Shown: positions 1 to 64,000 of the stretch, piece by piece | Layout of the letters: the number at the start of each line of letters is the position of its first letter | Position numbering within the stretch: the first letter of the stretch is position 1 | Assembly (NCBI GenBank): GCA_021234155.1 | Contig: JAJEKV010000035.1 | Location: 3,176,224 to 3,240,223 of the forward strand | DNA length: 64,000 nt | Direction: 5' to 3' | Source of the DNA: Isoetes taiwanensis | Taxonomy: Eukaryota; Streptophyta; Lycopodiopsida; Isoetales; Isoetaceae | The notes under the pieces: generated by a model | What the model saw: only the letters and a program-made list of their open reading frames with translations | What the model was told of the DNA's origin: nothing | Databases searched by the model: none | Position numbers and translations under genes: made by a program

Positions 1-615
1 CTACTGCAATGGAAGATACAACTACAAAAATATGCTCAACAAATTTGGATCTCCGGATACACTTGGTGAGATCTACCTAAATTCTGATGTGTACAAAATC
101 CATAGTCAGCAAATGACACGAGTATACACTTGTTATTTTTGGTAGAAGGCATGTTGTTAAGACTTAAACTATGCCAAATGGTTCGATACAAGTAGAATTT
201 TAAAATTTTGAGATGGTTTATCCTAAAAATCTACAGGCTTAAAACTATGATACTTTAAAAGCTGAAAGTTTTTCATAGGAAATTATATGATGTTATACTC
301 AACTTGTGACTTTGCGAAATATGAATATAATGGAAAATTCACTCTCTTTAAAGTTACATGCATGGTGACTCTACATCAGGTTATATTATGTTATATTATA
401 AAATTGTACATTGATATGAATATATGAGTATGTTGCAAACTTGAGAAGATGGATTCCTTTTGATTTATTACTTATGCATGGGAATAGGAGTACCTGATGT
501 GGCCTGGCTTAAAAACCCAGGGTAGATATTGGGAAATATGTGCTCACTCTGAACGAAGTCTTTTAATTGTTTTTTTAAAACATTAATTGTACATAGTCTT
601 TGTGAGAACATCATC
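1..615 (+). mobile_element. E0: 3' part of a Penelope-like array unit, S2-ended
   Basis: This is the tail of a unit whose 5' part lies outside the window. The first ~110 bases, including TTGGTGAGATCT near 70, match the region after S1 in E12 (about 47940-48050). The end carries S2 (490-615) of the type seen in E1, E2 and E3, so the unit looks mosaic. No coding sequence is visible. It ends directly in a (GAA)36 tract. Confidence 0.75.
490..615 (+). promoter_or_regulatory. S2 structured RNA motif (E0)
   Basis: Outer stem GATGT/ACATC, hairpin CCTGG/CCAGG, and a long arm closed by CTCAC/GTGAG that contains CTGAACGA and TAGTCT. It ends CATCGAAG, where the GAA tract begins. The same architecture recurs in 12 other places in this array. 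Confidence 0.6.
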
Positions 616-723
616 GAAGAAGAAGAAGAAGAAGAAGAAGAAGAAGAAGAAGAAGAAGAAGAAGAAGAAGAAGAAGAAGAAGAAGAAGAAGAAGAAGAAG
701 AAGAAGAAGAAGAAGAAGAAGAA
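616..723 (+). repeat. (GAA)36 junction tract
   Basis: Pure GAA, 36 units, joining E0 to E1. The poly-Glu, poly-Lys and poly-Ser frames through such tracts are not proteins. Confidence 0.98.
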
Positions 724-2793
724 ATTGATTCTTCCAAAAAATATCGCACTGAAATTGAGTGAGCCTAACTGAGCTCTTAAAAAATTATTTGATGGATATG
801 CTTGCATGTCTTTTGTATGCTCCTATTTGTGCTACAATTGATGACTACTTTAGTTCTATGTCTTTGCATATGCATTAAGATTATATTTTTTTAGGGAGAA
901 TATAGACCATTAAAAGAAAAGAGGCCTTTTAATTTTACATAGGGCACACACATTTATGCCTTTATAGGTTTTTTTTAAAGAATCAATCTTGTACCTAGAT
1001 TGGATAGAGAATTTATTGGTGGTCTTAATTTGAAGACCCAATAATGTGACGTTTCATATACTCCATTGCAAAAAAAAAGATCCTTGTAATTAATGTGCAC
1101 GTCTCTTTTATAGTAGACACCTATGCATTTGACATATAATTTGTTTGAGAACATCCAAAGCATTTATTTGTGGCAGCCAATTTCGTACATACACATACCA
1201 GGTTAAAAAGGTAAAGGAGGAGCTAAAACTTATTAAGGCATGGGACGACCTATGCTTAGAATGTGCCGCTAGGGTTTGATATGCACAAGTATTCTCATTT
1301 CAATGGGGCCAATCCAAATATGGCATTGCAAATGCAAAGGCGAAGACCGTGTATGAGCGGTTATGCAAAAATCGGACCTCTGCTATACAGATATAGCACA
1401 AACGGCTTACTTTGGAAGGATGCTTGCACTGCAAAATGCAACAAATGCACCTGGCCGATGCCGAAAATGATGTAGGCATGTATATGCTCTGCCGAAATGG
1501 CATGGTATCTTGATCACGATGCATATTCAAATGCTAAGACTGGCTGGACTGAACTTTTGCAAAGTGACAAAATGACAAGCGGTTGAGTTATATGCCACAA
1601 CTTCAAACTCGGGTTTGCTTGCATTGTTTTCAAGTGAAAGTTTTGAAGTTAAGCTAGATTACGATATTTGTTCGAGAGATATATATCCGTTCAAGGCATC
1701 GCTTAGATCTACGATGCTAAGAAATAGAAATGGAAAACTGAAGTTAAAATATAAAAAACGTGGTTATGGATACGTGCTTAAACTATTTAAACTTTAAGCG
1801 AAAGCCTTTTCTAAGTTCGTCATAGATTAGTGGGCCTTATGAAAAAGTCTAATCATCCCTTGCATGTATAAGCGAAGGTTTTCTTCCATTAGATAATATT
1901 CATCCCCTCTATATATGCGTTTATATATGCTTAAGTTGTGCATAGACCGACTCTTTTTTGCTAAATATGGTCTGATCTTTATGGATTGATGAAATAATTA
2001 ATATGAAAATCTACTCTTAGCTATCTTGCTATGTTAGATCTTCTGATCGCAGTGTTATTCAAGGGCCAGCCTTTAAACAAAAGAGTGTTGATGGGCTGTA
2101 GTGTTTTAACCGCTATACACCCGCCGTTGATTGCCTTCCGTGAGGTGATTAAGCCGCATGGTAAGGTAACACATGGTTATATGATGATGGTTCTGATTTT
2201 AAACTACCGATAAGTTGTCATGTTAATCGCTTTGAGGCATAAGGTACTCATGCCATTTTCCTTAATTGTATTGCCTCTTTGTTATGCATGTACCACCTAT
2301 AGCTTAGGTTGGCCTGGATATCTTGAAAGCGGATAAGGGGAGATCACATGACTAATGCATGGCGTCAAATCCCCGATTCCTTTGCTAGATAACACGGAAT
2401 AAAGCCTATATCCGAACTTTATCTACTCACCTTTTTTTTTTATAAAAAGGAGCCCAAAAACCGTATTTGTCATATTCCATTTATTCTTTGATGTAGCCCA
2501 TCTTGGTTTCACTGTCATAACAGTTACAGCTCCTCCCTTTACCCATAAATTGGGGATAAACCTGATAGTACCGTCTGATACACTAAGTTAATGATATGAG
2601 GAGATATTTATGGAGCCCCACATGATTTAAAATGCTTTCTTCCTTAACTCTGTTAACTAGATGCCTATTATAATATACACCATATTGGTGTGAGATATGA
2701 GCTAGGTAAAGAGTTAGATCAGCCTACTTTAACCTACTGATAATTTTGTGGCTCTAGTGGGTTAAACTTATGATAGGTCTGCTGAAAATAATA

Positions 2794-2906
2794 GGTGAAG
2801 GGCGATAAGCCTAGGTGTTCTATGACTTACCGACCGGCTAGTTACCAATATGTTGCTAACTTTGTCCTTGTTTGGGTGCAAGTAACCAGAACACTCTCTC
2901 CTGGTG
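2794..2906 (+). promoter_or_regulatory. S1 pseudoknot motif (E1)
   Basis: Begins GGTGAAGGGCGATAAGCC. The pseudoknot stem GTGTTCT/AGAACAC is intact and GCTAAC precedes GGGTGCAAG. The GGGCG/CGCCC stem is broken here (CGACCGGC), and the usual TGCAG is TGCAAG. Confidence 0.55.
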
Positions 2907-3500
2907 TTATTTTCAGATGCTATTTGCTATTTGGTACAATCGAGGGGCCGTATGATGAAGATGGCCCACTATAATGGTTGTACAATTACTTGGTGAGATC
3001 TTCCCTTTTGATGGATAAATGAACAAAAGGGCACAAGTTAGCTATTGAATGTCGTATTAATGACTTTCCTTTGGACCCCTTAATCGGGCCGGTTTGCTCC
3101 TCATGATGCATAAACTCAAAAATCAGGACAAGGAGGATTACAGCTTTTAAATAGTCTTTGTTCTTGAAAACAAAAACCCGAGTGGTGATTTTTACGTAGA
3201 TGTTATCAATAACTTTGAATATTGCGCACTTATGTCTATTTATGAAATGTGAATGGAAAATATATTTGAATACTTGGATGACATATAAAGCTAATATAAA
3301 TCTAAAATGAAAATCGAAAAAAGACGTCTTTGAAAAAATGATTATATTAAATTAATACAAGTGATTATCGTGACAACCTAAATTGGGAAGGGAAGTAAGT
3401 CGATATTTTGAACATGGAATGAATATACATATGGATCTATTGGAACTTGAAACTGAACTTCTTAAATCGATTGTGCTATAAGACCTGTATATGGGAGTAG

Positions 3501-3627
3501 GAGTACCTGATGTGGCCTGGCTTAAAACACCAGGGTAGATATTGGGAAATGTGTACTCACTCTGAACGAAGTCATTTAATTGTCTTGTACATTATTTGAA
3601 TGTAGTCTTTGTGAGAACATAATAGTA
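3501..3627 (+). promoter_or_regulatory. S2 structured RNA motif (E1)
   Basis: CCTGG/CCAGG hairpin, then the CTCAC/GTGAG arm with CTGAACGA. The final CGAAG is changed to TAGTAGAAG before the GAA tract. Confidence 0.55.
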
Positions 3628-3768
3628 GAAGAAGAAGAAGAAGAAGAAGAAGAAGAAGAAGAAGAAGAAGAAGAAGAAGAAGAAGAAGAAGAAGAAGAAG
3701 AAGAAGAAGAAGAAGAAGAAGAAGAAGAAGAAGAAGAAGAAGAAGAAGAAGAAGAAGAAGAAGAAGAA
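3628..3768 (+). repeat. (GAA)47 junction tract
   Basis: Pure GAA, 47 units, joining E1 to E2. Confidence 0.98.
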
Positions 3769-5030
3769 AAATCTTGGAATATTGCATATATATAATAATA
3801 CGTCTACATTTGTGTGGATATGGAGAGATAATATTTGAATAAACAAGAGCATGGCTATTTCCTTGGGGGAACTTGTAAGATACAAGTTACATTAACGAAT
3901 TACTTTTAAGTGAAATATTATAGTTGTGGGGCTCATTAAGATGTGATATGGAAAAAAGCATGTGATATGGCAATAAGCATGGCAAGGGATACACGTTATT
4001 GTTGTGTGAAATATTTTATTGGAAAAAGTGTGTGATAAGGCAATGTTGGTGCATGGGCACAAAATGCATTAAATACCACTTTGACTAGTGGTTTAAAGTA
4101 CCTTGGAGATAGTGTATGGAAATTATAGTGATATTGATGGGTTTTAAGACGTATATGCAAATCTTAGACTTTTATTGATAAAGGCACAGAATTGAGGCTA
4201 ATAGCAGAGGCTATAGTCTTAAGATAGCATAATCCAGAGGAGTCAAAATTAATTGCGTGCATGCTACTTTAAAGGGAAAATAAGATACTAGATTGTATTG
4301 GGATAAGACGACCATGGGCATGGGCATGCTATATGGCAAAACTAGGTTTAGGGCTAATAGCCGAAAATAGACGTGCAAAAAAACAGATGGCATAGAAAAG
4401 CTTGTTGGTGTTAAAGGCCGCAAATGCTTGGGTCGCTCATACTCTTGGGTGCACAAAAAGAAAAAAAAGTGCTTGGCTACATTTGCATTGCCGCAATTTG
4501 TGGCCGCTTCCAAAACTGGCTGTGGGTTTGCACAGAGCAGATCGAACTACTCTTGGATGGAATGTACATGCTGTTTTGCATCTAAAGAAGCTGAGTTCCA
4601 GAGGCATCTAGCATCTGAATATGCCGTGAAGGAAAGTTGAAGCGCATTTTCAGCTGATGTTGCCAGCCCAGGACGTTTTTGGATATGGTGGCTGTCTGGT
4701 GGCATAAAGAACAAGGCTACCATTTGTACATGGAGGAAGATCTGATGCAAAACTATGAACTAGGAGGCGGTTCTTATCAGGTCAGGAATAATTTCTTTAC
4801 TTAGAACAAACTCATAAATGAGCAGGTCATTTGATATTTGTGTTCTATTTATGGCTTACGATCCCAAAACTGGCGTTTTTCTTAAAAGGGATATATGGTC
4901 CAGGTCTGATATTTGCTTTCTCTTTACAATAAGAATAGCATTAATTCTTGCTGCATGCGTCTCATTGTTGGGACTGTTTTAAGAGATCAATCTATCTAAT
5001 ATCTACTGCGAACTTCTTGCATATGCATTA

Positions 5031-5351
5031 GGGTAAAAGCATGCTACGGTGTACCACTTTTGGAACCCTCAAAAGTACCTACACTGGGTACTTTTAAAAC
5101 GGGTACTTTCTGTTTTTTCTTTCCATTAAAGCAATCGAAATTTTTTGAATTGAAGGTCAGTAACATGCCAATCTATAGTACTAGAGGATAACAATACTAT
5201 TAGAAACTAAAATAAATGAATTAACTCTCAAACTTATTATTTATTGTGGCATTTATGCAAGTTCCCAGTACCCAGTGTTGGGTACTTTTCTGGGTAGTTT
5301 CGCACTCCCTAAAAAGTACTTTAGATGGTACACCCTAGCATGCTTTCACCC
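5031..5351. mobile_element. 321-bp MITE (terminal inverted repeats) inside E2
   Basis: The ends form a ~25-bp inverted repeat: left GGGTAAAAGCATGCTACGG, right complement GGGTGAAAGCATGCTAGGG, continuing with GTGTACCA on both sides. ATTA flanks both ends (5027-5030 and 5352-5355) as a likely target duplication. Interior repeats of GGGTACTTTT; no ORF. Superfamily not assigned. Confidence 0.7.
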
Positions 5352-5731
5352 ATTACTATGATTTGGAATCTACATAGATGGTGGACACAAGGGAAACCAT
5401 ATTAATCTTCTTCCCTTTATCCTTTGATTTTGCCCATGATATTTGCATGGCTGTGATAGTTGCTGCTCCTCTATGTACCCTTAAATGTGCTATTAACCTG
5501 ATAAAAATTGTTTGATGCACTTTACTGATATTGGGTTACAGATATTGGTGGAGCCTCACATGTAATATTGTGCTTTCTTACTTAACTCAGTTATCTAGCT
5601 GCCTTTAAAACTATACACCATATTAGTGTATGACATTAGCTTGGATTTGAGTTTAAACAGCCTACATTAACCTGCTGATTTATTTGTGGCTCCAGTGGGT
5701 TATAATTATGATTGGTTGGCTGAAAATAATA

Positions 5732-5850
5732 GGTGAAGGGCGATAAGCCGGAGTGTTCTACTGCTTACCTGACGCCCCTTGGCTAGTTACCAATATGTTG
5801 CTAACTTTGTCATTGTTTGGGTGCAGGTAACCAGAACACTCTCTCCTGGT
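5732..5850 (+). promoter_or_regulatory. S1 pseudoknot motif (E2)
   Basis: Stems GGGCG/CGCCC, TAAGC/GCTTA, GTTACC/GGTAAC and pseudoknot GAGTGTTCT/AGAACACTC. GCTAAC branch point and TGCAG|GTAACC at 5822-5832. A GTGAGATC donor-like site follows at 5936, making a 109-nt potential exon. Confidence 0.65.
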
Positions 5851-6368
5851 GTTGTTTTCAGTTGATGGTTGCATTTGCTACAATCGAGGGACTGGATGAA
5901 GATAACGGCCCACTCTATGGTTGTAGAAATAATTGGTGAGATCTCCCCTTTGGTGGATAAATGAACAAAAAGGGGGCAAGTTAATTATTGAATGTTATAC
6001 ATTAACATTCCTTTGAGCTACCATTTGCTCTGCATGATGCATAAGTTCTGAAATTTGTAACATAAACGGTTGTGGGCTGGATTTATAGCTATTCGTGAAA
6101 AATAGATGTTGATAAAAAGAATTTCCTGACATGACCTTACTGATTTTGACTACAGATTTCTATCTTGCTATGAACTATGAAAAGAAAAAAATATTGAGTT
6201 ATATTGATGAACAAGAGGACGAATTTACACTTATTCAAGCTTTTTATGAATAGAAACAAGGATATGAATGGTTGTACATTATGTTATGATTTAAAGTTAA
6301 ATATTCCTGAATATGTCTGATGCAAGTCTATATTTTAAGTTCCAAAAAATAAATGTACATGGGAGTAG

Positions 6369-6490
6369 GAGTACCTGATGTGGCCTGGCTTAAAAACCCA
6401 GGGTAGATATTGGGAAATATGTGCTCACTCTGAACGAAGTCTTTTAATTGTTTTTTAACTTTAATTGTACGTAGTCTTTGTGAGAACATC
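6369..6490 (+). promoter_or_regulatory. S2 structured RNA motif (E2, read through into internal region)
   Basis: Same fold as in E0. Here CGAAGAAGAA is followed by the internal region (CTGTGACATC) instead of a long GAA tract. Confidence 0.6.
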
Positions 6491-6516
6491 ATCGAAGAAG
6501 AAACTGTGACATCTAT

Positions 6517-6536
6517 TTGGTGGAGGTATCCAGCAA
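6517..6536 (+). promoter_or_regulatory. S3 hairpin (E2)
   Basis: TTGGTGGA/TCCAGCAA with a 4-nt loop and one G-G mismatch. It is the counterpart of the S3 hairpins in E4, E6, E7, E8 and E12. Confidence 0.5.
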
Positions 6537-7094
6537 ACACATCATTTCTGAAACCATGAAATACTGCTGATTCTATAATTAGTTTTGGCATAACTAACTA
6601 TGATTATGATTTATTACAGCAGAATGGTAGGTGGTGGATATAATTTGCTAATCTGGAATGTGGGGCTATTGGAAATGCTCCTAAAAAAGCTGTCTAGCCT
6701 ACCTTGTACCTTAATCTCTTTGAAAAACCAGGTTAGAGTGATTGTCATCTGCTTTTGGATAAAGAAATATTACATGCTTTTTTATCATAAAGTAAGATTT
6801 GCTAAGTTATGATCTTGAATAGTCATAACTGGTTGGGGTTTGTGGTTCATAGTGCCATAAAACCTATATAATACAATAATTGGATGTTGGCCCACTGTGC
6901 CATATTCAAATGATGCCTTTGTGGCAATACACCTTTCCTGCTGAAATAAAACCTCTGTACATGCTTTTGTACATGTGCTGGCATACAATATTTAACATTC
7001 TGTGAATGTTGGCTGGAAATAAGCGTCCAGGTGTATATTTAATATGCATGGTTGGCATTAATTTAATGAGTGCTGGTTCTTTTCTTCTGGGTAA

Positions 7095-7178
7095 GGAAGT
7101 AGGACCCCTCCTTTTATAGGGGGGTCCTACTCTCCTATAAAAAAGATGGGTCCTACATCCTGAGGGAGGGATGTGGGA
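7095..7178 (+). terminator. Double-hairpin 3' end of E2
   Basis: First hairpin GTAGGACCCCTCC/GGGGGGTCCTAC; second built on CATCC/GGATG around GAGGGA. It lies immediately before GTGGGA and the GAA tract. Its role as an RNA 3' end is inferred from its fixed position. Confidence 0.6.
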
Positions 7179-7208
7179 GAAGAAGAAGAAGAAGAAGAAG
7201 AAGAAGAA
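7179..7208 (+). repeat. (GAA)10 junction tract
   Basis: Pure GAA, 10 units, after a hairpin-type end; joins E2 to E3. Confidence 0.97.
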
Positions 7209-8473
7209 GGAAAATCTTGGAATATTGCATATATATATAATAATACGTCTACATTTGTGTGGATATGGAGAGATAATATTTGAATAAACAAGAGCATGGC
7301 TATTTCCTTGGGGGAACTTGTAAGATACAAGTTACATTAACGAATTACTTTTAAGTGAAATATTATAGTTGTGGGGCTCATTAAGATGTGATATGGAAAA
7401 AAGCATGTGATATGGCAATAAGCATGGCAATGGATACACGTTATTGTTGTGGGAAATATTTTATTGGAAAAAGTTGGTGATAAGGCAATGTTGGTGCATG
7501 GGCACCAAATGCATTAAATACCATTTTGACTAGTGGTCTAAAGTACCTTGGAGATAGTGTATGGAAATTATAGTGATATTGATGTGTTTTAAGATATATG
7601 CAAATCTTAGACTTTAATTGATAAAGGCACAAAATCGAGGCTAATAGAAGCTATATTCTTATGATAGCATAATGAAAGGAGTCAAAATTAATTGCATGCA
7701 TGCTTGCTACTTTAGAGGAAAAATAAGATACTCGATTGTATTGGGATAAGACGACCATAGGCATGCTATATGGAAAAACTAGGTTTAGGGCTAATAGGTG
7801 AAAATAGACTTGTGCAAAAAAAACAAATGGCAAAGAAAAGCTTGTTGGCGGCAAAGGCCGCAAATGCTCATGTCGCTCATGCTCTTGGTTGCACAAACAA
7901 AGAAAAAAATGCTTGGCCGCATTTGCATGGCTACATTTTGTGGCCATTTCCAAAACTGGCTGCTGGTTTGCACAGAGCAGATCGATCTGCTCTTGGATGG
8001 AATGTACATGCTTGTTTTGCATCTAAAGAAGCCGAGTTCCGTTCGGGCATCTAGCATCTGAATATGCCGTGAAGGAAAGTTGAAGCGCATTTTCAGCTGA
8101 TGTTGCCAGCCCAGGACGTTTTTGGATATGGTGGCTGTCTGGTGGCATAAAGAACAAGGCTACCATTTGTACATGGAGGAAGATCTGATGCAAAACTATG
8201 AACTAGGAGGCGGTTCTTATCAGGTCAGGAATAATTTCTTTACTTAGAACAAACTCATAAATGAGCAGGTCATTTGATATTTGTGTTCTATTTATGGCTT
8301 ACGATCCCAAAACTGGCGTTTTTCTTAAAAGGGATATATGGTCCAGGTCTGATATTTGCTTTCTCTTTACAATAAGAATAGCATTAATTCTTGCTGCATG
8401 CGTCTCATTGTTGGGACTGTTTTCAGAGATCAATCTATCTAATATCTACTGCGAACTTCTTGTATATGCATTA

Positions 8474-8794
8474 GGGTAAAAGCATGCTACGGTGTACCAC
8501 TTTTGGAACCCTCAAAAGTACCTACACTGGGTACTTTTAAAACGGGTACTTTCTGTTTTTTCTTTCCATTAAAGCAATCGAAATTTTTTGAATTGAAGGT
8601 CAGTAACATGCCAATCTATAGTACTAGAGGATAACAATACTATTAGAAACTAAAATAAATGAATTAACTCTCAAACTTATTATTTATTGTGGCATTTATG
8701 CAAGTTCCCAGTACCCAGTGTTGGGTACTTTTCTGGGTAGTTTCGCACTCCCTAAAAAGTACTTTAGATGGTACACCCTAGCATGCTTTCACCC
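8474..8794. mobile_element. 321-bp MITE inside E3
   Basis: Same element, ends and insertion point as in E2, with ATTA on both sides. It therefore inserted before E2 and E3 diverged. Confidence 0.7.
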
Positions 8795-9173
8795 ATTACT
8801 ATGATTTGGAATCTACATAGATGGTGGACACAAGGGAAACCATATTAATCTTCTTCCCTTTATCCTTTGATTTTGCCCATGATATTTGCATGGCTGTGAT
8901 AGTTGCTGCTCCTCTATGTACCCTTAAATGTGCTATTAACCTGATAAAAATTGTTTGATGCACTTTACTGATATTGGGTTACAGATATTGGTGGAGCCTC
9001 ACATGTAATATTGTGCTTTCTTACTTAACTTCGCTTATCTAGTCGCCTTTAAAACTATACACCATATTAGTGTATGACATTAGCTTGGATTTGAGTTTAA
9101 ATGTTACATTAACCTCTGATTTATTTGTGGCTCCAATTGGGTTATAATTATGATTGGTTGGCTGAAAATAATA

Positions 9174-9288
9174 GGTGAAGGCGATAAGCGGTGTTCTCTT
9201 GCTTACACCCGACGCCTTTGGCTAGTTACCAATATGTTGCTAACTTTGTCATTGTTTGGGTGCGGTAACCGAACACTCTCTCACGGTG
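9174..9288 (+). promoter_or_regulatory. S1 motif, degraded copy (E3)
   Basis: Aligned to E2 S1 but reads TGCGGTAACC for TGCAGGTAACC and lacks several bases at former CAG/CTG sites. GTGTTC/GAACAC remains. Confidence 0.45.
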
Positions 9289-9802
9289 TTGTTTTCGGTT
9301 GATGGTTGCATTTGCTACAATCGAGGGACCGGATGAAGATAACGGCCCACTCTATGGTTGTAGAAATAATTGGTGAGATCTCCCTTTGGTGGATAAATGA
9401 ACAAAAAGGGGCAAGTTAATTATTGAATGTTATACATTAACATTCCTTTGAGCTACCATTTGCTCTGCATGATGCATAAGTTCTGAAATTTGTAACATAA
9501 ACGGTTGTGGGTTTGGATTTATAGCTATTCGTGAAAAATAGATGTTGATAAAAAGAATTTCCTGACATGACCTTACTGATTTTGACTACAGATTTCTATC
9601 TTGCTATGAACTATGAAAAGAAAAAAATATTGAGTTATATTGATGAACAAGAGGACGAATTTACACTTATTCAAGCTTTTATGAATAGAAACAAGGATAT
9701 GAATGGTTGTACATTATGTTATGATTTAAAGTTAAATATTCCCGAATATGTCTCGATGCAAGTCTATATTTTAAGTTCCAAAAATAAATGTACATGGGAG
9801 TA

Positions 9803-9928
9803 GGAGTACCTGATGTGGCCTGGCTTAAAAACCCAGGGTAGATATTGGGAAATATGTGCTCACTCTGAACGAAGTCTTTTAATTGTTTTTTAACTTTAAT
9901 TGTACGTAGTCTTTGTGAGAACATCATA
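9803..9928 (+). promoter_or_regulatory. S2 structured RNA motif (E3)
   Basis: TGATGT/ACATCA outer stem, CCTGG/CCAGG hairpin, CTCAC/GTGAG arm; GAA tract begins at once. Confidence 0.6.
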
Positions 9929-10090
9929 GAAGAAGAAGAAGAAGAAGAAGAAGAAGAAGAAGAAGAAGAAGAAGAAGAAGAAGAAGAAGAAGAAGAAGAA
10001 GAAGAAGAAGAAGAAGAAGAAGAAGAAGAAGAAGAAGAAGAAGAAGAAGAAGAAGAAGAAGAAGAAGAAGAAGAAGAAGAAGAAGAAGAA
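9929..10090 (+). repeat. (GAA)54 junction tract
   Basis: Pure GAA, 54 units, the longest in the window; joins E3 to E4. Confidence 0.98.
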
Positions 10091-10708
10091 GGAGGAGACT
10101 TAGGTTAAAACCATTAAAAGGAAAAATTTGATGGACTTGTATGAAGATATATGATTTATATTTTTTGGGGGTCACATCATCTTTTTAATGCTAAGGATCT
10201 TCCAATTCTGGCTCTTTATTTGATTATCTCACATAAGACCCAATGGGGCTTGATGTATTTAGGTGCATTTTGGGATGTTGGCATACCTTAAGAGACGTTG
10301 GGAGTTTTGCCTACTAAGGATGGCTAAATTGCAAAAGGGTCGGATACAACAAAAATTACAATGGTGAATATGCTTTTAAACGAAATATTATTTTATGATA
10401 TTTTTCTCCTCTCACGTATCATCGAGTTATGTTAAACGGCGAGTTATGGCGTCAAAGACCAAAGGATAGAACTGACCATGACTGGACCCTAGATTTTGTC
10501 AGGGAATTTCTCGAGCTTACTTCCCAATAAAATAGTTGGTGGCTCTTTAACATAAACTGTGGTGGCCATTAATGCTAGGATATGCAAGATTCATGAACTT
10601 ATACATTCTGAAATGGCGCACAAATTATTCCTGAATCTTGTTTGCCGCCTCCGCTTGTGTTACGAAAATATTTTGCTGTGACTGGTGTGGCCATTTCAAC
10701 GATTTGCC

Positions 10709-10867
10709 ATGCCTAAGGGTGTTTATCAGAGGGGTCCCGGTAAGAAAAACAAAGGGCCTAACGATGGTGGACTACCTCAGAAAAAGTTTGAAAGGAATGG
10801 CTTCAACAAAAGGCCTAATACGGGTGGAGCTACTTCCAGCATGCAAAAGAGAGGATCTTCAAATCAG
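10709..10867 (+). CDS. Small basic MPKGVY ORF (putative first exon)
   Basis: The frame starts MPKGVYQRGPGKKNK and gives 53 codons up to CAG|GTTGATC at 10867/10868, exactly in phase 0. It is rich in K, R, G, N and Q, so it is probably disordered and may bind nucleic acid. Related ORFs with the same MPKG(V/A)Y start and a following donor-like site occur in E5, E6, E11 and E13, and a short one in E10. The ORF1 acceptor at 13116/13117 is also phase 0, so splicing would fuse this peptide to ORF1 in frame. That splice is inferred. If unspliced, the frame ends at 10897. No known domain recognised. Confidence 0.5.
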
Positions 10868-12177
10868 GTTGATCTTTCATTGCTGCTTGTGCTTTAAGAA
10901 ATAAGAACATGATCTTGACTCCAATCTGAGAACTCGTAAGAGGTGTCATATTGGTATGCTTTCCCAGGCTGTTTAAACTAATTTACAGTCATGAATTAAT
11001 GAGTCTGGTGTAGGGATGGATGTGCTCATTTGTTTAGCCGTTACATGCATTTTAGCATACATCTGCTCATTCAAACTTGGTAACGGCCAGGGTTTGGCGA
11101 CAAGGTTGTTATGTGATTTCTGGCCCTTGTGAATATGCCGTACAGGGTCAATAGACCTCCCATGGTGATGCACTCCGGTCTGCCATGCCTGTAAGCCTGG
11201 ATGACGTTTTTCTGGTGAATGAATGCTATTTGGTTGTTCTTCGCTGTAGCATTAGCTTACACAGGCTTGAATCAATGTGTCTGGTTTACAGATGGAAGTG
11301 TCTTCATTTATATAGCTTATACATGCATTTTGGCATTCATTTACTCATTCAACCTGTGAAACGGCCTGATAAATGTGACATGGTTGTTTAATGAGTTTCT
11401 GCCTTTATGAATATGCCGTACAGGGTTTATAAGACTCCTGTAGTGGATCATTCCAGTTTCATAAGCTTTTAAAGCTTGGATGGCGTTTTGCATTTGACTG
11501 AATGCTGCTTGGCCGATTTTCATTGTAACATTAGCTTGCACGTAATGATGACTGGTTGCCTAGTACTAAATGTTCTTAAGAGTGAGACTGTATAATCTGC
11601 ATCAGGCAGCCTTCAATTTAGTATGCATGGATCTTGCTTTAATAGCATAAATACCAGATACTAGCTTACAATGATGCATATTGCTAGGTTGCTAAAAGTA
11701 TTTGCTGAAATAAGCTTATATAAAGGCAGGTTCTTTAGCATTTAAATTGTATTGCTATCATATGTTTGCCGTGATGGAGCTAAGGAATAGTAATATGATA
11801 TGCTAAAGATATGTATAATAGTGTATGCTGACCGTTCTAAAATATAATATTGATCTCAGAAGCATTCTAACTTCTGGCCAATAGTTTTTTCTGCTTTTGA
11901 CTTCTTATCTTTAAAGGATAGGTTCTTTCTGATTTAAGCACATAAATAGGTGCAAAAGATGATTTTGCTCATGATGTCCATACAGCAGAAAGCTTTCCCT
12001 GATCATAACAACAGGGTGTGGTGATGCATGGGTTCTAAATGGACTTTTAATGGTTAACATTGCTGGTTAACTTTGCTGGTTAGTTATGTTGAACATAGTC
12101 TAACTTTAAATAAGCTGGCTCCTTCTACTTTTTAGAGTGGTTTTGCTCTAGAATTCATCTCATTTCTGAAAATAGTA

Positions 12178-12297
12178 GGTGAAGGGCGAAGAGCCGGAGA
12201 GTTGTATAGCTTACCTGACGCCCCATGTATAGTTACCATGTTTTTTGCTAACTTATGCATTGTTTGGGTGCAGGTAACCACGACTCTCCCTCCTGGG
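12178..12297 (+). promoter_or_regulatory. S1 pseudoknot motif with splice signals (E4)
   Basis: Stem GGGCG/CGCCC encloses GAGC/GCTT, whose loop GGAGAGTTGT pairs with ACGACTCTCC downstream of hairpin GTTACC/GGTAAC. TTGCTAAC and TGCAG|GTAACC (acceptor at 12273/12274) look like a plant branch point and 3' splice site. A donor-like TTG|GTGAGATC follows at 12373/12374, leaving a 100-nt potential exon with an in-frame stop, hence probably non-coding. Confidence 0.65.
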
Positions 12298-12777
12298 TCT
12301 ATTTTCAACTAGTGATTGCTGCTGTGGTGTGGTTGTTAAACGAAATACAGCCAAGATTGATCACAGTTTATTGGTGAGATCCTTCCTAGCTTATGATAAA
12401 GGCTTGGAGATGCAGAATATTAAAACTATATGGATCAGGTTCTTGCTTCATATTTAAGGATTTATAGTGCCCTTATTAAAACAAGCTGGTAATGGGTTCT
12501 ATCAAAATTGGTTCTGAAAGTAAAAAACCAGCAGTGATTTGCAAACAGTGATATGATAATGATTGAGAAGTTCGTATCTTATAATGAATAAAATTTGAAG
12601 GATATTTACATGAAAGTTTGGTTGCAAGCTTTAAGATATAAGTAGTATAGTTTCTTTAATGTAAAATGGAAAAGTTTTTATGATCAATATAAAATTCCAG
12701 TAAAGATTTGAGTTGCAGATTTGAAATTTATGCCATATGTGTCAATGAATAATATGAACTCAAGAACATGGTTTTTG

Positions 12778-12907
12778 GAGTACCTGATGTGGCCTGGGCT
12801 TAACCCCAGGGTAGGTATTTTGGGCATGTGCTTACTTTGAACGAGGCATTTAATTGTTTTGTTAGAAAAACATTATTTAGACTGTAGTCTTAGTAAGAAC
12901 ATATTCG
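12778..12907 (+). promoter_or_regulatory. S2 structured RNA motif (E4)
   Basis: CCTGG/CCAGG hairpin, long arm CTTACT/AGTAAG with TTGAACGA and TAGTCT, then TTCGAAGAAG running into the internal region. The arm stem differs from other families with paired changes. Confidence 0.6.
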
Positions 12908-12929
12908 AAGAAGAAACGGTGACATCTAT

Positions 12930-12949
12930 TTGTTGGAGGTATCTAACAA
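12930..12949 (+). promoter_or_regulatory. S3 hairpin (E4)
   Basis: TTGTTGGA GGTA TCTAACAA, an 8-bp stem with a tetraloop, 10-20 nt after the short GAA run that closes S2. Confidence 0.6.
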
Positions 12950-13116
12950 ACACATCATTTCTGAAACCATTCTCCATTGAGTTTAATCAATTAGTTAACT
13001 AATTGAGTTTCTAATGTAATTACCCATTTCAGTTGTATGACGTACGAATGGGCCTTTTTAAATCTTATTATTGGTTCTGGAAGTATGAACTAACAAACAA
13101 ACTTTGAAAATTACAG

Positions 13117-14622
13117 TTTAAGGCAGTTTGGATCAGGCATTTAGCTGATATGGGCTATTGTGCTACGGGAAGAGCTCCCAACAGGGCGGTGCAATACATA
13201 CTTTGTCTGATCGCAAGTCCTGAAATACATGATGTAATTCTGAAGTTGAGCAGAAGTTTGCCTCCGGATGCATACTCCCCTGTGATTCATCTGGGTTTCA
13301 GTGGTTGGTTAGAACTTTTCCTTAAATTGGATGGATTAGGGATGGTAGTCAAGGATTGTGAACCGGTCTTACAACAGGTTTTCTTGGATATACCAAATAT
13401 CTTAGCTGACAGGACTGATCTGGATGACCTGCTTGCCATTGAATGCAAATCCGGAATATCATACTTGGAAAAGATCAACAAAATCAAGGATAAGACATTT
13501 GCTGGGGTTACCAAGCCTGATGATATCATTGATCAAGACCAACCGACAACTGGTTTTGTCAAGTTCATCCCTAAAATTGACTTGGACATGATGAAAAGTG
13601 ATGGGAATTGTAAGCAAAGCAACAACAGTGATTCTATGATGAGGTTAACCTTGCACAACTGTCTAAGGTTCCCAATCATATCTGAAATGGCCATTGAATG
13701 GCTTGGCGAAGAGTTTGATCATGGTCTTTGGCGCAGTCAGAATTACAGCACCCTTGCTCCAATTAGTAGGCAGACCTGGATCATGATTGCCGGTCTGAAC
13801 AATGACCACCTGGCTGATATTGAAGCCGCAGCAAATAACATGGTTAAGCTGATAGACAAGGAGGAGATAGAATTCCCCTTTGCTACTGCTCTGTTTGACA
13901 AACAATGCCAAAATAATCTTGGTGTAACTGTGTTTGTCAAAGCACATATGGCGTTCCCGGCCATAAAAAGGGAATACAATTACCTGCATAGAATTTGGAG
14001 GTCTTTTAGCCCGTATTTCAAATGCAACTGCACTGATTCCTCTGCTTGTAAGGATTCTATTACATGGTTTGACCAAGCCATTTGGTTTGCATGCAACCAT
14101 TTGGAGTTGGTGTACCCAAGATTTACTCCTGCTGGAAGAATAGGAGCTTTTCTAAGTTATATACAGCAGCACCTGAAGAAACCAGTTATGGCCCACTTGG
14201 TGTACTTGCATGTAAGGGATATGATGATAAGGGTCACTAATAAGCTGGCCAGTAACCCTGATTGTGATGTTCAGGCTATGTTTGGAAACACTAAGCTGGT
14301 AAACGTATGTGAAATGATGATTAAGGACAGGAAGTTCCTACTTGCTAAGCACGGTATAGTTGAAGAGGATAATACGTCCATGTTTTCACAAGCTGCTTGC
14401 ACTAAACATGATGAATTTATGCCACCAAGGGTGACGAGGAGTATTACCAATATGGATAGTGGTGGGAATAGTAATAACTCTAGCTGCCAGATGATCGAGA
14501 GCATTGCTAGTGAATCGGTTGCCTTTGTTAACTCCACTAATGATGAGGCTTCTGTCTCCAAGGGACCAAGACCTGGCCTTGCTGATAAGAATGATCTGAA
14601 ACAAGCCAAATTGATGTATTGA
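13117..14622 (+). CDS. ORF1 of Penelope-like element, function unknown
   Basis: A 501-codon frame that opens right after TTACAG (acceptor at 13116) and ends at TGA 14620-14622. There is an ATG at 13150, but the 11 codons upstream (FKAVWIRHLADMG) align with E6 (RKNVWNKLLVDLG) and with the E12 relic (KRTWWRKQLREMA), so the N-terminus is probably spliced from upstream. The best conserved stretch between E4 and E6 is around residues 165-400: RFPIISEMAIEWLGEEF, GLWRSQNYSTLAPIS, LHRIWRSFSPYFKCNC and TWFDQA. The CxC and later Cys could bind metal. The tail is Ser/Asn rich. It sits where Gag-like ORF1s occur in other elements, but I recognise no known domain. Confidence 0.75.
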   Translation, partial: FKAVWIRHLADMGYCATGRAPNRAVQYILCLIASPEIHDVILKLSRSLPPDAYSPVIHLGFSGWLELFLKLDGLGMVVKDCEPVLQQVFLDIPNILADRTDLDDLLAIECKSGISYLEKINKIKDKTFAGVTKPDDIIDQDQPTTGFVKFIPKIDLDMMKSDGNCKQSNNSDSMMRLTLHNCLRFPIISEMAIEWLGEEFDHGLWRSQNYSTLAPISRQTWIMIAGLNNDHLADIEAAANNMVKLIDKEEIEFPFATALFDKQCQNNLGVTVFVKAHMAFPAIKREYNYLHRIWRSFSPYFKCNCTDSSACKDSITWFDQAIWFACNHLELVYPRFTPAGRIGAFLSYIQQHLKKPVMAHLVYLHVRDMMIRVTNKLASNPDCDVQAMFGNTKLVNVCEMMIKDRKFLLAKHGIVEEDNTSMFSQAACTKHDEFMPPRVTRSITNMDSGGNSNNSSCQMIESIASESVAFVNSTNDEASVSKGPRPGLADKNDLKQAKLMY

Positions 14623-15074
14623 CTCAAGGTATTTGGAGCATGATAAAAGCTCTTACTGAATTAGTCCACAGTACTAATCCAGATTGCATATTTTTATGCA
14701 GGATTTTTGCCTGGACCTTTTTGGGCCTCGCATTTTACATACCCAGCGCATAATTATAACGGTTGGTAGTTTAGACGAGGGTTATATATAAGCATTGACA
14801 GTATGCTGCATTTTGAACAGAATATAATATTCGGGGCATCGAAACCATAATGATGCTTAATATTTTTGTTAATAAAACTTGTATCAAGGGCTTTGCCAAT
14901 CATAATCAAATTTTGTTAGACATTGGAAAAATTTTGTGTCATCTCTCCAGTTTTACTGTTCTATTTTATCACATGGTTGTGATTGACACTCTAATAACTA
15001 TTGATGCTGCTCTTCATAGTTTATGATTACTTCCAATAAAAGTCGTACTAATTTAAAAATTGTCATCATTCTAG
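14623..15074 (+). other. Probable intron between ORF1 and ORF2
   Basis: Six bases after the ORF1 stop comes CTCAAG|GTATTT (donor at 14628/14629). The ORF2 frame opens directly after a T-rich tract and CTAG at 15074. E6 has the same arrangement (donor 30169/30170, acceptor 31430/31431). The spacer is AT-rich and unrelated in length (446 against 1261 nt), as expected of an intron. In E4 splicing puts ORF2 in the same frame as ORF1, separated only by the TGA. Confidence 0.55.
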
Positions 15075-17171
15075 GATGATGAAGATGCTGCTGAACGATG
15101 TATTTGCATTGGACCCAATGGTCGAAAAATGCTGGCCAAAACAAATTGTACAATCATGAATAAGGTTAGAATTCACTTTCGATTCTCTTCCAAAGTGATT
15201 GATGACATCAATTTAAGGGAAATTATCAGAGATTACCTCGGTTTAAGATTGGGTGACTTTGGTTTACATATTATGAAAAAGACATGCATTGGCTGGACAT
15301 ATGATGATCAATTATTGGATCTTGTGTATAAACCATTCCGTGTTTTTGCTGATGAAGAAATGCCCAAATGCATTTGTCACATGCCTGGACTGGAAAGATT
15401 TATTGACCAGAAAGTAGGGCATGTCAGAACACTAGTCCTTGCCATTATAAAATCCAAAGGATTAAGAAATATGTTTAGAAAAGGGCTGAACTATATCCCG
15501 GACAAACCTCTGGACCTAAATGAATTCATGAGCAATGTTGAGAAAGGAATCAGTGACCTGTTTGATGGCCTAGAAAGAACAGGGGTTAATATACATCCTT
15601 ATGAAGTCATAAGCATTAAGAAAGGACTGCTTAATTGCATAAAAGCCAAAGCATCTGAAAAAATAAAGAGTTGTACTGGCTTGCACAATTCCATACAGGA
15701 TCCCAAGATCAGGAATTGCTTAAGTTGGCTCAACAGGAATGTTTATGTGTCCAATGTTGATAAAGCTGCCAATGTCCCATCTTTCATATGTCCATGGCAT
15801 ATCAGGGACATGGCACGTGCAAGACTGCATGGTAAGGACTTCAAGGAGTGTACAAGTGACAGATTAAAACTACTTCAAGAGATTGATGATAATCTAAAAC
15901 AAAGATTTCAGTTGGATTGCCCATATAAGGATAGGCTTCCTTATTTATTGGGGATGTACAAAGCCCATAAAAGTGATTACCGATGGATCACTAATGCCAA
16001 CCGTACCATCTTCACCCTTCCAGCCAAAATAATCACAAGAGGTCTGCGGGGTTTGGCTGAGGTGCTGCCCAAGGCTTATAGAATGAGATTGGAAAAAATA
16101 AATGTATTACTACCAGGGAAGGTTAATGCTTATTGGATTGTAGACTCAATTTATGAGGTTATGCTGAATATGCCAAACAAGATTCATAGTGTGTTCAATG
16201 CTGATATTTCTAAATGTTATGAAAACATCCCGCTTCTAGGGCAAGATGGGATCTGCATGGTGATTAAAGAGATAATTGGCATGGCGATAGACTACATGAC
16301 AGGGCATGGTGATGAGGTTAAGCTCTGGTACAGAATTCTTGATGATGATATATCGTACACCTGGGACTGTAAAAAGCAAAATGGCAACTCTTGGTGTTAT
16401 ATTGATAAGGAAAAGTTTTGCGAGCTCAATATGTGGCTCTTGAATAACTGTTATGTTATCCAGGGTAAGGGAATATGGAAGCAGATCTGCGGCATTCCAA
16501 TGGGATTTGCTTGTTCCCCAGAGTGGTGCAACCTTTATTTATCCTACTTTGAGCTTAGGCACATCGAAAGACTTGCTGCCAATGGCAGGTTCCAGGATAT
16601 TGTGAAATTTAAAGATGCCAGAAGGTATATTGACGATGTTTATATCCCAAATGGAGGCGATTTGTCTAGGTTCTTTCAAGAGGGAAAGGACTGTAATGAA
16701 TGTGAGAACATTTATAATCTGCAACTCTTACAAATAAAAGATGAAACAGAATATCAGCCAATGGATGGCAATAACGGACGGATTGGCTATAAGGGCAATT
16801 TCTTAAGTGTCACCATAGAAGTGATTAATCCCCCTACTGGGTTGTATACGACTTATAAATACGACAAAAGGGACAAGCTACCGTTTCAGGTTATGAAGTT
16901 CATTCATGCCTCAAGCTGTCGCCCGTACTTGAATGCGAGTAAGGTGATTATTTCTCAGGTCTTACCACTGCTATATGTCAACACAAGCCAGGTAAGTGCT
17001 ATTATAGACCTGAAAAATCTGATACAGGAATTTGTTGACAATGGGTTTATAGCTAAAGACTTGGCTATTAGCATTAGATCAATGCTGCAGAAAAAGACTT
17101 TTCCTGGACTGACGTATAATGTCAATGAAATATTGAAATGGCTAGATGCCTGTTTCTTTTCTTCTGAGTAG
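15075..17171 (+). CDS. ORF2: Penelope-like reverse transcriptase without GIY-YIG endonuclease
   Basis: 698 codons from the acceptor at 15074; the first in-frame ATG is at 15129, used here for numbering (680 aa). In order: KCIC near 80, GHVRT near 97, GLNYIPDKP near 119, DKA at 211-213 (where most Penelope-like RTs have DKG), YKAHK at 277-281 with R285, motif A ADISKCYENIP (D359), motif B GIPMGFACSP (455-464), motif C YIDD (500-503), then FLSVTIEV, TTYKYDKRDKLP and SSCRPYLNASKVIISQ, which match the thumb end of Penelope RTs. All catalytic Asp residues are present and no frame is broken. Nothing resembling GIY-YIG follows or precedes the RT. It would copy the element RNA into DNA. The fit is closest to endonuclease-deficient lineages such as Athena and Coprina; that placement is from motifs only. 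Confidence 0.85.
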   Translation, partial: DDEDAAERCICIGPNGRKMLAKTNCTIMNKVRIHFRFSSKVIDDINLREIIRDYLGLRLGDFGLHIMKKTCIGWTYDDQLLDLVYKPFRVFADEEMPKCICHMPGLERFIDQKVGHVRTLVLAIIKSKGLRNMFRKGLNYIPDKPLDLNEFMSNVEKGISDLFDGLERTGVNIHPYEVISIKKGLLNCIKAKASEKIKSCTGLHNSIQDPKIRNCLSWLNRNVYVSNVDKAANVPSFICPWHIRDMARARLHGKDFKECTSDRLKLLQEIDDNLKQRFQLDCPYKDRLPYLLGMYKAHKSDYRWITNANRTIFTLPAKIITRGLRGLAEVLPKAYRMRLEKINVLLPGKVNAYWIVDSIYEVMLNMPNKIHSVFNADISKCYENIPLLGQDGICMVIKEIIGMAIDYMTGHGDEVKLWYRILDDDISYTWDCKKQNGNSWCYIDKEKFCELNMWLLNNCYVIQGKGIWKQICGIPMGFACSPEWCNLYLSYFELRHIERLAANGRFQDIVKFKDARRYIDDVYIPNGGDLSRFFQEGKDCNECENIYNLQLLQIKDETEYQPMDGNNGRIGYKGNFLSVTIEVINPPTGLYTTYKYDKRDKLPFQVMKFIHASSCRPYLNASKVIISQVLPLLYVNTSQVSAIIDLKNLIQEFVDNGFIAKDLAISIRSMLQKKTFPGLTYNVNEILKWLDACFFSSE

Positions 17172-17175
17172 GGTT

Positions 17176-17250
17176 GTAGGACCCCTCCTTATAGGGGGGT
17201 CCTACCTCCTATAAATGAAGGGTCCTACATCCCGAGGGAGGGATGTGGGA
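17176..17250 (+). terminator. Double-hairpin 3' end of E4
   Basis: GTAGGACCCCTCC TTAT AGGGGGGTCCTAC (17176-17205), then CCTACATCCC/GGGATGTGGG around GAGGGA. The sequence begins 5 nt after the ORF2 stop and ends at the GAA tract. Confidence 0.65.
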
Positions 17251-17283
17251 GAAGAAGAAGAAGAAGAAGAAGAAGAAGAAGAA
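17251..17283 (+). repeat. (GAA)11 junction tract
   Basis: Pure GAA, 11 units, joining E4 to E5; followed by AAAAGATGAAAAAGGAGG, still purine-only. Confidence 0.97.
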
Positions 17284-17924
17284 AAAGATGAAAAAGGAGG
17301 AGGAGACTTAGGTTAAAACCATTAAAAGGAAAAATTTGATGGACTTGTATGAAGATATATGATTTATATTTTTTGGGGGTCACATCATCTTTTTAATGCT
17401 AAGGATCTTCCAATTCTGGCTCTTTATTTGATTATCTCACATAAGACCCAATGGGGCTTGATGTATTTAGGTGCATTTTGGGATGTTGGCATACCTTAAG
17501 AGACGTTGGGAGTTTTGCCTACTAAGGATGGCTAAATTGCAAAAGGGTCGGATACAACAAAAATTACAATGGTGAATATGCTTTTAAACGAAATATTATT
17601 TTATGATATTTTTCTCCTCTCACGTATCATCGAGTTATGTTAAACGGCGAGTTATGGCGTCAAAGACCAAAGGATAGAACTGACCATGACTGGACCCTAG
17701 ATTTTGTCAGGGAATTTCTCGAGCTTACTTCCCAATAAAATAGTTGGTGGCTCTTTAACATAAACTGTGGTGGCCATTAATGCTAGGATATGCAAGATTC
17801 ATGAACTTATACATTCTCCGAAATGGCGCACAAATTATTCCCCGAATCTTGTTTGCCCTCCTCCGCTTGTTCTACGAAAAATATTTTTGTCGCGGATCGG
17901 GTGTGGCCATTTCAACGATTTGCC

Positions 17925-18085
17925 ATGCCTAAGGGTGTTTATCAGAGGGGTCCCGGTAAGAAAAACAAAGGGCCTAACGATGGTGGACTACCTCAGAAAA
18001 AGTTTGAAAGGAATGGCTTCAACAAAAGGCCTAATACACTGGTGGAGCTACTTCCAGCATGCAAAAGAGAGGATCTTCAAATCAG
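17925..18085 (+). pseudogene. MPKGVY ORF, E5 copy (frameshifted against its donor)
   Basis: Identical to the E4 copy up to codon ~40. It then has ATACACTGGTGG where E4 has ATACGGGTGG, two bases longer, so the CAG|GTTGATC donor is no longer in phase. The difference sits at a CTG site and may be a sequencing error. Confidence 0.4.
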
Positions 18086-19392
18086 GTTGATCTTTCATTG
18101 CTGCTTGTGCTTTAAGAAATAAGAACATGATCTTGACTCCAATCTGAGAACTCGTAAGAGGTGTCATATTGGTATGCTTTCCCAGGCTGTTTAAACTAAT
18201 TTACAGTCATGAATTAATGAGTCTGGTGTAGGGATGGATGTGCTCATTTGTTTAGCCGTTACATGCATTTTAGCATACATCTGCTCATTCAAACTTGGTA
18301 ACGGCCAGGGTTTGGCGACAAGGTTGTTATGTGATTTCTGGCCCTTGTGAATATGCCGTACAGGGTCAATAGACCTCCCATGGTGATGCACTCCGGTCTG
18401 CCATGCCTGTAAGCCTGGATGACGTTTTTCTGGTGAATGAATGCTATTTGGTTGTTCTTCGCTGTAGCATTAGCTTACACAGGCTTGAATCAATGTGTCT
18501 GGTTTACAGATGGAAGTGTCTTCATTTATATAGCTTATACATGCATTTTGGCATTCATTTACTCATTCAACCTGTGAAACGGCCTGGTAAATGTGACATG
18601 GTTGTTTAATGAGTTTCTGCCTTTATGAATATGCCGTACAGGGTTTATAAGACTCCTGTAGTGGATCATTCCAGTTTCATAAGCTTTTAAAGCTTGGATG
18701 GCGTTTTGCATTTGACCAATGTCGCTTTTGGCGATTTTCATTGTAACATTAGCTTGCACGTAATGATGACCGGGTTGCCTAGTACTAAATGTTCTTAAGA
18801 GTGAGATCATAATCGCATGATCGACCTTCAATTTAGTATGCATGGATCTTGCTTTAATAGCATAAATACCAGATACTAGCTTACAATGATGCATATTGCT
18901 AGGTTGCTAAAAGTATTTGCTGAAATAAGCTTATATAAAGGCAGGTTCTTTAGCATTTAAATTGTATTGCTATCATATGTTTGCCGTGATGGAGCTAAGG
19001 AATAGTAATATGATATGCTAAAGATATGTATAATAGTGTATGCTGACCGTTCTAAAATATAATATTGATCTCAGAAGCATTCTAACTTCTGGCCAATAGT
19101 TTTTTCTGCTTTTGACTTCTTATCTTTAAAGGATAGGTTCTTTCTGATTTAAGCACATAAATAGGTGCAAAAGATGATTTTGCTCATGATGTCCATACAG
19201 CAGAAAGCTTTCCCTGATCATAACAACAGGGTGTGGTGATGCATGGGTTCTAAATGGACTTTTAATGGTTAACATTGCTGGTTAACTTTGCTGGTTAGTT
19301 ATGTTGAACATAGTCTAACTTTAAATAAGCTGGCTCCTTCTACTTTTTAGAGTGGTTTTGCTCTAGAATTCATCTCATTTCTGAAAATAGTA

Positions 19393-19512
19393 GGTGAAGG
19401 GCGAAGAGCCGGAGAGTTGTATAGCTTACCTGACGCCCCATGTATAGTTACCATGTTTTTTGCTAACTTATGCATTGTTTGGGTGCAGGTAACCACGACT
19501 CTCCCTCCTGGG
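19393..19512 (+). promoter_or_regulatory. S1 pseudoknot motif (E5)
   Basis: Identical in all paired segments to the E4 copy. Confidence 0.65.
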
Positions 19513-19993
19513 TCTATTTTCAACTAGTGATTGCTGCTGTGGTGTGGTTGTTAAACGAAATACAGCCAAGATTGATCACAGTTTATTGGTGAGATCCTTC
19601 CTAGCTTATGATAAAGGCTTGGAGATGCAGAATATTAAAACTATATGGATCAGGTTCTTGCTTCATATTTAAGGATTTATAGTGCCCTTATTAAAACAAG
19701 CTGGTAATGGGTTCTATCAAAATTGGTTCTGAAGTAAAACCAAAGAAAGGATTTGCAAAACAAAGATATATGATAATGATTGAGAAGTTCGTATCTTATA
19801 ATGAATAAAATTTGAAGGATATTTACATGAAAGTTTGGTTGCAAGCTTTAAGATATAAGTAGTATAGTTTCTTTAATGTAAAATGGAAAAGTTTTTATGA
19901 TCAATATAAAATTCCAGTAAAGATTTGAGTTGCAGATTTGAAATTTATGCCATATGTGTCAATGAATAATATGAACTCAAGAACATGGTTTTT

Positions 19994-20123
19994 GGAGTAC
20001 CTGATGTGGCCTGGGCTTAACCCCAGGGTAGGTATTTTGGGCATGTGCTTACTTTGAACGAGGCATTTAATTGTTTTGTTAGAAAAACATTATTTAGACT
20101 GTAGTCTTAGTAAGAACATATTC
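19994..20123 (+). promoter_or_regulatory. S2 structured RNA motif (E5)
   Basis: Same as the E4 copy, but here TTCGAAG leads into a long GAA tract. Confidence 0.6.
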
Positions 20124-20198
20124 GAAGAAGAAGAAGAAGAAGAAGAAGAAGAAGAAGAAGAAGAAGAAGAAGAAGAAGAAGAAGAAGAAGAAGAAGAA
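20124..20198 (+). repeat. (GAA)25 junction tract
   Basis: Pure GAA, 25 units, joining E5 to E6. Confidence 0.98.
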
Positions 20199-20726
20199 GG
20201 AGGATAGATTATCGGACGCTTTATAAAAGACCGCTAGTACGCATTTTGAAGGAGACTGTGAAACCATACTCCCATGATTTTGTTACCATGGTTTTGGGCA
20301 TGGTAGATTTGAATTTCGGTTAATATGGTGCTCCAAATATGTATAAACATGTAAGTTTTTCTCATTGGCTAATAGTATGAATATAGGTGGCTTGGTATAT
20401 TGGAGGTATCCTCTGATGTTTGTTTAAAAAGGGAGCCAGAATATGCCTATGAATATAATGTACCATTAAATATTTATATGCTGTAAATCTTGCATTTAAT
20501 ACCCTATTTACTATATGGGTTACGCACTAAGACCTTTTTACAGTAATGGTCAGAAGGGGTAGCTCAGCCGAACGCATTTAAGATGGAGACCATTAGGCAT
20601 GGCACCTTTTGACCATAGCATTAACCACAGTGGCGGGAACACTTAGGATATAGTTGGTTGATAGTGGAACGCTAATATACCATTTGTGAAGACTCCTATT
20701 TGCTGCTCAAATAGGGAGTTCGAATC

Positions 20727-20880
20727 ATGCCTAAGGGAGTTTACGAGAGGGATCCCACGAAGAAAAACAAGAGGAATCCCAGCACAGGAAACTTTCCTCC
20801 AAGAAAATATGGAAAAGCAAACTCTGGAAGCAAATTCAGAGCAAGGCAAAACAAGTGGCAACGGGAGCGCTCAACAACAG
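20727..20880 (+). pseudogene. MPKGVY ORF, E6 copy
   Basis: Starts MPKGVYERDPTKKNK, basic and Asn/Gly rich. Up to ACAACAG|GTTTTT it is 154 nt, out of phase by one. The E11 copy of the same family is 165 nt and in phase; the two differ by an 11-nt segment near codon 37. The frame itself stays open to 20963. Confidence 0.4.
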
Positions 20881-21779
20881 GTTTTTCTGAATGCCTGGTT
20901 CTTATAAATTATTCTATGTTTAGTTTTGAGAAGATATTATCGGATATATGGCTGATAATATGATTAAAGCTATAAATAGATGAATTGGCTTTCTCTAAAA
21001 AGTCCACGATAATGTGCTAAGAAACCGTGCTTTTAGATAAACAATGCTTTTTGCTTCTATTTTTGCCTGTAAACAGCTTTATCCGGAAGATATTTACCCT
21101 ATAAAGGGCATAGCTCATCATAATCCGAACCCTTTACAGCTCTATTCTTTTTTCATTTGTAAATATAATAATTATGGGTCAATCCGATTATGGTCATCCC
21201 ATTTAGTGTAAAGATTTGCACCACGATTTGGTTTCTATGTTTTATATTTGCATGCCTTATGTTTTGCATGAGCACGCCATATGTGTTTTGAAATTACATG
21301 GTATACCTTAGACAGAAAAATCATATCCGATAAACCAATTGACAAAGATGCGACTAATGGTTATATGGCATCCTACTTGGCGATATGAACGTAAACATTA
21401 ATGTAGGCTTAGATTAGTTATGCAAATAGGTGGATGTTGTATCCGAAGTTAGGGCGTTTATATTGATTTCTTACATGATACTCCAATTGTATCAAACACC
21501 TCGGTGTGAGATTATGGTTGCTACCACGATGGTCCGTTAGGTGTAAATAATACAAGAGCCGATACATAATGGTTTTGCCATGAGAAAATAGTTAAATCAT
21601 GGCTGGAGATGATCTTCATAATGGGGTAAATGTTTGGTCTTGGATCGGATATACATAAATAAAGTCCGAACCTCGATCCGAAGGTTGTAAATACTTCCAA
21701 AATGTTATGGATGTACGATAATGTATGTAATAATTTCGAGGTATCTCACTTGACCTTATAGATGGCATTTGAGCCTAGA

Positions 21780-21888
21780 GGTGAAGGGCGAAGAGCCACG
21801 TGTTTTCAATTACTTACGACGCCTTGCATAGTTACCGTTTGCTAACTTATGTCTTGATTGGGTGCAGGTAACCGAATCTACGTCTCCT
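21780..21888 (+). promoter_or_regulatory. S1 motif (E6), partly degraded
   Basis: The E11 copy has GCTTACCTGACGCCCC; here it is ACTTACGACGCC, with losses at CTG/CAG sites. GTTACC/GGTAAC, the TGCAG|GTAACC site and part of the ACGT pseudoknot remain. Confidence 0.5.
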
Positions 21889-22969
21889 TATGTATGGTTC
21901 AAATGCTTTGTTATACAACATAGTATCAAAGAATGCTGAGACCTTGGAATGGTATAATACTAAGGCGAACAGCAGCATGTGGTAAGATCTGTCCAAATTG
22001 ATGGCAAATGCTTATGGAGAAGAGCAATGACGAATATATGCAATACTTTTTGACAGTATATTGAATATACGTTAATTTCTTAGACATGTGACATAAAGAA
22101 AGATGTGTAATGATATCCATAAATATGAATACTTAATAATTTGAAAATTATCTCCTAAAGACTCTATCCTTTTGTACACATACTATATTTCTTAAGATGC
22201 GTATGAATTCCTTTTAGTAATGATGTTTTATCCCATTTATTGTTGTTTGGTTTCATATATTCTCTATACAATAACAGGTGTCTAATATTCTGATATGGTC
22301 TAACTGACACAATCCTATATTATAAAACCGTGGCGTCGGTCTGTGCGCCCGATCTACGGCCAAGATCGCGCCAATGTCCCTGCCCCCCGCCGGACGGCCC
22401 AGATTTATTGGTTTGCCCCTCCGCATTGATCGACGGCTTAGATTATTCGATATGGGATGTTTTCGCTTGTGTCCCCACGAAAGGGTGCGACGTCTAATCA
22501 AATATTGCCGCGATTATTCGTGCAAATTTTATGCACACTTGGTCTTCGGGTTTCTTCTCCTCACTACATTCGGACGTCCAGAGGGGTTAGTAAATAAAGC
22601 GGGGAAATATTCAGATTTTCCTTTCTTTTGTGCTTGCCTCCGCCCTGGCTTTCGGAATGAAGCTTGCACAGTCACTGCACAATGGTCGATTAGGTATGTT
22701 AAGTGTTGGACTTTTATGCTATTATGTGCTAGATTTGTGCTGGAGACTTATCGCAGGATATGGATGAAAAGCAAAATTGGTCCATCAAAATTGGTCCGTC
22801 CCTTTGGTCGCTTGCACTTCGAAATGAATGCAGTGCTTGAGGTTTTAATACAAGACAGAAAGGGTCAGATTTAACGCTATTGCTTGAAGGTAAGGGTTTT
22901 AGATTTACTTCTACCCTCATAGCCTATGTGTTGCAAAGAATCTGAGATCCAGGTACTGCATTGGATCCA

Positions 22970-23519
22970 CTCAACTTTTAGTTATAACTGTCTATTTGAT
23001 TTACTGGTGAGGACTAACATCGTTGATAAGGCAAATGCAGTTTTTAGAGAGCACATGATAACTTCATGTCCTCCTGATATTTTCACGTTCTCTATTTTAA
23101 TCCGAGGACTGAGCAGAATAGGCCAGATTGATGAAGCACTTAAGTTAAATGAAGAGATGAAGGCGAAAGGGTTAGGTGCTAATGTCATAGTGTATACCAC
23201 TATTATGGATGGATATCTTAAGGCAGGGAACATTGATGAGGCAGTCGCATTTTTTAGGAAAATGAGAGCAGATGGCTGTCAACCCAATCTGATCACATTT
23301 AACACCCTTATCAATGGGCTTGTGGAAATTGGGATGTTTGAAGGGGCTCAAGGATTGTGGAGTGAAATACAAGATGCGGGCATGGAACCATTGATGGCTT
23401 TTGTAAAGCCCAGAGAATGGAGGAAGCATATCTCCAGCTTCAAACTATGAAGGAAAAGGGTTACAGTCCAAATATTGTCACTTATATTGTATTAATTGAT
23501 GGGTTTTGTAGATGCATAT
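22970..23519 (+). pseudogene. PPR protein gene fragment captured by the Helitron
   Basis: The reading frame contains consecutive P-type pentatricopeptide motifs of ~35 residues: ...PDIFTFSILIRGLSRIG..., ...NVIVYTTIMDGYLKAGN..., ...PNLITFNTLINGLVEIG.... Near 23395 the frame shifts; the next motif (GFCKAQRMEEAYLQ, then SPNIVTYIVLIDGFCR) continues in another frame to about 23519. Such proteins bind organellar RNA, but this piece has no start, no targeting region and a frameshift. It is a passenger of the Helitron. Confidence 0.8.
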
Positions 23520-24149
23520 TTTGTTTGTAGGGTTTTGAGCAGGACAGATGCTTGATCAAGCAGGAAGAATGTATTTTTATTAGTGAGCCTGTTTTTCTGC
23601 AAGGATAATGGTCAGCTTTCTCTCCAACCAAGAAAAGATCTTACAGCTGCTTTAGATTGCAAACATCATAGATTCATGAATAAGATCGAGCTTCTGTATG
23701 GTCATAGCTATATCAGATGGCTAAGCTTAAAACAAGGCCATATGGCCGCACTTTTCTTGCATTCGCTTATAATCTAACCTGCTATAACAGTTTGTTTCTT
23801 TCTTTGCAAATGCCATCGTAAGCTACGTCATATTAGGATTCTGCAAAATAATGGGTTCAGATGCATGGTCTTGCTTCCAAATGTATACAAACATATGCCT
23901 TTTGTTTAAGTTGTTCCCAGTTATAATTTACTTATCTTCTCTGGCTTGCTTGCAGTTGTGAAACATGCATATGGCAGAGAACTCTTCACGAGTTTAATTC
24001 TAAAGGTAATCTCTTATTGCATTTGTGTATGCAGGCTAATTCATTGTTAAAGTCTGTATCTAGGCAGATGGTTGGAGAAAATCTCCATTGTACATATTTT
24101 ACAAAAATGAATTTGCCGGCTTTTGACAACACTGTTATGCTTTTGAAAG

Positions 24150-25462
24150 TATTACTCTGCACGCACTCTCAATGAATTGTAGGACATGACCACCATATGG
24201 AACCATCAACTTCGCCTTCGAATTCTTAAAACCCTGGAAAATGCCTGAATAAGCTTCCAGTATTCCACTTCTGAGCTGGTTGTTGTATTCAATCATTATG
24301 CTGAGCAGTAAGCTCTGCTGCAGCTTGCAACATTGGCAAAGCATAGCTCAGGTATTTTTCAAACTTATCACCAATAGCAAGCGCTATGTCGCAAAGCAAG
24401 AAAAAATGGGCGGCTTTACTGAGCGACGCAGCTGGCCACTAGACAAATTATTCAACAAAAGTGCCATGATTCCATCACAGTATGGCAGTACCTTCTCATC
24501 TAAGGCCCTGGAAATATCACCGATGGTATTCCTCAAAATTCTGGACATCCATTTCCAAATACTGATAGAAACCAGGCATGTACTTAGCAAAATTAGCACC
24601 TGTTCCATAGGCAAGTGCACCTATTGCTAACATTGCCTCCTCATGGACTGTAGCACTCCTGCAAGCAAAAAATTTCAAATACAATGACATCATTTAGTCC
24701 GCATAACTTCTGAATCATTACTTGCAGCACACCACATAATAAAGCCCACAATTCGCTCTGTTTTTCACGATCATCTGATGACATGACCTGCATCTGAAGT
24801 GTTTGGTCAAGTTTCTGCATAATCACTGGCACAAGGTGAACCACAACAGTTGCTGTATCCTCCGTGGAGCAACGAACCACCTCATTTAATGTTTCATAAC
24901 CTGCAGAACGCAAACGGGAATCCGTTGCATCCTCCCTATCTGCAGTAGTTAACAGAGCCTCAATAATTCCATGGAAATACGGAGACAATGGAGAAGAGAC
25001 TCCTTTGGAGTCTTCATAACCTTGTGCCAGAAAATACAAGGCCCCACAAACTCTTTCGGCAACATTAAGAACATCCTTTATGCCTTCAATTAACGTCGGC
25101 AATATCTGAGCAATATTGTTCTGATTTATAACAGGAACTCCTACATCAGCACCATAAGAATTCAAATATCCTTCCAAGTGTCCATGCTGTAGTATCCTTA
25201 ACATACTTGTTTTCATCTTTCATGGCATTCAGCAGAAAACCCAAAGCAACATTCACCAAGGGAGTGAGCTTCTCTACTGATGGGCCTTCCAAAATTGATC
25301 CAAATGCATAAGTGGCTGCCTCTCAAGACCGCCAGTCTGGTTTGAAATATTTTCCTGAATAAAAGGCATTACAAGCGGCACTATGTCATCACCGACTGTC
25401 TTTGCAACCAGACCCAAGCAAGTACCACCAGCCATCGCAAGGTTCCATGCATTCACAAGTTA
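24150..25462 (-). pseudogene. Importin subunit beta-1 gene fragment captured by the Helitron
   Basis: Read on the minus strand, the order follows plant importin-beta HEAT repeats: WNLAMAGGTCLGLVAKTVGDD, then SVEKLTPLVNVALGFLL, ACGALYFLAQGYED-like (VCGALYFLAQGYED), RSAGYETLNEVVR, LLCGVLQVMIQKL, VHEEAMLAIGALAYGTGANF, DKVLPYCDGIM, LHRSVKPPIFSCF-like, RNGILEAYSGIFQGFKNS-like. Frameshifts break it several times and N- and C-terminal parts are missing. TTTTTTGCTTGCAG near 24662 looks like a retained intron end, so genomic DNA rather than a retrocopy was captured. The intact protein is a nuclear import receptor; this copy cannot make it. Confidence 0.85.
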
Positions 25463-28204
25463 CATTTGTAAAGGAAACCTCTTCAGTCTGTGCTACGAGT
25501 GTAATTCACAAGTGGAAATTAAGTAAGTATTAAAACATGTTGAAGTGGAAACTGAGAAAGTATAAAACATGTTGAATTAGTTGTTACTGAAGCATGGTCT
25601 TCTGCCGAAGTTTACTCAAAGAACATGGAAATACTACATGTTGGAGCTTGGTTAAGAAAAATGAGTTCTAATTTTAGGTTCTAGAATCCAAAATAGCTAC
25701 AGTTGACGAATGTGGTTCTTTAGAAAATATTGCATTACTTCAGTCAGATACATGTGGGGTTCTAAACAATTCGTCTATGTAATTCTTTCACTTTTACTGA
25801 AGTTCATAAGAAGTGATGCTAAATGTCTTAGATCCAGCATCAAGTAGTCCACAGTGTATGTAAATGCTCTCTTTTATCTAAAATGAGGAAGGTGTTTAAC
25901 CCCTAAACGAGAGCATCGTTGATGCATTGATCGTCAAACGTCAATATATGAGTAAACATCATCATTAATTCTGTTATCTGTATGTTTTAAGGAATCATTT
26001 TTTACATCACTTCTAAGTGTTGCAAAACCAATATAGATTTTTTTCTATTATCTTTCCCATGAAGTTTATACATGAAAAAAATATTTGGGGAAATATCTAG
26101 CAGATTTATCTAAACTCCTCAAAAGTTCAACAGATTTCCTAAAACTCACTAGCAAATCCATCTATAAGAATTTTTGAAATAGTGCAGGAACAAACTTATA
26201 AACATTTTCAAGACTCAATAATTTGGCGACCATGTTTGAGCCAAACTTGGCCATTTTAAAGCCTGATGCTATAAACAACGTGTTGAAATTCAATCAACTC
26301 GAGTCCATGTTACTTCATAGTCTGTTTGAATTACCCTTTTTCACCACAGAATCAGCAAGTAACAATAAACACTATCTTTCTTGACTTATCTAAAGTTGTA
26401 GTGTGTCTTCTATAAGGTTACATGGAAATATTTACTTTGCAAGTGCAAATCTAACATTCTTAATGTAGGAGGTTTTGTTGATCGAGAATTCTTAGGCTTT
26501 TGGAATATTATGTTTGGATGGTGGATCATGGAAAATGTGCCATGTAATTTTCTGTTGGTGCATCAACGGTGTATTTATGCATGTTGTGTAGGAGATATGC
26601 ATGTTGTGTAGGAGATATGTACATTCTAAAAATTTTCTGGTTTGCAAAATCCTAATGGTTTGGTATGTCCAATGCAAATTCGGTTGACATTATGAACTGC
26701 AAAAAGTGTTCAATAGTAACAAACAAAAATTCATTACTGGGACACCTCCAGATTTGTGTTATAAGCAGTTCCATTGCAAATGCAATTGCAATTTTGTTTA
26801 GGGCATAAAGCATTTTCAAGTTGGAATTGTTTTGATCCTATTAACCTTCCTCGGGTTTGCAAGAAAATGCTATACAAATTGGAGAATAGCTTTGTTTGAT
26901 TATGCTCTCCCTCCTTCCCTCCCTCTTTCCTCCAATTGCACTTAATAATGGGGAGTATGAATTTCATTTGAAATGCCATGTATAGCCAACGTCACGTGTC
27001 AAAGCCTTAAGTATCTCAGATGCCTAATCCTCGCAATATGCATTGAGCTCAAGTTATGAATGGCTATAAACAATATATTTGGCGTTTCTTTATACTACAC
27101 GATATACTAATGCATGGCAACACCACAACAATTCAACAAGAAAGATAAGATAAGACGAATTTTTACGTCCACGGGAAAGCAAAACGATCACACATTCATA
27201 TCAAACATCACATTAGCTAGCGTTGGACAAATGAAAGTAAACTAACAACACTAACACCTTATAATTGTAAAATGAAAGGCTAAAACCTTCACTATGAGAG
27301 CATCTATAAATTACATAAATCCAGACCAACAAATGTGCTACACTGCATGCAACTCTTGCAAGAAAAAAAGTTCAACATGAAACATCGACAACATGGTGTC
27401 AAACTTGCCATATCAAAACGTCAATTTTCTAAAAGGTAAAAAATTAATGAATACAATTCCATTCTAAACAATATATCAATCAAACTTCCATTCCAAATGA
27501 ATACGCACTGCAGATATATTCTCTATGCAAAATTGATAGACTCAACTGGCGAAGCTTGGGCCACCGCCTTCAATGACGAAGCAGAAAAAAGTTCTAGGAT
27601 ACAATGCAAATGCACTGCATGAAATAAGACCACAGGTACATCAAATATCATATCCATTACACTTATTGAACAATAACGATCTGATTTAATATCTATTTCT
27701 AGGATAACGAAGGCAAATTATACCAACATATTTTAGCAAAAGCGAAATGGATTCCACATATATTCCAACTGTCTGAATCAAGACCGACAAAAATTACAAT
27801 CCAACATGTTAATCCAATACAATACATCAATACAATACATCAACGAATCAAAGAATTTATTAAACAAAATACAAATCATTACATCAAGCACAAAGACTAC
27901 ACAATCACGTCTTACAATACACTAAAAAGAATACTATGAGAATTTTCTACTTCAAATATATTTGAGACCTTAACTACGTGTCTAAATTGCTAATTCTTGA
28001 TAGAGGCAACAAGTAACTGCATTTTAACTAAGTTAGGAGACAAACATAATCAAATATTCATTAACACCAACAACCTCCCACCGATCACAATTTGAGTTCC
28101 CTTCTACTGCATTTTGAACATAGAAAGCTGCTCAAATAGCCAATAATGTTTTTCATGCTTGAACTGCCTTGGTATTCCAATCTTCACTTACAATCACACG
28201 GAAA
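25463..28204. other. Helitron interior without recognisable genes
   Basis: AT-rich, no convincing ORF. A 20-bp motif containing CATGTTGTGTAGGAGATATG is tandemly doubled near 26579-26618, and ACAATACATCAAT is repeated near 27817-27845. Confidence 0.6.
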
Positions 28205-28308
28205 GCCCACCAACGGTGGGCAATTTTCTAGTAATACAATAAGATATGATCAAAACCTTTTACCCTTTATACAGAATAAAATGAGTTTATAGGCTGAAAA
28301 TCATAACA

Positions 28309-28430
28309 GGTATGGCCTGGGTTACGCCAGGGTGGATATGTGTGAGTGTAATCTTCACCCTGAATGAGTACAACATAATGTTATTAAACATGTGATTGTA
28401 TGTAATCTCTGTGAAGATGTGTCAAAGAAG
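28309..28430 (+). promoter_or_regulatory. S2 structured RNA motif (E6)
   Basis: GGCCTGG/GCCAGG hairpin, then arm ATCTTCAC/GTGAAGAT with CTGAATGA. The arm stem is fully paired though its sequence differs from other families. It continues into the internal region. Confidence 0.6.
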
Positions 28431-28446
28431 ATTTCGTGATTTCCAT

Positions 28447-28466
28447 TTGCTAGAGATATCTGGCAA
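28447..28466 (+). promoter_or_regulatory. S3 hairpin (E6)
   Basis: TTGCTAGA GATA TCTGGCAA; 8 pairs with one T-G. Paired changes against E4. Confidence 0.6.
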
Positions 28467-28673
28467 ACATACCCGTTCTGATTAGCCTATTTTAGAATAA
28501 AAATCATAAAATAGTTTAGAATCTTCCTTATATTATGCATTGTTTTATGCTCCCGGGAGAATTACTATTTTATGACAGTCTGATCTTTTAGGTAGTTAAA
28601 AATAGTTCACCATAAATGGCTGAAATGTAAATGTTGGCCAATTCTCTACTGATTGGTGATCTAATTTGTACAG

Positions 28674-30158
28674 AGAAAAAATGTATGGAACAAACTGCTG
28701 GTTGATCTTGGATATGGAGATTTGGGAGATGCGCCAAACATGGCAGTCCAATCCATCTTATGTCTGATTCCTACTAAGGAGATACATACGGCTATCATTA
28801 CAAGAGCAAAGAACCTCCCTACAGGTGCATTCTCCCCTATTAGCCTTTTAGGCTTCAGTACATGGATGGAAGTGTTCCAGAAGTTGGATGATAAAAAAAT
28901 GGCAGTTATGGAATGCATAAGTATTATGGAACAAGTCTTTGCTGAAACACAAGATATACTGGCGGACAGAACCGATATGGATGATATGCTCGCTCTGGAA
29001 TTTAAGATAGGGGTAACACATTTGGAAAAAGTGCATGAACTTACTGATGTCACCTTTGAAATACAAGGTGGACTTCATAGCAATACAGCCATAGATGCCC
29101 ATAGTACACAAGGTATTGCCTGTTACATCCCACAAGCAGATTTTGAAGTCATGAAAAAAGAAGAAGAGGCTAAGGTGGAAAAACTGAAAGCAGACAATAT
29201 TATGAGGCTAACTCTGCAAAATTGCGTTAGGTTCCCCATAATCTCTGAAATGGCAATTGAATGGCTAGGGGAAGAATTCTCACAGGGACTGTGGCGCAGC
29301 CAAAACTATAGTACTCTTGCTCCAATCAGTAAAAAAGCATGGATGATCATGGCTGGTCTTACTGCAGAAGAATTGGCAGAAGTGGATAAGTCTGCCATCA
29401 CCATGACCAAGATCATAGATAAAGAAGAGATGCTCTTCCCTATTGGCACTCATTTCTTTGATAAAAAGTGCCAGAGCAACAAAGGATTGACAATCAATGT
29501 AAAAGCTCACATGGGATATAAGGATGTTGAAAGGAACTATTCATATATCCATCGTATTTGGCGGAGCTTCAGTCCTTACTTCAAGTGTAACTGCCAAGCA
29601 TGTTCTGATACCATCACTTGGTTCGACCAAGCTGTCTTGTATGTATTAAATCACTTAGAGCAGGTCTACCCGAGGTATACCCAAGCTGGAAGAATGGGAT
29701 ATTTTATCTACTTTATACAGCAGAACTTGAGGCGTCCAGTCATGGCCCAATTAGCATATATGCAAGTGAGAGAAATGCTAATCCGGATCACCAACAAACT
29801 AGCTGTAGAGCCACAATGTGATCTACAGACTACTTTTGGCGACACCAAACTTGTTGAAGTTTGTGAAATCATGTTAAAGGACAAAAAGTTTGTGGCAAAA
29901 AAATTTAAAAGTACCAACAATGTTGAACCTGCTACCTCTCAGCTGTCCCATAGAACATCTTATGGAAGTGAAAGTTTTCTGCCACCTAGGGTTTCCAGGA
30001 CTACGATTGACCTGACTACAAAGGATGCAGAGAGTATCATCAATCTGTCAGATTCTATGGTGGTATGCACCCCTGGTGAGAATTTGGTTAATAAAGGAGA
30101 AAAACCTGAAGGTCTGCACAAATATTTGGTGGAGAAGCCAGAGAGGCTGCTTTACTGA
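28674..30158 (+). CDS. ORF1 of E6, function unknown
   Basis: 494 codons, open from the acceptor TTTGTACAG (28665-28673) to TGA 30156-30158. It aligns along its length with E4 ORF1: RKNVWNKLLVDLGYGD at the start, then NCVRFPIISEMAIEWLGEEF, GLWRSQNYSTLAPISK, IHRIWRSFSPYFKCNC, TWFDQA and a C-terminal Ser/Lys-rich tail. Identity looks moderate, with conservative changes, so both copies were under protein-level selection when they diverged. No obvious start codon: the first ATG lies well inside the conserved part (near 28739). This supports splicing to an upstream exon. Domain not recognised. Confidence 0.7.
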   Translation, partial: RKNVWNKLLVDLGYGDLGDAPNMAVQSILCLIPTKEIHTAIITRAKNLPTGAFSPISLLGFSTWMEVFQKLDDKKMAVMECISIMEQVFAETQDILADRTDMDDMLALEFKIGVTHLEKVHELTDVTFEIQGGLHSNTAIDAHSTQGIACYIPQADFEVMKKEEEAKVEKLKADNIMRLTLQNCVRFPIISEMAIEWLGEEFSQGLWRSQNYSTLAPISKKAWMIMAGLTAEELAEVDKSAITMTKIIDKEEMLFPIGTHFFDKKCQSNKGLTINVKAHMGYKDVERNYSYIHRIWRSFSPYFKCNCQACSDTITWFDQAVLYVLNHLEQVYPRYTQAGRMGYFIYFIQQNLRRPVMAQLAYMQVREMLIRITNKLAVEPQCDLQTTFGDTKLVEVCEIMLKDKKFVAKKFKSTNNVEPATSQLSHRTSYGSESFLPPRVSRTTIDLTTKDAESIINLSDSMVVCTPGENLVNKGEKPEGLHKYLVEKPERLLY

Positions 30159-31430
30159 TCACAGACCAGGTATATATTATTTTACTAAACATGTCATTAG
30201 TACTTGAACTAATGCATGTATTCCTGCTTTCCGCAGAAGACACTATTTGGGCCCACTGATTGCCCATAGTGTGTACCTACATGAGTACTACGGGACAAAG
30301 AACACTACTTTTGAATATAACATGAAGCTTCAGATAGTTTCTTTATATGCTTGGAGTATAACAGTTAAAATATGATCCTATCTGGGAGCATTTTGCTGAA
30401 GAGTTACAAAAACTCATAATGGTTTTTGGTACTTAACTCTCCAAGTTTTGGAAACTTTTTAGCCTTATGAAAACATTTTGTCTGTATTTTCCTGCCGAAT
30501 TAATATAGAATTGTCTGTTTAAGTGGTGACGTTCTATTGCTATAAACTGGATGATGATGGTTTTTGAAACTGAAAACTAAGGCATATTACGGCCTTTAAG
30601 CCAAACACGTACATTTGACAGATGATATAATGTTTAAAGTACAGTATGGTGATGGCAAATTAAGAGAGGACATATGCCTTAATAATTCCTATATAATATA
30701 AAAAAAATCATTAGCTATCATATGCTCTTTACGAAATGATAGGCCCAATATTTGATCAGTAGAAGGTTGAGCACCAGAATATTTAAACATACATCTAGAT
30801 TTGCAGAATACTGAAATATGGTAAGCGCAAATCACAAGTTCAGAACTCAATTTTAGTATTATGACATTCTTATAAGTATTAGGAAAGGTCTCATGGGATA
30901 TCATGATATGTGACTTGGAAATATATACATGCTGGTGAATGGACGATATGCATTCTGCTTGGCAATACACAGATTTTAAACATGATTTATGTTATTCTGA
31001 AACATGGATACAAGATAATTATGCTCTGATCATATATGTGGTTGTGACAATACACAGACTTTAAACATGTTTTATTATATCCTGAAACATGAATTCAAGG
31101 TATGTAAGCTCTGATCACAGATTCAGTTGTGGCAATAATTATTGCAGAAACTTGGATGAAAAGTTGTTGTACTGTCTTCTTGGCAACCTTTACCTATCAT
31201 TACATCACCAATAGATACAATCTTGGCGATACACCTTCTGCTACAGTTCTATCATGTGTCCATAACAATATACCAAATGGTATAATACAAATCGAATTAG
31301 ATTGATATGGTTGCATGATACTAGGATGCTGATAACCTCAGGAACGCCTATAACCATAAACCTGGTCTCATGTTAAGAATTTCATATATACTATTAAAAT
31401 ACACTCTGATAGTATTCACATTTCATGCAG
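30159..31430 (+). other. Intron-like spacer between ORF1 and ORF2 of E6
   Basis: ACCAG|GTATAT at 30169/30170 and TTTCATGCAG|GATACT at 31430/31431 mirror the E4 arrangement. The exon part after the ORF1 stop is 11 nt, so here ORF2 would not be in the ORF1 frame. AT-rich; no ORF. Two related segments (ACACAGACTTTAAACATG-like) near 30965 and 31053 are direct repeats. Confidence 0.5.
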
Positions 31431-33500
31431 GATACTGAAGATCAAGAAAGAGTGATCGTATACAATTCAAATGGACGGAAAGTGCTATGCAATAGAAAGC
31501 TGCTTGGTGCTCGTAAGATAAGAGTACACTTTAAATTTCTCTCAAAAGTGATGGACAAGATGGACATAAATACATGTATTAAAGAGTACTTGGTCAAAAG
31601 ACTTGGAGATTACGGGGAATGTATGCTGAATGACACTGGGTTTGGCTGGAAGTACTCCAAATCTCTTGTTCAATACTTCTATAAACCATTTAGAATATTT
31701 GCTGCTGCAGATATTCCCAAATGTGTTTGTCAGGCTCCAGGATTGGCTAGATATATTGACGAAAAGGTTGGCCATGTGAGAACATTGGATGCTAATATTA
31801 TAAAATCAAAGAAACTACGGAATATGTTCCTGAAAGGGTTAAATTTTATTCCAGACAAACCCTTAAACATTGATGAGCTGATCGAAGACATAGATAATGG
31901 ATTGGAATACTTGTTTGAAAGACAAGCTGGTAGGTCTAGAAAGCTGCATCCACTGGAAAAAGATGGGATCAAGTCAAGTGCTCTCAAAATCATAAAAAAG
32001 AGGGCCGAGGACCTGATAAATGGGCAAGGTAAAATTAAATGTGCCTTGTATGATACAAAGGTCAGAAAAGCTATGGAATGGGTAGTGAACAATCTTTACA
32101 TAGCAGGTGTGGATAAGGCAACAAATGTGCCATCGTTTATCTGCCCGTGGCATATGAGGGACATGGCAAGACAAAGATTACAGGGTCCAGATTTTGAAAG
32201 GCATAATATAGGTATTGGTATGCTGCAGGATCAGCTCAATCAAAGCTTAAAACATGAGTTCAAACTAGACTGTCCGTATAAAGACAAACTTCCTTATTTA
32301 TTAGGGACCTTCAAAGCTCACAAAGGAGAATATCGTTGGATCACAAATGCCAATAGAACTATCTTTACAATCCCGGCAAACATTGTCTCTAGAGGTCTCA
32401 GAGGTATTCTTGAAATATTACCCAAGGCATACATGGAGAAACTGTGTAAAATTAATGTGCTCCTCCCGGGTAAAGTTAATCCTTTTTGGATCGTTAATTC
32501 CATGTATGAGGTAATGTTAAACTTGCCTACAAAAATCCATGACATATATACAGCTGATATCTCCAAATGCTATGAAAACATACCTATTAATGGGACAGAT
32601 GGCATTTGTAATGTAATGGGAAAGATTATTGAGATGGCAGTTACATATATGAGTGGTAATGGTCAGTCCTATAAACTATGGTACAAGATTCATGACGACA
32701 ACATTGTTTGCACATGGAGCAATGGGACCCTACAAGGAAAAACATGGTGTTGCATGGATTACATGGAATTCTACAACCTGAATACATGGCTGTTACAGAA
32801 TTGCTATTTAATTCAAGGTGAAAATGTCTGGAGACAGAAATGCGGTATTCCTATGGGTTTTTCATGTTCTCCATAATGGTGTAACTGTTATCTTTCATTC
32901 TTTGAGTTTTCATTCATAGAGAAACTTGCACTCCACGGAAGATATCAAGACATTACAAGATTTAAAGATGCGAGAAGATATATGGATGATCTATTCATTC
33001 CTAATGGCGGTTGTCTTGAAGAGTTTTTCCAGAAAGATAAATCTAGCACTAATAGCTGGAATATTTATAACCTTGATGTGCTGCAAATAAAAGATGAAAC
33101 CATATATCAGCAAGGAATGGATGGATCCAGAGGAAATGGCTTTAAAGGAAATTTTCTTAATGTAACTTTTGAAGTGTTAGAGCATGCTACAGGACTGTTT
33201 CGTACCTGCAGATATGATAAAAGGGTTAAACTCCCATTCCATATCATGAAATTTATACACGCTAACAGCTGCAGGCCCTACTTGAATGCATCGAAAGTAA
33301 TCATTTCACAAGTATTGCCATATGTATATGCCCACTCTAGCCCTATGGAAGCTGCTCATGATATCAATGGACTGATAAATGAATTCACTAGAAATGGTTT
33401 TCACAGAGAGGACCTACTAGAAAACGTGGTCAGAAAAATCAAAGCTGAGAAATTTCCAGGCTTGGTATATGATGCAAAAATGATTTTATGCTATTTGTAA
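31431..33500 (+). pseudogene. ORF2 reverse transcriptase of E6 with one in-frame stop
   Basis: 689 codons in a single frame from the acceptor at 31430. Same layout as E4: KCVC, GHVRT, GLNFIPDKP, DKA, FKAHK, motif A ADISKCYENIP, motif B GIPMGFSCSP, motif C YMDD (32979-32990), YDKRVKLP, SSCRPYLNASKVIISQ-like NSCRPYLNASKVI. The only lesion is TAA at 32874-32876 right after motif B, where E4 has GAG. All catalytic residues are coded but separated by the stop, so the copy is probably inactive. No GIY-YIG domain. The upstream ATG at 31425 overlaps the acceptor and is unlikely to be the start. Confidence 0.85.
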
Positions 33501-33524
33501 ATAACATTGTCTTGTGTGTAGGAT

Positions 33525-33630
33525 AGTAGGACCCTTCTTTTCATAGGAAGGGTCCTGCATCCTAACTAACATCTACAGATGTTTCCTATGAAAACAAGTG
33601 CCGTACTACCCGAGGGAGGGTCGAGGGCAA
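33525..33630 (+). terminator. 3' hairpins of E6
   Basis: AGGACCCTTC/GAAGGGTCCT, then ACATCTACAGATGT, then ACCC/GGGT around GAGGGA, ending GGGCAA before the GAA tract. Divergent in sequence from E4 but the same layout. Confidence 0.55.
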
Positions 33631-33660
33631 GAAGAAGAAGAAGAAGAAGAAGAAGAAGAA
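33631..33660 (+). repeat. (GAA)10 junction tract
   Basis: 10 GAA units between E6 and E7. Confidence 0.97.
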
Positions 33661-35707
33661 GAGAATATTCTCTCTTCGAATCTTCCAATGCTTGAAAGCC
33701 CATATTGTTTGAGAAGATAATATTGTTCTTGAAGTGTGAAATTAATAAGATATGATGAAATAAACGAGAAAAATGTGTATTGGATTTCAGGAATTGTCAA
33801 AACGAAATAATAGGTTCCAAGGTTGGTATTTGGGAACAAGACATTAATGGAAGCACCATGTTAAATTACAATTTCTATGAAAATTGCAAGGTTGTTAAAA
33901 TAAAATTGCAAGGTCCAAAAATTGACAAAGACTATTAAATGTAATAATAAGCCGTATGATTGAGATATGATATTTGAGTAAATATTTAATGAGAGATGTT
34001 GCAATGGTGGCAACAAAACCAAAAAATTAATAATGCGAAAGATAAGCCCTTTGAAATTTATGCTTACATTGTTTGTGGGGCCATTCGCTTATAAAGCAAA
34101 AGCTTGGATATATAGATATGGCATAGCTAAAGGAGCTTGATAGCAATGGGCCGTGACTACTTTCTGGTGATTCTTCTCAAAGTTTCGAAGTACTTATTGG
34201 TTTGTATATGGTTAAAGCCAAGTTGGTGAGTCCAATTTGGCTTACCACATATATGAAAATTTTGGCTAATATGCAAATAACCTTAGGGCAAATCACATTT
34301 TTGCCTTAGGGCATTTTACATAGCCGATGTTGCCGTTGCTTATAAGTAAAGAATGGCGGATCTGTAAGGTCAAAACAGAAGGACGAATCTGATGGCCAGA
34401 CCGGAGTTGATGGTGGGTACATAGCTTATGGATACATCACAGAATACTGGCATGCAAGAGGATGCTCCAATGTTCATACAGGGATTTATCTGATACAAAT
34501 CGATGGCACAAAGGCTCACATCGATTCACATTAAATAGTTATGGATTTGGAGCTATTCCAGAGCTGCTTTACCTGAGTATGTTTGCATCTCAAAATTGTT
34601 TTAGAGAGATACAGAAGGAGCTACGAATTTATATGTGCTATGAGGCGTTTGGTTTCCCAGAGGCGTTTGCTATTTTCTACATCCTGGATGCTTATGCTAG
34701 ATGAACTAATGCATTTCGAAATGGCTTTACATAAAACAGGGCTCCTCTGCCCGATGGATGTTACTGTAAGTTCCTAGTTGGTTATAAAAAAAAGGGATTT
34801 TCTCAAAGCAATGATGGTTTATCGCTTGATAATGAAGGTTTTCCATAACAGATAACTATGGTGCTGGATGGATAGCATTACACAAACGAATTGAAATTGA
34901 TTCTATGGCAATGGTTATGCCAGATGGCAAGGGCTACTACAATCAGGTTTTTCATTGTGAAAATTATGATGTATTCTGTCATGGTACATGGTACATGTTA
35001 CATAATGAAAATGTTATATTTTCGTCTTGAAGGCTTATAGTTCTGCTCTGAACTTTTGCAAAAAAACAGGTTGAAAGTGTTTGTGGATGGTGCAAATATG
35101 CTTTGTGCATTACAAGCTGCTATTTGTCTCATTTAAACATACTTAGACTAGGAATTTAGAAAATGTCCGCCTAGCAATACTTTTAGGCATTTGACTTAGC
35201 TTTCCGATGCCTGATGTTTCAATGCAAACAGAGATATGGTCTATTAGATATGGTCGTTTTCCTAATCTGATGTTAATTCAGAACAAAGAAACTATTTGTC
35301 ATGTTTAGACAAAGTTAGACTACGATTTTGAAAAAGGGTCGCCTAGCACTAATTTGAGGCATTTGATTAAGCTCTATAATGCCTGTTGTTTCAAGGCAAA
35401 CAGAGATACGGTCTAATAGATATGGTCATTTTTACAATATGTTGTAAATGACTGTTTCTGAAAAACTCTAGAGATATATTTGGGAAGTTAAAATTCTAAG
35501 AATATATTTGGGAAATTAAAGTTCTAAGGATATATTTGGTTTATTCTATTCTAAAGCTGAAGTAATATGTTTGAGATCATAGTGACCAGCTAGGCATGGG
35601 ACTAAAAATTAGTTCTCGTCTGATGGTTATGATTGAGATCAATTAGAAAATTTAGATTGCTAAATGGTTTAAGATTCCAGTTTCCTTTCTTGTTAACTGT
35701 CACCTCA

Positions 35708-35840
35708 GGGCAAAAGGATACAATTGGTGATCAGTGATAAACTGAGAGACCCAATGTACCTTTTGGCCCTTGCACATTTACCGTTTTCACGCTAATTGTG
35801 TATTGATTGGCTGCAGGTACGGGTTCTCTCCTCCAATTGT
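35708..35840 (+). promoter_or_regulatory. S1 pseudoknot motif, divergent (E7)
   Basis: Same topology with different sequence: GGGCAAAAGG/CCTTTTGGCCC (one bulge), pseudoknot GAGAGACCC/GGGTTCTCTC, inner hairpin TACC/GGTA, and ACGCTAAT then GGCTGCAG|GTACGG as branch point and acceptor. This is the best evidence that the fold is maintained. Confidence 0.65.
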
Positions 35841-36186
35841 CTCTATTTTGCTGTTAGAGTTGGCGTTAACGCGGAAATGGAGTAACTGGATGCGTAAAAG
35901 ATGGAATAAGCAACACTTTGATAGTGACACAGATAAGATATTTGAATAAATATGAGTTTTATACACTTTATACAGGAATGTTATTGAATACTCTTTATTT
36001 TGTACTTTATGGCACTTAATATTTACACTTTGAGAATACAAAATACGTTGCAGTTAAACTTTACATTGTATAATTTATACTTGGTACTTTAAAATTTGAG
36101 ATTTGCATTTTACACTTTGAAATCTAAGATTTATACTTTGTGGAATATGTTTTCAAATCCAGGAAGTTATATGGGCTAATGGTTTG

Positions 36187-36315
36187 GAGAGTGCCTGATG
36201 TGGCCTGGCCTAAAAACCAGGGTGGATATTTGGAAATATGATCTTACCTTGAACAAGGTTCTTTTAATGTAATTGTACTTTAAATGTGACTGTAGTCTAG
36301 GTAAGAACATGTACG
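36187..36315 (+). promoter_or_regulatory. S2 structured RNA motif (E7)
   Basis: CCTGG/CCAGG hairpin, ATATTT/AAATAT mini-hairpin, CTTACC/GGTAAG arm with TTGAAC and TAGTCT, then TACGAAGAAG. Confidence 0.6.
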
Positions 36316-36337
36316 AAGAAGAAATTGTGACTTCCAC

Positions 36338-36357
36338 TTGCTGGAGATATCTGGCAA
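36338..36357 (+). promoter_or_regulatory. S3 hairpin (E7)
   Basis: TTGCTGGA GATA TCTGGCAA with two G-T pairs. Confidence 0.55.
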
Positions 36358-36715
36358 ACGCATCTCTTCTACAAACCAGGTTAGTCTGAAAATTATTGCT
36401 TTTGGACAGAAAAATAGGTTTTCTACCATAAGTTTTGGTAAATGGCCCATAGCCTATAACATGATATGGTGCATTATGCAACATCAGGCTGTCCATTGGT
36501 ACTTAAGGCCCATTGTGCCCAATGTACTTCATAAATTTAAAATCCTGATTATCTATCAGGTCTTGAACTAGTCCATTATACTAGCTCTCGAATTATCTGC
36601 TTATGCGGATATAGTATTTGGTCCACTGCACCTTATACTACTAAAATACAGATGATACAATAACTTGATGCTGAATTATAGATTCTATGAATCTACTTTC
36701 TTCTGGTGTAAGGAA

Positions 36716-36796
36716 GTAGGACCCCTCTTTTTATAAGGGGGTCCTACTTTCCTTATAAAAAGAGGTGTCCTACATCCCGAGGGAGGGATTGTGGGA
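36716..36796 (+). terminator. Double-hairpin 3' end of E7
   Basis: GTAGGACCCC/GGGGGTCCTAC followed by CATCCC/GGGATTG around GAGGGA and GTGGGA. Confidence 0.6.
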
Positions 36797-36829
36797 GAAG
36801 AAGAAGAAGAAGAAGAAGAAGAAGAAGAA
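36797..36829 (+). repeat. (GAA)11 junction tract
   Basis: 11 GAA units between E7 and E8. Confidence 0.97.
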
Positions 36830-38874
36830 TATTCTCTCTTCGAATCTTCCAATGCTTGAAAGCCCATATTGTTTGAGAAGATAATATTGTTCTTGAAGTG
36901 TGAAATTAATAAGATATGATGAAATAAACGAGAAAAATGTGTATTGGATTTCAGGAATTGTCAAAACGAAATAATAGGTTCCAAGGTTGGTATTTGGGAA
37001 CAAGACATTAATGGAAGCACCATGTTAAATTACAATTTCTATGAAAATTGCAAGGTTGTTAAAATAAAATTGCAAGGTCCAAAAATTGACAAAGACTATT
37101 AAATGTAATAATAAGCCGTATGATTGAGATATGATATTTGAGTAAATATTTAATGAGAGATGTTGCAATGGTGGCAACAAAATCAAAAAATTAATAATGC
37201 GAAAGATAAGCCCTTTGAAATTTATGCTTACATTGTTTGTGGGGCCATTCGCTTATAAAGCAAAAGCTTGGATATATAGATATGGCATAGCTAAAGGAGC
37301 TTGATAGCAATGGGCCGTGACTACTTTCTGGTGATTCTTCTCAAAGTTTCGAAGTACTTATTGGTTTGTATATGGTTAAAGCCAAGTTGGTGAGTCCAAT
37401 TTGGCTTACCACATATATGAAAATTTTGGCTAATATGCAAATAACCTTAGGGCAAATCACATTTTTGCCTTAGGGCATTTTACATAGCCGATGTTGCCGT
37501 TGCTTATAAGTAAAGAATGGCGGATCTGTAAGGTCAAAACAGAAGGGACGAATCGATGGCCAGACCGGAGTTGATGGTGGGTACATAGCTTATGGATACA
37601 TCACGTAATACTGGCATGCAAGAGGATGCTCCAATGTTCATCTGAGGGATTTATCTCGATACAAATCGATGGCACAAAGGCTCACATCGATTCACATTAA
37701 ATAGTTATGGATTTGGAGCTATTCCAGAGCTGCTTTACCGAGTATGTTTGCATCTCAAAATTGTTTTAGAGAGATCTGAGAAGGAGCTACGAATTTATAT
37801 GTGCTATGAGGCGTTTGGTTTCCCAGAGGCGTTTGCTATTTTCTACATCCCGGATGCTTATGCTAGATGAACTAATGCATTTCGAAATGGCTTTACATAA
37901 AACAGGGCTCCTCCGCCCGATGGATGTTACCGTAAGTTCCTAGTTGGTTATAAAAAAAGGGATTTTCTCAAAGCAATGATGGTTTATCGCTTGATAATGA
38001 AGGTTTTCCATAACAGATAACTATGGTGCTGGATGGATAGCATTACACAAACGAATTGAAATTGATTCTATGGCAATGGTTATGCCAGATGGCAAGGGCT
38101 ACTACAATCAGGTTTTTCATTGTGAAAATTATGATGTATTCTGTCATGGTACATGGTACATGTTACATAATGAAAATGTTATATTTTTAGCCTTGAAGGC
38201 TTATAGTTCTGCTCTGAACTTTTGCAAAAAAACAGGTTGAAAGTGTTTGTGGATGGTGCAAATATGCTTTGTGCATTACAAGCTGCTATTTGTCTCATTT
38301 AAACATACTTAGACTAGGAATTTAGAAAATGTCCGCCTAGCAATACTTTTAGGCATTTGACTTAGCTTTCCGATGCCTGATGTTTCAATGCAAACAGAGA
38401 TATGGTCTATTAGATATGGTCGTTTTCCTAATCTGATGTTAATTCAGAACAAAGAAACTATTTGTCATGTTTAGACAAAGTTAGACTACGATTTTGAAAA
38501 AGGGTCGCCTAGCACTAATTTGAGGCATTTGATTAAGCTCTATAATGCCTGTTGTTTCAAGGCAAACAGAGATACGGTCTAATAGATATGGTCATTTTTA
38601 CAATATGTTGTAAATGACTGTTTCTGAAAAACTCTAGAGATATATTTGGGAAGTTAAAATTCTAAGAATATATTTGGGAAATTAAAGTTCTAAGGATATA
38701 TTTGGTTTATTCTATTCTAAAGCTGAAGTAATATGTTTGAGATCATAGTGACCAGCTAGGCATGGGACTAAAAATTAGTTCTCGTCTGATGGTTATGATT
38801 GAGATCAATTAGAAAATTTAGATTGCTAAATGGTTTAAGATTCCAGTTTCCTTTCTTGTTAAATGTCCACCTCA

Positions 38875-39008
38875 GGGCAAAAGGATACAATTGGTGATCA
38901 GTGATAAACTGAGAGACCCAATGTACCTTTTGGCCCTTGCACATTTACCGTTTTCACGCTAATTGTGTATTGATTGGCTGCAGGTACGGGTTCTCTCCTC
39001 CAATTGTC
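38875..39008 (+). promoter_or_regulatory. S1 pseudoknot motif, divergent (E8)
   Basis: Same as E7 in every paired segment. Confidence 0.6.
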
Positions 39009-39350
39009 TCTATTTTGCTGTTAGAGTTGGCGTTAACGTGGAAATGGAGTAACTGGATGCGTAAAAGATGGAATAAGCAACACTTTGATAGTGACACAGA
39101 TAAGATATTTGAATAAATATGAGCTTTATACACTTTATACAGGAATGTTATTGAATACTCTTTATTTTGTACTTTATGGCACTTGATATTTACACTTTGA
39201 GAATACAAAATACGTTGCAGTTAAACTTTACATTGTATAATTTATACTTGGTACTTTAAAATTTGAGATTTGCACTTTACACTTTGAAATCTAAGACTTA
39301 TACTTTGTGGAATATGTTTTTCAAATCCAGGAAGTTATATGGGCTAATGG

Positions 39351-39485
39351 TTTGGAGAGTGCCTGATGTGGCCTGGCCTAAAAACCAGGGTGGATATTTG
39401 GAAATATGATCTTACCTTGAACAAGGTTCTTTTAATGTAATTGTACTTTAAATGTGACTGTAGTCTAGGTAAGAACATGTACGAA
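39351..39485 (+). promoter_or_regulatory. S2 structured RNA motif (E8)
   Basis: Same as E7; read through into S3 at 39506-39525. Confidence 0.6.
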
Positions 39486-39505
39486 GAAGAAATTGTGACT
39501 TCCAC

Positions 39506-39525
39506 TTGCTGGAGATATCTGGCAA
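39506..39525 (+). promoter_or_regulatory. S3 hairpin (E8)
   Basis: TTGCTGGA GATA TCTGGCAA, identical to E7. Confidence 0.55.
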
Positions 39526-39883
39526 ACGCATCTCTTCTACAAACCAGGTTAGTTTGAAAATTATTGCTTTTGGACAGAAAAATAGGTTTTCTACCATAAG
39601 TTTTGGTAAATGGCCCATAGCCTATAACATGATATGGTGCATTATGCAACATCAGGCTGTCCATTGGTACTTAAGGCCCATTGTGCCCAATGTACTTCAT
39701 AAATTTAAAATCCTGATTATCTATCAGGTCTTGAACTAGTCCATTATACTAGCTCTCGAATTATCTGCTTATGCGGATATAGTATTTGGTCCACTGCACC
39801 TTATACTACTAAAATACAGATGATACAATAACTTGATGCTGAATTATAGATTCTATGAATCTACTTTCTTCTGGTGTAAGGAA

Positions 39884-39964
39884 GTAGGACCCCTCTTTTT
39901 ATAAGGGGGTCCTACTTTCCTTATAAAAAGAGGTGTCCTACATCCCGAGGGAGGGATTGTGGGA
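39884..39964 (+). terminator. Double-hairpin 3' end of E8
   Basis: Same as E7. Confidence 0.6.
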
Positions 39965-39982
39965 GAAGAAGAAGAAGAAGAA
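39965..39982 (+). repeat. (GAA)6 junction tract
   Basis: Shortest tract in the array; joins E8 to E9. Confidence 0.95.
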
Positions 39983-40360
39983 GAGAATATTCTCTCTTCG
40001 AATCTTCCAATGCTTGAAAGCCCATATTGTTTGAGAAGATAATATTGTTCTTGAAGTGTGAAATTAATAAGATATGATGAAATAAACGAGAAAAATGTGT
40101 ATTGGATTTCAGGAATTGTCAAAACGAAATAATAGGTTCCAAGGTTGGTATTTGGGAACAAGACATTAATGGAAGCACCATGTTAAATTACAATTTCTAT
40201 GAAAATTGCAAGGTTGTTAAAATAAAATTGCAAGGTCCAAAAATTGACAGAGACTATTAAATGTAATAATAAGCCGTATGATTGAGATATGATATTTGAG
40301 TAAATATTTAATGAGAGATGTTGCAATGGTGGCCTGCTACCCCAGGGAGGGTTTGTGGGA
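39983..40360 (+). mobile_element. E9: 378-bp minimal derivative
   Basis: The first ~350 bp match the 5' ends of E7 and E8. At about 40335 the sequence jumps to CTGCTACCCCAGGGAGGG and GTGGGA, the last ~26 bp of a hairpin-type 3' end, and then GAA. All internal sequence, including S1 and S2, is gone, so only the two extreme ends remain. Confidence 0.75.
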
Positions 40361-40393
40361 GAAGAAGAAGAAGAAGAAGAAGAAGAAGAAGAA
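40361..40393 (+). repeat. (GAA)11 junction tract
   Basis: 11 GAA units between E9 and E10. Confidence 0.97.
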
Positions 40394-41404
40394 AAAGCTA
40401 AAGGATTTTTAATAAGTCTGTTCGAATGGTAAAGTTGGTGGAAGCAATATGTTTTCAGTAAAGATAAGGGGATGGGGTTGGCAATACGGGGCGTAGGATA
40501 CTAAGTTGGGAGTAATGGGACACTAGAATACCATCTTGTAGAAGAAGAAGATTATGCAGCTAAGGGGCTTCTAATAAGTTTGGTGGTATAGGTAAAGAAG
40601 AAGAGCAAAAAACATGTGAGTAATAATGGCAAAGATAGTTGTTGCTAAAGGACGTCAGTTATGATTTGGTGTTGTGGCTGGTTATACGGAATGTTACATA
40701 GGCTGTGGTATATGTGGCAGGCAGAAACATTGAGGGGTCATGAAGAATCTAGAGGAAAAAACCAGTAGAGACCTAGTGACAGTTTGCATTAATGTTATAA
40801 GGGTGGCTTTTGACCTTTGCCTTGTGAATACCATATGAAAACAGGGTGTAGTATTCAAAAACATTATGGGAATTGGCTTTATATGAAAGAATTGGGTGCA
40901 TTAAGGATGTTGTGTATGGGAGGATATTATGGCGATGGTTAAGAAAGGACAAAAATAAAACTTGGGTATGGAAATATGCGGCGTATTTTAAATGACATGG
41001 GATTTATGCAGTGTATTGTACAAGGTATGGTAATACCATGCGTTCGTTGTGGTCTCCTGTAGTGTTGGCCTTTTATGACACTTATTCACATAAATGACAT
41101 GGTGTACAAGGGTGTATACATAATGCTATTGTAAATGGTGGATGGAAATAAGGCAGGTGCATAGGTAATAATCTACGGGGAAAGGATTCATGGAATCTGT
41201 GAGTTTAGGGTTCTAATAGCGAGGCAACACCGCTCGGGCGGCATAAGCACCACACGGACATACTATCCGCATCTCCGAACTTCGTGGGGATAGATTGCGG
41301 TGACAACGGGGCATAAATGGGAGTTCGGGATGGGTATTTTACAGTACTAGAGGAAGTTGGAAAAGCAGATCAAGTGTTTCATCCGGTTTACTTGTTGAAG
41401 CAAA

Positions 41405-41485
41405 ATGCCGAAGGGGGTTTATCCACGGAATCCTGGAAGGAGAAGTCGAAGCAGATGGCGGGGATCGCCAAGGAATAATTTCTAA
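41405..41485 (+). CDS. Short MPKGVY ORF (E10)
   Basis: 26 codons, MPKGVYPRNPGRRSRSRW and on, ending TAA at 41483-41485. Very basic and Arg-rich. The MPKGVY start, a Pro near residue 10 and the position ~1.4 kb before S1 match the other families although the rest has diverged. Whether it is translated is unknown. Confidence 0.4.
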   Translation: MPKGVYPRNPGRRSRSRWRGSPRNNF

Positions 41486-42836
41486 GGCAAAATGGAGCTA
41501 AACGGCAAGCAAGTTCTTCCTCTTACGCAAATGCAAATTCATCGATATTGAGGCGACAAGAATCGGGTTTGGGATGATTGCTTTGCTAAAGGTGTTGGTT
41601 TATTTAAGGGTCTACATGTGTTCTTTAGCTTTCCTGATTTGAAATAAGGGTTGAAATAACAGACAGAAATTCGTTTCTTGTATTTGGTGAAGATATGATA
41701 GGTTTTCAATTATTTGGGATAGCTTATTGAGTAGGGACTTAAGAATATAGTAGCATGCGGTCATATGTACATTAAATGCTTGAATAATCAGATGGAATTG
41801 CTGTTCTGTGGCTGAACCGGCAAGATATATGTATGTTGCCTTTAGTATTCCGATTTGTTAAGAGGCTTGTTGGTTTGCCTAGGTATGTACATTGATTGAT
41901 AGGATAGGTGTTCTGGGGGTGCGCAGATTCATGGAGATAGATGCATATAGGCTTGGCTAGGTGTGCTGCTTTTGATTTATGATTGCTTATAATTGCTGAT
42001 ATATGTGTGATAGAGTGGTAGGCAGTGCTTATGCTTGATTATGGTGTAGGCTTTATGTTTCATTTTAGCTCGTTTGAGACTTTGAATGCTATTATGTTTG
42101 ATCTTCTTGATCGTGCAGTATGGCTGCTCATTTTGGTTTATGAAGCTTGTGGCATGCCTTTAGTGTAGGGTACGGTTAGACTAGGTTTGTGGTCTATGAT
42201 TAGATCTATGGTTGCATAGGGGTCTGTGGTCTATTTCGGTTTCTGTAAGTGTGCTTGGTGGGCTTTGTGGCCTGTATGGGGCATGGTTCATTGAGAGGCA
42301 AGCTAATACATCTGAGACTAATATGAAAACACCATGGTCTTGTATGTTTGAAGACCTGTTGATGAGTAAGCATTTAATGAGCTTAAGTAAGTATGATAGA
42401 GGTTGAATTCGTTGAGAGTAGTAGGATGAAGAATAAATATGATATTACCCTGTCTGGGATGGTTTAAGACTGGTATAAGTGGATTTCATAGGGATAAATT
42501 GTTGATTCCAGTTCTATTTGTATGTTCTTTAGTTGTTTGAGTATTTGTATAGTCAGGTTGGTGAAAATGAAGTCTGCATAATGTGTTTCTATTGTGAAGC
42601 GATAGTGTGTTAAGGTGGCATATTAACATGAACAAGATAACCTGTGCAATGGTGAAAAGACTTTGAGATGTCATTTAAATGTGCTGTCTACGTAATAAAC
42701 CTCTATAGTGGTACATGCTTATTGATTATAAGCTGGAATAAAATGGCTGTGGTAAGCAGCTCATGGATACAAAGTGGTTAACATAATCTGGTATGGGATT
42801 AGCTGTATATTAATGGGAAATGTTGAGGTGAAGGGC

Positions 42837-42942
42837 GATGAGCCAAGAAGTTTCATAGCTTACCTGTCATCCCTTGCATTGTTACCAAGTTGTTGCTAAC
42901 ATTTGCATTGTTTGGGTGCAGGTAACCGAAACTTCTTCTCCT
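42837..42942 (+). promoter_or_regulatory. S1 pseudoknot motif (E10)
   Basis: Pseudoknot stem AAGAAGTTTC/GAAACTTCTT is perfect over 10 bp. GAGC/GCTT, TTACC/GGTAA, TTGCTAAC and TGCAG|GTAACC are present. The outer stem reads GGGCGATG against TCATCCC. Confidence 0.65.
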
Positions 42943-43242
42943 TAATGTTTTTCATTTTGTGGAGAACATGAAAAACTTATGGTGATGGAATACTGCGCAT
43001 ATGGTGAGATCTAAACTGATGGTGGATAACCATAAACAGGGCTTCAGCATGATGGAATTAATGTTTTAACTTTTTGGATGAGAAGATTTCAGTTCTATAC
43101 TTGTATAATAAAGATATTTTCTGAAAATAGGGATATATTTGGATGTTAATATTGATTATAACAAAGGCAAGGTTTTCGTCTTTTGCATATGTTTTAACAT
43201 AATGATCTGCTATGTTAATTGACTATTAGGAATGCATCTATT

Positions 43243-43361
43243 GTGAATGGATATGGCCTGGGTTAAAATCCAGGGTGGATATAGTGGAATGTTTTTACCC
43301 TGAATTAAATCTGCTCTTGTAGTAGTACAAAGTAGTATTATAATCTGGGTAAAAACGTATC
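43243..43361 (+). promoter_or_regulatory. S2 structured RNA motif (E10)
   Basis: Outer stem GATAT/GTATC, CCTGG/CCAGG hairpin, arm TTTTTACCC/GGGTAAAAA (9 bp), CTGAAT and ATCT in the arm, then CGAAGAAG. Confidence 0.65.
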
Positions 43362-43475
43362 GAAGAAGAAGAAGAAGAAGAAGAAGAAGAAGAAGAAGAA
43401 GAAGAAGAAGAAGAAGAAGAAGAAGAAGAAGAAGAAGAAGAAGAAGAAGAAGAAGAAGAAGAAGAAGAAGAAGAA
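43362..43475 (+). repeat. (GAA)38 junction tract
   Basis: 38 GAA units between E10 and E11. Confidence 0.98.
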
Positions 43476-44000
43476 GGATAGATTATCGGACGCTTTATAA
43501 AAGACCGCTAGTACGCATTTTGAAGGAGACTGTGAAACCATACTCCCATGATTTTGTTACCATGGTTTTGGGCATGGTAGATTTAAATTTCGGTTAATAT
43601 GGTGCTCCAAATATGTATAAACATGTAAGTTTTTCTCATTGGCTAATAGTATGAATATAGGTGGCTTGGTATATTGGAGGTATCCTCTGATGTTTGTTTA
43701 AAAAGGGAGCCAGAATATGCCTATGAATATAATGTACCATTAAATATTTATATGTTGTAAATCTTGCATTTAATACCCTATTTACTATATGGGTTACGCA
43801 CTAAGACCTTTTTACAGTAATGGTCAGAAGGGGTAGCTCAGCCGAACGCATTTAAGATGGAGACCATTAGGCATGGCACCTTTTGACCATAGCATTAACC
43901 ACAGTGGCGGGAACACTTAGGATATAGTTGGTTGATAGTGGAACGCTAATATACCATTTGTGAAGACTCCTATTTGCTGCTCAAACAGGGAGTTCGAATC

Positions 44001-44165
44001 ATGCCTAAGGGAGTTTACGAGAGGGATCCCCCGAAGAAAAACAAGAGGAATCCCAGCACAGGAAACTTTCCTCCAAGAAAATATGGAAAAGCAAACTCTG
44101 GAAGCAAATTCAGCAATAACAGAGAGCAAGGCAAAACAAGTGGCAACGGGAGCGCTCAACAACAG
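44001..44165 (+). CDS. MPKGVY ORF (E11), in phase with its donor
   Basis: 55 codons, MPKGVYERDPPKKNKRN and on, to CAACAACAG|GTTTTT, phase 0 as in E4. The frame would otherwise close at 44192. It is Lys/Asn/Gly/Ser rich with no hydrophobic segment. As in E4, splicing to a phase-0 ORF1 acceptor would make it the N-terminus of ORF1; E11 itself has no ORF1, so only a related full-length unit such as E6 could express that product. Confidence 0.45.
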
Positions 44166-45062
44166 GTTTTTCTGAATGCCTGGTTCTTATAAATTATTCT
44201 ATGTTTAGTTTTGAGAAGATATTATCGGATATATGGCTGATAATATGATTAAAGCTATAAATAGATGAATTGGCTTTCTCTAAAAAGTCCACGATAATGT
44301 GCTAAGAAACCGTGCTTTTAGATAAACAATGCTTTTTGCTTCTATTTTTGCCTGTAAACAGCTTTATCCGGAAGATATTTACCCTATAAAGGGCATAGCT
44401 CATCATAATCCGAACCCTTTACAGCTCTATTCTTTCTGTTGTAAACATAATAATTATGGGCTGAATCCGATTATGGCTGTCCATTTAGTGTAAAGATTTG
44501 CACCACGATTTGGTTTCTATGTTTTATATTTGCATGCCTTATGTTTTGCATGAGCCTGCAATATGTATTTTGAAATTACATGGTATCCCTTAGACAGGAA
44601 AATCATATCTGATAAACTGAATTGACAGCATGCAGCTAATGGTTATATGGCATCCTACTTGGCGATATGAACAGAAACATTAATGTAGGCTTAGATTAGT
44701 TATGCAAATAGGTGGATGTTGTATCTGAGTTAGGCGTTTATATTGATTTCTTACATGATACTCCAGTGTATCAAACACCTCGGTGTGAGATTATGGTTGC
44801 TACTGCGATGGTCTGTTAGGTGTAAATAATACAGTAGCGCTGATACATAATGGTTTTGCCATGAGAAAATAGTTAAATCATGGCTGGAGATGATCTTCAT
44901 AATGGGGTAAATGTTTGGTCTTGGATCAGATATACATAAATAAAGTCTGAACCTGATCTGAAAGGTTGTAAATACTTCCAAAATGTTATGGATGTACAGA
45001 TAATGTATGTAATAATTTCAGAGGTATCTCACTTGACCTTATAGATGGCATTTGAGCCTAGA

Positions 45063-45173
45063 GGTGAAGGGCGAAGAGCCACGTAGTTTCACTGCTTACC
45101 TGACGCCCCTTGCATAGTTACCGTTTGCTAACTTATGTCTTGATTGGGTGCAGGTAACCGAATCTACGTCTCC
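45063..45173 (+). promoter_or_regulatory. S1 pseudoknot motif (E11)
   Basis: GGGCG/CGCCC, GAGC/GCTT, GTTACC/GGTAAC and pseudoknot ACGTAGTTTC/GAATCTACGT (one T-T mismatch). TTTGCTAAC and TGCAG|GTAACC present; donor-like GTG|GTAAGATCT follows near 45266. Confidence 0.65.
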
Positions 45174-45670
45174 TTATGTATGGTTCAAATGCTTTGTTAT
45201 ACAACATAGTATCAAAGAATGCTGAGACCTTGGAATGGTATAATACTAAGGCGAACAGCAGCATGTGGTAAGATCTGTCCAAATTGATGGCAAATGCTTA
45301 TGGAGAAGAGCAATGACGAATATATGCAATACTTTTTGACAGTATATTGAATATACGTTAATTTCTTAGACATGTGACATAAAGAAAGATATGTAATGAT
45401 ATCCATAAATCTGAATACTTAATAATTTGAAAATTATCTCCTAAAGACTCTATCCTTTTGTACACATACTATATTTCTTAAGATGCGTATGAATTCCTTT
45501 TAGTAATGATGTTTTATCCCATTTATTGTTGTTTGGTTTCATATATTCTCTATACAATAACAGGTGTCTAATATTCTGATATGGTCTAACTGACACAATA
45601 ATACAATAAGATATGATCAAAACCTTTTACCCTTTATACAGAATAAAATGAGTTTATAGGCTGAAAATCA

Positions 45671-45790
45671 TAACAGGTATGGCCTGGGTTACGCCAGGGT
45701 GGATATGTGTGAGTGTAATCTTCACCCTGAATGAGTACAACATAATGTTATTAAACATGTGATTGTATGTAATCTCTGTGAAGATGTGTC
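45671..45790 (+). promoter_or_regulatory. S2 structured RNA motif (E11)
   Basis: Same as E6 (ATCTTCAC/GTGAAGAT arm) but ending GTGTCGAAG into a long GAA tract; E6 reads GTGTCAAAG. Confidence 0.6.
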
Positions 45791-45865
45791 GAAGAAGAAG
45801 AAGAAGAAGAAGAAGAAGAAGAAGAAGAAGAAGAAGAAGAAGAAGAAGAAGAAGAAGAAGAAGAA
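45791..45865 (+). repeat. (GAA)25 junction tract
   Basis: 25 GAA units between E11 and E12. Confidence 0.98.
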
Positions 45866-47814
45866 GATTCTTCATCTTTTGAAAATGCTCTAATGAATCA
45901 TGAACACTTATGAAGGTGTTCTAATGATGCTCCATTAAATGATGCTCTGTTAAAGGAAATTATTTTTCAAATATGTGCTTTGTAACATAGCCAACATGAT
46001 ACAATATGGTCCACATGAACCAAATATGTCATGAACTTGCCTAAAGTTGTCTTTTGTGGGTTTGTTATAGCAGTTGGGTAAATTTGAGCCACAATATGAC
46101 ACTTTGGCATTTGATGAATTTTGTTATTCTGAGATAACTGGTGTAGCCAAAAAACAATAGGCCAAGTGTAGGCCAATGTTGCATGGTATCAATATGGTAA
46201 TAGCATAAATATGGTTCACACTAACCTTGCTTACAAAGTGAATTTTGATTCGTCACTTATAATGTTTTTTGACATACGAATGCATGTAAACTTTTCCTAT
46301 TTAAAAGTTATGCATGAACCTTTATTTCATGCAAGGTGACACGTGGTGGTACATGCAAATATGCTTTGCATGGCAACTTAATGGGGACTTGAAATTATAC
46401 AAAAGCACTCCTGATAAGTGAGCGGCCATATAAAGGTATGTTACTTTATTTCCTATGATGGTGACGACTCATACTTGGGCTCTACAATAATTAAATGTGT
46501 AGAAGTTTTTACTTACGGGACCATAAGGGGAAGTCAAGGGTTAGTTTGGCTTGAAAAATATGATATTCATATATGCTGGATATTTTGCCATTAATGGCAG
46601 AGGCACCAAAATCCTAAAAAGATGGAAAAGGGAGGACGAACGCATTAAATGCATAGATGCATTTTAGATGCTTTAGTGATGATTCGACCATTTTTGCATA
46701 AGGCATTTGGTGGAGGCAATCTCTGGACTGTGGTCTTATGATGCATACTAGCAAGTGCCGGAATGACGGCACCGAATATGTTTGGAGGCAAATGCCAGAA
46801 TAGCAGCACATCAAATATGCTTGATGTTGATTCGGTGGCTATGCAAAATAATCGGAATGCACACACTGCATACTTATATGATATGATAAGGATCTGGCTT
46901 TCATTGTTCAGATTTATGATTCCATGTAAGAAAAGGGCATGGAATATTTTCGTAGCAGATTTAAGCGTTCTTGTATCATGCTGGTGCTGATCTATAATGG
47001 ATAATGTGTCTAAAGGCAATGTCCTAAGGGGACCTGGCAAGATGGAAGAATCCAAAGCCAACATATCTGATCCGCACAAATACAAGAGACGAATGATCAT
47101 AACGGGAGCTTCGAAAATCAGGTAAGAAATGAATGTTTGATGTCATACAAACGAATGGAAAAATCTTTTGGATATCCCCTTATCTCTACTATGGTACAGG
47201 ACAGATTTTTGGGTAATATCATGAGATACAAACGAAAATGACTCATGTTCTTGCTGAATAAGCCTAATACAGGGACTGCCAAATTGTTGCACTGTTAATA
47301 AGTTCATTCCTTGCTGATCTGGACATTTAGAGCTGAGATGTGCAAAAGCATAGCGATAAATAAAGTTAAAGCTAGTATTAAGAGAGTTTGTGAAATATCA
47401 TGGTGGCTTTTGGCCAACCAAGCTACTATAATGAAATAATATTTTCTATTATGTAGGGTAGAGTTTTGTATCTATTAATATGATAACATAGGATAGGAGA
47501 TAATATGCAGCCCCTATCCAAATCGTTTGTCAATGTGATGCTTTGTTAAGGATATGAAGCATATGGCTGTTAAGATGCACAGTAATACATATTTTACAGG
47601 TTGCTATTTTTATAGTGATATGGGGATATGTCTTCATAAACCTTTGCTTCAAATATTTTAAAGATACGACAGGAGTATATGGCTGGGGTAGGCAGCCATG
47701 TACCAGCACTTATTATTATCATTATTGAATACATTTTCCTACTTTGCACTAATTACATGAGCTCCATTTGCTTAAATTACACCATTCTACTTTGTATAAG
47801 AATAGGTGAAGGGC

Positions 47815-47920
47815 GAAGAGCCGTAGGGTCTCATAGCTTACCTGACGCCCCTTTCCTTATTACCATTATCATGCTAATATTGGTCTGTTTGGGTGCAGGT
47901 AACCGAGACTCTATCTCCTG
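47815..47920 (+). promoter_or_regulatory. S1 pseudoknot motif (E12)
   Basis: GGGCG/CGCCC, GAGC/GCTT, pseudoknot GTAGGGTCTC/GAGACTCTAT, ATGCTAAT and TGCAG|GTAACC at 47894-47904; donor-like TTTG|GTGAGATC at 48004/48005. Confidence 0.62.
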
Positions 47921-48584
47921 TTTTTTCAAAGTTACAAGGCAACTACAATGGAAGACATGACTTGGAATGTCTACTCAAACTAATCAGATCTCCAGCTACT
48001 TTTGGTGAGATCTATCTAAATTCTGATATGTACAAAAAACATAGTCAGAAAAAGACAGGATAACACAGCTCTTAATTTTGCAAGGAGGCTAGTTGTTAGG
48101 ACTGAGGTCCCCTCATGAAATAGTACCAAATGGGTCAATATATTATTGCATAGTAATACTTTGAAAATTTGAGATGGTTTATGCTAATAGTCTACATGTT
48201 TAAAATGCTGATATACCATAATCTGAATGTCAATAAGGAATTCTTATGCTGTTATATGATAGAATGAAATATCCAATAGTAATACTTTGAAACTTTGAGA
48301 TGGTTTATGCTAAAAGACAACATGTTTAAAATGCTGATATACTATATTTTGAAAGTCAATATGAAGATGTTTATGCTGTTACATGATTTTATGAAACTAG
48401 ATGCTTCTATTTAGAAATTATAAGGCCACATGTTTACTCTATGAAACTCATAACTGTTTATTTTCTTAAAGTTGTGTTATAAAATGATTATCTACATACA
48501 TACATTATGTTCAAAGACAGATAATATGGTTTACTTTATAATTCTGCACATATATTCACATTTCCAACCATGTAAAGGTTACCT

Positions 48585-48712
48585 TATAGCTGTGGCTTGG
48601 GTTTTACCCTTGATGGATATATGGGAAAAGTTTACATCTTGAATGGAACTATAAGTTTGTATTTTATGCATTTATGGTGTAAGTCTAGATGTAAATGTGA
48701 ATAAGAAGAAAA
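48585..48712 (+). promoter_or_regulatory. S2 structured RNA motif (E12)
   Basis: Arm TTTACATC/GATGTAAA (8 bp) with TTGAATGG and AGTCTA; the first hairpin has changed (GGGT/ACCC). Ends GTGAATAAGAAG. Confidence 0.55.
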
Positions 48713-48724
48713 TGTGACTTCCAT

Positions 48725-48744
48725 TAGTTAGAGTCTTCTAACTA
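48725..48744 (+). promoter_or_regulatory. S3 hairpin (E12)
   Basis: TAGTTAGA GTCT TCTAACTA, a perfect 8-bp stem with sequence different from the other S3 copies. Confidence 0.6.
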
Positions 48745-48863
48745 GCACAGCTACACTTTACTTGGTTGATTCTCTTTATTGATCACATATTCCTTGTTTG
48801 GGATATTATTATGCATAGAATGTTAAACTTATTTTGGGAACTAATCTCTCTCATGTTATATAG

Positions 48864-48981
48864 AAAAGAACATGGTGGAGGAAACAGCTCCGAGAGATGG
48901 CCTTTGGGAAACTGAGACCTCCTAAATATGATGTCCAAGATGTTATCAACCGTACTTTACTTTACTGTGATGGCAGGATAT
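48864..48981 (+). pseudogene. ORF1 N-terminal relic of a third lineage
   Basis: After ATATAG the frame reads KRTWWRKQLREMAFGKLRPP and continues ~18 residues to TAA. It aligns with the first residues of E4 ORF1 (FKAVWIRHLADMGY) and E6 ORF1 (RKNVWNKLLVDLGY), all in phase 0 after an AG. Only about 39 codons are left. Confidence 0.55.
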
Positions 48982-49104
48982 AATGCAGGAGATGGGAAGA
49001 TGGCTGATCCCTGAATTATGGAAAATACGTAGTCTAGTACTACTACAGGCTGGAGATAACTGACAAGCTCAACTCTTTTGCAAATCAGGTTAGCTTGAAT
49101 TTTA

Positions 49105-49182
49105 GAAGAAGAAGAAGAAGAAGAAGAAGAAGAAGAAGAAGAAGAAGAAGAAGAAGAAGAAGAAGAAGAAGAAGAAGAAGAA
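49105..49182 (+). repeat. (GAA)26 junction tract
   Basis: 26 GAA units after the truncated end of E12. Confidence 0.98.
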
Positions 49183-50215
49183 GATTTCTCAGATAATAAA
49201 GGTAACCAAAAAGCAAGAGACCAAATGTTGGCTGATATTGCATGATATCAACATGGTAATTCCATAAATTTAAATATTGTGATAGTAAGTGTGGTAATAT
49301 ACTTGCTACTAAGACATTGGGACTCGGATGTGTTAGTAATATCCAATGGTCCTATGAAAGCTAAAAGCAAGAAGGAATATCTTGGTTTATTTCTTACTTG
49401 GTCATTTGACAACAGGATCCCATTTCTATGGGATTAACATCGGCTTTTTGGACACACTAGGTGCACAAGCACTTAACGATTCAAGTTAGATTGATTTATG
49501 GCATACTTAGTTATGCACAAAAATGTGTGATGGGCCATTAGAAAATAATAATGACTTTGGAGGACATTAAAAAATGGCATGCTTGCTTATGCACTAAGAT
49601 TGAAGGATGGCCATTACAAAGGCTATGATTTATGGTCGAAATGCTTATGGTGGGGCAAAATTTATTTCTTCTAGAACCATACAAATGCTTTGGACCATTA
49701 CGACTGCTATGGGTAATGGACAAAATATGTATCACTCTTTTTATGACATTACATTTTGACATTTGAAGTATACTAAGGTTGTTTAAGTGAGCTTTGAGAA
49801 GGGAAGCATTTTATCCACGTATTAGAGTTTATCTTTATAAAGGAATTGGGGCCATGCATGTGTGCCACATGTCACACAAAGCCTTTATGACAAGCATGGG
49901 GCATTTACCTCCCATGAATTATTTGCTCCTACGATAGGGATGGACTAGTGGTCTATATTGAATGAAGCACAAGTATTCATAAAATATCTTTATGAAGGAC
50001 AATACAAGGTCTAAACGAACAAAAGGTAATATTTTATTGAGTTTATATGCTATCTATTCTCTCCATATTTTTGGCCGATGAGCTATGGCGCCATAAAAAA
50101 TGTTCTGTAGAGCCGAACTATTTGTTGTTCTGTAGAGCCGAACTATTTGTTCTTAGAAGAGGCCTTTGCTGATACTCTGGGCCTGGCTCTGCCACTCTGT
50201 TGTTGAAGGACCGAA

Positions 50216-50354
50216 ATGCCTAAAGGTGCATACATGCATGGAGCACGTCACAACAAGATGGGAACTTTCCTCCCAAGAAATCTTTATGGAAAAAGATGGA
50301 GGGATGCAAACGAATCAAATCCAAGATGCCAATGCCAGGAGCGATCATATCCAG
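50216..50354 (+). pseudogene. MPKGAY ORF (E13), frameshifted
   Basis: Begins MPKGAYMHGARHNKMG. Up to ATCCAG|GTTTCT it is 139 nt, out of phase. In the neighbouring frame the last codons end in ...SDHIQ|, in phase with the donor, so a small indel near the middle (about 50280) would explain it. Basic, without a recognised domain. Confidence 0.4.
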
Positions 50355-50983
50355 GTTTCTATAATCTGTTTGGCTTTCATTCATTCTTTAGGAATCGATA
50401 CATGTAAAAGCAAATCCTAAAGCAGAGATTATGCTATTCTTAGATAAGTCTGCCATTATAAAACAACAACTTGAGATAATACAGAACAGAATAGAGGCTC
50501 TGTACATTTAGAACAGAGACATGCAAAAGCATATCAAAACATAAGGTGAAAGTCATTATTAAGAGCTTTTGCTGAAATATCATGTTTGCTTTTGGCAAGC
50601 AAATGGACTACCATAAAATACGAATTTTTATTATGTAGATTAGATTGTTGCATCTATTACTATGTTCATATAGTACATGCTATAATATGCAGGGCTATCT
50701 AAATCGTAGGTCCATGTGTTGTGCTTTTTTAAGGATATTAATCCCATGGATGGCACGATGCACAAATAAAGCATATTTTATAGGTTGCCATTCTTATGGT
50801 TGTATGGAGACATGTCTTCATAAACCTTTGCTTCTTATATTTCAGACATATGACAGGAGTATGTGGCTGGGGTAGGCAGCCATGCACAAATATATATATT
50901 GTTTTCATATACATTGTCCTACTTGCATTGATTATCAGAGCTCCATTTGCTTAAATTACACCATTCTACTTTGTATAAGAATA

Positions 50984-51097
50984 GGTGAAGGGCTTAAAAC
51001 CATAGTATCTCATAGCTTACCTGACGCCCCTTTCCTTATTACCAGTCATGCTAATATTGGTCTGTTTGGGTGCAGGTAACCGAGATTCTATCTCCTG
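50984..51097 (+). promoter_or_regulatory. S1 motif (E13), outer stem lost
   Basis: The 5' strand is GGGCTTAAAACC, so GGGCG/CGCCC is broken. The pseudoknot ATAGTATCTC/GAGATTCTAT still pairs (one T-T mismatch) and carries a paired change relative to E12. Confidence 0.5.
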
Positions 51098-51570
51098 TTC
51101 TTTCAAAGTTACAAGGTTGCAGCACACATGCAACTACAAAGGAAATCTATAAAGTTACATGGTTGCAGAAATAGTGCAACTACAAAGGAAATCGATACAT
51201 GGAGGTTACGTGAATGTTACACGGAGTAACGACTAGTTTTACATACATTTGGTGAGATCTTCCCATTCGTGGATCATGCTACATTAAATTACAAGTTTAT
51301 GGATCAGAAGTTTATGGATCATGCTACATTAAATACAAGTTTATTATGCTGAAAATTATGATATTTTGCTGAAAAACTGATATTGAAGATATAAATGCCG
51401 ATTCTACCTATACTATAATTTACACGATTCTATTTTCATGATTAATAAATGAAAGAATGATTACTATTTATTTCAAGTAAAGGTTGAAGTGCATGTTATA
51501 CGGATTACAATAAGATCTAAATTTAAGTTATATTGTGAAACTTTGATTATACCAAGGCATAATGGAAGTA

Positions 51571-51696
51571 GGAGTACCTGATGTGGCCTGGCATAAAACA
51601 CCAGGGTAGATATTGGGTGACATGTCCTTACTCTGAACGAGGCTTTTAATTGTTTTTTTAACATTATCTGACCGTAGTCTTTGTAAGAACATATTC
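51571..51696 (+). promoter_or_regulatory. S2 structured RNA motif (E13)
   Basis: CCTGG/CCAGG hairpin (loop CATAAAACA), CTTAC/GTAAG arm with CTGAACGA and TAGTCT, then TTCGAAG. Confidence 0.6.
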
Positions 51697-51804
51697 GAAG
51701 AAGAAGAAGAAGAAGAAGAAGAAGAAGAAGAAGAAGAAGAAGAAGAAGAAGAAGAAGAAGAAGAAGAAGAAGAAGAAGAAGAAGAAGAAGAAGAAGAAGA
51801 AGAA
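51697..51804 (+). repeat. (GAA)36 tract at the array edge
   Basis: 36 GAA units; the last tract. Unique-looking sequence follows. Confidence 0.98.
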
Positions 51805-54080
51805 GAGATTTTAACGTCACGCCATTAAGCGTTCCTGAAGAAGGACATGTGACACTTTACAACACACCTAGATGGGTCCTGCTTTACCACTTTACATTGC
51901 TGAAGTGGGTCCTTCCCCTACCAACTTTACATTGCATGGCCACTTTCACAACGAGGCGTTGAACCCGTGACCTTGGGTATGGCAGTTTAACGTCATTAAG
52001 ACATGCAGTAGCTTGTGTTAATTGGGAATTAATATCGTGGCGTTGAAGGCCGAGTGAGCAAAGTGAAAGGGAAATTTACATCCTAAAAGATGGCTTTATT
52101 TAAACCGCATTTCAATTGTTCAATATTCTTATCTTGGGTAATATGTTTTCTAGATATAATAATGTGTAGTTTGTGTTAAATGGGAATTCATAACAACGCC
52201 TTCAAGCGTGAGTGAGCAAAAAGCAAAAACAGCTATATTCAAAAACAGATATATTGAGTCCCTTTCATGATTTCTTTCTGTAAGATTAGAAGAGCTCACC
52301 TTCAATAGATCAACTTCTGGAGGAGGCCTTTGAGCTACCATCTTCTTCCCTGTCTGGAAATGCTTTTGCAGAGTTTGTTGCTTCAGAAATCATTTCTCCA
52401 GTAGAGATACAAAAATCTGCCTCTGTGTGGCTTCATGTTCTGCACTCTAGATGAAACTTCAAGAGCAAGCCTATAGAGAAGAATTAATGCAATATATGCA
52501 AGTGAAAAGCTGAAAAGCTCAAAAACTGTGCTCTAATTCGGCACTCTCCATAGAATAAAACTTGACTTACATGAGCCATGCTAGTAATCTTTAACCAAGG
52601 TTAGATGAAACAACCATTAATGAGCAGCATCTCGTAATTGTTTTTGCTACAGAAACACATAGAAATTTGTGAGATACAGCCAATTCAAAATTATCAAAAA
52701 GAATTTGACAGGTTTTACCATTGTCTATTCTAAAATACGCATGACATAGCTTGCATGCTAAGAAAATGCATCATGCAAGCTAAGAAAATGCATGATTTTA
52801 TATAGCACATGTTCTGTACCTCGTACTAATTTCTTTTATTTGCTATATTAGCTTCTAATTATTGAATAACCCCTATAAAGATACAGCAAACATAGGAAGA
52901 TGGATATACCTGCATTGCACTAACCAACTTGGCACATTGATGTGCATGTTGGTAACAACACTCTTGTTACTATTATATGATTCAAAGTTCCAAGCATTGT
53001 GGCCAAATGTGTGTATATATAAGCAACTGGCACAATCAACCTGAAAATAGATTAATCAAATAGAGAGATGAAGAAATAGAAGAACAGAAGACACCACACA
53101 ATACCTTTGGATAAAAGGTTTGTCAATAATGTTGACTTGACGATGTGGTCTCTAACCATGGTTGTGGCCTTCCTCAATAAGAAATCCCTGTAAAAAAACT
53201 ATTAGGGTTCTATATTGAGAAGCAGAAGTACCTGATTAAAGACTACACCAAACCGAAGCTCCCACCAAAAGCATTTTATCTGATGCTGGATGGATCTGGT
53301 GCTGCCTGAGGCCTTAGGGTTCGAGTTGTCCAAAGAGAGAAGTTGTAATAGCGATGTTCCTGTAACTGCACTCTGGAATAAAACCTCAAAACAAACGTAA
53401 AAAACAGAGGATGAAGAAAAATTTACCATGGCGTTTCTTTGTGTAGCCGAATGCTCTGCTGCTCAGCAGGGTTTTTCATTCTAAGAATATAAGGCTCTGT
53501 TTGCCGACCTTTGCTTAAAATCCGCACATTCCTCTCGTATAAGCAAACACGCTGCCCTGCATTAAGAAGATAACTACAGATAACCAATGGCTTCCACCAT
53601 TTTTTGAGCAGTGAAGAAATAACAGAAGGATGCCAGATAATTAGCCGATGCAAAAAGTACTCCAAAGTGGCAAGAAAACCTCCGCAACGAAGCTCTGCAC
53701 CAAATAAATGACTTATGGAAGCCTTGAATCTCCTGTTGAACATTGCAAAATTAGATAAGATGCAAACCACTTGAATATAAATAAAACCCAAATAAAATCG
53801 TGAAAACTGACATTAGTTAGAGGTCTAAAGAAACAAATTGAACATGCAAATAATCGATTTCAATTGAAAAAAGTAGCATCTGCTGCTCTATGCATCGGCT
53901 TTCCAGGTTTAAAAAACAAACTGAGGCTCGCTGGAGAGAAGAGCTAAAATCGAAGTGAAACATAGATCGCCTTCTCCACATCTTTATCCATAGCTGTCCT
54001 CCGAGAAGCCATAATCATGGCAGCGAGGAGAACTTAAGAAACGCTCTGCCTAAAAAACGTCTAGGGTTTTGAAAAATGTA
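51805..54080 (-). other. Non-array DNA with a possible minus-strand gene, unidentified
   Basis: On the minus strand a plant-like AAAACCCTAGAC leader near 54060 is followed by an ATG and a ~24-codon frame (MIMASRRTAMDKDVEK). Further on are AACAG|GAGATTCAAGG (near 53740), a 122-codon frame (53423-53791), CCAG|AGTGCAG (near 53376) with CAG|GTACTT (near 53232), and KKMVAQRPPPEVDLLK ending in AAG|GTGAGC (near 52297). These look like exons, but the frames do not join cleanly and I recognise no family. It could be a decayed gene. Near 51960-51980 the minus strand has GGGTTCAACGCC, similar to a tRNA-type B box. Low confidence. Confidence 0.25.
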
Positions 54081-54870
54081 AAGGAAGGAAGGAAGGAAGG
54101 AAGTATATTTTTACGTCGCACCACAAAGGCAGCGTCACGGAGGACATGCGACCACAAGTACAAAGAAAACAAAAAATACATTGCATGGGCCGAAGCCCGT
54201 GAGCACCATGGCCCGGATTAAAAACCCCACCGGGAAAAAACCGTTGCCATGATGACCACGCAGATCAAAAGCTATCTTTCTTGCAAAAAGCAACAATCAT
54301 ACCTCCAACAAACGGAACTTCAACAAACGCCCCGAACCGTAACCTCTTCACGGCTAGGTGCCGAAAGTCTTGGTGCGGACTCATGCACGCTAAACCTCCA
54401 TCCTCTCACTAAAACCCGGGGCAAATAGATGCTTTGCTGCGAGAGATCCCAGTGCCGACCCCGAGGTAACTTCGATCAAACCACTAGACCATAAGAGCGC
54501 CCCGAAAACGGGTAGAATCCCAAAACCCCCATAGCAACGATCTGCAGAAAAGGCGGTGGCCGTGAGGGCACCGCCGAAAATTTGAAACCAACGCATCCAA
54601 TAAGCCCAAGCGCCAGAAGCCCAGGCGCTCAGGGAAGGCGGCGCTCATGGAAAACACTCAGAGAAATCGCTCGGAGGAGGTGCATCCTCCAGCCCTGCGC
54701 CAAGGCGCCAACACCCCCAGGCATGCTCGCAGGCGGAAAGGGGACTGCAAAAAAAAAAAGTTATAAAGTTTTCCGATCCCAAAATCATGCTTTTGGCCGG
54801 GAAAAGGAGTGTTACCGGCGTTACCGGCAGCCGGAAAAAGGGAGACACCCCACCCCAGAAACTTTTTAAG
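54081..54870. other. GC-rich block, origin unknown
   Basis: Starts with (GGAA)5 at about 54086-54103, then ~770 bp that is clearly more GC- and CpG-rich than its surroundings. Short frames on both strands have no recognisable similarity. Could be a fragment of an unrelated transposon. Confidence 0.35.
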
Positions 54871-54894
54871 TAAGTAGATTACAAGCTAGAATAT

Positions 54895-55265
54895 CAGGGT
54901 TCAAATCCCTGTTGGGTATATAAACATCACACAATACCTCATAGACCAGCAAATATGATGACCAATATTTTAACTATTGCATTGAGTAATAAAATGCCGA
55001 ATTCAAATCCTTGTCGGGTATATAAACATCACACAATACCTCATAGACCAGCAAATATGATGACCAATATTCTAACTATTGCATTGTGTAATAAAATGCC
55101 GAATTATTTGACTAATAAGATGATGATTAATCTAACTAATAAGCTGACTAAGCCTTTTACTATTAGTTTGATTAATTACCTGACTAATAAACTGACTAAT
55201 CCTTTGACTATTTACATGATCAATTTGCTGACTATTCATCTGACTATGTCTGACTAATTATCCGA
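54895..55265. repeat. Tandem duplication and degenerate TGACTAAT repeats
   Basis: Two ~110-bp copies (about 54905-55010 and 55010-55105) share GGGTATATAAACATCACAC and the following bases. They are followed to about 55258 by a degenerate series built on CTGACTAAT/CTAATAA. The first copy begins with CAGGGTTCAAATCCCTG, which resembles a tRNA T-arm. Confidence 0.6.
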
Positions 55266-55385
55266 CGATTGTCTGATGATTATTCGAATGTTGGATTGTT
55301 AGATAAAACACGTCAGTACAATCGTCATGATTTTTTATCATTTAAAGAACATAGCTGGACAGTAACTGTGGAGTATAAGAATTGC

Positions 55386-55625
55386 ATTATTGTCCTTTTG
55401 GGAAGAAGGGCAGGATATCTAGAGGAAGCTGAGGCAATACTCAACAATATGGCCGTTTTACCCTACAAAACTTGGACCTCTTTGCTAGGTTTCTGAGCAA
55501 CCCATGCTATAGTTAAAGCTTTTGAATTGGATCCTATAGATGCTGGCTTATTGGCCAACTTGTACACCTCCTATGGCAATAGGAATGATACCACAATGAA
55601 GGAAAGAATGTCAACAATGGCAAAT
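55386..55625 (+). pseudogene. PPR-like (E-domain type) relic
   Basis: The frame reads GRRAGYLEEAEAILNNM, TWTSLLGF, then a stop at 55493, then FELDPIDAGLLANLYTSYG and NDTTMKERM. This follows the C-terminal end of plant PLS-class PPR proteins (GRAGxLxEAExxIxxMP...WxSLL...LxPxxxxxYxLLxNxY). One stop, shortened helices and no upstream repeats: a decayed fragment, not a gene. Confidence 0.55.
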
Positions 55626-55639
55626 ATTTAACTAAGCAA

Positions 55640-56860
55640 GAAATCCAACTCGTTATATAGTAGATAAGATGTCTTTAAGCTCAGCCCAGATTGATTAGGT
55701 TGAGATAGCATTTTTTATATCAATATTTTCTTACTCTAGATTGACATGTTGCCAATAATATTATATGATTTTGAAATTCACAAAGAATGGAGGCAGCCAA
55801 TATGTACTATATTTAGTACAACATATACCCAACATATGTTACAATTGGATTCATGTTTCTCCTAACATTAAAACACACACCAGCCAAAGAAGATTCTATG
55901 TTACTTATTTTCCATCCTCATTTATGTTTGGTTCCGTTGAATTGGTGTATGGAATTTAAGAACTTTATTGAAGGCTAAAATTTTTGTTAATGCATGTATT
56001 TACTCAACATGTCTCTTTGGGCATGGATGCAGGCTCTATGTTCTCTAGCAGAATTGTCTGATCTGTTGAACTCCAACTTAGATATAAAACCACATAAAGG
56101 CCGTGCACCCCTTTTGCAAAGCATTTATTGTATTGATTCTTAGCCCAAAGAAAATACGTTAACTCTCATATCTGTATAACTAGTTATATAAGACATCCAT
56201 GCTTAGACCATGCTTTAAATAAGCTGCAATACAAGTTGCACGCATCTTCATATGTAGCCTTCTTAAATCTCTTGTCATGGAAATGGGAATGCCAAACTTT
56301 GATTGGTCTCACTGTGCGTAAACAGTAAACCATTCAATTTGTAGCAACTTTCTTTGGCACCAATGCATGCTATACAATATGAATGATGACATTCATAGTT
56401 TTTTATTCTACAACTACAAATGTAAGAGGCATCATTTGCTAAATTGGATTGCAACACATTCTTTTTTCTTTTTTTCCAGCTAACAAGCTAACAGTCTAAA
56501 GACAAAGTCAAATTATGTTTCACATCTTCTCATGTGATCTCAACTTTACTTCACCTTTTGCCCTACTAAACTATACGTGTTCTATTGTCTCATTTTCATT
56601 GTAAAAGGATCTAATAGATGAAGGTAAATTGCCTTAATCTTTGAAGTTTGTATTTTGATTAGAAGAAACACATTGATTGACATTTCTTCTTGCACAAGCT
56701 ACGTTCTACTCTTCAGGATTCTGATAGTTGCTATACTTTCTATATATAGAGATGTTTAGAATTATACAACAAAATACCCTTCAATCTCACCACCCTACCC
56801 TTGCCCCAAGCCTACCCTATTGCTAGTTGCCAAGATGTGTTCTACGCATGTATACTCTTA
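55640..56860. other. No gene seen
   Basis: AT-rich intergenic DNA. I found no ORF, repeat or RNA gene here that I can support. Confidence 0.5.
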
Positions 56861-56869
56861 TCATTATCT

Positions 56870-57022
56870 CATGCAAGTCTTCTAGAAGGCTAACCCGACA
56901 GGCCCGCCACACAAGTTGCATGTGCTTGCATGCATCTCATGCAAGTCTTGATGGGTTAGAGGGCTAATAGTACAAGCCAGTCACACAAGTTACGCTTGCA
57001 TGCAACCATGAATGGGCATGCA
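56870..57022 (+). promoter_or_regulatory. Cluster of five RY motifs (CATGCA)
   Basis: CATGCA occurs at 56870, 56929, 56938, 56999 and 57017. RY motifs are binding sites of B3-domain factors (ABI3/FUS3 type) in seed storage gene promoters. The cluster ends 88 bp before the ATG of a cupin-like ORF, which fits a former storage-protein promoter. Function is inferred. Confidence 0.4.
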
Positions 57023-57109
57023 TCCATCGATTGACGCCTATACAAAAGAGTGTTTCATATTCAAGGCTCATGTCCTCTGCCAAAGGCAACACAGACTGCT
57101 CCAAGTGAA

Positions 57110-57415
57110 ATGGCTATGCATCAATCCCTAATTGCTGTGCTCATCTTGCTTCTTTCTGGCACAATCCAAGCTCGACAACCAATGATTGAGATGGAGAGTG
57201 AGGGAGGTAGATTAGAGATATGGGATAGGAAAGAGTTCTTGGTGCTAAAGAAGTCCCAATTCAATGCAGATCGAATTGTCATCGAGTCCAATGGATTGAT
57301 CTCTCCCATGTTCCACAATCTTGGCTCATTGAGGACCATCAATAGAGCTTTTAGAATCATAGATGTTAGTTTTGGAATCATTGACGTCATTGTACCACAC
57401 TTTGGGGAAATTTGA
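57110..57415 (+). pseudogene. Truncated cupin-like (11S globulin type) ORF with signal peptide
   Basis: From ATG 57110 the frame gives MAMHQSLIAVLILLLSG, a clear hydrophobic signal peptide ending near residue 20. Then EGGRLEIWDRKEFLVLKK, ADRIVIESNGLISPMFHN and LGSLRTI, which resemble the start of the first cupin barrel of globulin-type storage proteins (WD..., LxxxGLxxPxxHN). After residue ~78 the similarity stops, and TGA follows at 57413-57415. No second barrel is visible downstream. It is either a first exon with the rest lost or a pseudogene. The RY cluster upstream supports the assignment. Confidence 0.45.
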
Positions 57416-57834
57416 GATAAAAAATATGCCCCACTTTGATTAGGAGGTATAGGACACTGTTGAGACTCAAGGAAACACATTTATCGGAGACTTGGATTTG
57501 AATGTCATGCTTTTGCCATGTTTGAATGCAAGAGTATGTTTAAATGCAAGAATGCATTCACAATGCATTTACAATAGACGCACCATAGGGATAGGTTCAA
57601 GTTGGGGGCATGGCCAACCTATGATTCATTTAAAGGAAAACCTGCCATAGCCTTTGCCCAAAAAAGGCCAACCTCTTTCCATGTTAGGAATAACATGCAC
57701 CTTCTCGTGGTAGGCAAAAGCGAAAGGCAAATCTTTCCTTTGGAGCCCTAGAAACCCTGTGATCGTGGTAACCAACCAGTTTGAATTGCAGGATTACCTC
57801 CATCGCCGGCAGAATTTGCAGCTCGGATTTCGGC
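57416..57834 (+). other. Presumed 5' region of the MORC gene
   Basis: No ORF of note. It lies directly upstream of the MORC start and should contain its promoter and leader; I see no clear TATA box. Confidence 0.35.
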
Positions 57835-60800
57835 ATGACAGGAGTTTTTGATGGCAGAAACGTTCCGGCTTTCCCTGCTCACGTTTCGACCCCTCCAAAG
57901 GTAGATATCGTGGATTTATCAAGCGGTAGTGATGAGGAGAGTAGTTGTTCTGAAGGATTGCAAAACCGGAGATGTGGTAATGCTATGGATTTTAGAAAGA
58001 GGTCGAGGTTTGCTGTGGATGAGGAAAAAAATGAACAATTTAAGAAACCCAAGGAAGAAAATATAGATGACTGGCTTCCAGAAGGTTTTCTGGACCCTCT
58101 GCCTAAGGAGCCCGAGGAAAGTGATCGGCCTTCTAATGTGGAAGTTTCATCTGCCACAAAAGCTTGTAAGTCTAGTGAGCAGATCCTTCCTAAAACTCCA
58201 GGCGAACACATTCTTCCCAAGGCTCCAAACGAGCAAATCCTTCTCAAGGTTTCAGGCGAGCAGATCCTTCCCAAAACCCCAGGCGAGCAGATCCTTCCCA
58301 AAACCTCAGGCGAGCAGATTTTTTCCAAAACTCCAGAAGATGGTTGCAAACAATTTTGGAAGGCTGGCGACTACGATGGACATCATGCATCTGCAAAAGT
58401 ATCACCAGGTAGCTTGCACCTATCGTTATTGGAGACACTTAATAAAATCTATAAACTAGACTAAACCATGCAGTCTAAAATCACTTGAATTAGACTACAA
58501 CATGCAGTCTAAGATCACTTAAGATTATTCATGTTCTTGTTGGCCTTTATGAATTATGCTGGTCGTGTAGAATGAGCAATGAACTGCTTGCATGGAAACA
58601 CGGCTGCATGGATGAGATATTATATCCATGCAGCCTGTTCCTGAGCAGTTTTGAACTCATGCAAGGGCATGACAAAATTCATATCAGATTGTATCCTTCT
58701 CGTGCAAGTTGATCTTAAGATAGTTTAACACAAGTTTTTGGCCTGCAGGTGGCATGAATCATGTTCGAGTTCATCCAAAATTCTTGCATTCAAATGCAAC
58801 TAGCCATAAATGGGTCCTAGGAGGCAAGTTATTGACATCTTTCTTATGCTTTGGCTTATCTACATAAAGCCTTTGTAGGATTGGCACCCACTCTTTAATA
58901 TATCCTTGGAAAATCATAATTTTCTCATAATCGTTCCTTTTGCAGCTTTGGCCGAGCTTTTAGATAATGCATTAGATGAAGTATGTACGTCTTTCGACCT
59001 CATAACAATTCTGTCTCTCTTAAAGTTCCACTAGTTCTAATATTTGTTGCTTTTAGGTTGCTAATCAAGCAACGTTTGTGAAAGTTGATGTTAGCAAAAA
59101 CCCAAAAGATGGAGGGCCAATGCTAGTTATTGAAGGTAAAGAACATGATTATCCTTGCTTTGAGATAGCACCCCGATGTATTGCTGACCTGTGCTATTTT
59201 GTTGATAGATGATGGAGGAGGAATGGGTCCCGATCGGATGCGCGAATGCATGTCATTTGGTTACTCTGCCAAGAGCAAAACTGCGAACACGATTGGTCAA
59301 TGTACTTGTTTGTTCTGTTTAGTCCTTATCATAATTTCCTTTGAAAGATATAGCCTGCAGCTAGCTACATATATAGAGATGAATGCATAGATGTAGCTTA
59401 TTTTGGTATCCTTTTTCGTTTTCATCTCAGAGAGCTTCTCATGTTCTTTTTTTTTTCCAGATGGTAATGGTTTTAAAACAAGCACAATGCGCCTTGGTGC
59501 TGATGTCATAGTATTCTCAAAGTCTCCTGGAAAAGATGGTTCTGGGTATGCAAATGTGCTTGATCGTACTAGCCGGAATATGAATTTTAAAATGCTATTT
59601 GTTTCGTATTGCAGTCGAACAGAGTGCATTGGATTGTTGTCTTTCACGTTTTTACGATCTACATGTCAAGAAGATATCATTGTACCCATGGTGAGTTTTA
59701 TGTCTCAGTAGTCTGCATAATTTATCATTCCCAAATTCGCTCCAGAAAACAAGGAAACAATATGGCTTAATCAGTCTGTTCAAGCTGCTAAGGCTGCCAT
59801 AAATAAGCAAATATCACCTTATTGAATACAGATCTAAGCATACTAATACTTGACTCAGGCTAGAAGTTAGTCACCTATATGCAATAAATAAGTTCATCTT
59901 CAGAGCAATGCAATGTTTAAAGCTACCTTAATGCTTGTATTTCCCTTTAAGTTTGCCTTATTACTGTGTTTCGTGCCCGATTCTTGCACATAAAGTATTG
60001 TGCTTTTTATGCTAAGAAAACTTTGGAGCTCCTTGACGGAGCTGCTGCATCAGTGAAGGAAAAATTCTCCCCTTTTTTCTTGATGTGTTAACGAACATGG
60101 TTGGCAAAAGTTTAACTGTGTCAAAGATCAGGACACTGATGAAAAGAACATGGTCTGGTTGCTTTTTTTTACTATATCTATCTTGTTGCAGCTTGATTAC
60201 GTGGTGGGTCTATCGGGGCGTGAGAGGCTATCAAAAACTACAGATGAAGATTGGAAAAACAACTTAAACACTATCATGGAGTGGTCACCTTACTTAACCG
60301 AGCAGTTGCTTCTCAAACAGGTTTTTTTTTTATTTATGGATGGCTTTGAGATCGGTGTTCGATATTGGAATATTCAGATTCGTTCTTTCCTTATAAAAGG
60401 TCCCATGAGTTTTATCTCTACAATAGCAACTTGGTTGATGGCGTTTTTGGTTTGCAGTTTGGTGGAATGAAAGAACAAGGAACTAAAATTATCGTATACA
60501 ACTTATGGGAAGACGATCAGGGGCAGTTTGAACTAGATTTCGAGAGAGATCCATATGTAAGTCTCTGATTAATTTGGGAAACAATATGAACCAGCTTAAT
60601 GTCTCTGGCTTACACTTTAGGATATTCAAGTCCGGGGATCAAACCGTGATGAAAATAAAATTGCAATGGCTGAACGCTATCCCAACTCTAAGCACTTCCT
60701 TACATATCATCACTCGTTACGTGTAAGTCAACTTCATTGCTAACATTTATATGTAACATTACTCCAGTGTTTGAAAGCTGATTTTGTATATACTTAAGAC

Positions 60801-63800
60801 GTCTTTCTTTAGGTTTTAATTTCTGATTAATTATGGTTTGGCCCTTAGCATTTAGCATTTGCTGATAGAACTAGCCAACACTACATAGACAACAATTTTG
60901 TTAGCAAAAAGAGCTACACCATGGCACAGATTACCATATGAAGCCATAAGAGATAGTGTAGTTGAAAAGAGATGGCATGCAAGACGGACAGACTTGGATT
61001 AATGTAGAAGGTTTACCAGAACAACTTGATTTGGCTAGATTCCAGGTCATTGAAAAGCTTTGGACAATGTGCAGGAAAAGATGGGTGTTTATAAGAGAGA
61101 GATGAACCCTAACGACTGTCTATACAGCCCAACAATACCTCATAGGTTCCATATTAAAGGAAAAAATGGGTGCTTATAAGAGAGAGATGAACCCTAATGA
61201 CTGTCTATACAGCCCATCGATACCTCATAGGTTGCATATCAAAGGTCCCATAGACAATGAGGGTTTACCTCCCATCCCTGTGGGTGAGGGAGAAAGATAC
61301 ATTGTGCACACTAGTATGCAAAATTTGTTGCTCAGGAGTACAAGATGAATTACTTTCTAATTTCTTGTCCAGTATGGGCAGTTAAAGAATGTTACCAAAC
61401 TACAGAGCTGAACTGGTCTACAAATGCCTCCACAGACTAGCAGCATTCCTTGGCAATTTGTTTCATGTTTCCTCGGCAGTTTTTCTGGTCTCCTAGGCCT
61501 AAGGTCTTTATCCATTTTACATGAAAATGCTTACGTTCTATTATGTTGATGTACAGAGTTATGCGTCCATTTTATATCTTCGTTTACCTAGAGGTTTCGA
61601 AATGATACTCCGTGGCAAAGTTATTGAACACCACCATATAGCTGATGACTTGATGCATAAGCAAGAGATTACATATAGGCCTCAGGGTGCACCTGAACAT
61701 GTTCAAAGTGCTAACGTAAGACAATCATTCATTCTCTTTATAATTTGTAGGATGTCTGAATTGTAGGATAGAACTTATGTAGGATTAAAATGAAGCTCCT
61801 TAGTCTCTCGTTTGTAGACCATTTTGACCTTGTTTCTTATACATTGTCCTTATCACCTTATTTTATGTTCAAGATGCAAGATCCATAACAATGGCCTTCA
61901 TTCACATATGCAAGATGTAGTAGACTCCATTATACTCATGTATGGCACTATTTGTAATGTGACTATTTGTGCAGATGATGGCTATTGTAACCATTGGATT
62001 TGTGAAGGACGCAGAACACCACATTGATGTTCAAGGTTTTAACGTTTACCATAAAAATCGGTTAATCAAGGTGAGTTTGATCTCTTGCTATTTTAGTGCT
62101 ACAGTACATTTCTTCCTACACTTTCTATATTCAAAACTCATAAGAGAGTTGAAAACTTGCCTATATTTAAAACTCATTTTTTAAGTTCATATAGCCATTT
62201 TGGCGCATTTGGAATTCAGCAAGCAGTCAAGGGCGTGGAATAATTGGTAAGCATGTGCTTTGATTTCTTCTCATGTGCTTTGCTTTCTTCTCATCATTTT
62301 AGAACTACATTGAGATGTTCTCTACAGGGGTTTTAGAAGCAAATTTTGTGGAGCCTGCACATGATAAGCAAGGTTTTGAACGAACAACAGTTCTGTCCCG
62401 TCTCGAGTCTCGACTTATTCAAATGCAAAAGACATATTGGTATATGTTGTCCTGTGTCTATCTATTTGTCTGAATGCTGCATCTTTCAGCATGCACTCTG
62501 ATTTTCATTTACAGGGGCAAGCATTGTCATCTGATAGGGTATGTAAACCAGGAAACAAAAAAACAAAAGGCTACAACAGCACAACCTACCTTAAGTTCTC
62601 CAGTTCATAATATACAGCCCCATCCAACACCTGAGCTGCAAGATAAAAAGGCGCTGATGCCAACCAAAAACTTGCCCCTTGGGTCTGGAGGTACGTCTTC
62701 AATCGATGCATATATAATTGGAAGTGTTGTCATGTCTCTGGTTTAGAGCATTAAACATGTACAAATAGATAACAGTAAATGTCCCAAGTTTGACAGCAAC
62801 ATTCAAAATGCCTTGACAGTACTACTGGGGAAAGGATGACAACTGTTTTTTGCAATTTCGTCGGCAAACCTGTTTATATTATTTTCATTGCATTCTAACA
62901 AATCATGTGATAGGATTGCTTACACGAACTGTAGCAATGCATCAAATGTTGCTTTATAATTGGCAACATATTGGCATCTTCTCAGCACTGTTGTTGCAAA
63001 TCATTAGAAGTAGCTTTATGCTGCTGAATGGCCTGTGGACCAAAAGGCCTGAAGTACCCCACTGTATAGTCATGCATGCTGCATCTATCTGCCGGGCATC
63101 CTTTGGTTAAGATGGAACAGTAGCTTTTATTTGGTCTCTTTTTCTATGGCATTCTTTTATATTATGATATACTGCTTTTTCCATACCACATCAAAGTAGA
63201 TCTTATGATGTCATTAAATTCGCATGTCTTCTGTTTTTTTAGTAATCTAGATACACTTGCTTGACCATCTATAGTGTCTACTTCAGCACAGAATCCAAGA
63301 CATGTCTACCAACATGTTTGTGATTGGAAATTCATTGTATTGTACCAAACCACCAGTTTAAAGAATAAGCAGTCATAATCTCTTCTCTTTCTTTTGTATA
63401 AATAGTGGATCTATAGTATCTGTTTAATGAGAAAGTCGAGTTGAATTCTAACATTTTTAATAGTCCCAGAAAGGTTGCGACAAGAGGCTTCAGCAACACT
63501 TAAGCAGTGGTTACCTGAAAGACGTCCAGCTGGTTTGGACCGCACCCTTTCAACAACCCAAGAGTCTAATAGTTCTGTTTCAGCAGCAAATGCCTTGGAA
63601 AACGATGTAACTAAATCATCAAGCCCTCCAAATGTAGATGGCAGTAGCGATGGCCATGCGTGTCAATCTGCCCTGATCGTTAAGGTACTTTCCTACTTAG
63701 GAGATTTAGGAGATTTTCTTTCTATGTTTTCCTGTCTATTTATATAATTTATGTCACCTTTTACACCTGATAGGAACAAGTACTATTGATAAGTAAAATT

Positions 63801-64000
63801 TCTATCTACATTGAAATTGTGTGGTGCTTTGGCTCTGCTTATGCAGGACACAACTCCAGAAACATTTAAACCAATCCAGCAATTTTTTATGCATGACAAT
63901 CCTGATAAAGCTTGTCAAGAGGTTCATATCTTTCAGCTATCTTTTTTGTGTTTTTTATATATACACTCAGTTTTTTCCCTGGATACAAGCAGGATAGAAT
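57835..64000 (+). CDS. MORC: MORC-family GHKL ATPase (microrchidia), 5' part, continues beyond window
   Basis: Exons read from frame and splice signals: 57835-58408, 58749-58823, 58946-58980, 59057-59135, 59209-59301, 59461-59545, 59615-59690, 60192-60320, 60458-60556, 60621-60722, 61557-61715, 61975-62070, 62195-62246, 62328-62439, 62513-62690, 63470-63684, 63847-63921, 63993 on. The ATG at 57835 was chosen over an in-frame upstream TTG. Order: acidic disordered N-terminus with 9-residue repeats; CKQFWKAGDY; HVRVHPKFLHSNATSHKW; ATP-binding N box AELLDNALDE; DDGGGM; GYSAKSK; IGQYGNGFKTSTMRLGADV; GLLSFTFLR; then the S5-like domain (GTKIIVYNLW, YHHSLRSYASILYLR, NVYHKNRLIKPFWRIWN, GVLEANFVEPAHDKQGFERT). 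All ATPase boxes are intact. Plant MORCs act in the nucleus in gene and transposon silencing and chromatin compaction. The C-terminal coiled coil lies outside the window. The last two exon limits are less sure. Confidence 0.92.
58176..58337 (+). repeat. Six 27-bp repeats inside MORC exon 1
   Basis: Six in-frame copies of a 9-residue unit with consensus EQILPKTPG, each 27 bp: 58176, 58203, 58230, 58257, 58284, 58311. They sit in the disordered region before the ATPase domain. Copies 1, 4 and 5 are the most alike. Confidence 0.85.
58824..58945 (+). other. GC-AG intron of the MORC gene
   Basis: The frame around it (HKWVLG|ALAELLDN) is fixed by the conserved N-box region. This forces the exon to end at CTAGGAG and the intron to start with GCAAGT, a GC donor instead of GT. 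Confidence 0.75.
61075..61250 (+). repeat. Tandem duplication (~85 bp) in a MORC intron
   Basis: Two copies starting ATGGGTG(T/C)TTATAAGAGAG, at about 61080 and 61166, each followed by the same ~70 bp with few changes, inside the intron 60723-61556. Confidence 0.7.

Follow-up and report, generated by a model that had tools for sequence, protein, structure and literature searches.

The 64-kb window, the whole stretch of Isoetes taiwanensis DNA analysed here, carries a head-to-tail array of Penelope-like element pieces (U0–U13) with (GAA)n between them, delimited by a tract scan and self-comparison (1..51804, plus strand). It holds 14 uninterrupted (GAA)n tracts at 616–51804, always with GAA on the plus strand (n = 36, 47, 10, 54, 11, 25, 10, 11, 6, 11, 38, 25, 26 and 36, in order), whereas 100 mononucleotide shuffles produced 0 tracts of at least six GAA. 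No run of at least four TTC occurs in the window, and the flanking 12.2 kb (51805..64000) is without any run of at least four GAA. Self-comparison pairs, in the same orientation, 3735–6502 with 7178–9937 (95.7%), 10042–12915 with 17250–20132 (98.1%), 20124–22322 with 43398–45608 (96.5%) and 33582–37175 with 36748–40333 (98.5%). These data confirm an earlier note, made from the letters of this DNA, in its claim of GAA-joined head-to-tail units of one orientation up to 51,804, the tracts being pure (GAA)6–54 on one strand. The right edge of its 52-kb array stands, but the left edge does not, as the array begins outside the window: further upstream, at ~8.8 and ~4.8 kb, the same strand bears more S2-GAA copies (S2 being an end sequence).

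All units lie on the plus strand. U1 (724..3627) has an S2 end followed by (GAA)47. U2 and U3 (3769..9928) belong to one family; U2 is a long form without ORFs of at least 150 aa and reaches a hairpin-GAA10 junction at 7179, and (GAA)54 follows the S2 end of U3. The most complete element body, U4 (10091..17250), comprises a 2.8-kb pLTR-like 5′ region without long ORFs, an RNA domain (12786..12956; covariation in 25 copies) with the internal template GAAGAAGAA (12907..12915), ORF1 (13150..14622; 490 aa), ORF2 (15129..17171; 680 aa) and two adjacent 3′ hairpins (17176..17250). The hairpins directly precede a short (GAA)11 tract (17251..17283), an internal junction into a second pLTR-like copy of the same family, the S2-ended U5 (17284..20123; 98% alike), with (GAA)25 at its outer end (20124..20198). 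U6 (20199..33630) consists of a 5′ part of family C, a Helitron-like insert of 5.9 kb (22313–28231), ORF1 (28722–30158), a broken ORF2 (31425–33500) and a hairpin, then GAA10. U7, U8 and U9 (33661..40360) have hairpin junctions at 36797, 39965 and 40361; U7 and U8, which match at 98.5%, are long forms lacking ORFs of at least 150 aa; U9 is truncated. U10–U13 (40394..51696) show S2 ends at 43361, 45790 and 51696 and a third end type at 49104; the tract at 49105 is preceded by neither S2 nor a hairpin, an exception to the two kinds of end that had been described before GAA.

Two junction types can thus be distinguished: hairpin-(GAA)~10, which is mostly internal, and S2-GAA, the usual outer end. 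Hairpin junctions enter the 5′ end of the same family in 9 of 11 cases, all other junctions in 0 of 28, at a hand-chosen score cut-off of 45 and unit length of 800–9000, with L001 (score 43) counted as a different family. The hairpin junctions 33631 and 40361, outside these limits, enter other families, giving 9/13 same-family junctions overall. The 9/11 same-family junctions indicate a partial tandem organisation, pLTR-ORF-pLTR. The fourteen units counted earlier correspond to 14 tracts but not to 14 insertions, since most hairpin-GAA junctions link pieces within a single element; on the same-family hairpin junctions, 14 independent units are rejected. Tracts at S2 ends (n = 29) have a median of 22 repeats (range 5–69) and do not differ significantly in length from those at hairpins (medians 22 vs 11, n = 29 vs 20, p = 0.17).

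ORF2 encodes what we take to be a Penelope-like element (PLE) reverse transcriptase (RT), a name that no tool assigned. When its model was compared with known structures, the 17 best rows were all TERT, followed by a group II intron RT (12.6) and LINE-1 (11.6), a ranking that makes this RT more TERT-like than LINE- or LTR-like. Residues ~60–680 of the model align to TERT ranges (e.g., human 326–1102) spanning the TRBD, RT and CTE domains. No GIY-YIG match was obtained in ORF1, ORF2 or 28 A2 members, although in P0037 the GIY-YIG-like part likewise escaped Pfam; the fold comparison covers ORF2 residues 60–680. The distant sequence relatives P0041 and P0037 possess a GIY-YIG-like N-terminal part. 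Pfam and NCBIfam revealed no nuclease domain in ORF1 or ORF2, so that ORF2 agrees with endonuclease-deficient PLEs, while the uncharacterised ORF1 could hide a nuclease. A search for ORF1 homologues at E ≤ 0.001 returned none, and its single-sequence AF2 model was useless (pLDDT 34.9). The nearest named proteins to the RT are from Selaginella, and the RT groups with Selaginella proteins in a tree with long branches that holds no Athena or Coprina reference (SH-aLRT 88); PDB sequence searches with it gave no match. The units look like endonuclease-lacking PLEs, and the TERT-like RT without a detected GIY-YIG domain supports the same earlier assignment.

S2-GAAGAAGAA is found internally in long copies, and short copies stop at the base matching the internal GAAGAAGAA and then run into the target tract. 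To judge from these sequences, ending at the GAAGAAGAA site is internal, template-like initiation. Further copies of GAAGAAGAA in the window lie at 6494, 36315 and 39483, with AAGAAGAAA only at 48703 and a degenerate version at 28425; AAGAAGAAA is kept in 12/12 long forms of a 40-copy sample. The outer helix H1 (12786–12791/12951–12956) encloses H2, H3, the template loop and hairpin H5. Single-stranded AAGAAGAA is predicted between the 5′ helix H3 and the 3′ strand of the enclosing helix H2, with H5 further 3′. In an alignment of 25 copies (A1), 94.2% of 692 fold cells are paired and 15 of 28 pairs show changes on both sides (76 cells); none of 500 shuffles matched the fold in pairing, two-sided changes or covariation score, and slid-structure controls were 36–48% paired. 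A1 derives from a pattern search yielding 28 stretches, from which the near-duplicates L023, L034, L075 and window 39357 were dropped and to which window 28310 was added by hand; some stretch ends were set by hand. As the pattern fixes AGAAGA and part of the 3′ strand of H2, conservation there is partly built in. Before counting, the RNAalifold structure was edited by removing a weak three-pair helix round the template loop and adding three outer pairs. The covariation of H3 and the AAGAAGAA loop present a telomerase-type feature, a short repeat template that a helix delimits on its 5′ side; the earlier reading had overlooked this template and its covarying fold. An Rfam scan of the window, 3′ hairpins included, gave no family at the gathering threshold, and permissive scans of 12600–13150 and 17080–17420 showed no hammerhead, a ribozyme found in other PLEs. 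As these scans yielded only weak matches below gathering, a known RNA family or hammerhead is rejected for now, but a degenerate ribozyme may be present.

Genome-wide, the S2 core has 500 exact copies (control 0). Among 100 copies listed, neighbour pairs within 25 kb comprise 54 on the same strand and 0 opposed. Misassembly of the array is unlikely because S2 copies of diverged families turn up on many different contigs, in some cases far into the contig (e.g., at ~40.8 Mb of 53.1 Mb). GAAGAAGAA follows 90–120 nt past 212 of 255 forward-strand cores, a count to which long copies, with their internal GAA3, also contribute; the refuting case named by the earlier note, most copies ending without GAA, was not encountered. 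Forty cores were hand-picked from the first 100 of the 500, the first 20 being chosen to hold S2-GAA3, and are therefore not a random sample; end classes and GAA counts were read off the printed ends by eye. The 24 S2 outer ends in this sample run into GAA tracts (14), other purine microsatellites (4), A-runs (2) or short GAA-like sequence (4). The last four may be copied template alone. Non-GAA tails include (GAAAAA)n, (GGA)n, (GAAA)n and A-runs, and where a sampled outer end lacks a GAA tract (ten cases), the junction has 0–3 GAA, at most the content of the RNA template. The S2 end is missing in 4/40 sampled copies; in L038 and L042 ~40 nt of S2 are gone and GAA still adjoins. Copy L041 is flanked by (GAAAAA)n at both sides. 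Four target sites bear different families (L009/L053, L014/L045, L017/L025 and L015/L038), with flanks 80–99% alike but S2 ends of the resident elements only 67–80% alike. In pairs of the L009/L053 type, the later element may have landed in a tract that the earlier insertion left behind. L011 holds a possible empty site bearing (GGAA)n, and one target polypurine microsatellite reads as a poly-Glu coding tract.

At the 5′ side, none of nine copies (L035, L040, L045, L048, L049, L053, L054, L059 and L060) has a purine tract at its estimated junction, placed solely where homology to other copies stops, which argues against tract splitting in many insertions. In L059, an (AAAG)n tract lies ~210 bp outside the estimated junction. 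No clear target-site duplication emerged; a 20-bp direct repeat close to both junctions of L059 could not be established as one. The nearest pair of S2 copy and listed TTTAGGG tract is >0.8 Mb apart (five contigs in both listings), and the nearest RT match, with 65 of 4526 candidates scored, lies ~138 kb away (C334, tract near the contig end). The S2 copies thus do not adjoin telomeric repeats at chromosome ends among the 100 places listed for each, in an assembly whose telomeres seem poorly assembled.

We propose, with a probability of roughly 0.78, that these endonuclease-lacking Penelope-like retroelements use polypurine microsatellites already present in the genome, chiefly (GAA)n, as insertion sites. 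Tandem pLTR-ORF-pLTR copies would be transcribed into RNA, and the TERT-like RT would bind the folded domain where pLTR and ORF meet. A break or nick in a GAA/TTC tract, probably host-made, would expose a TTC-rich DNA 3′ end, which would pair with AAGAAGAA and serve as primer for cDNA synthesis running upstream across the pLTR. Joining of the 5′ end to the far side of the tract, or to other DNA where copies are truncated, would follow. Each insertion would retain a purine tract 3′, often on both sides, with unchanged polarity and therefore offer a fresh landing site, from which nested one-orientation arrays would follow. The sequence itself shows the anatomy, both types of junction, the covariation of the fold, non-GAA target tracts, repeated use of the same target sites and the single orientation; the elements may be active at present.

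Of two options raised earlier, an RT targeting existing GAA tracts is supported by (GAAAAA)n, (GGA)n and (GAAA)n ends and by target sites that bear different families. The other, telomerase-like synthesis in which the RT recopies GAAGAAGAA repeatedly and itself produces long GAA tracts, would explain the long pure tracts at S2 ends and suits a TERT-like RT with a three-repeat template 3′ of a helix. However, a GAAGAAGAA template cannot yield (GAAAAA)n or (GGA)n, tracts at S2 ends and hairpins do not differ significantly in length, and the junction GAA counts, the (GAAAAA)n flanks of L041 and the target sites shared by families lead us to reject it as the main source; we consider it improbable. 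The long tracts belong rather to the target, since tail types vary, (GAAAAA)n occurs on both sides of one copy and families share sites. The same variation of tail with target (GGA, GAAA, GAAAAA, A) makes it highly improbable that (GAA)n is a LINE-like simple-repeat 3′ tail of an element inserting without targeting. Such a tail would agree with GAA tracts at 14/24 sampled outer ends and with 5′ junctions of truncated copies in other DNA, but not with the same tract on both sides of L041, repeated entry into one target tract, or internal copies containing three GAA only.

GAA tracts are recombinogenic, and U7 and U8 are 98.5% alike, hairpin flank included, as expected if unequal crossing-over between GAA tracts had built the array by tandem duplication of one or a few insertions. 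Neighbours at non-hairpin junctions nevertheless come from different families (0/28 same) and one orientation prevails across 54 pairs in many arrays, so duplication covers only a minority of the structure; we retain it for U7/U8 only and regard it as very improbable for the array. Nuclease-targeted TPRT, with a GAA/TTC-directed endonuclease from ORF1 or a host factor in place of priming at chance breaks, would account for the strong preference for purine tracts, and ORF1 is without known homologue. Against it stand the variety of purine-repeat targets, the joining of 5′-truncated copies to unrelated DNA and the failure of Pfam and NCBIfam to detect a nuclease domain in ORF1 or ORF2, and we judge it unlikely.

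Insertion into existing polypurine tracts would define a retroelement niche renewed by every insertion and a route by which GAA-bounded arrays may accumulate in a plant genome. It also offers a testable link between Penelope-like elements and telomerase, namely a covariation-supported RNA domain presenting a short repeat as internal template and an RT that folds like TERT. More tentatively, we speculate that the element is a self-contained telomerase analogue, in which the TERT-like RT, with its TRBD-like part, and a structured RNA in cis use AAGAAGAA to align DNA 3′ ends by base pairing. The template alone would set the target, so that changing the template would redirect the element. If true, the element would be a living intermediate between RNA-target-pairing retroelements and telomerase, with Athena-type targeting of telomeres as one instance of a general template-addressed mechanism.

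Among known systems, some HERO families and Togen, the latter at (TG)n, are described in PMC4640811 as non-LTR retrotransposons inserting into simple repeats. They differ in having a restriction-like endonuclease; the Isoetes RT is Penelope/TERT-like with no nuclease detected, and the element therefore falls outside microsatellite-specific non-LTR elements, defined by a non-LTR RT with an APE or RLE endonuclease. Unlike in telomerase, the RNA is part of the mobile element itself, in cis, and its copying proceeds beyond the template; iterative repeat addition is not apparent, to judge indirectly from the 0–3 GAA at ten outer ends lacking a GAA tract. Most Athena copies terminate 3′ in a few target (telomeric) repeats (PMC5537684), Terminons are believed to rely on RNA 3′-end repeats complementary to the overhang and build long chains (PMC12477314), and EN(−) PLEs are listed for Selaginella (PMC9033089). 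The Isoetes element shares with Athena and Terminons of bdelloid rotifers and with the Selaginella elements an RT without GIY-YIG. It differs from Athena and the Selaginella elements in apparently targeting interstitial polypurine microsatellites rather than telomeric repeats, and its template is internal, within a covarying fold, with no hammerhead found. The earlier idea that GAA takes the place of the telomeric repeat holds in that polypurine tracts, mostly GAA, appear in that role, but GAA is not the sole target. Poseidon of Anolis (PAc) forms pLTR-ORF-pLTR tandems, and its RT initiates internally in the RNA, with genomic copies ending at those sites; internal initiation by the lizard PLE has been demonstrated in vitro (PMC11167929). 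PAc differs in having a GIY-YIG nuclease, none being detected in the Isoetes element, but the two are alike in their pLTR-ORF-pLTR tandems and in copies that end at internal start sites.

Between positions 616 and 51804 the + strand carries all fourteen pure GAA tracts, of 6–54 copies each. In the final 12.2 kb of the window no GAA tract reaches 4 copies, and nowhere in the window does a TTC tract do so. In a self-comparison (matches of at least 150 columns), similarity among units is restricted to one orientation, bearing out the single-orientation array of GAA-joined units proposed in the earlier note. The genome searched comprised 1,658,258,908 bases in 1110 sequences. The exact core of S2, the 3′ end of a pLTR-like 5′ region, occurs 500 times genome-wide (control, 0). 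The first 100 copies give 54 neighbour pairs spaced no more than 25 kb apart, and in all 54 both members are on the same strand.

The fullest element in the window is U4–U5. U4 opens with 2.8 kb of 5′ sequence that lacks long ORFs and ends in S2; after it come the template-like GAAGAAGAA directly behind S2 (12907–12915), ORF1, ORF2 (the Penelope-like RT), paired hairpins and (GAA)11. Beyond this tract the 5′ region is repeated, 98% alike, ending in S2 and then (GAA)25. Across the window and loci L001–L020, with unit-length limits applied, a same-family 5′ end lies beyond 9/11 hairpin junctions and beyond 0/28 other junctions (Fisher p = 2.6e-7); the hairpin junctions at 33631 and 40361, which fall outside these limits, lead to 5′ ends of other families, for a total of 9/13. 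This organisation and junction pattern is the pLTR-ORF-pLTR plan described for Penelope-like elements (PLEs) (PMC3846280). On this plan, the usual outer end is S2-GAA.

Two adjacent strong hairpins stand directly before GAA at 17176–17250 and at the other hairpin ends, and are candidates for an RNA 3′ end or processing signal. The end that precedes the tract at 49105–49182 is of a third type, unlike both S2 and the hairpin end, and its bases resemble sequence downstream of hairpin H5 of the RNA domain. The 5′ ends at 33661, 39983, L002, L006 and L014 start near the perfect palindrome GAGAATATTCTC, with a variation of a few bases. U6 carries a 5.9-kb insert (22313–28231) with PPR and importin-beta gene fragments as cargo. 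The termini of this insert are Helitron-like, TC... on one side and a hairpin followed by CTAG on the other, and it sits between an A and a T; an uninterrupted counterpart lies at about 45599.

Forty S2 copies, hand-picked from the first 100, were read individually. Twelve are long forms continuing past the template site, every one with AAGAAGAAA. A GAA tract follows S2 in 14/40, another purine microsatellite in 4/40 (GAAAAA, GGA twice, GAAA), an A-run in 2/40 and a short GAA-like sequence, which may merely be copied template, in 4/40; the S2 end is missing in the remaining 4/40. All 10 outer ends of this sample without a GAA tract have 0–3 GAA at the junction. With long and short copies pooled, GAAGAAGAA lies 90–120 nt downstream of 212/255 forward-strand S2 cores. 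As tract type varies with the target and the RNA carries only three GAA, the tract pre-exists, and the suggestion of insertion at existing GAA tracts is supported.

One copy (L041/L061) is flanked on both sides by (GAAAAA)n. Among 20 5′ regions of 1.3 kb each, a purine tract borders eight on the 5′ side; of the others, one has a long A-run and 11 have no purine run of at least 22. No purine tract was found at the estimated 5′ junction of nine copies traced further (0/9), several of which look 5′-truncated and fused to other DNA. A 5′-truncated copy at L017:7425–7720 has its 5′ end fused to a (CTTC)n tract and adjoins, in opposite orientation, the same repeat as the L047 flank.

At four target sites, one tract bears insertions with different S2 ends: L009/L053 (flanks 96% alike, S2 ends 73%), L014/L045 (99% and 74%), L017/L025 (88% and 80%) and L015/L038 (80% and 67%). 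The same pattern would arise if an element had entered a tract that a previous insertion left behind. A relative of the L047 flank, 81% alike and without insert, carries (GGAA)n at the corresponding place in L011, a possible empty site. By eye, the sequence flanking L015 reads as coding for poly-Glu.

An alignment of 25 long-form copies from several diverged families supports four helices by RNAalifold and pair counting: H1 (GATGTG/CACATC) and H2 surround the region, H3 lies directly 5′ of the template, whose columns stay unpaired in this fold, and the hairpin H5 follows on its 3′ side. Pairing holds in 94.2% of 692 cells, with two-sided changes in 15/28 pairs (76 cells), and falls to 36–48% when the alignment is slid by 1–3 columns. 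None of 500 shuffles reached the observed pairing, two-sided changes or covariation score; 71/500 reached the observed number of further pair types. Short copies stop before H5 and before the 3′ strand of both H1 and H2, so the functional RNA should extend past the start site. This is expected from internal initiation, which in vitro work on a lizard PLE has demonstrated (PMC11167929).

At pre-existing tracts, a TTC-rich DNA 3′ end probably pairs with AAGAAGAA in the element RNA. Such ends would likely come from breaks in GAA/TTC tracts, because no endonuclease was seen; use of telomeres or breaks has been proposed for endonuclease-deficient (EN-deficient) PLEs (PMC3846280). Tract polarity would set orientation and a purine tract would be kept beside every insertion, together leading to head-to-tail array growth. 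Pairing with the template, breakage of the tracts and assembly of an RNP are all inferred.

'Penelope' is absent from the main texts of the Isoetes taiwanensis (PMC8566536) and I. sinensis genome papers, and a search combining 'Penelope' and 'Isoetes' listed two papers that, by title and abstract, deal with other matters. In the literature covered, mostly non-subscription papers, we found no PLE whose GAA template is internal and structured and addresses interstitial purine repeats. P0041, a protein whose label assigns it to a bacterial MAG, resembles a Penelope-like RT with N-terminal GIY-YIG; the label possibly reflects contamination. The TTTAGGG tracts listed genome-wide are short and frequently interior to contigs; contig C334 has one at base 699, about 138 kb from RT copies. 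EN(-) PLEs are present in Selaginella (PMC9033089), some non-LTR elements target microsatellites (PMC4640811), and telomeres are known to harbour EN-deficient PLEs that carry target repeats at their 3′ end (PMC5537684, PMC12477314). Whereas those known EN-deficient PLEs have telomeric target repeats, the present elements have interstitial purine repeats and a structured GAA template inside the RNA.
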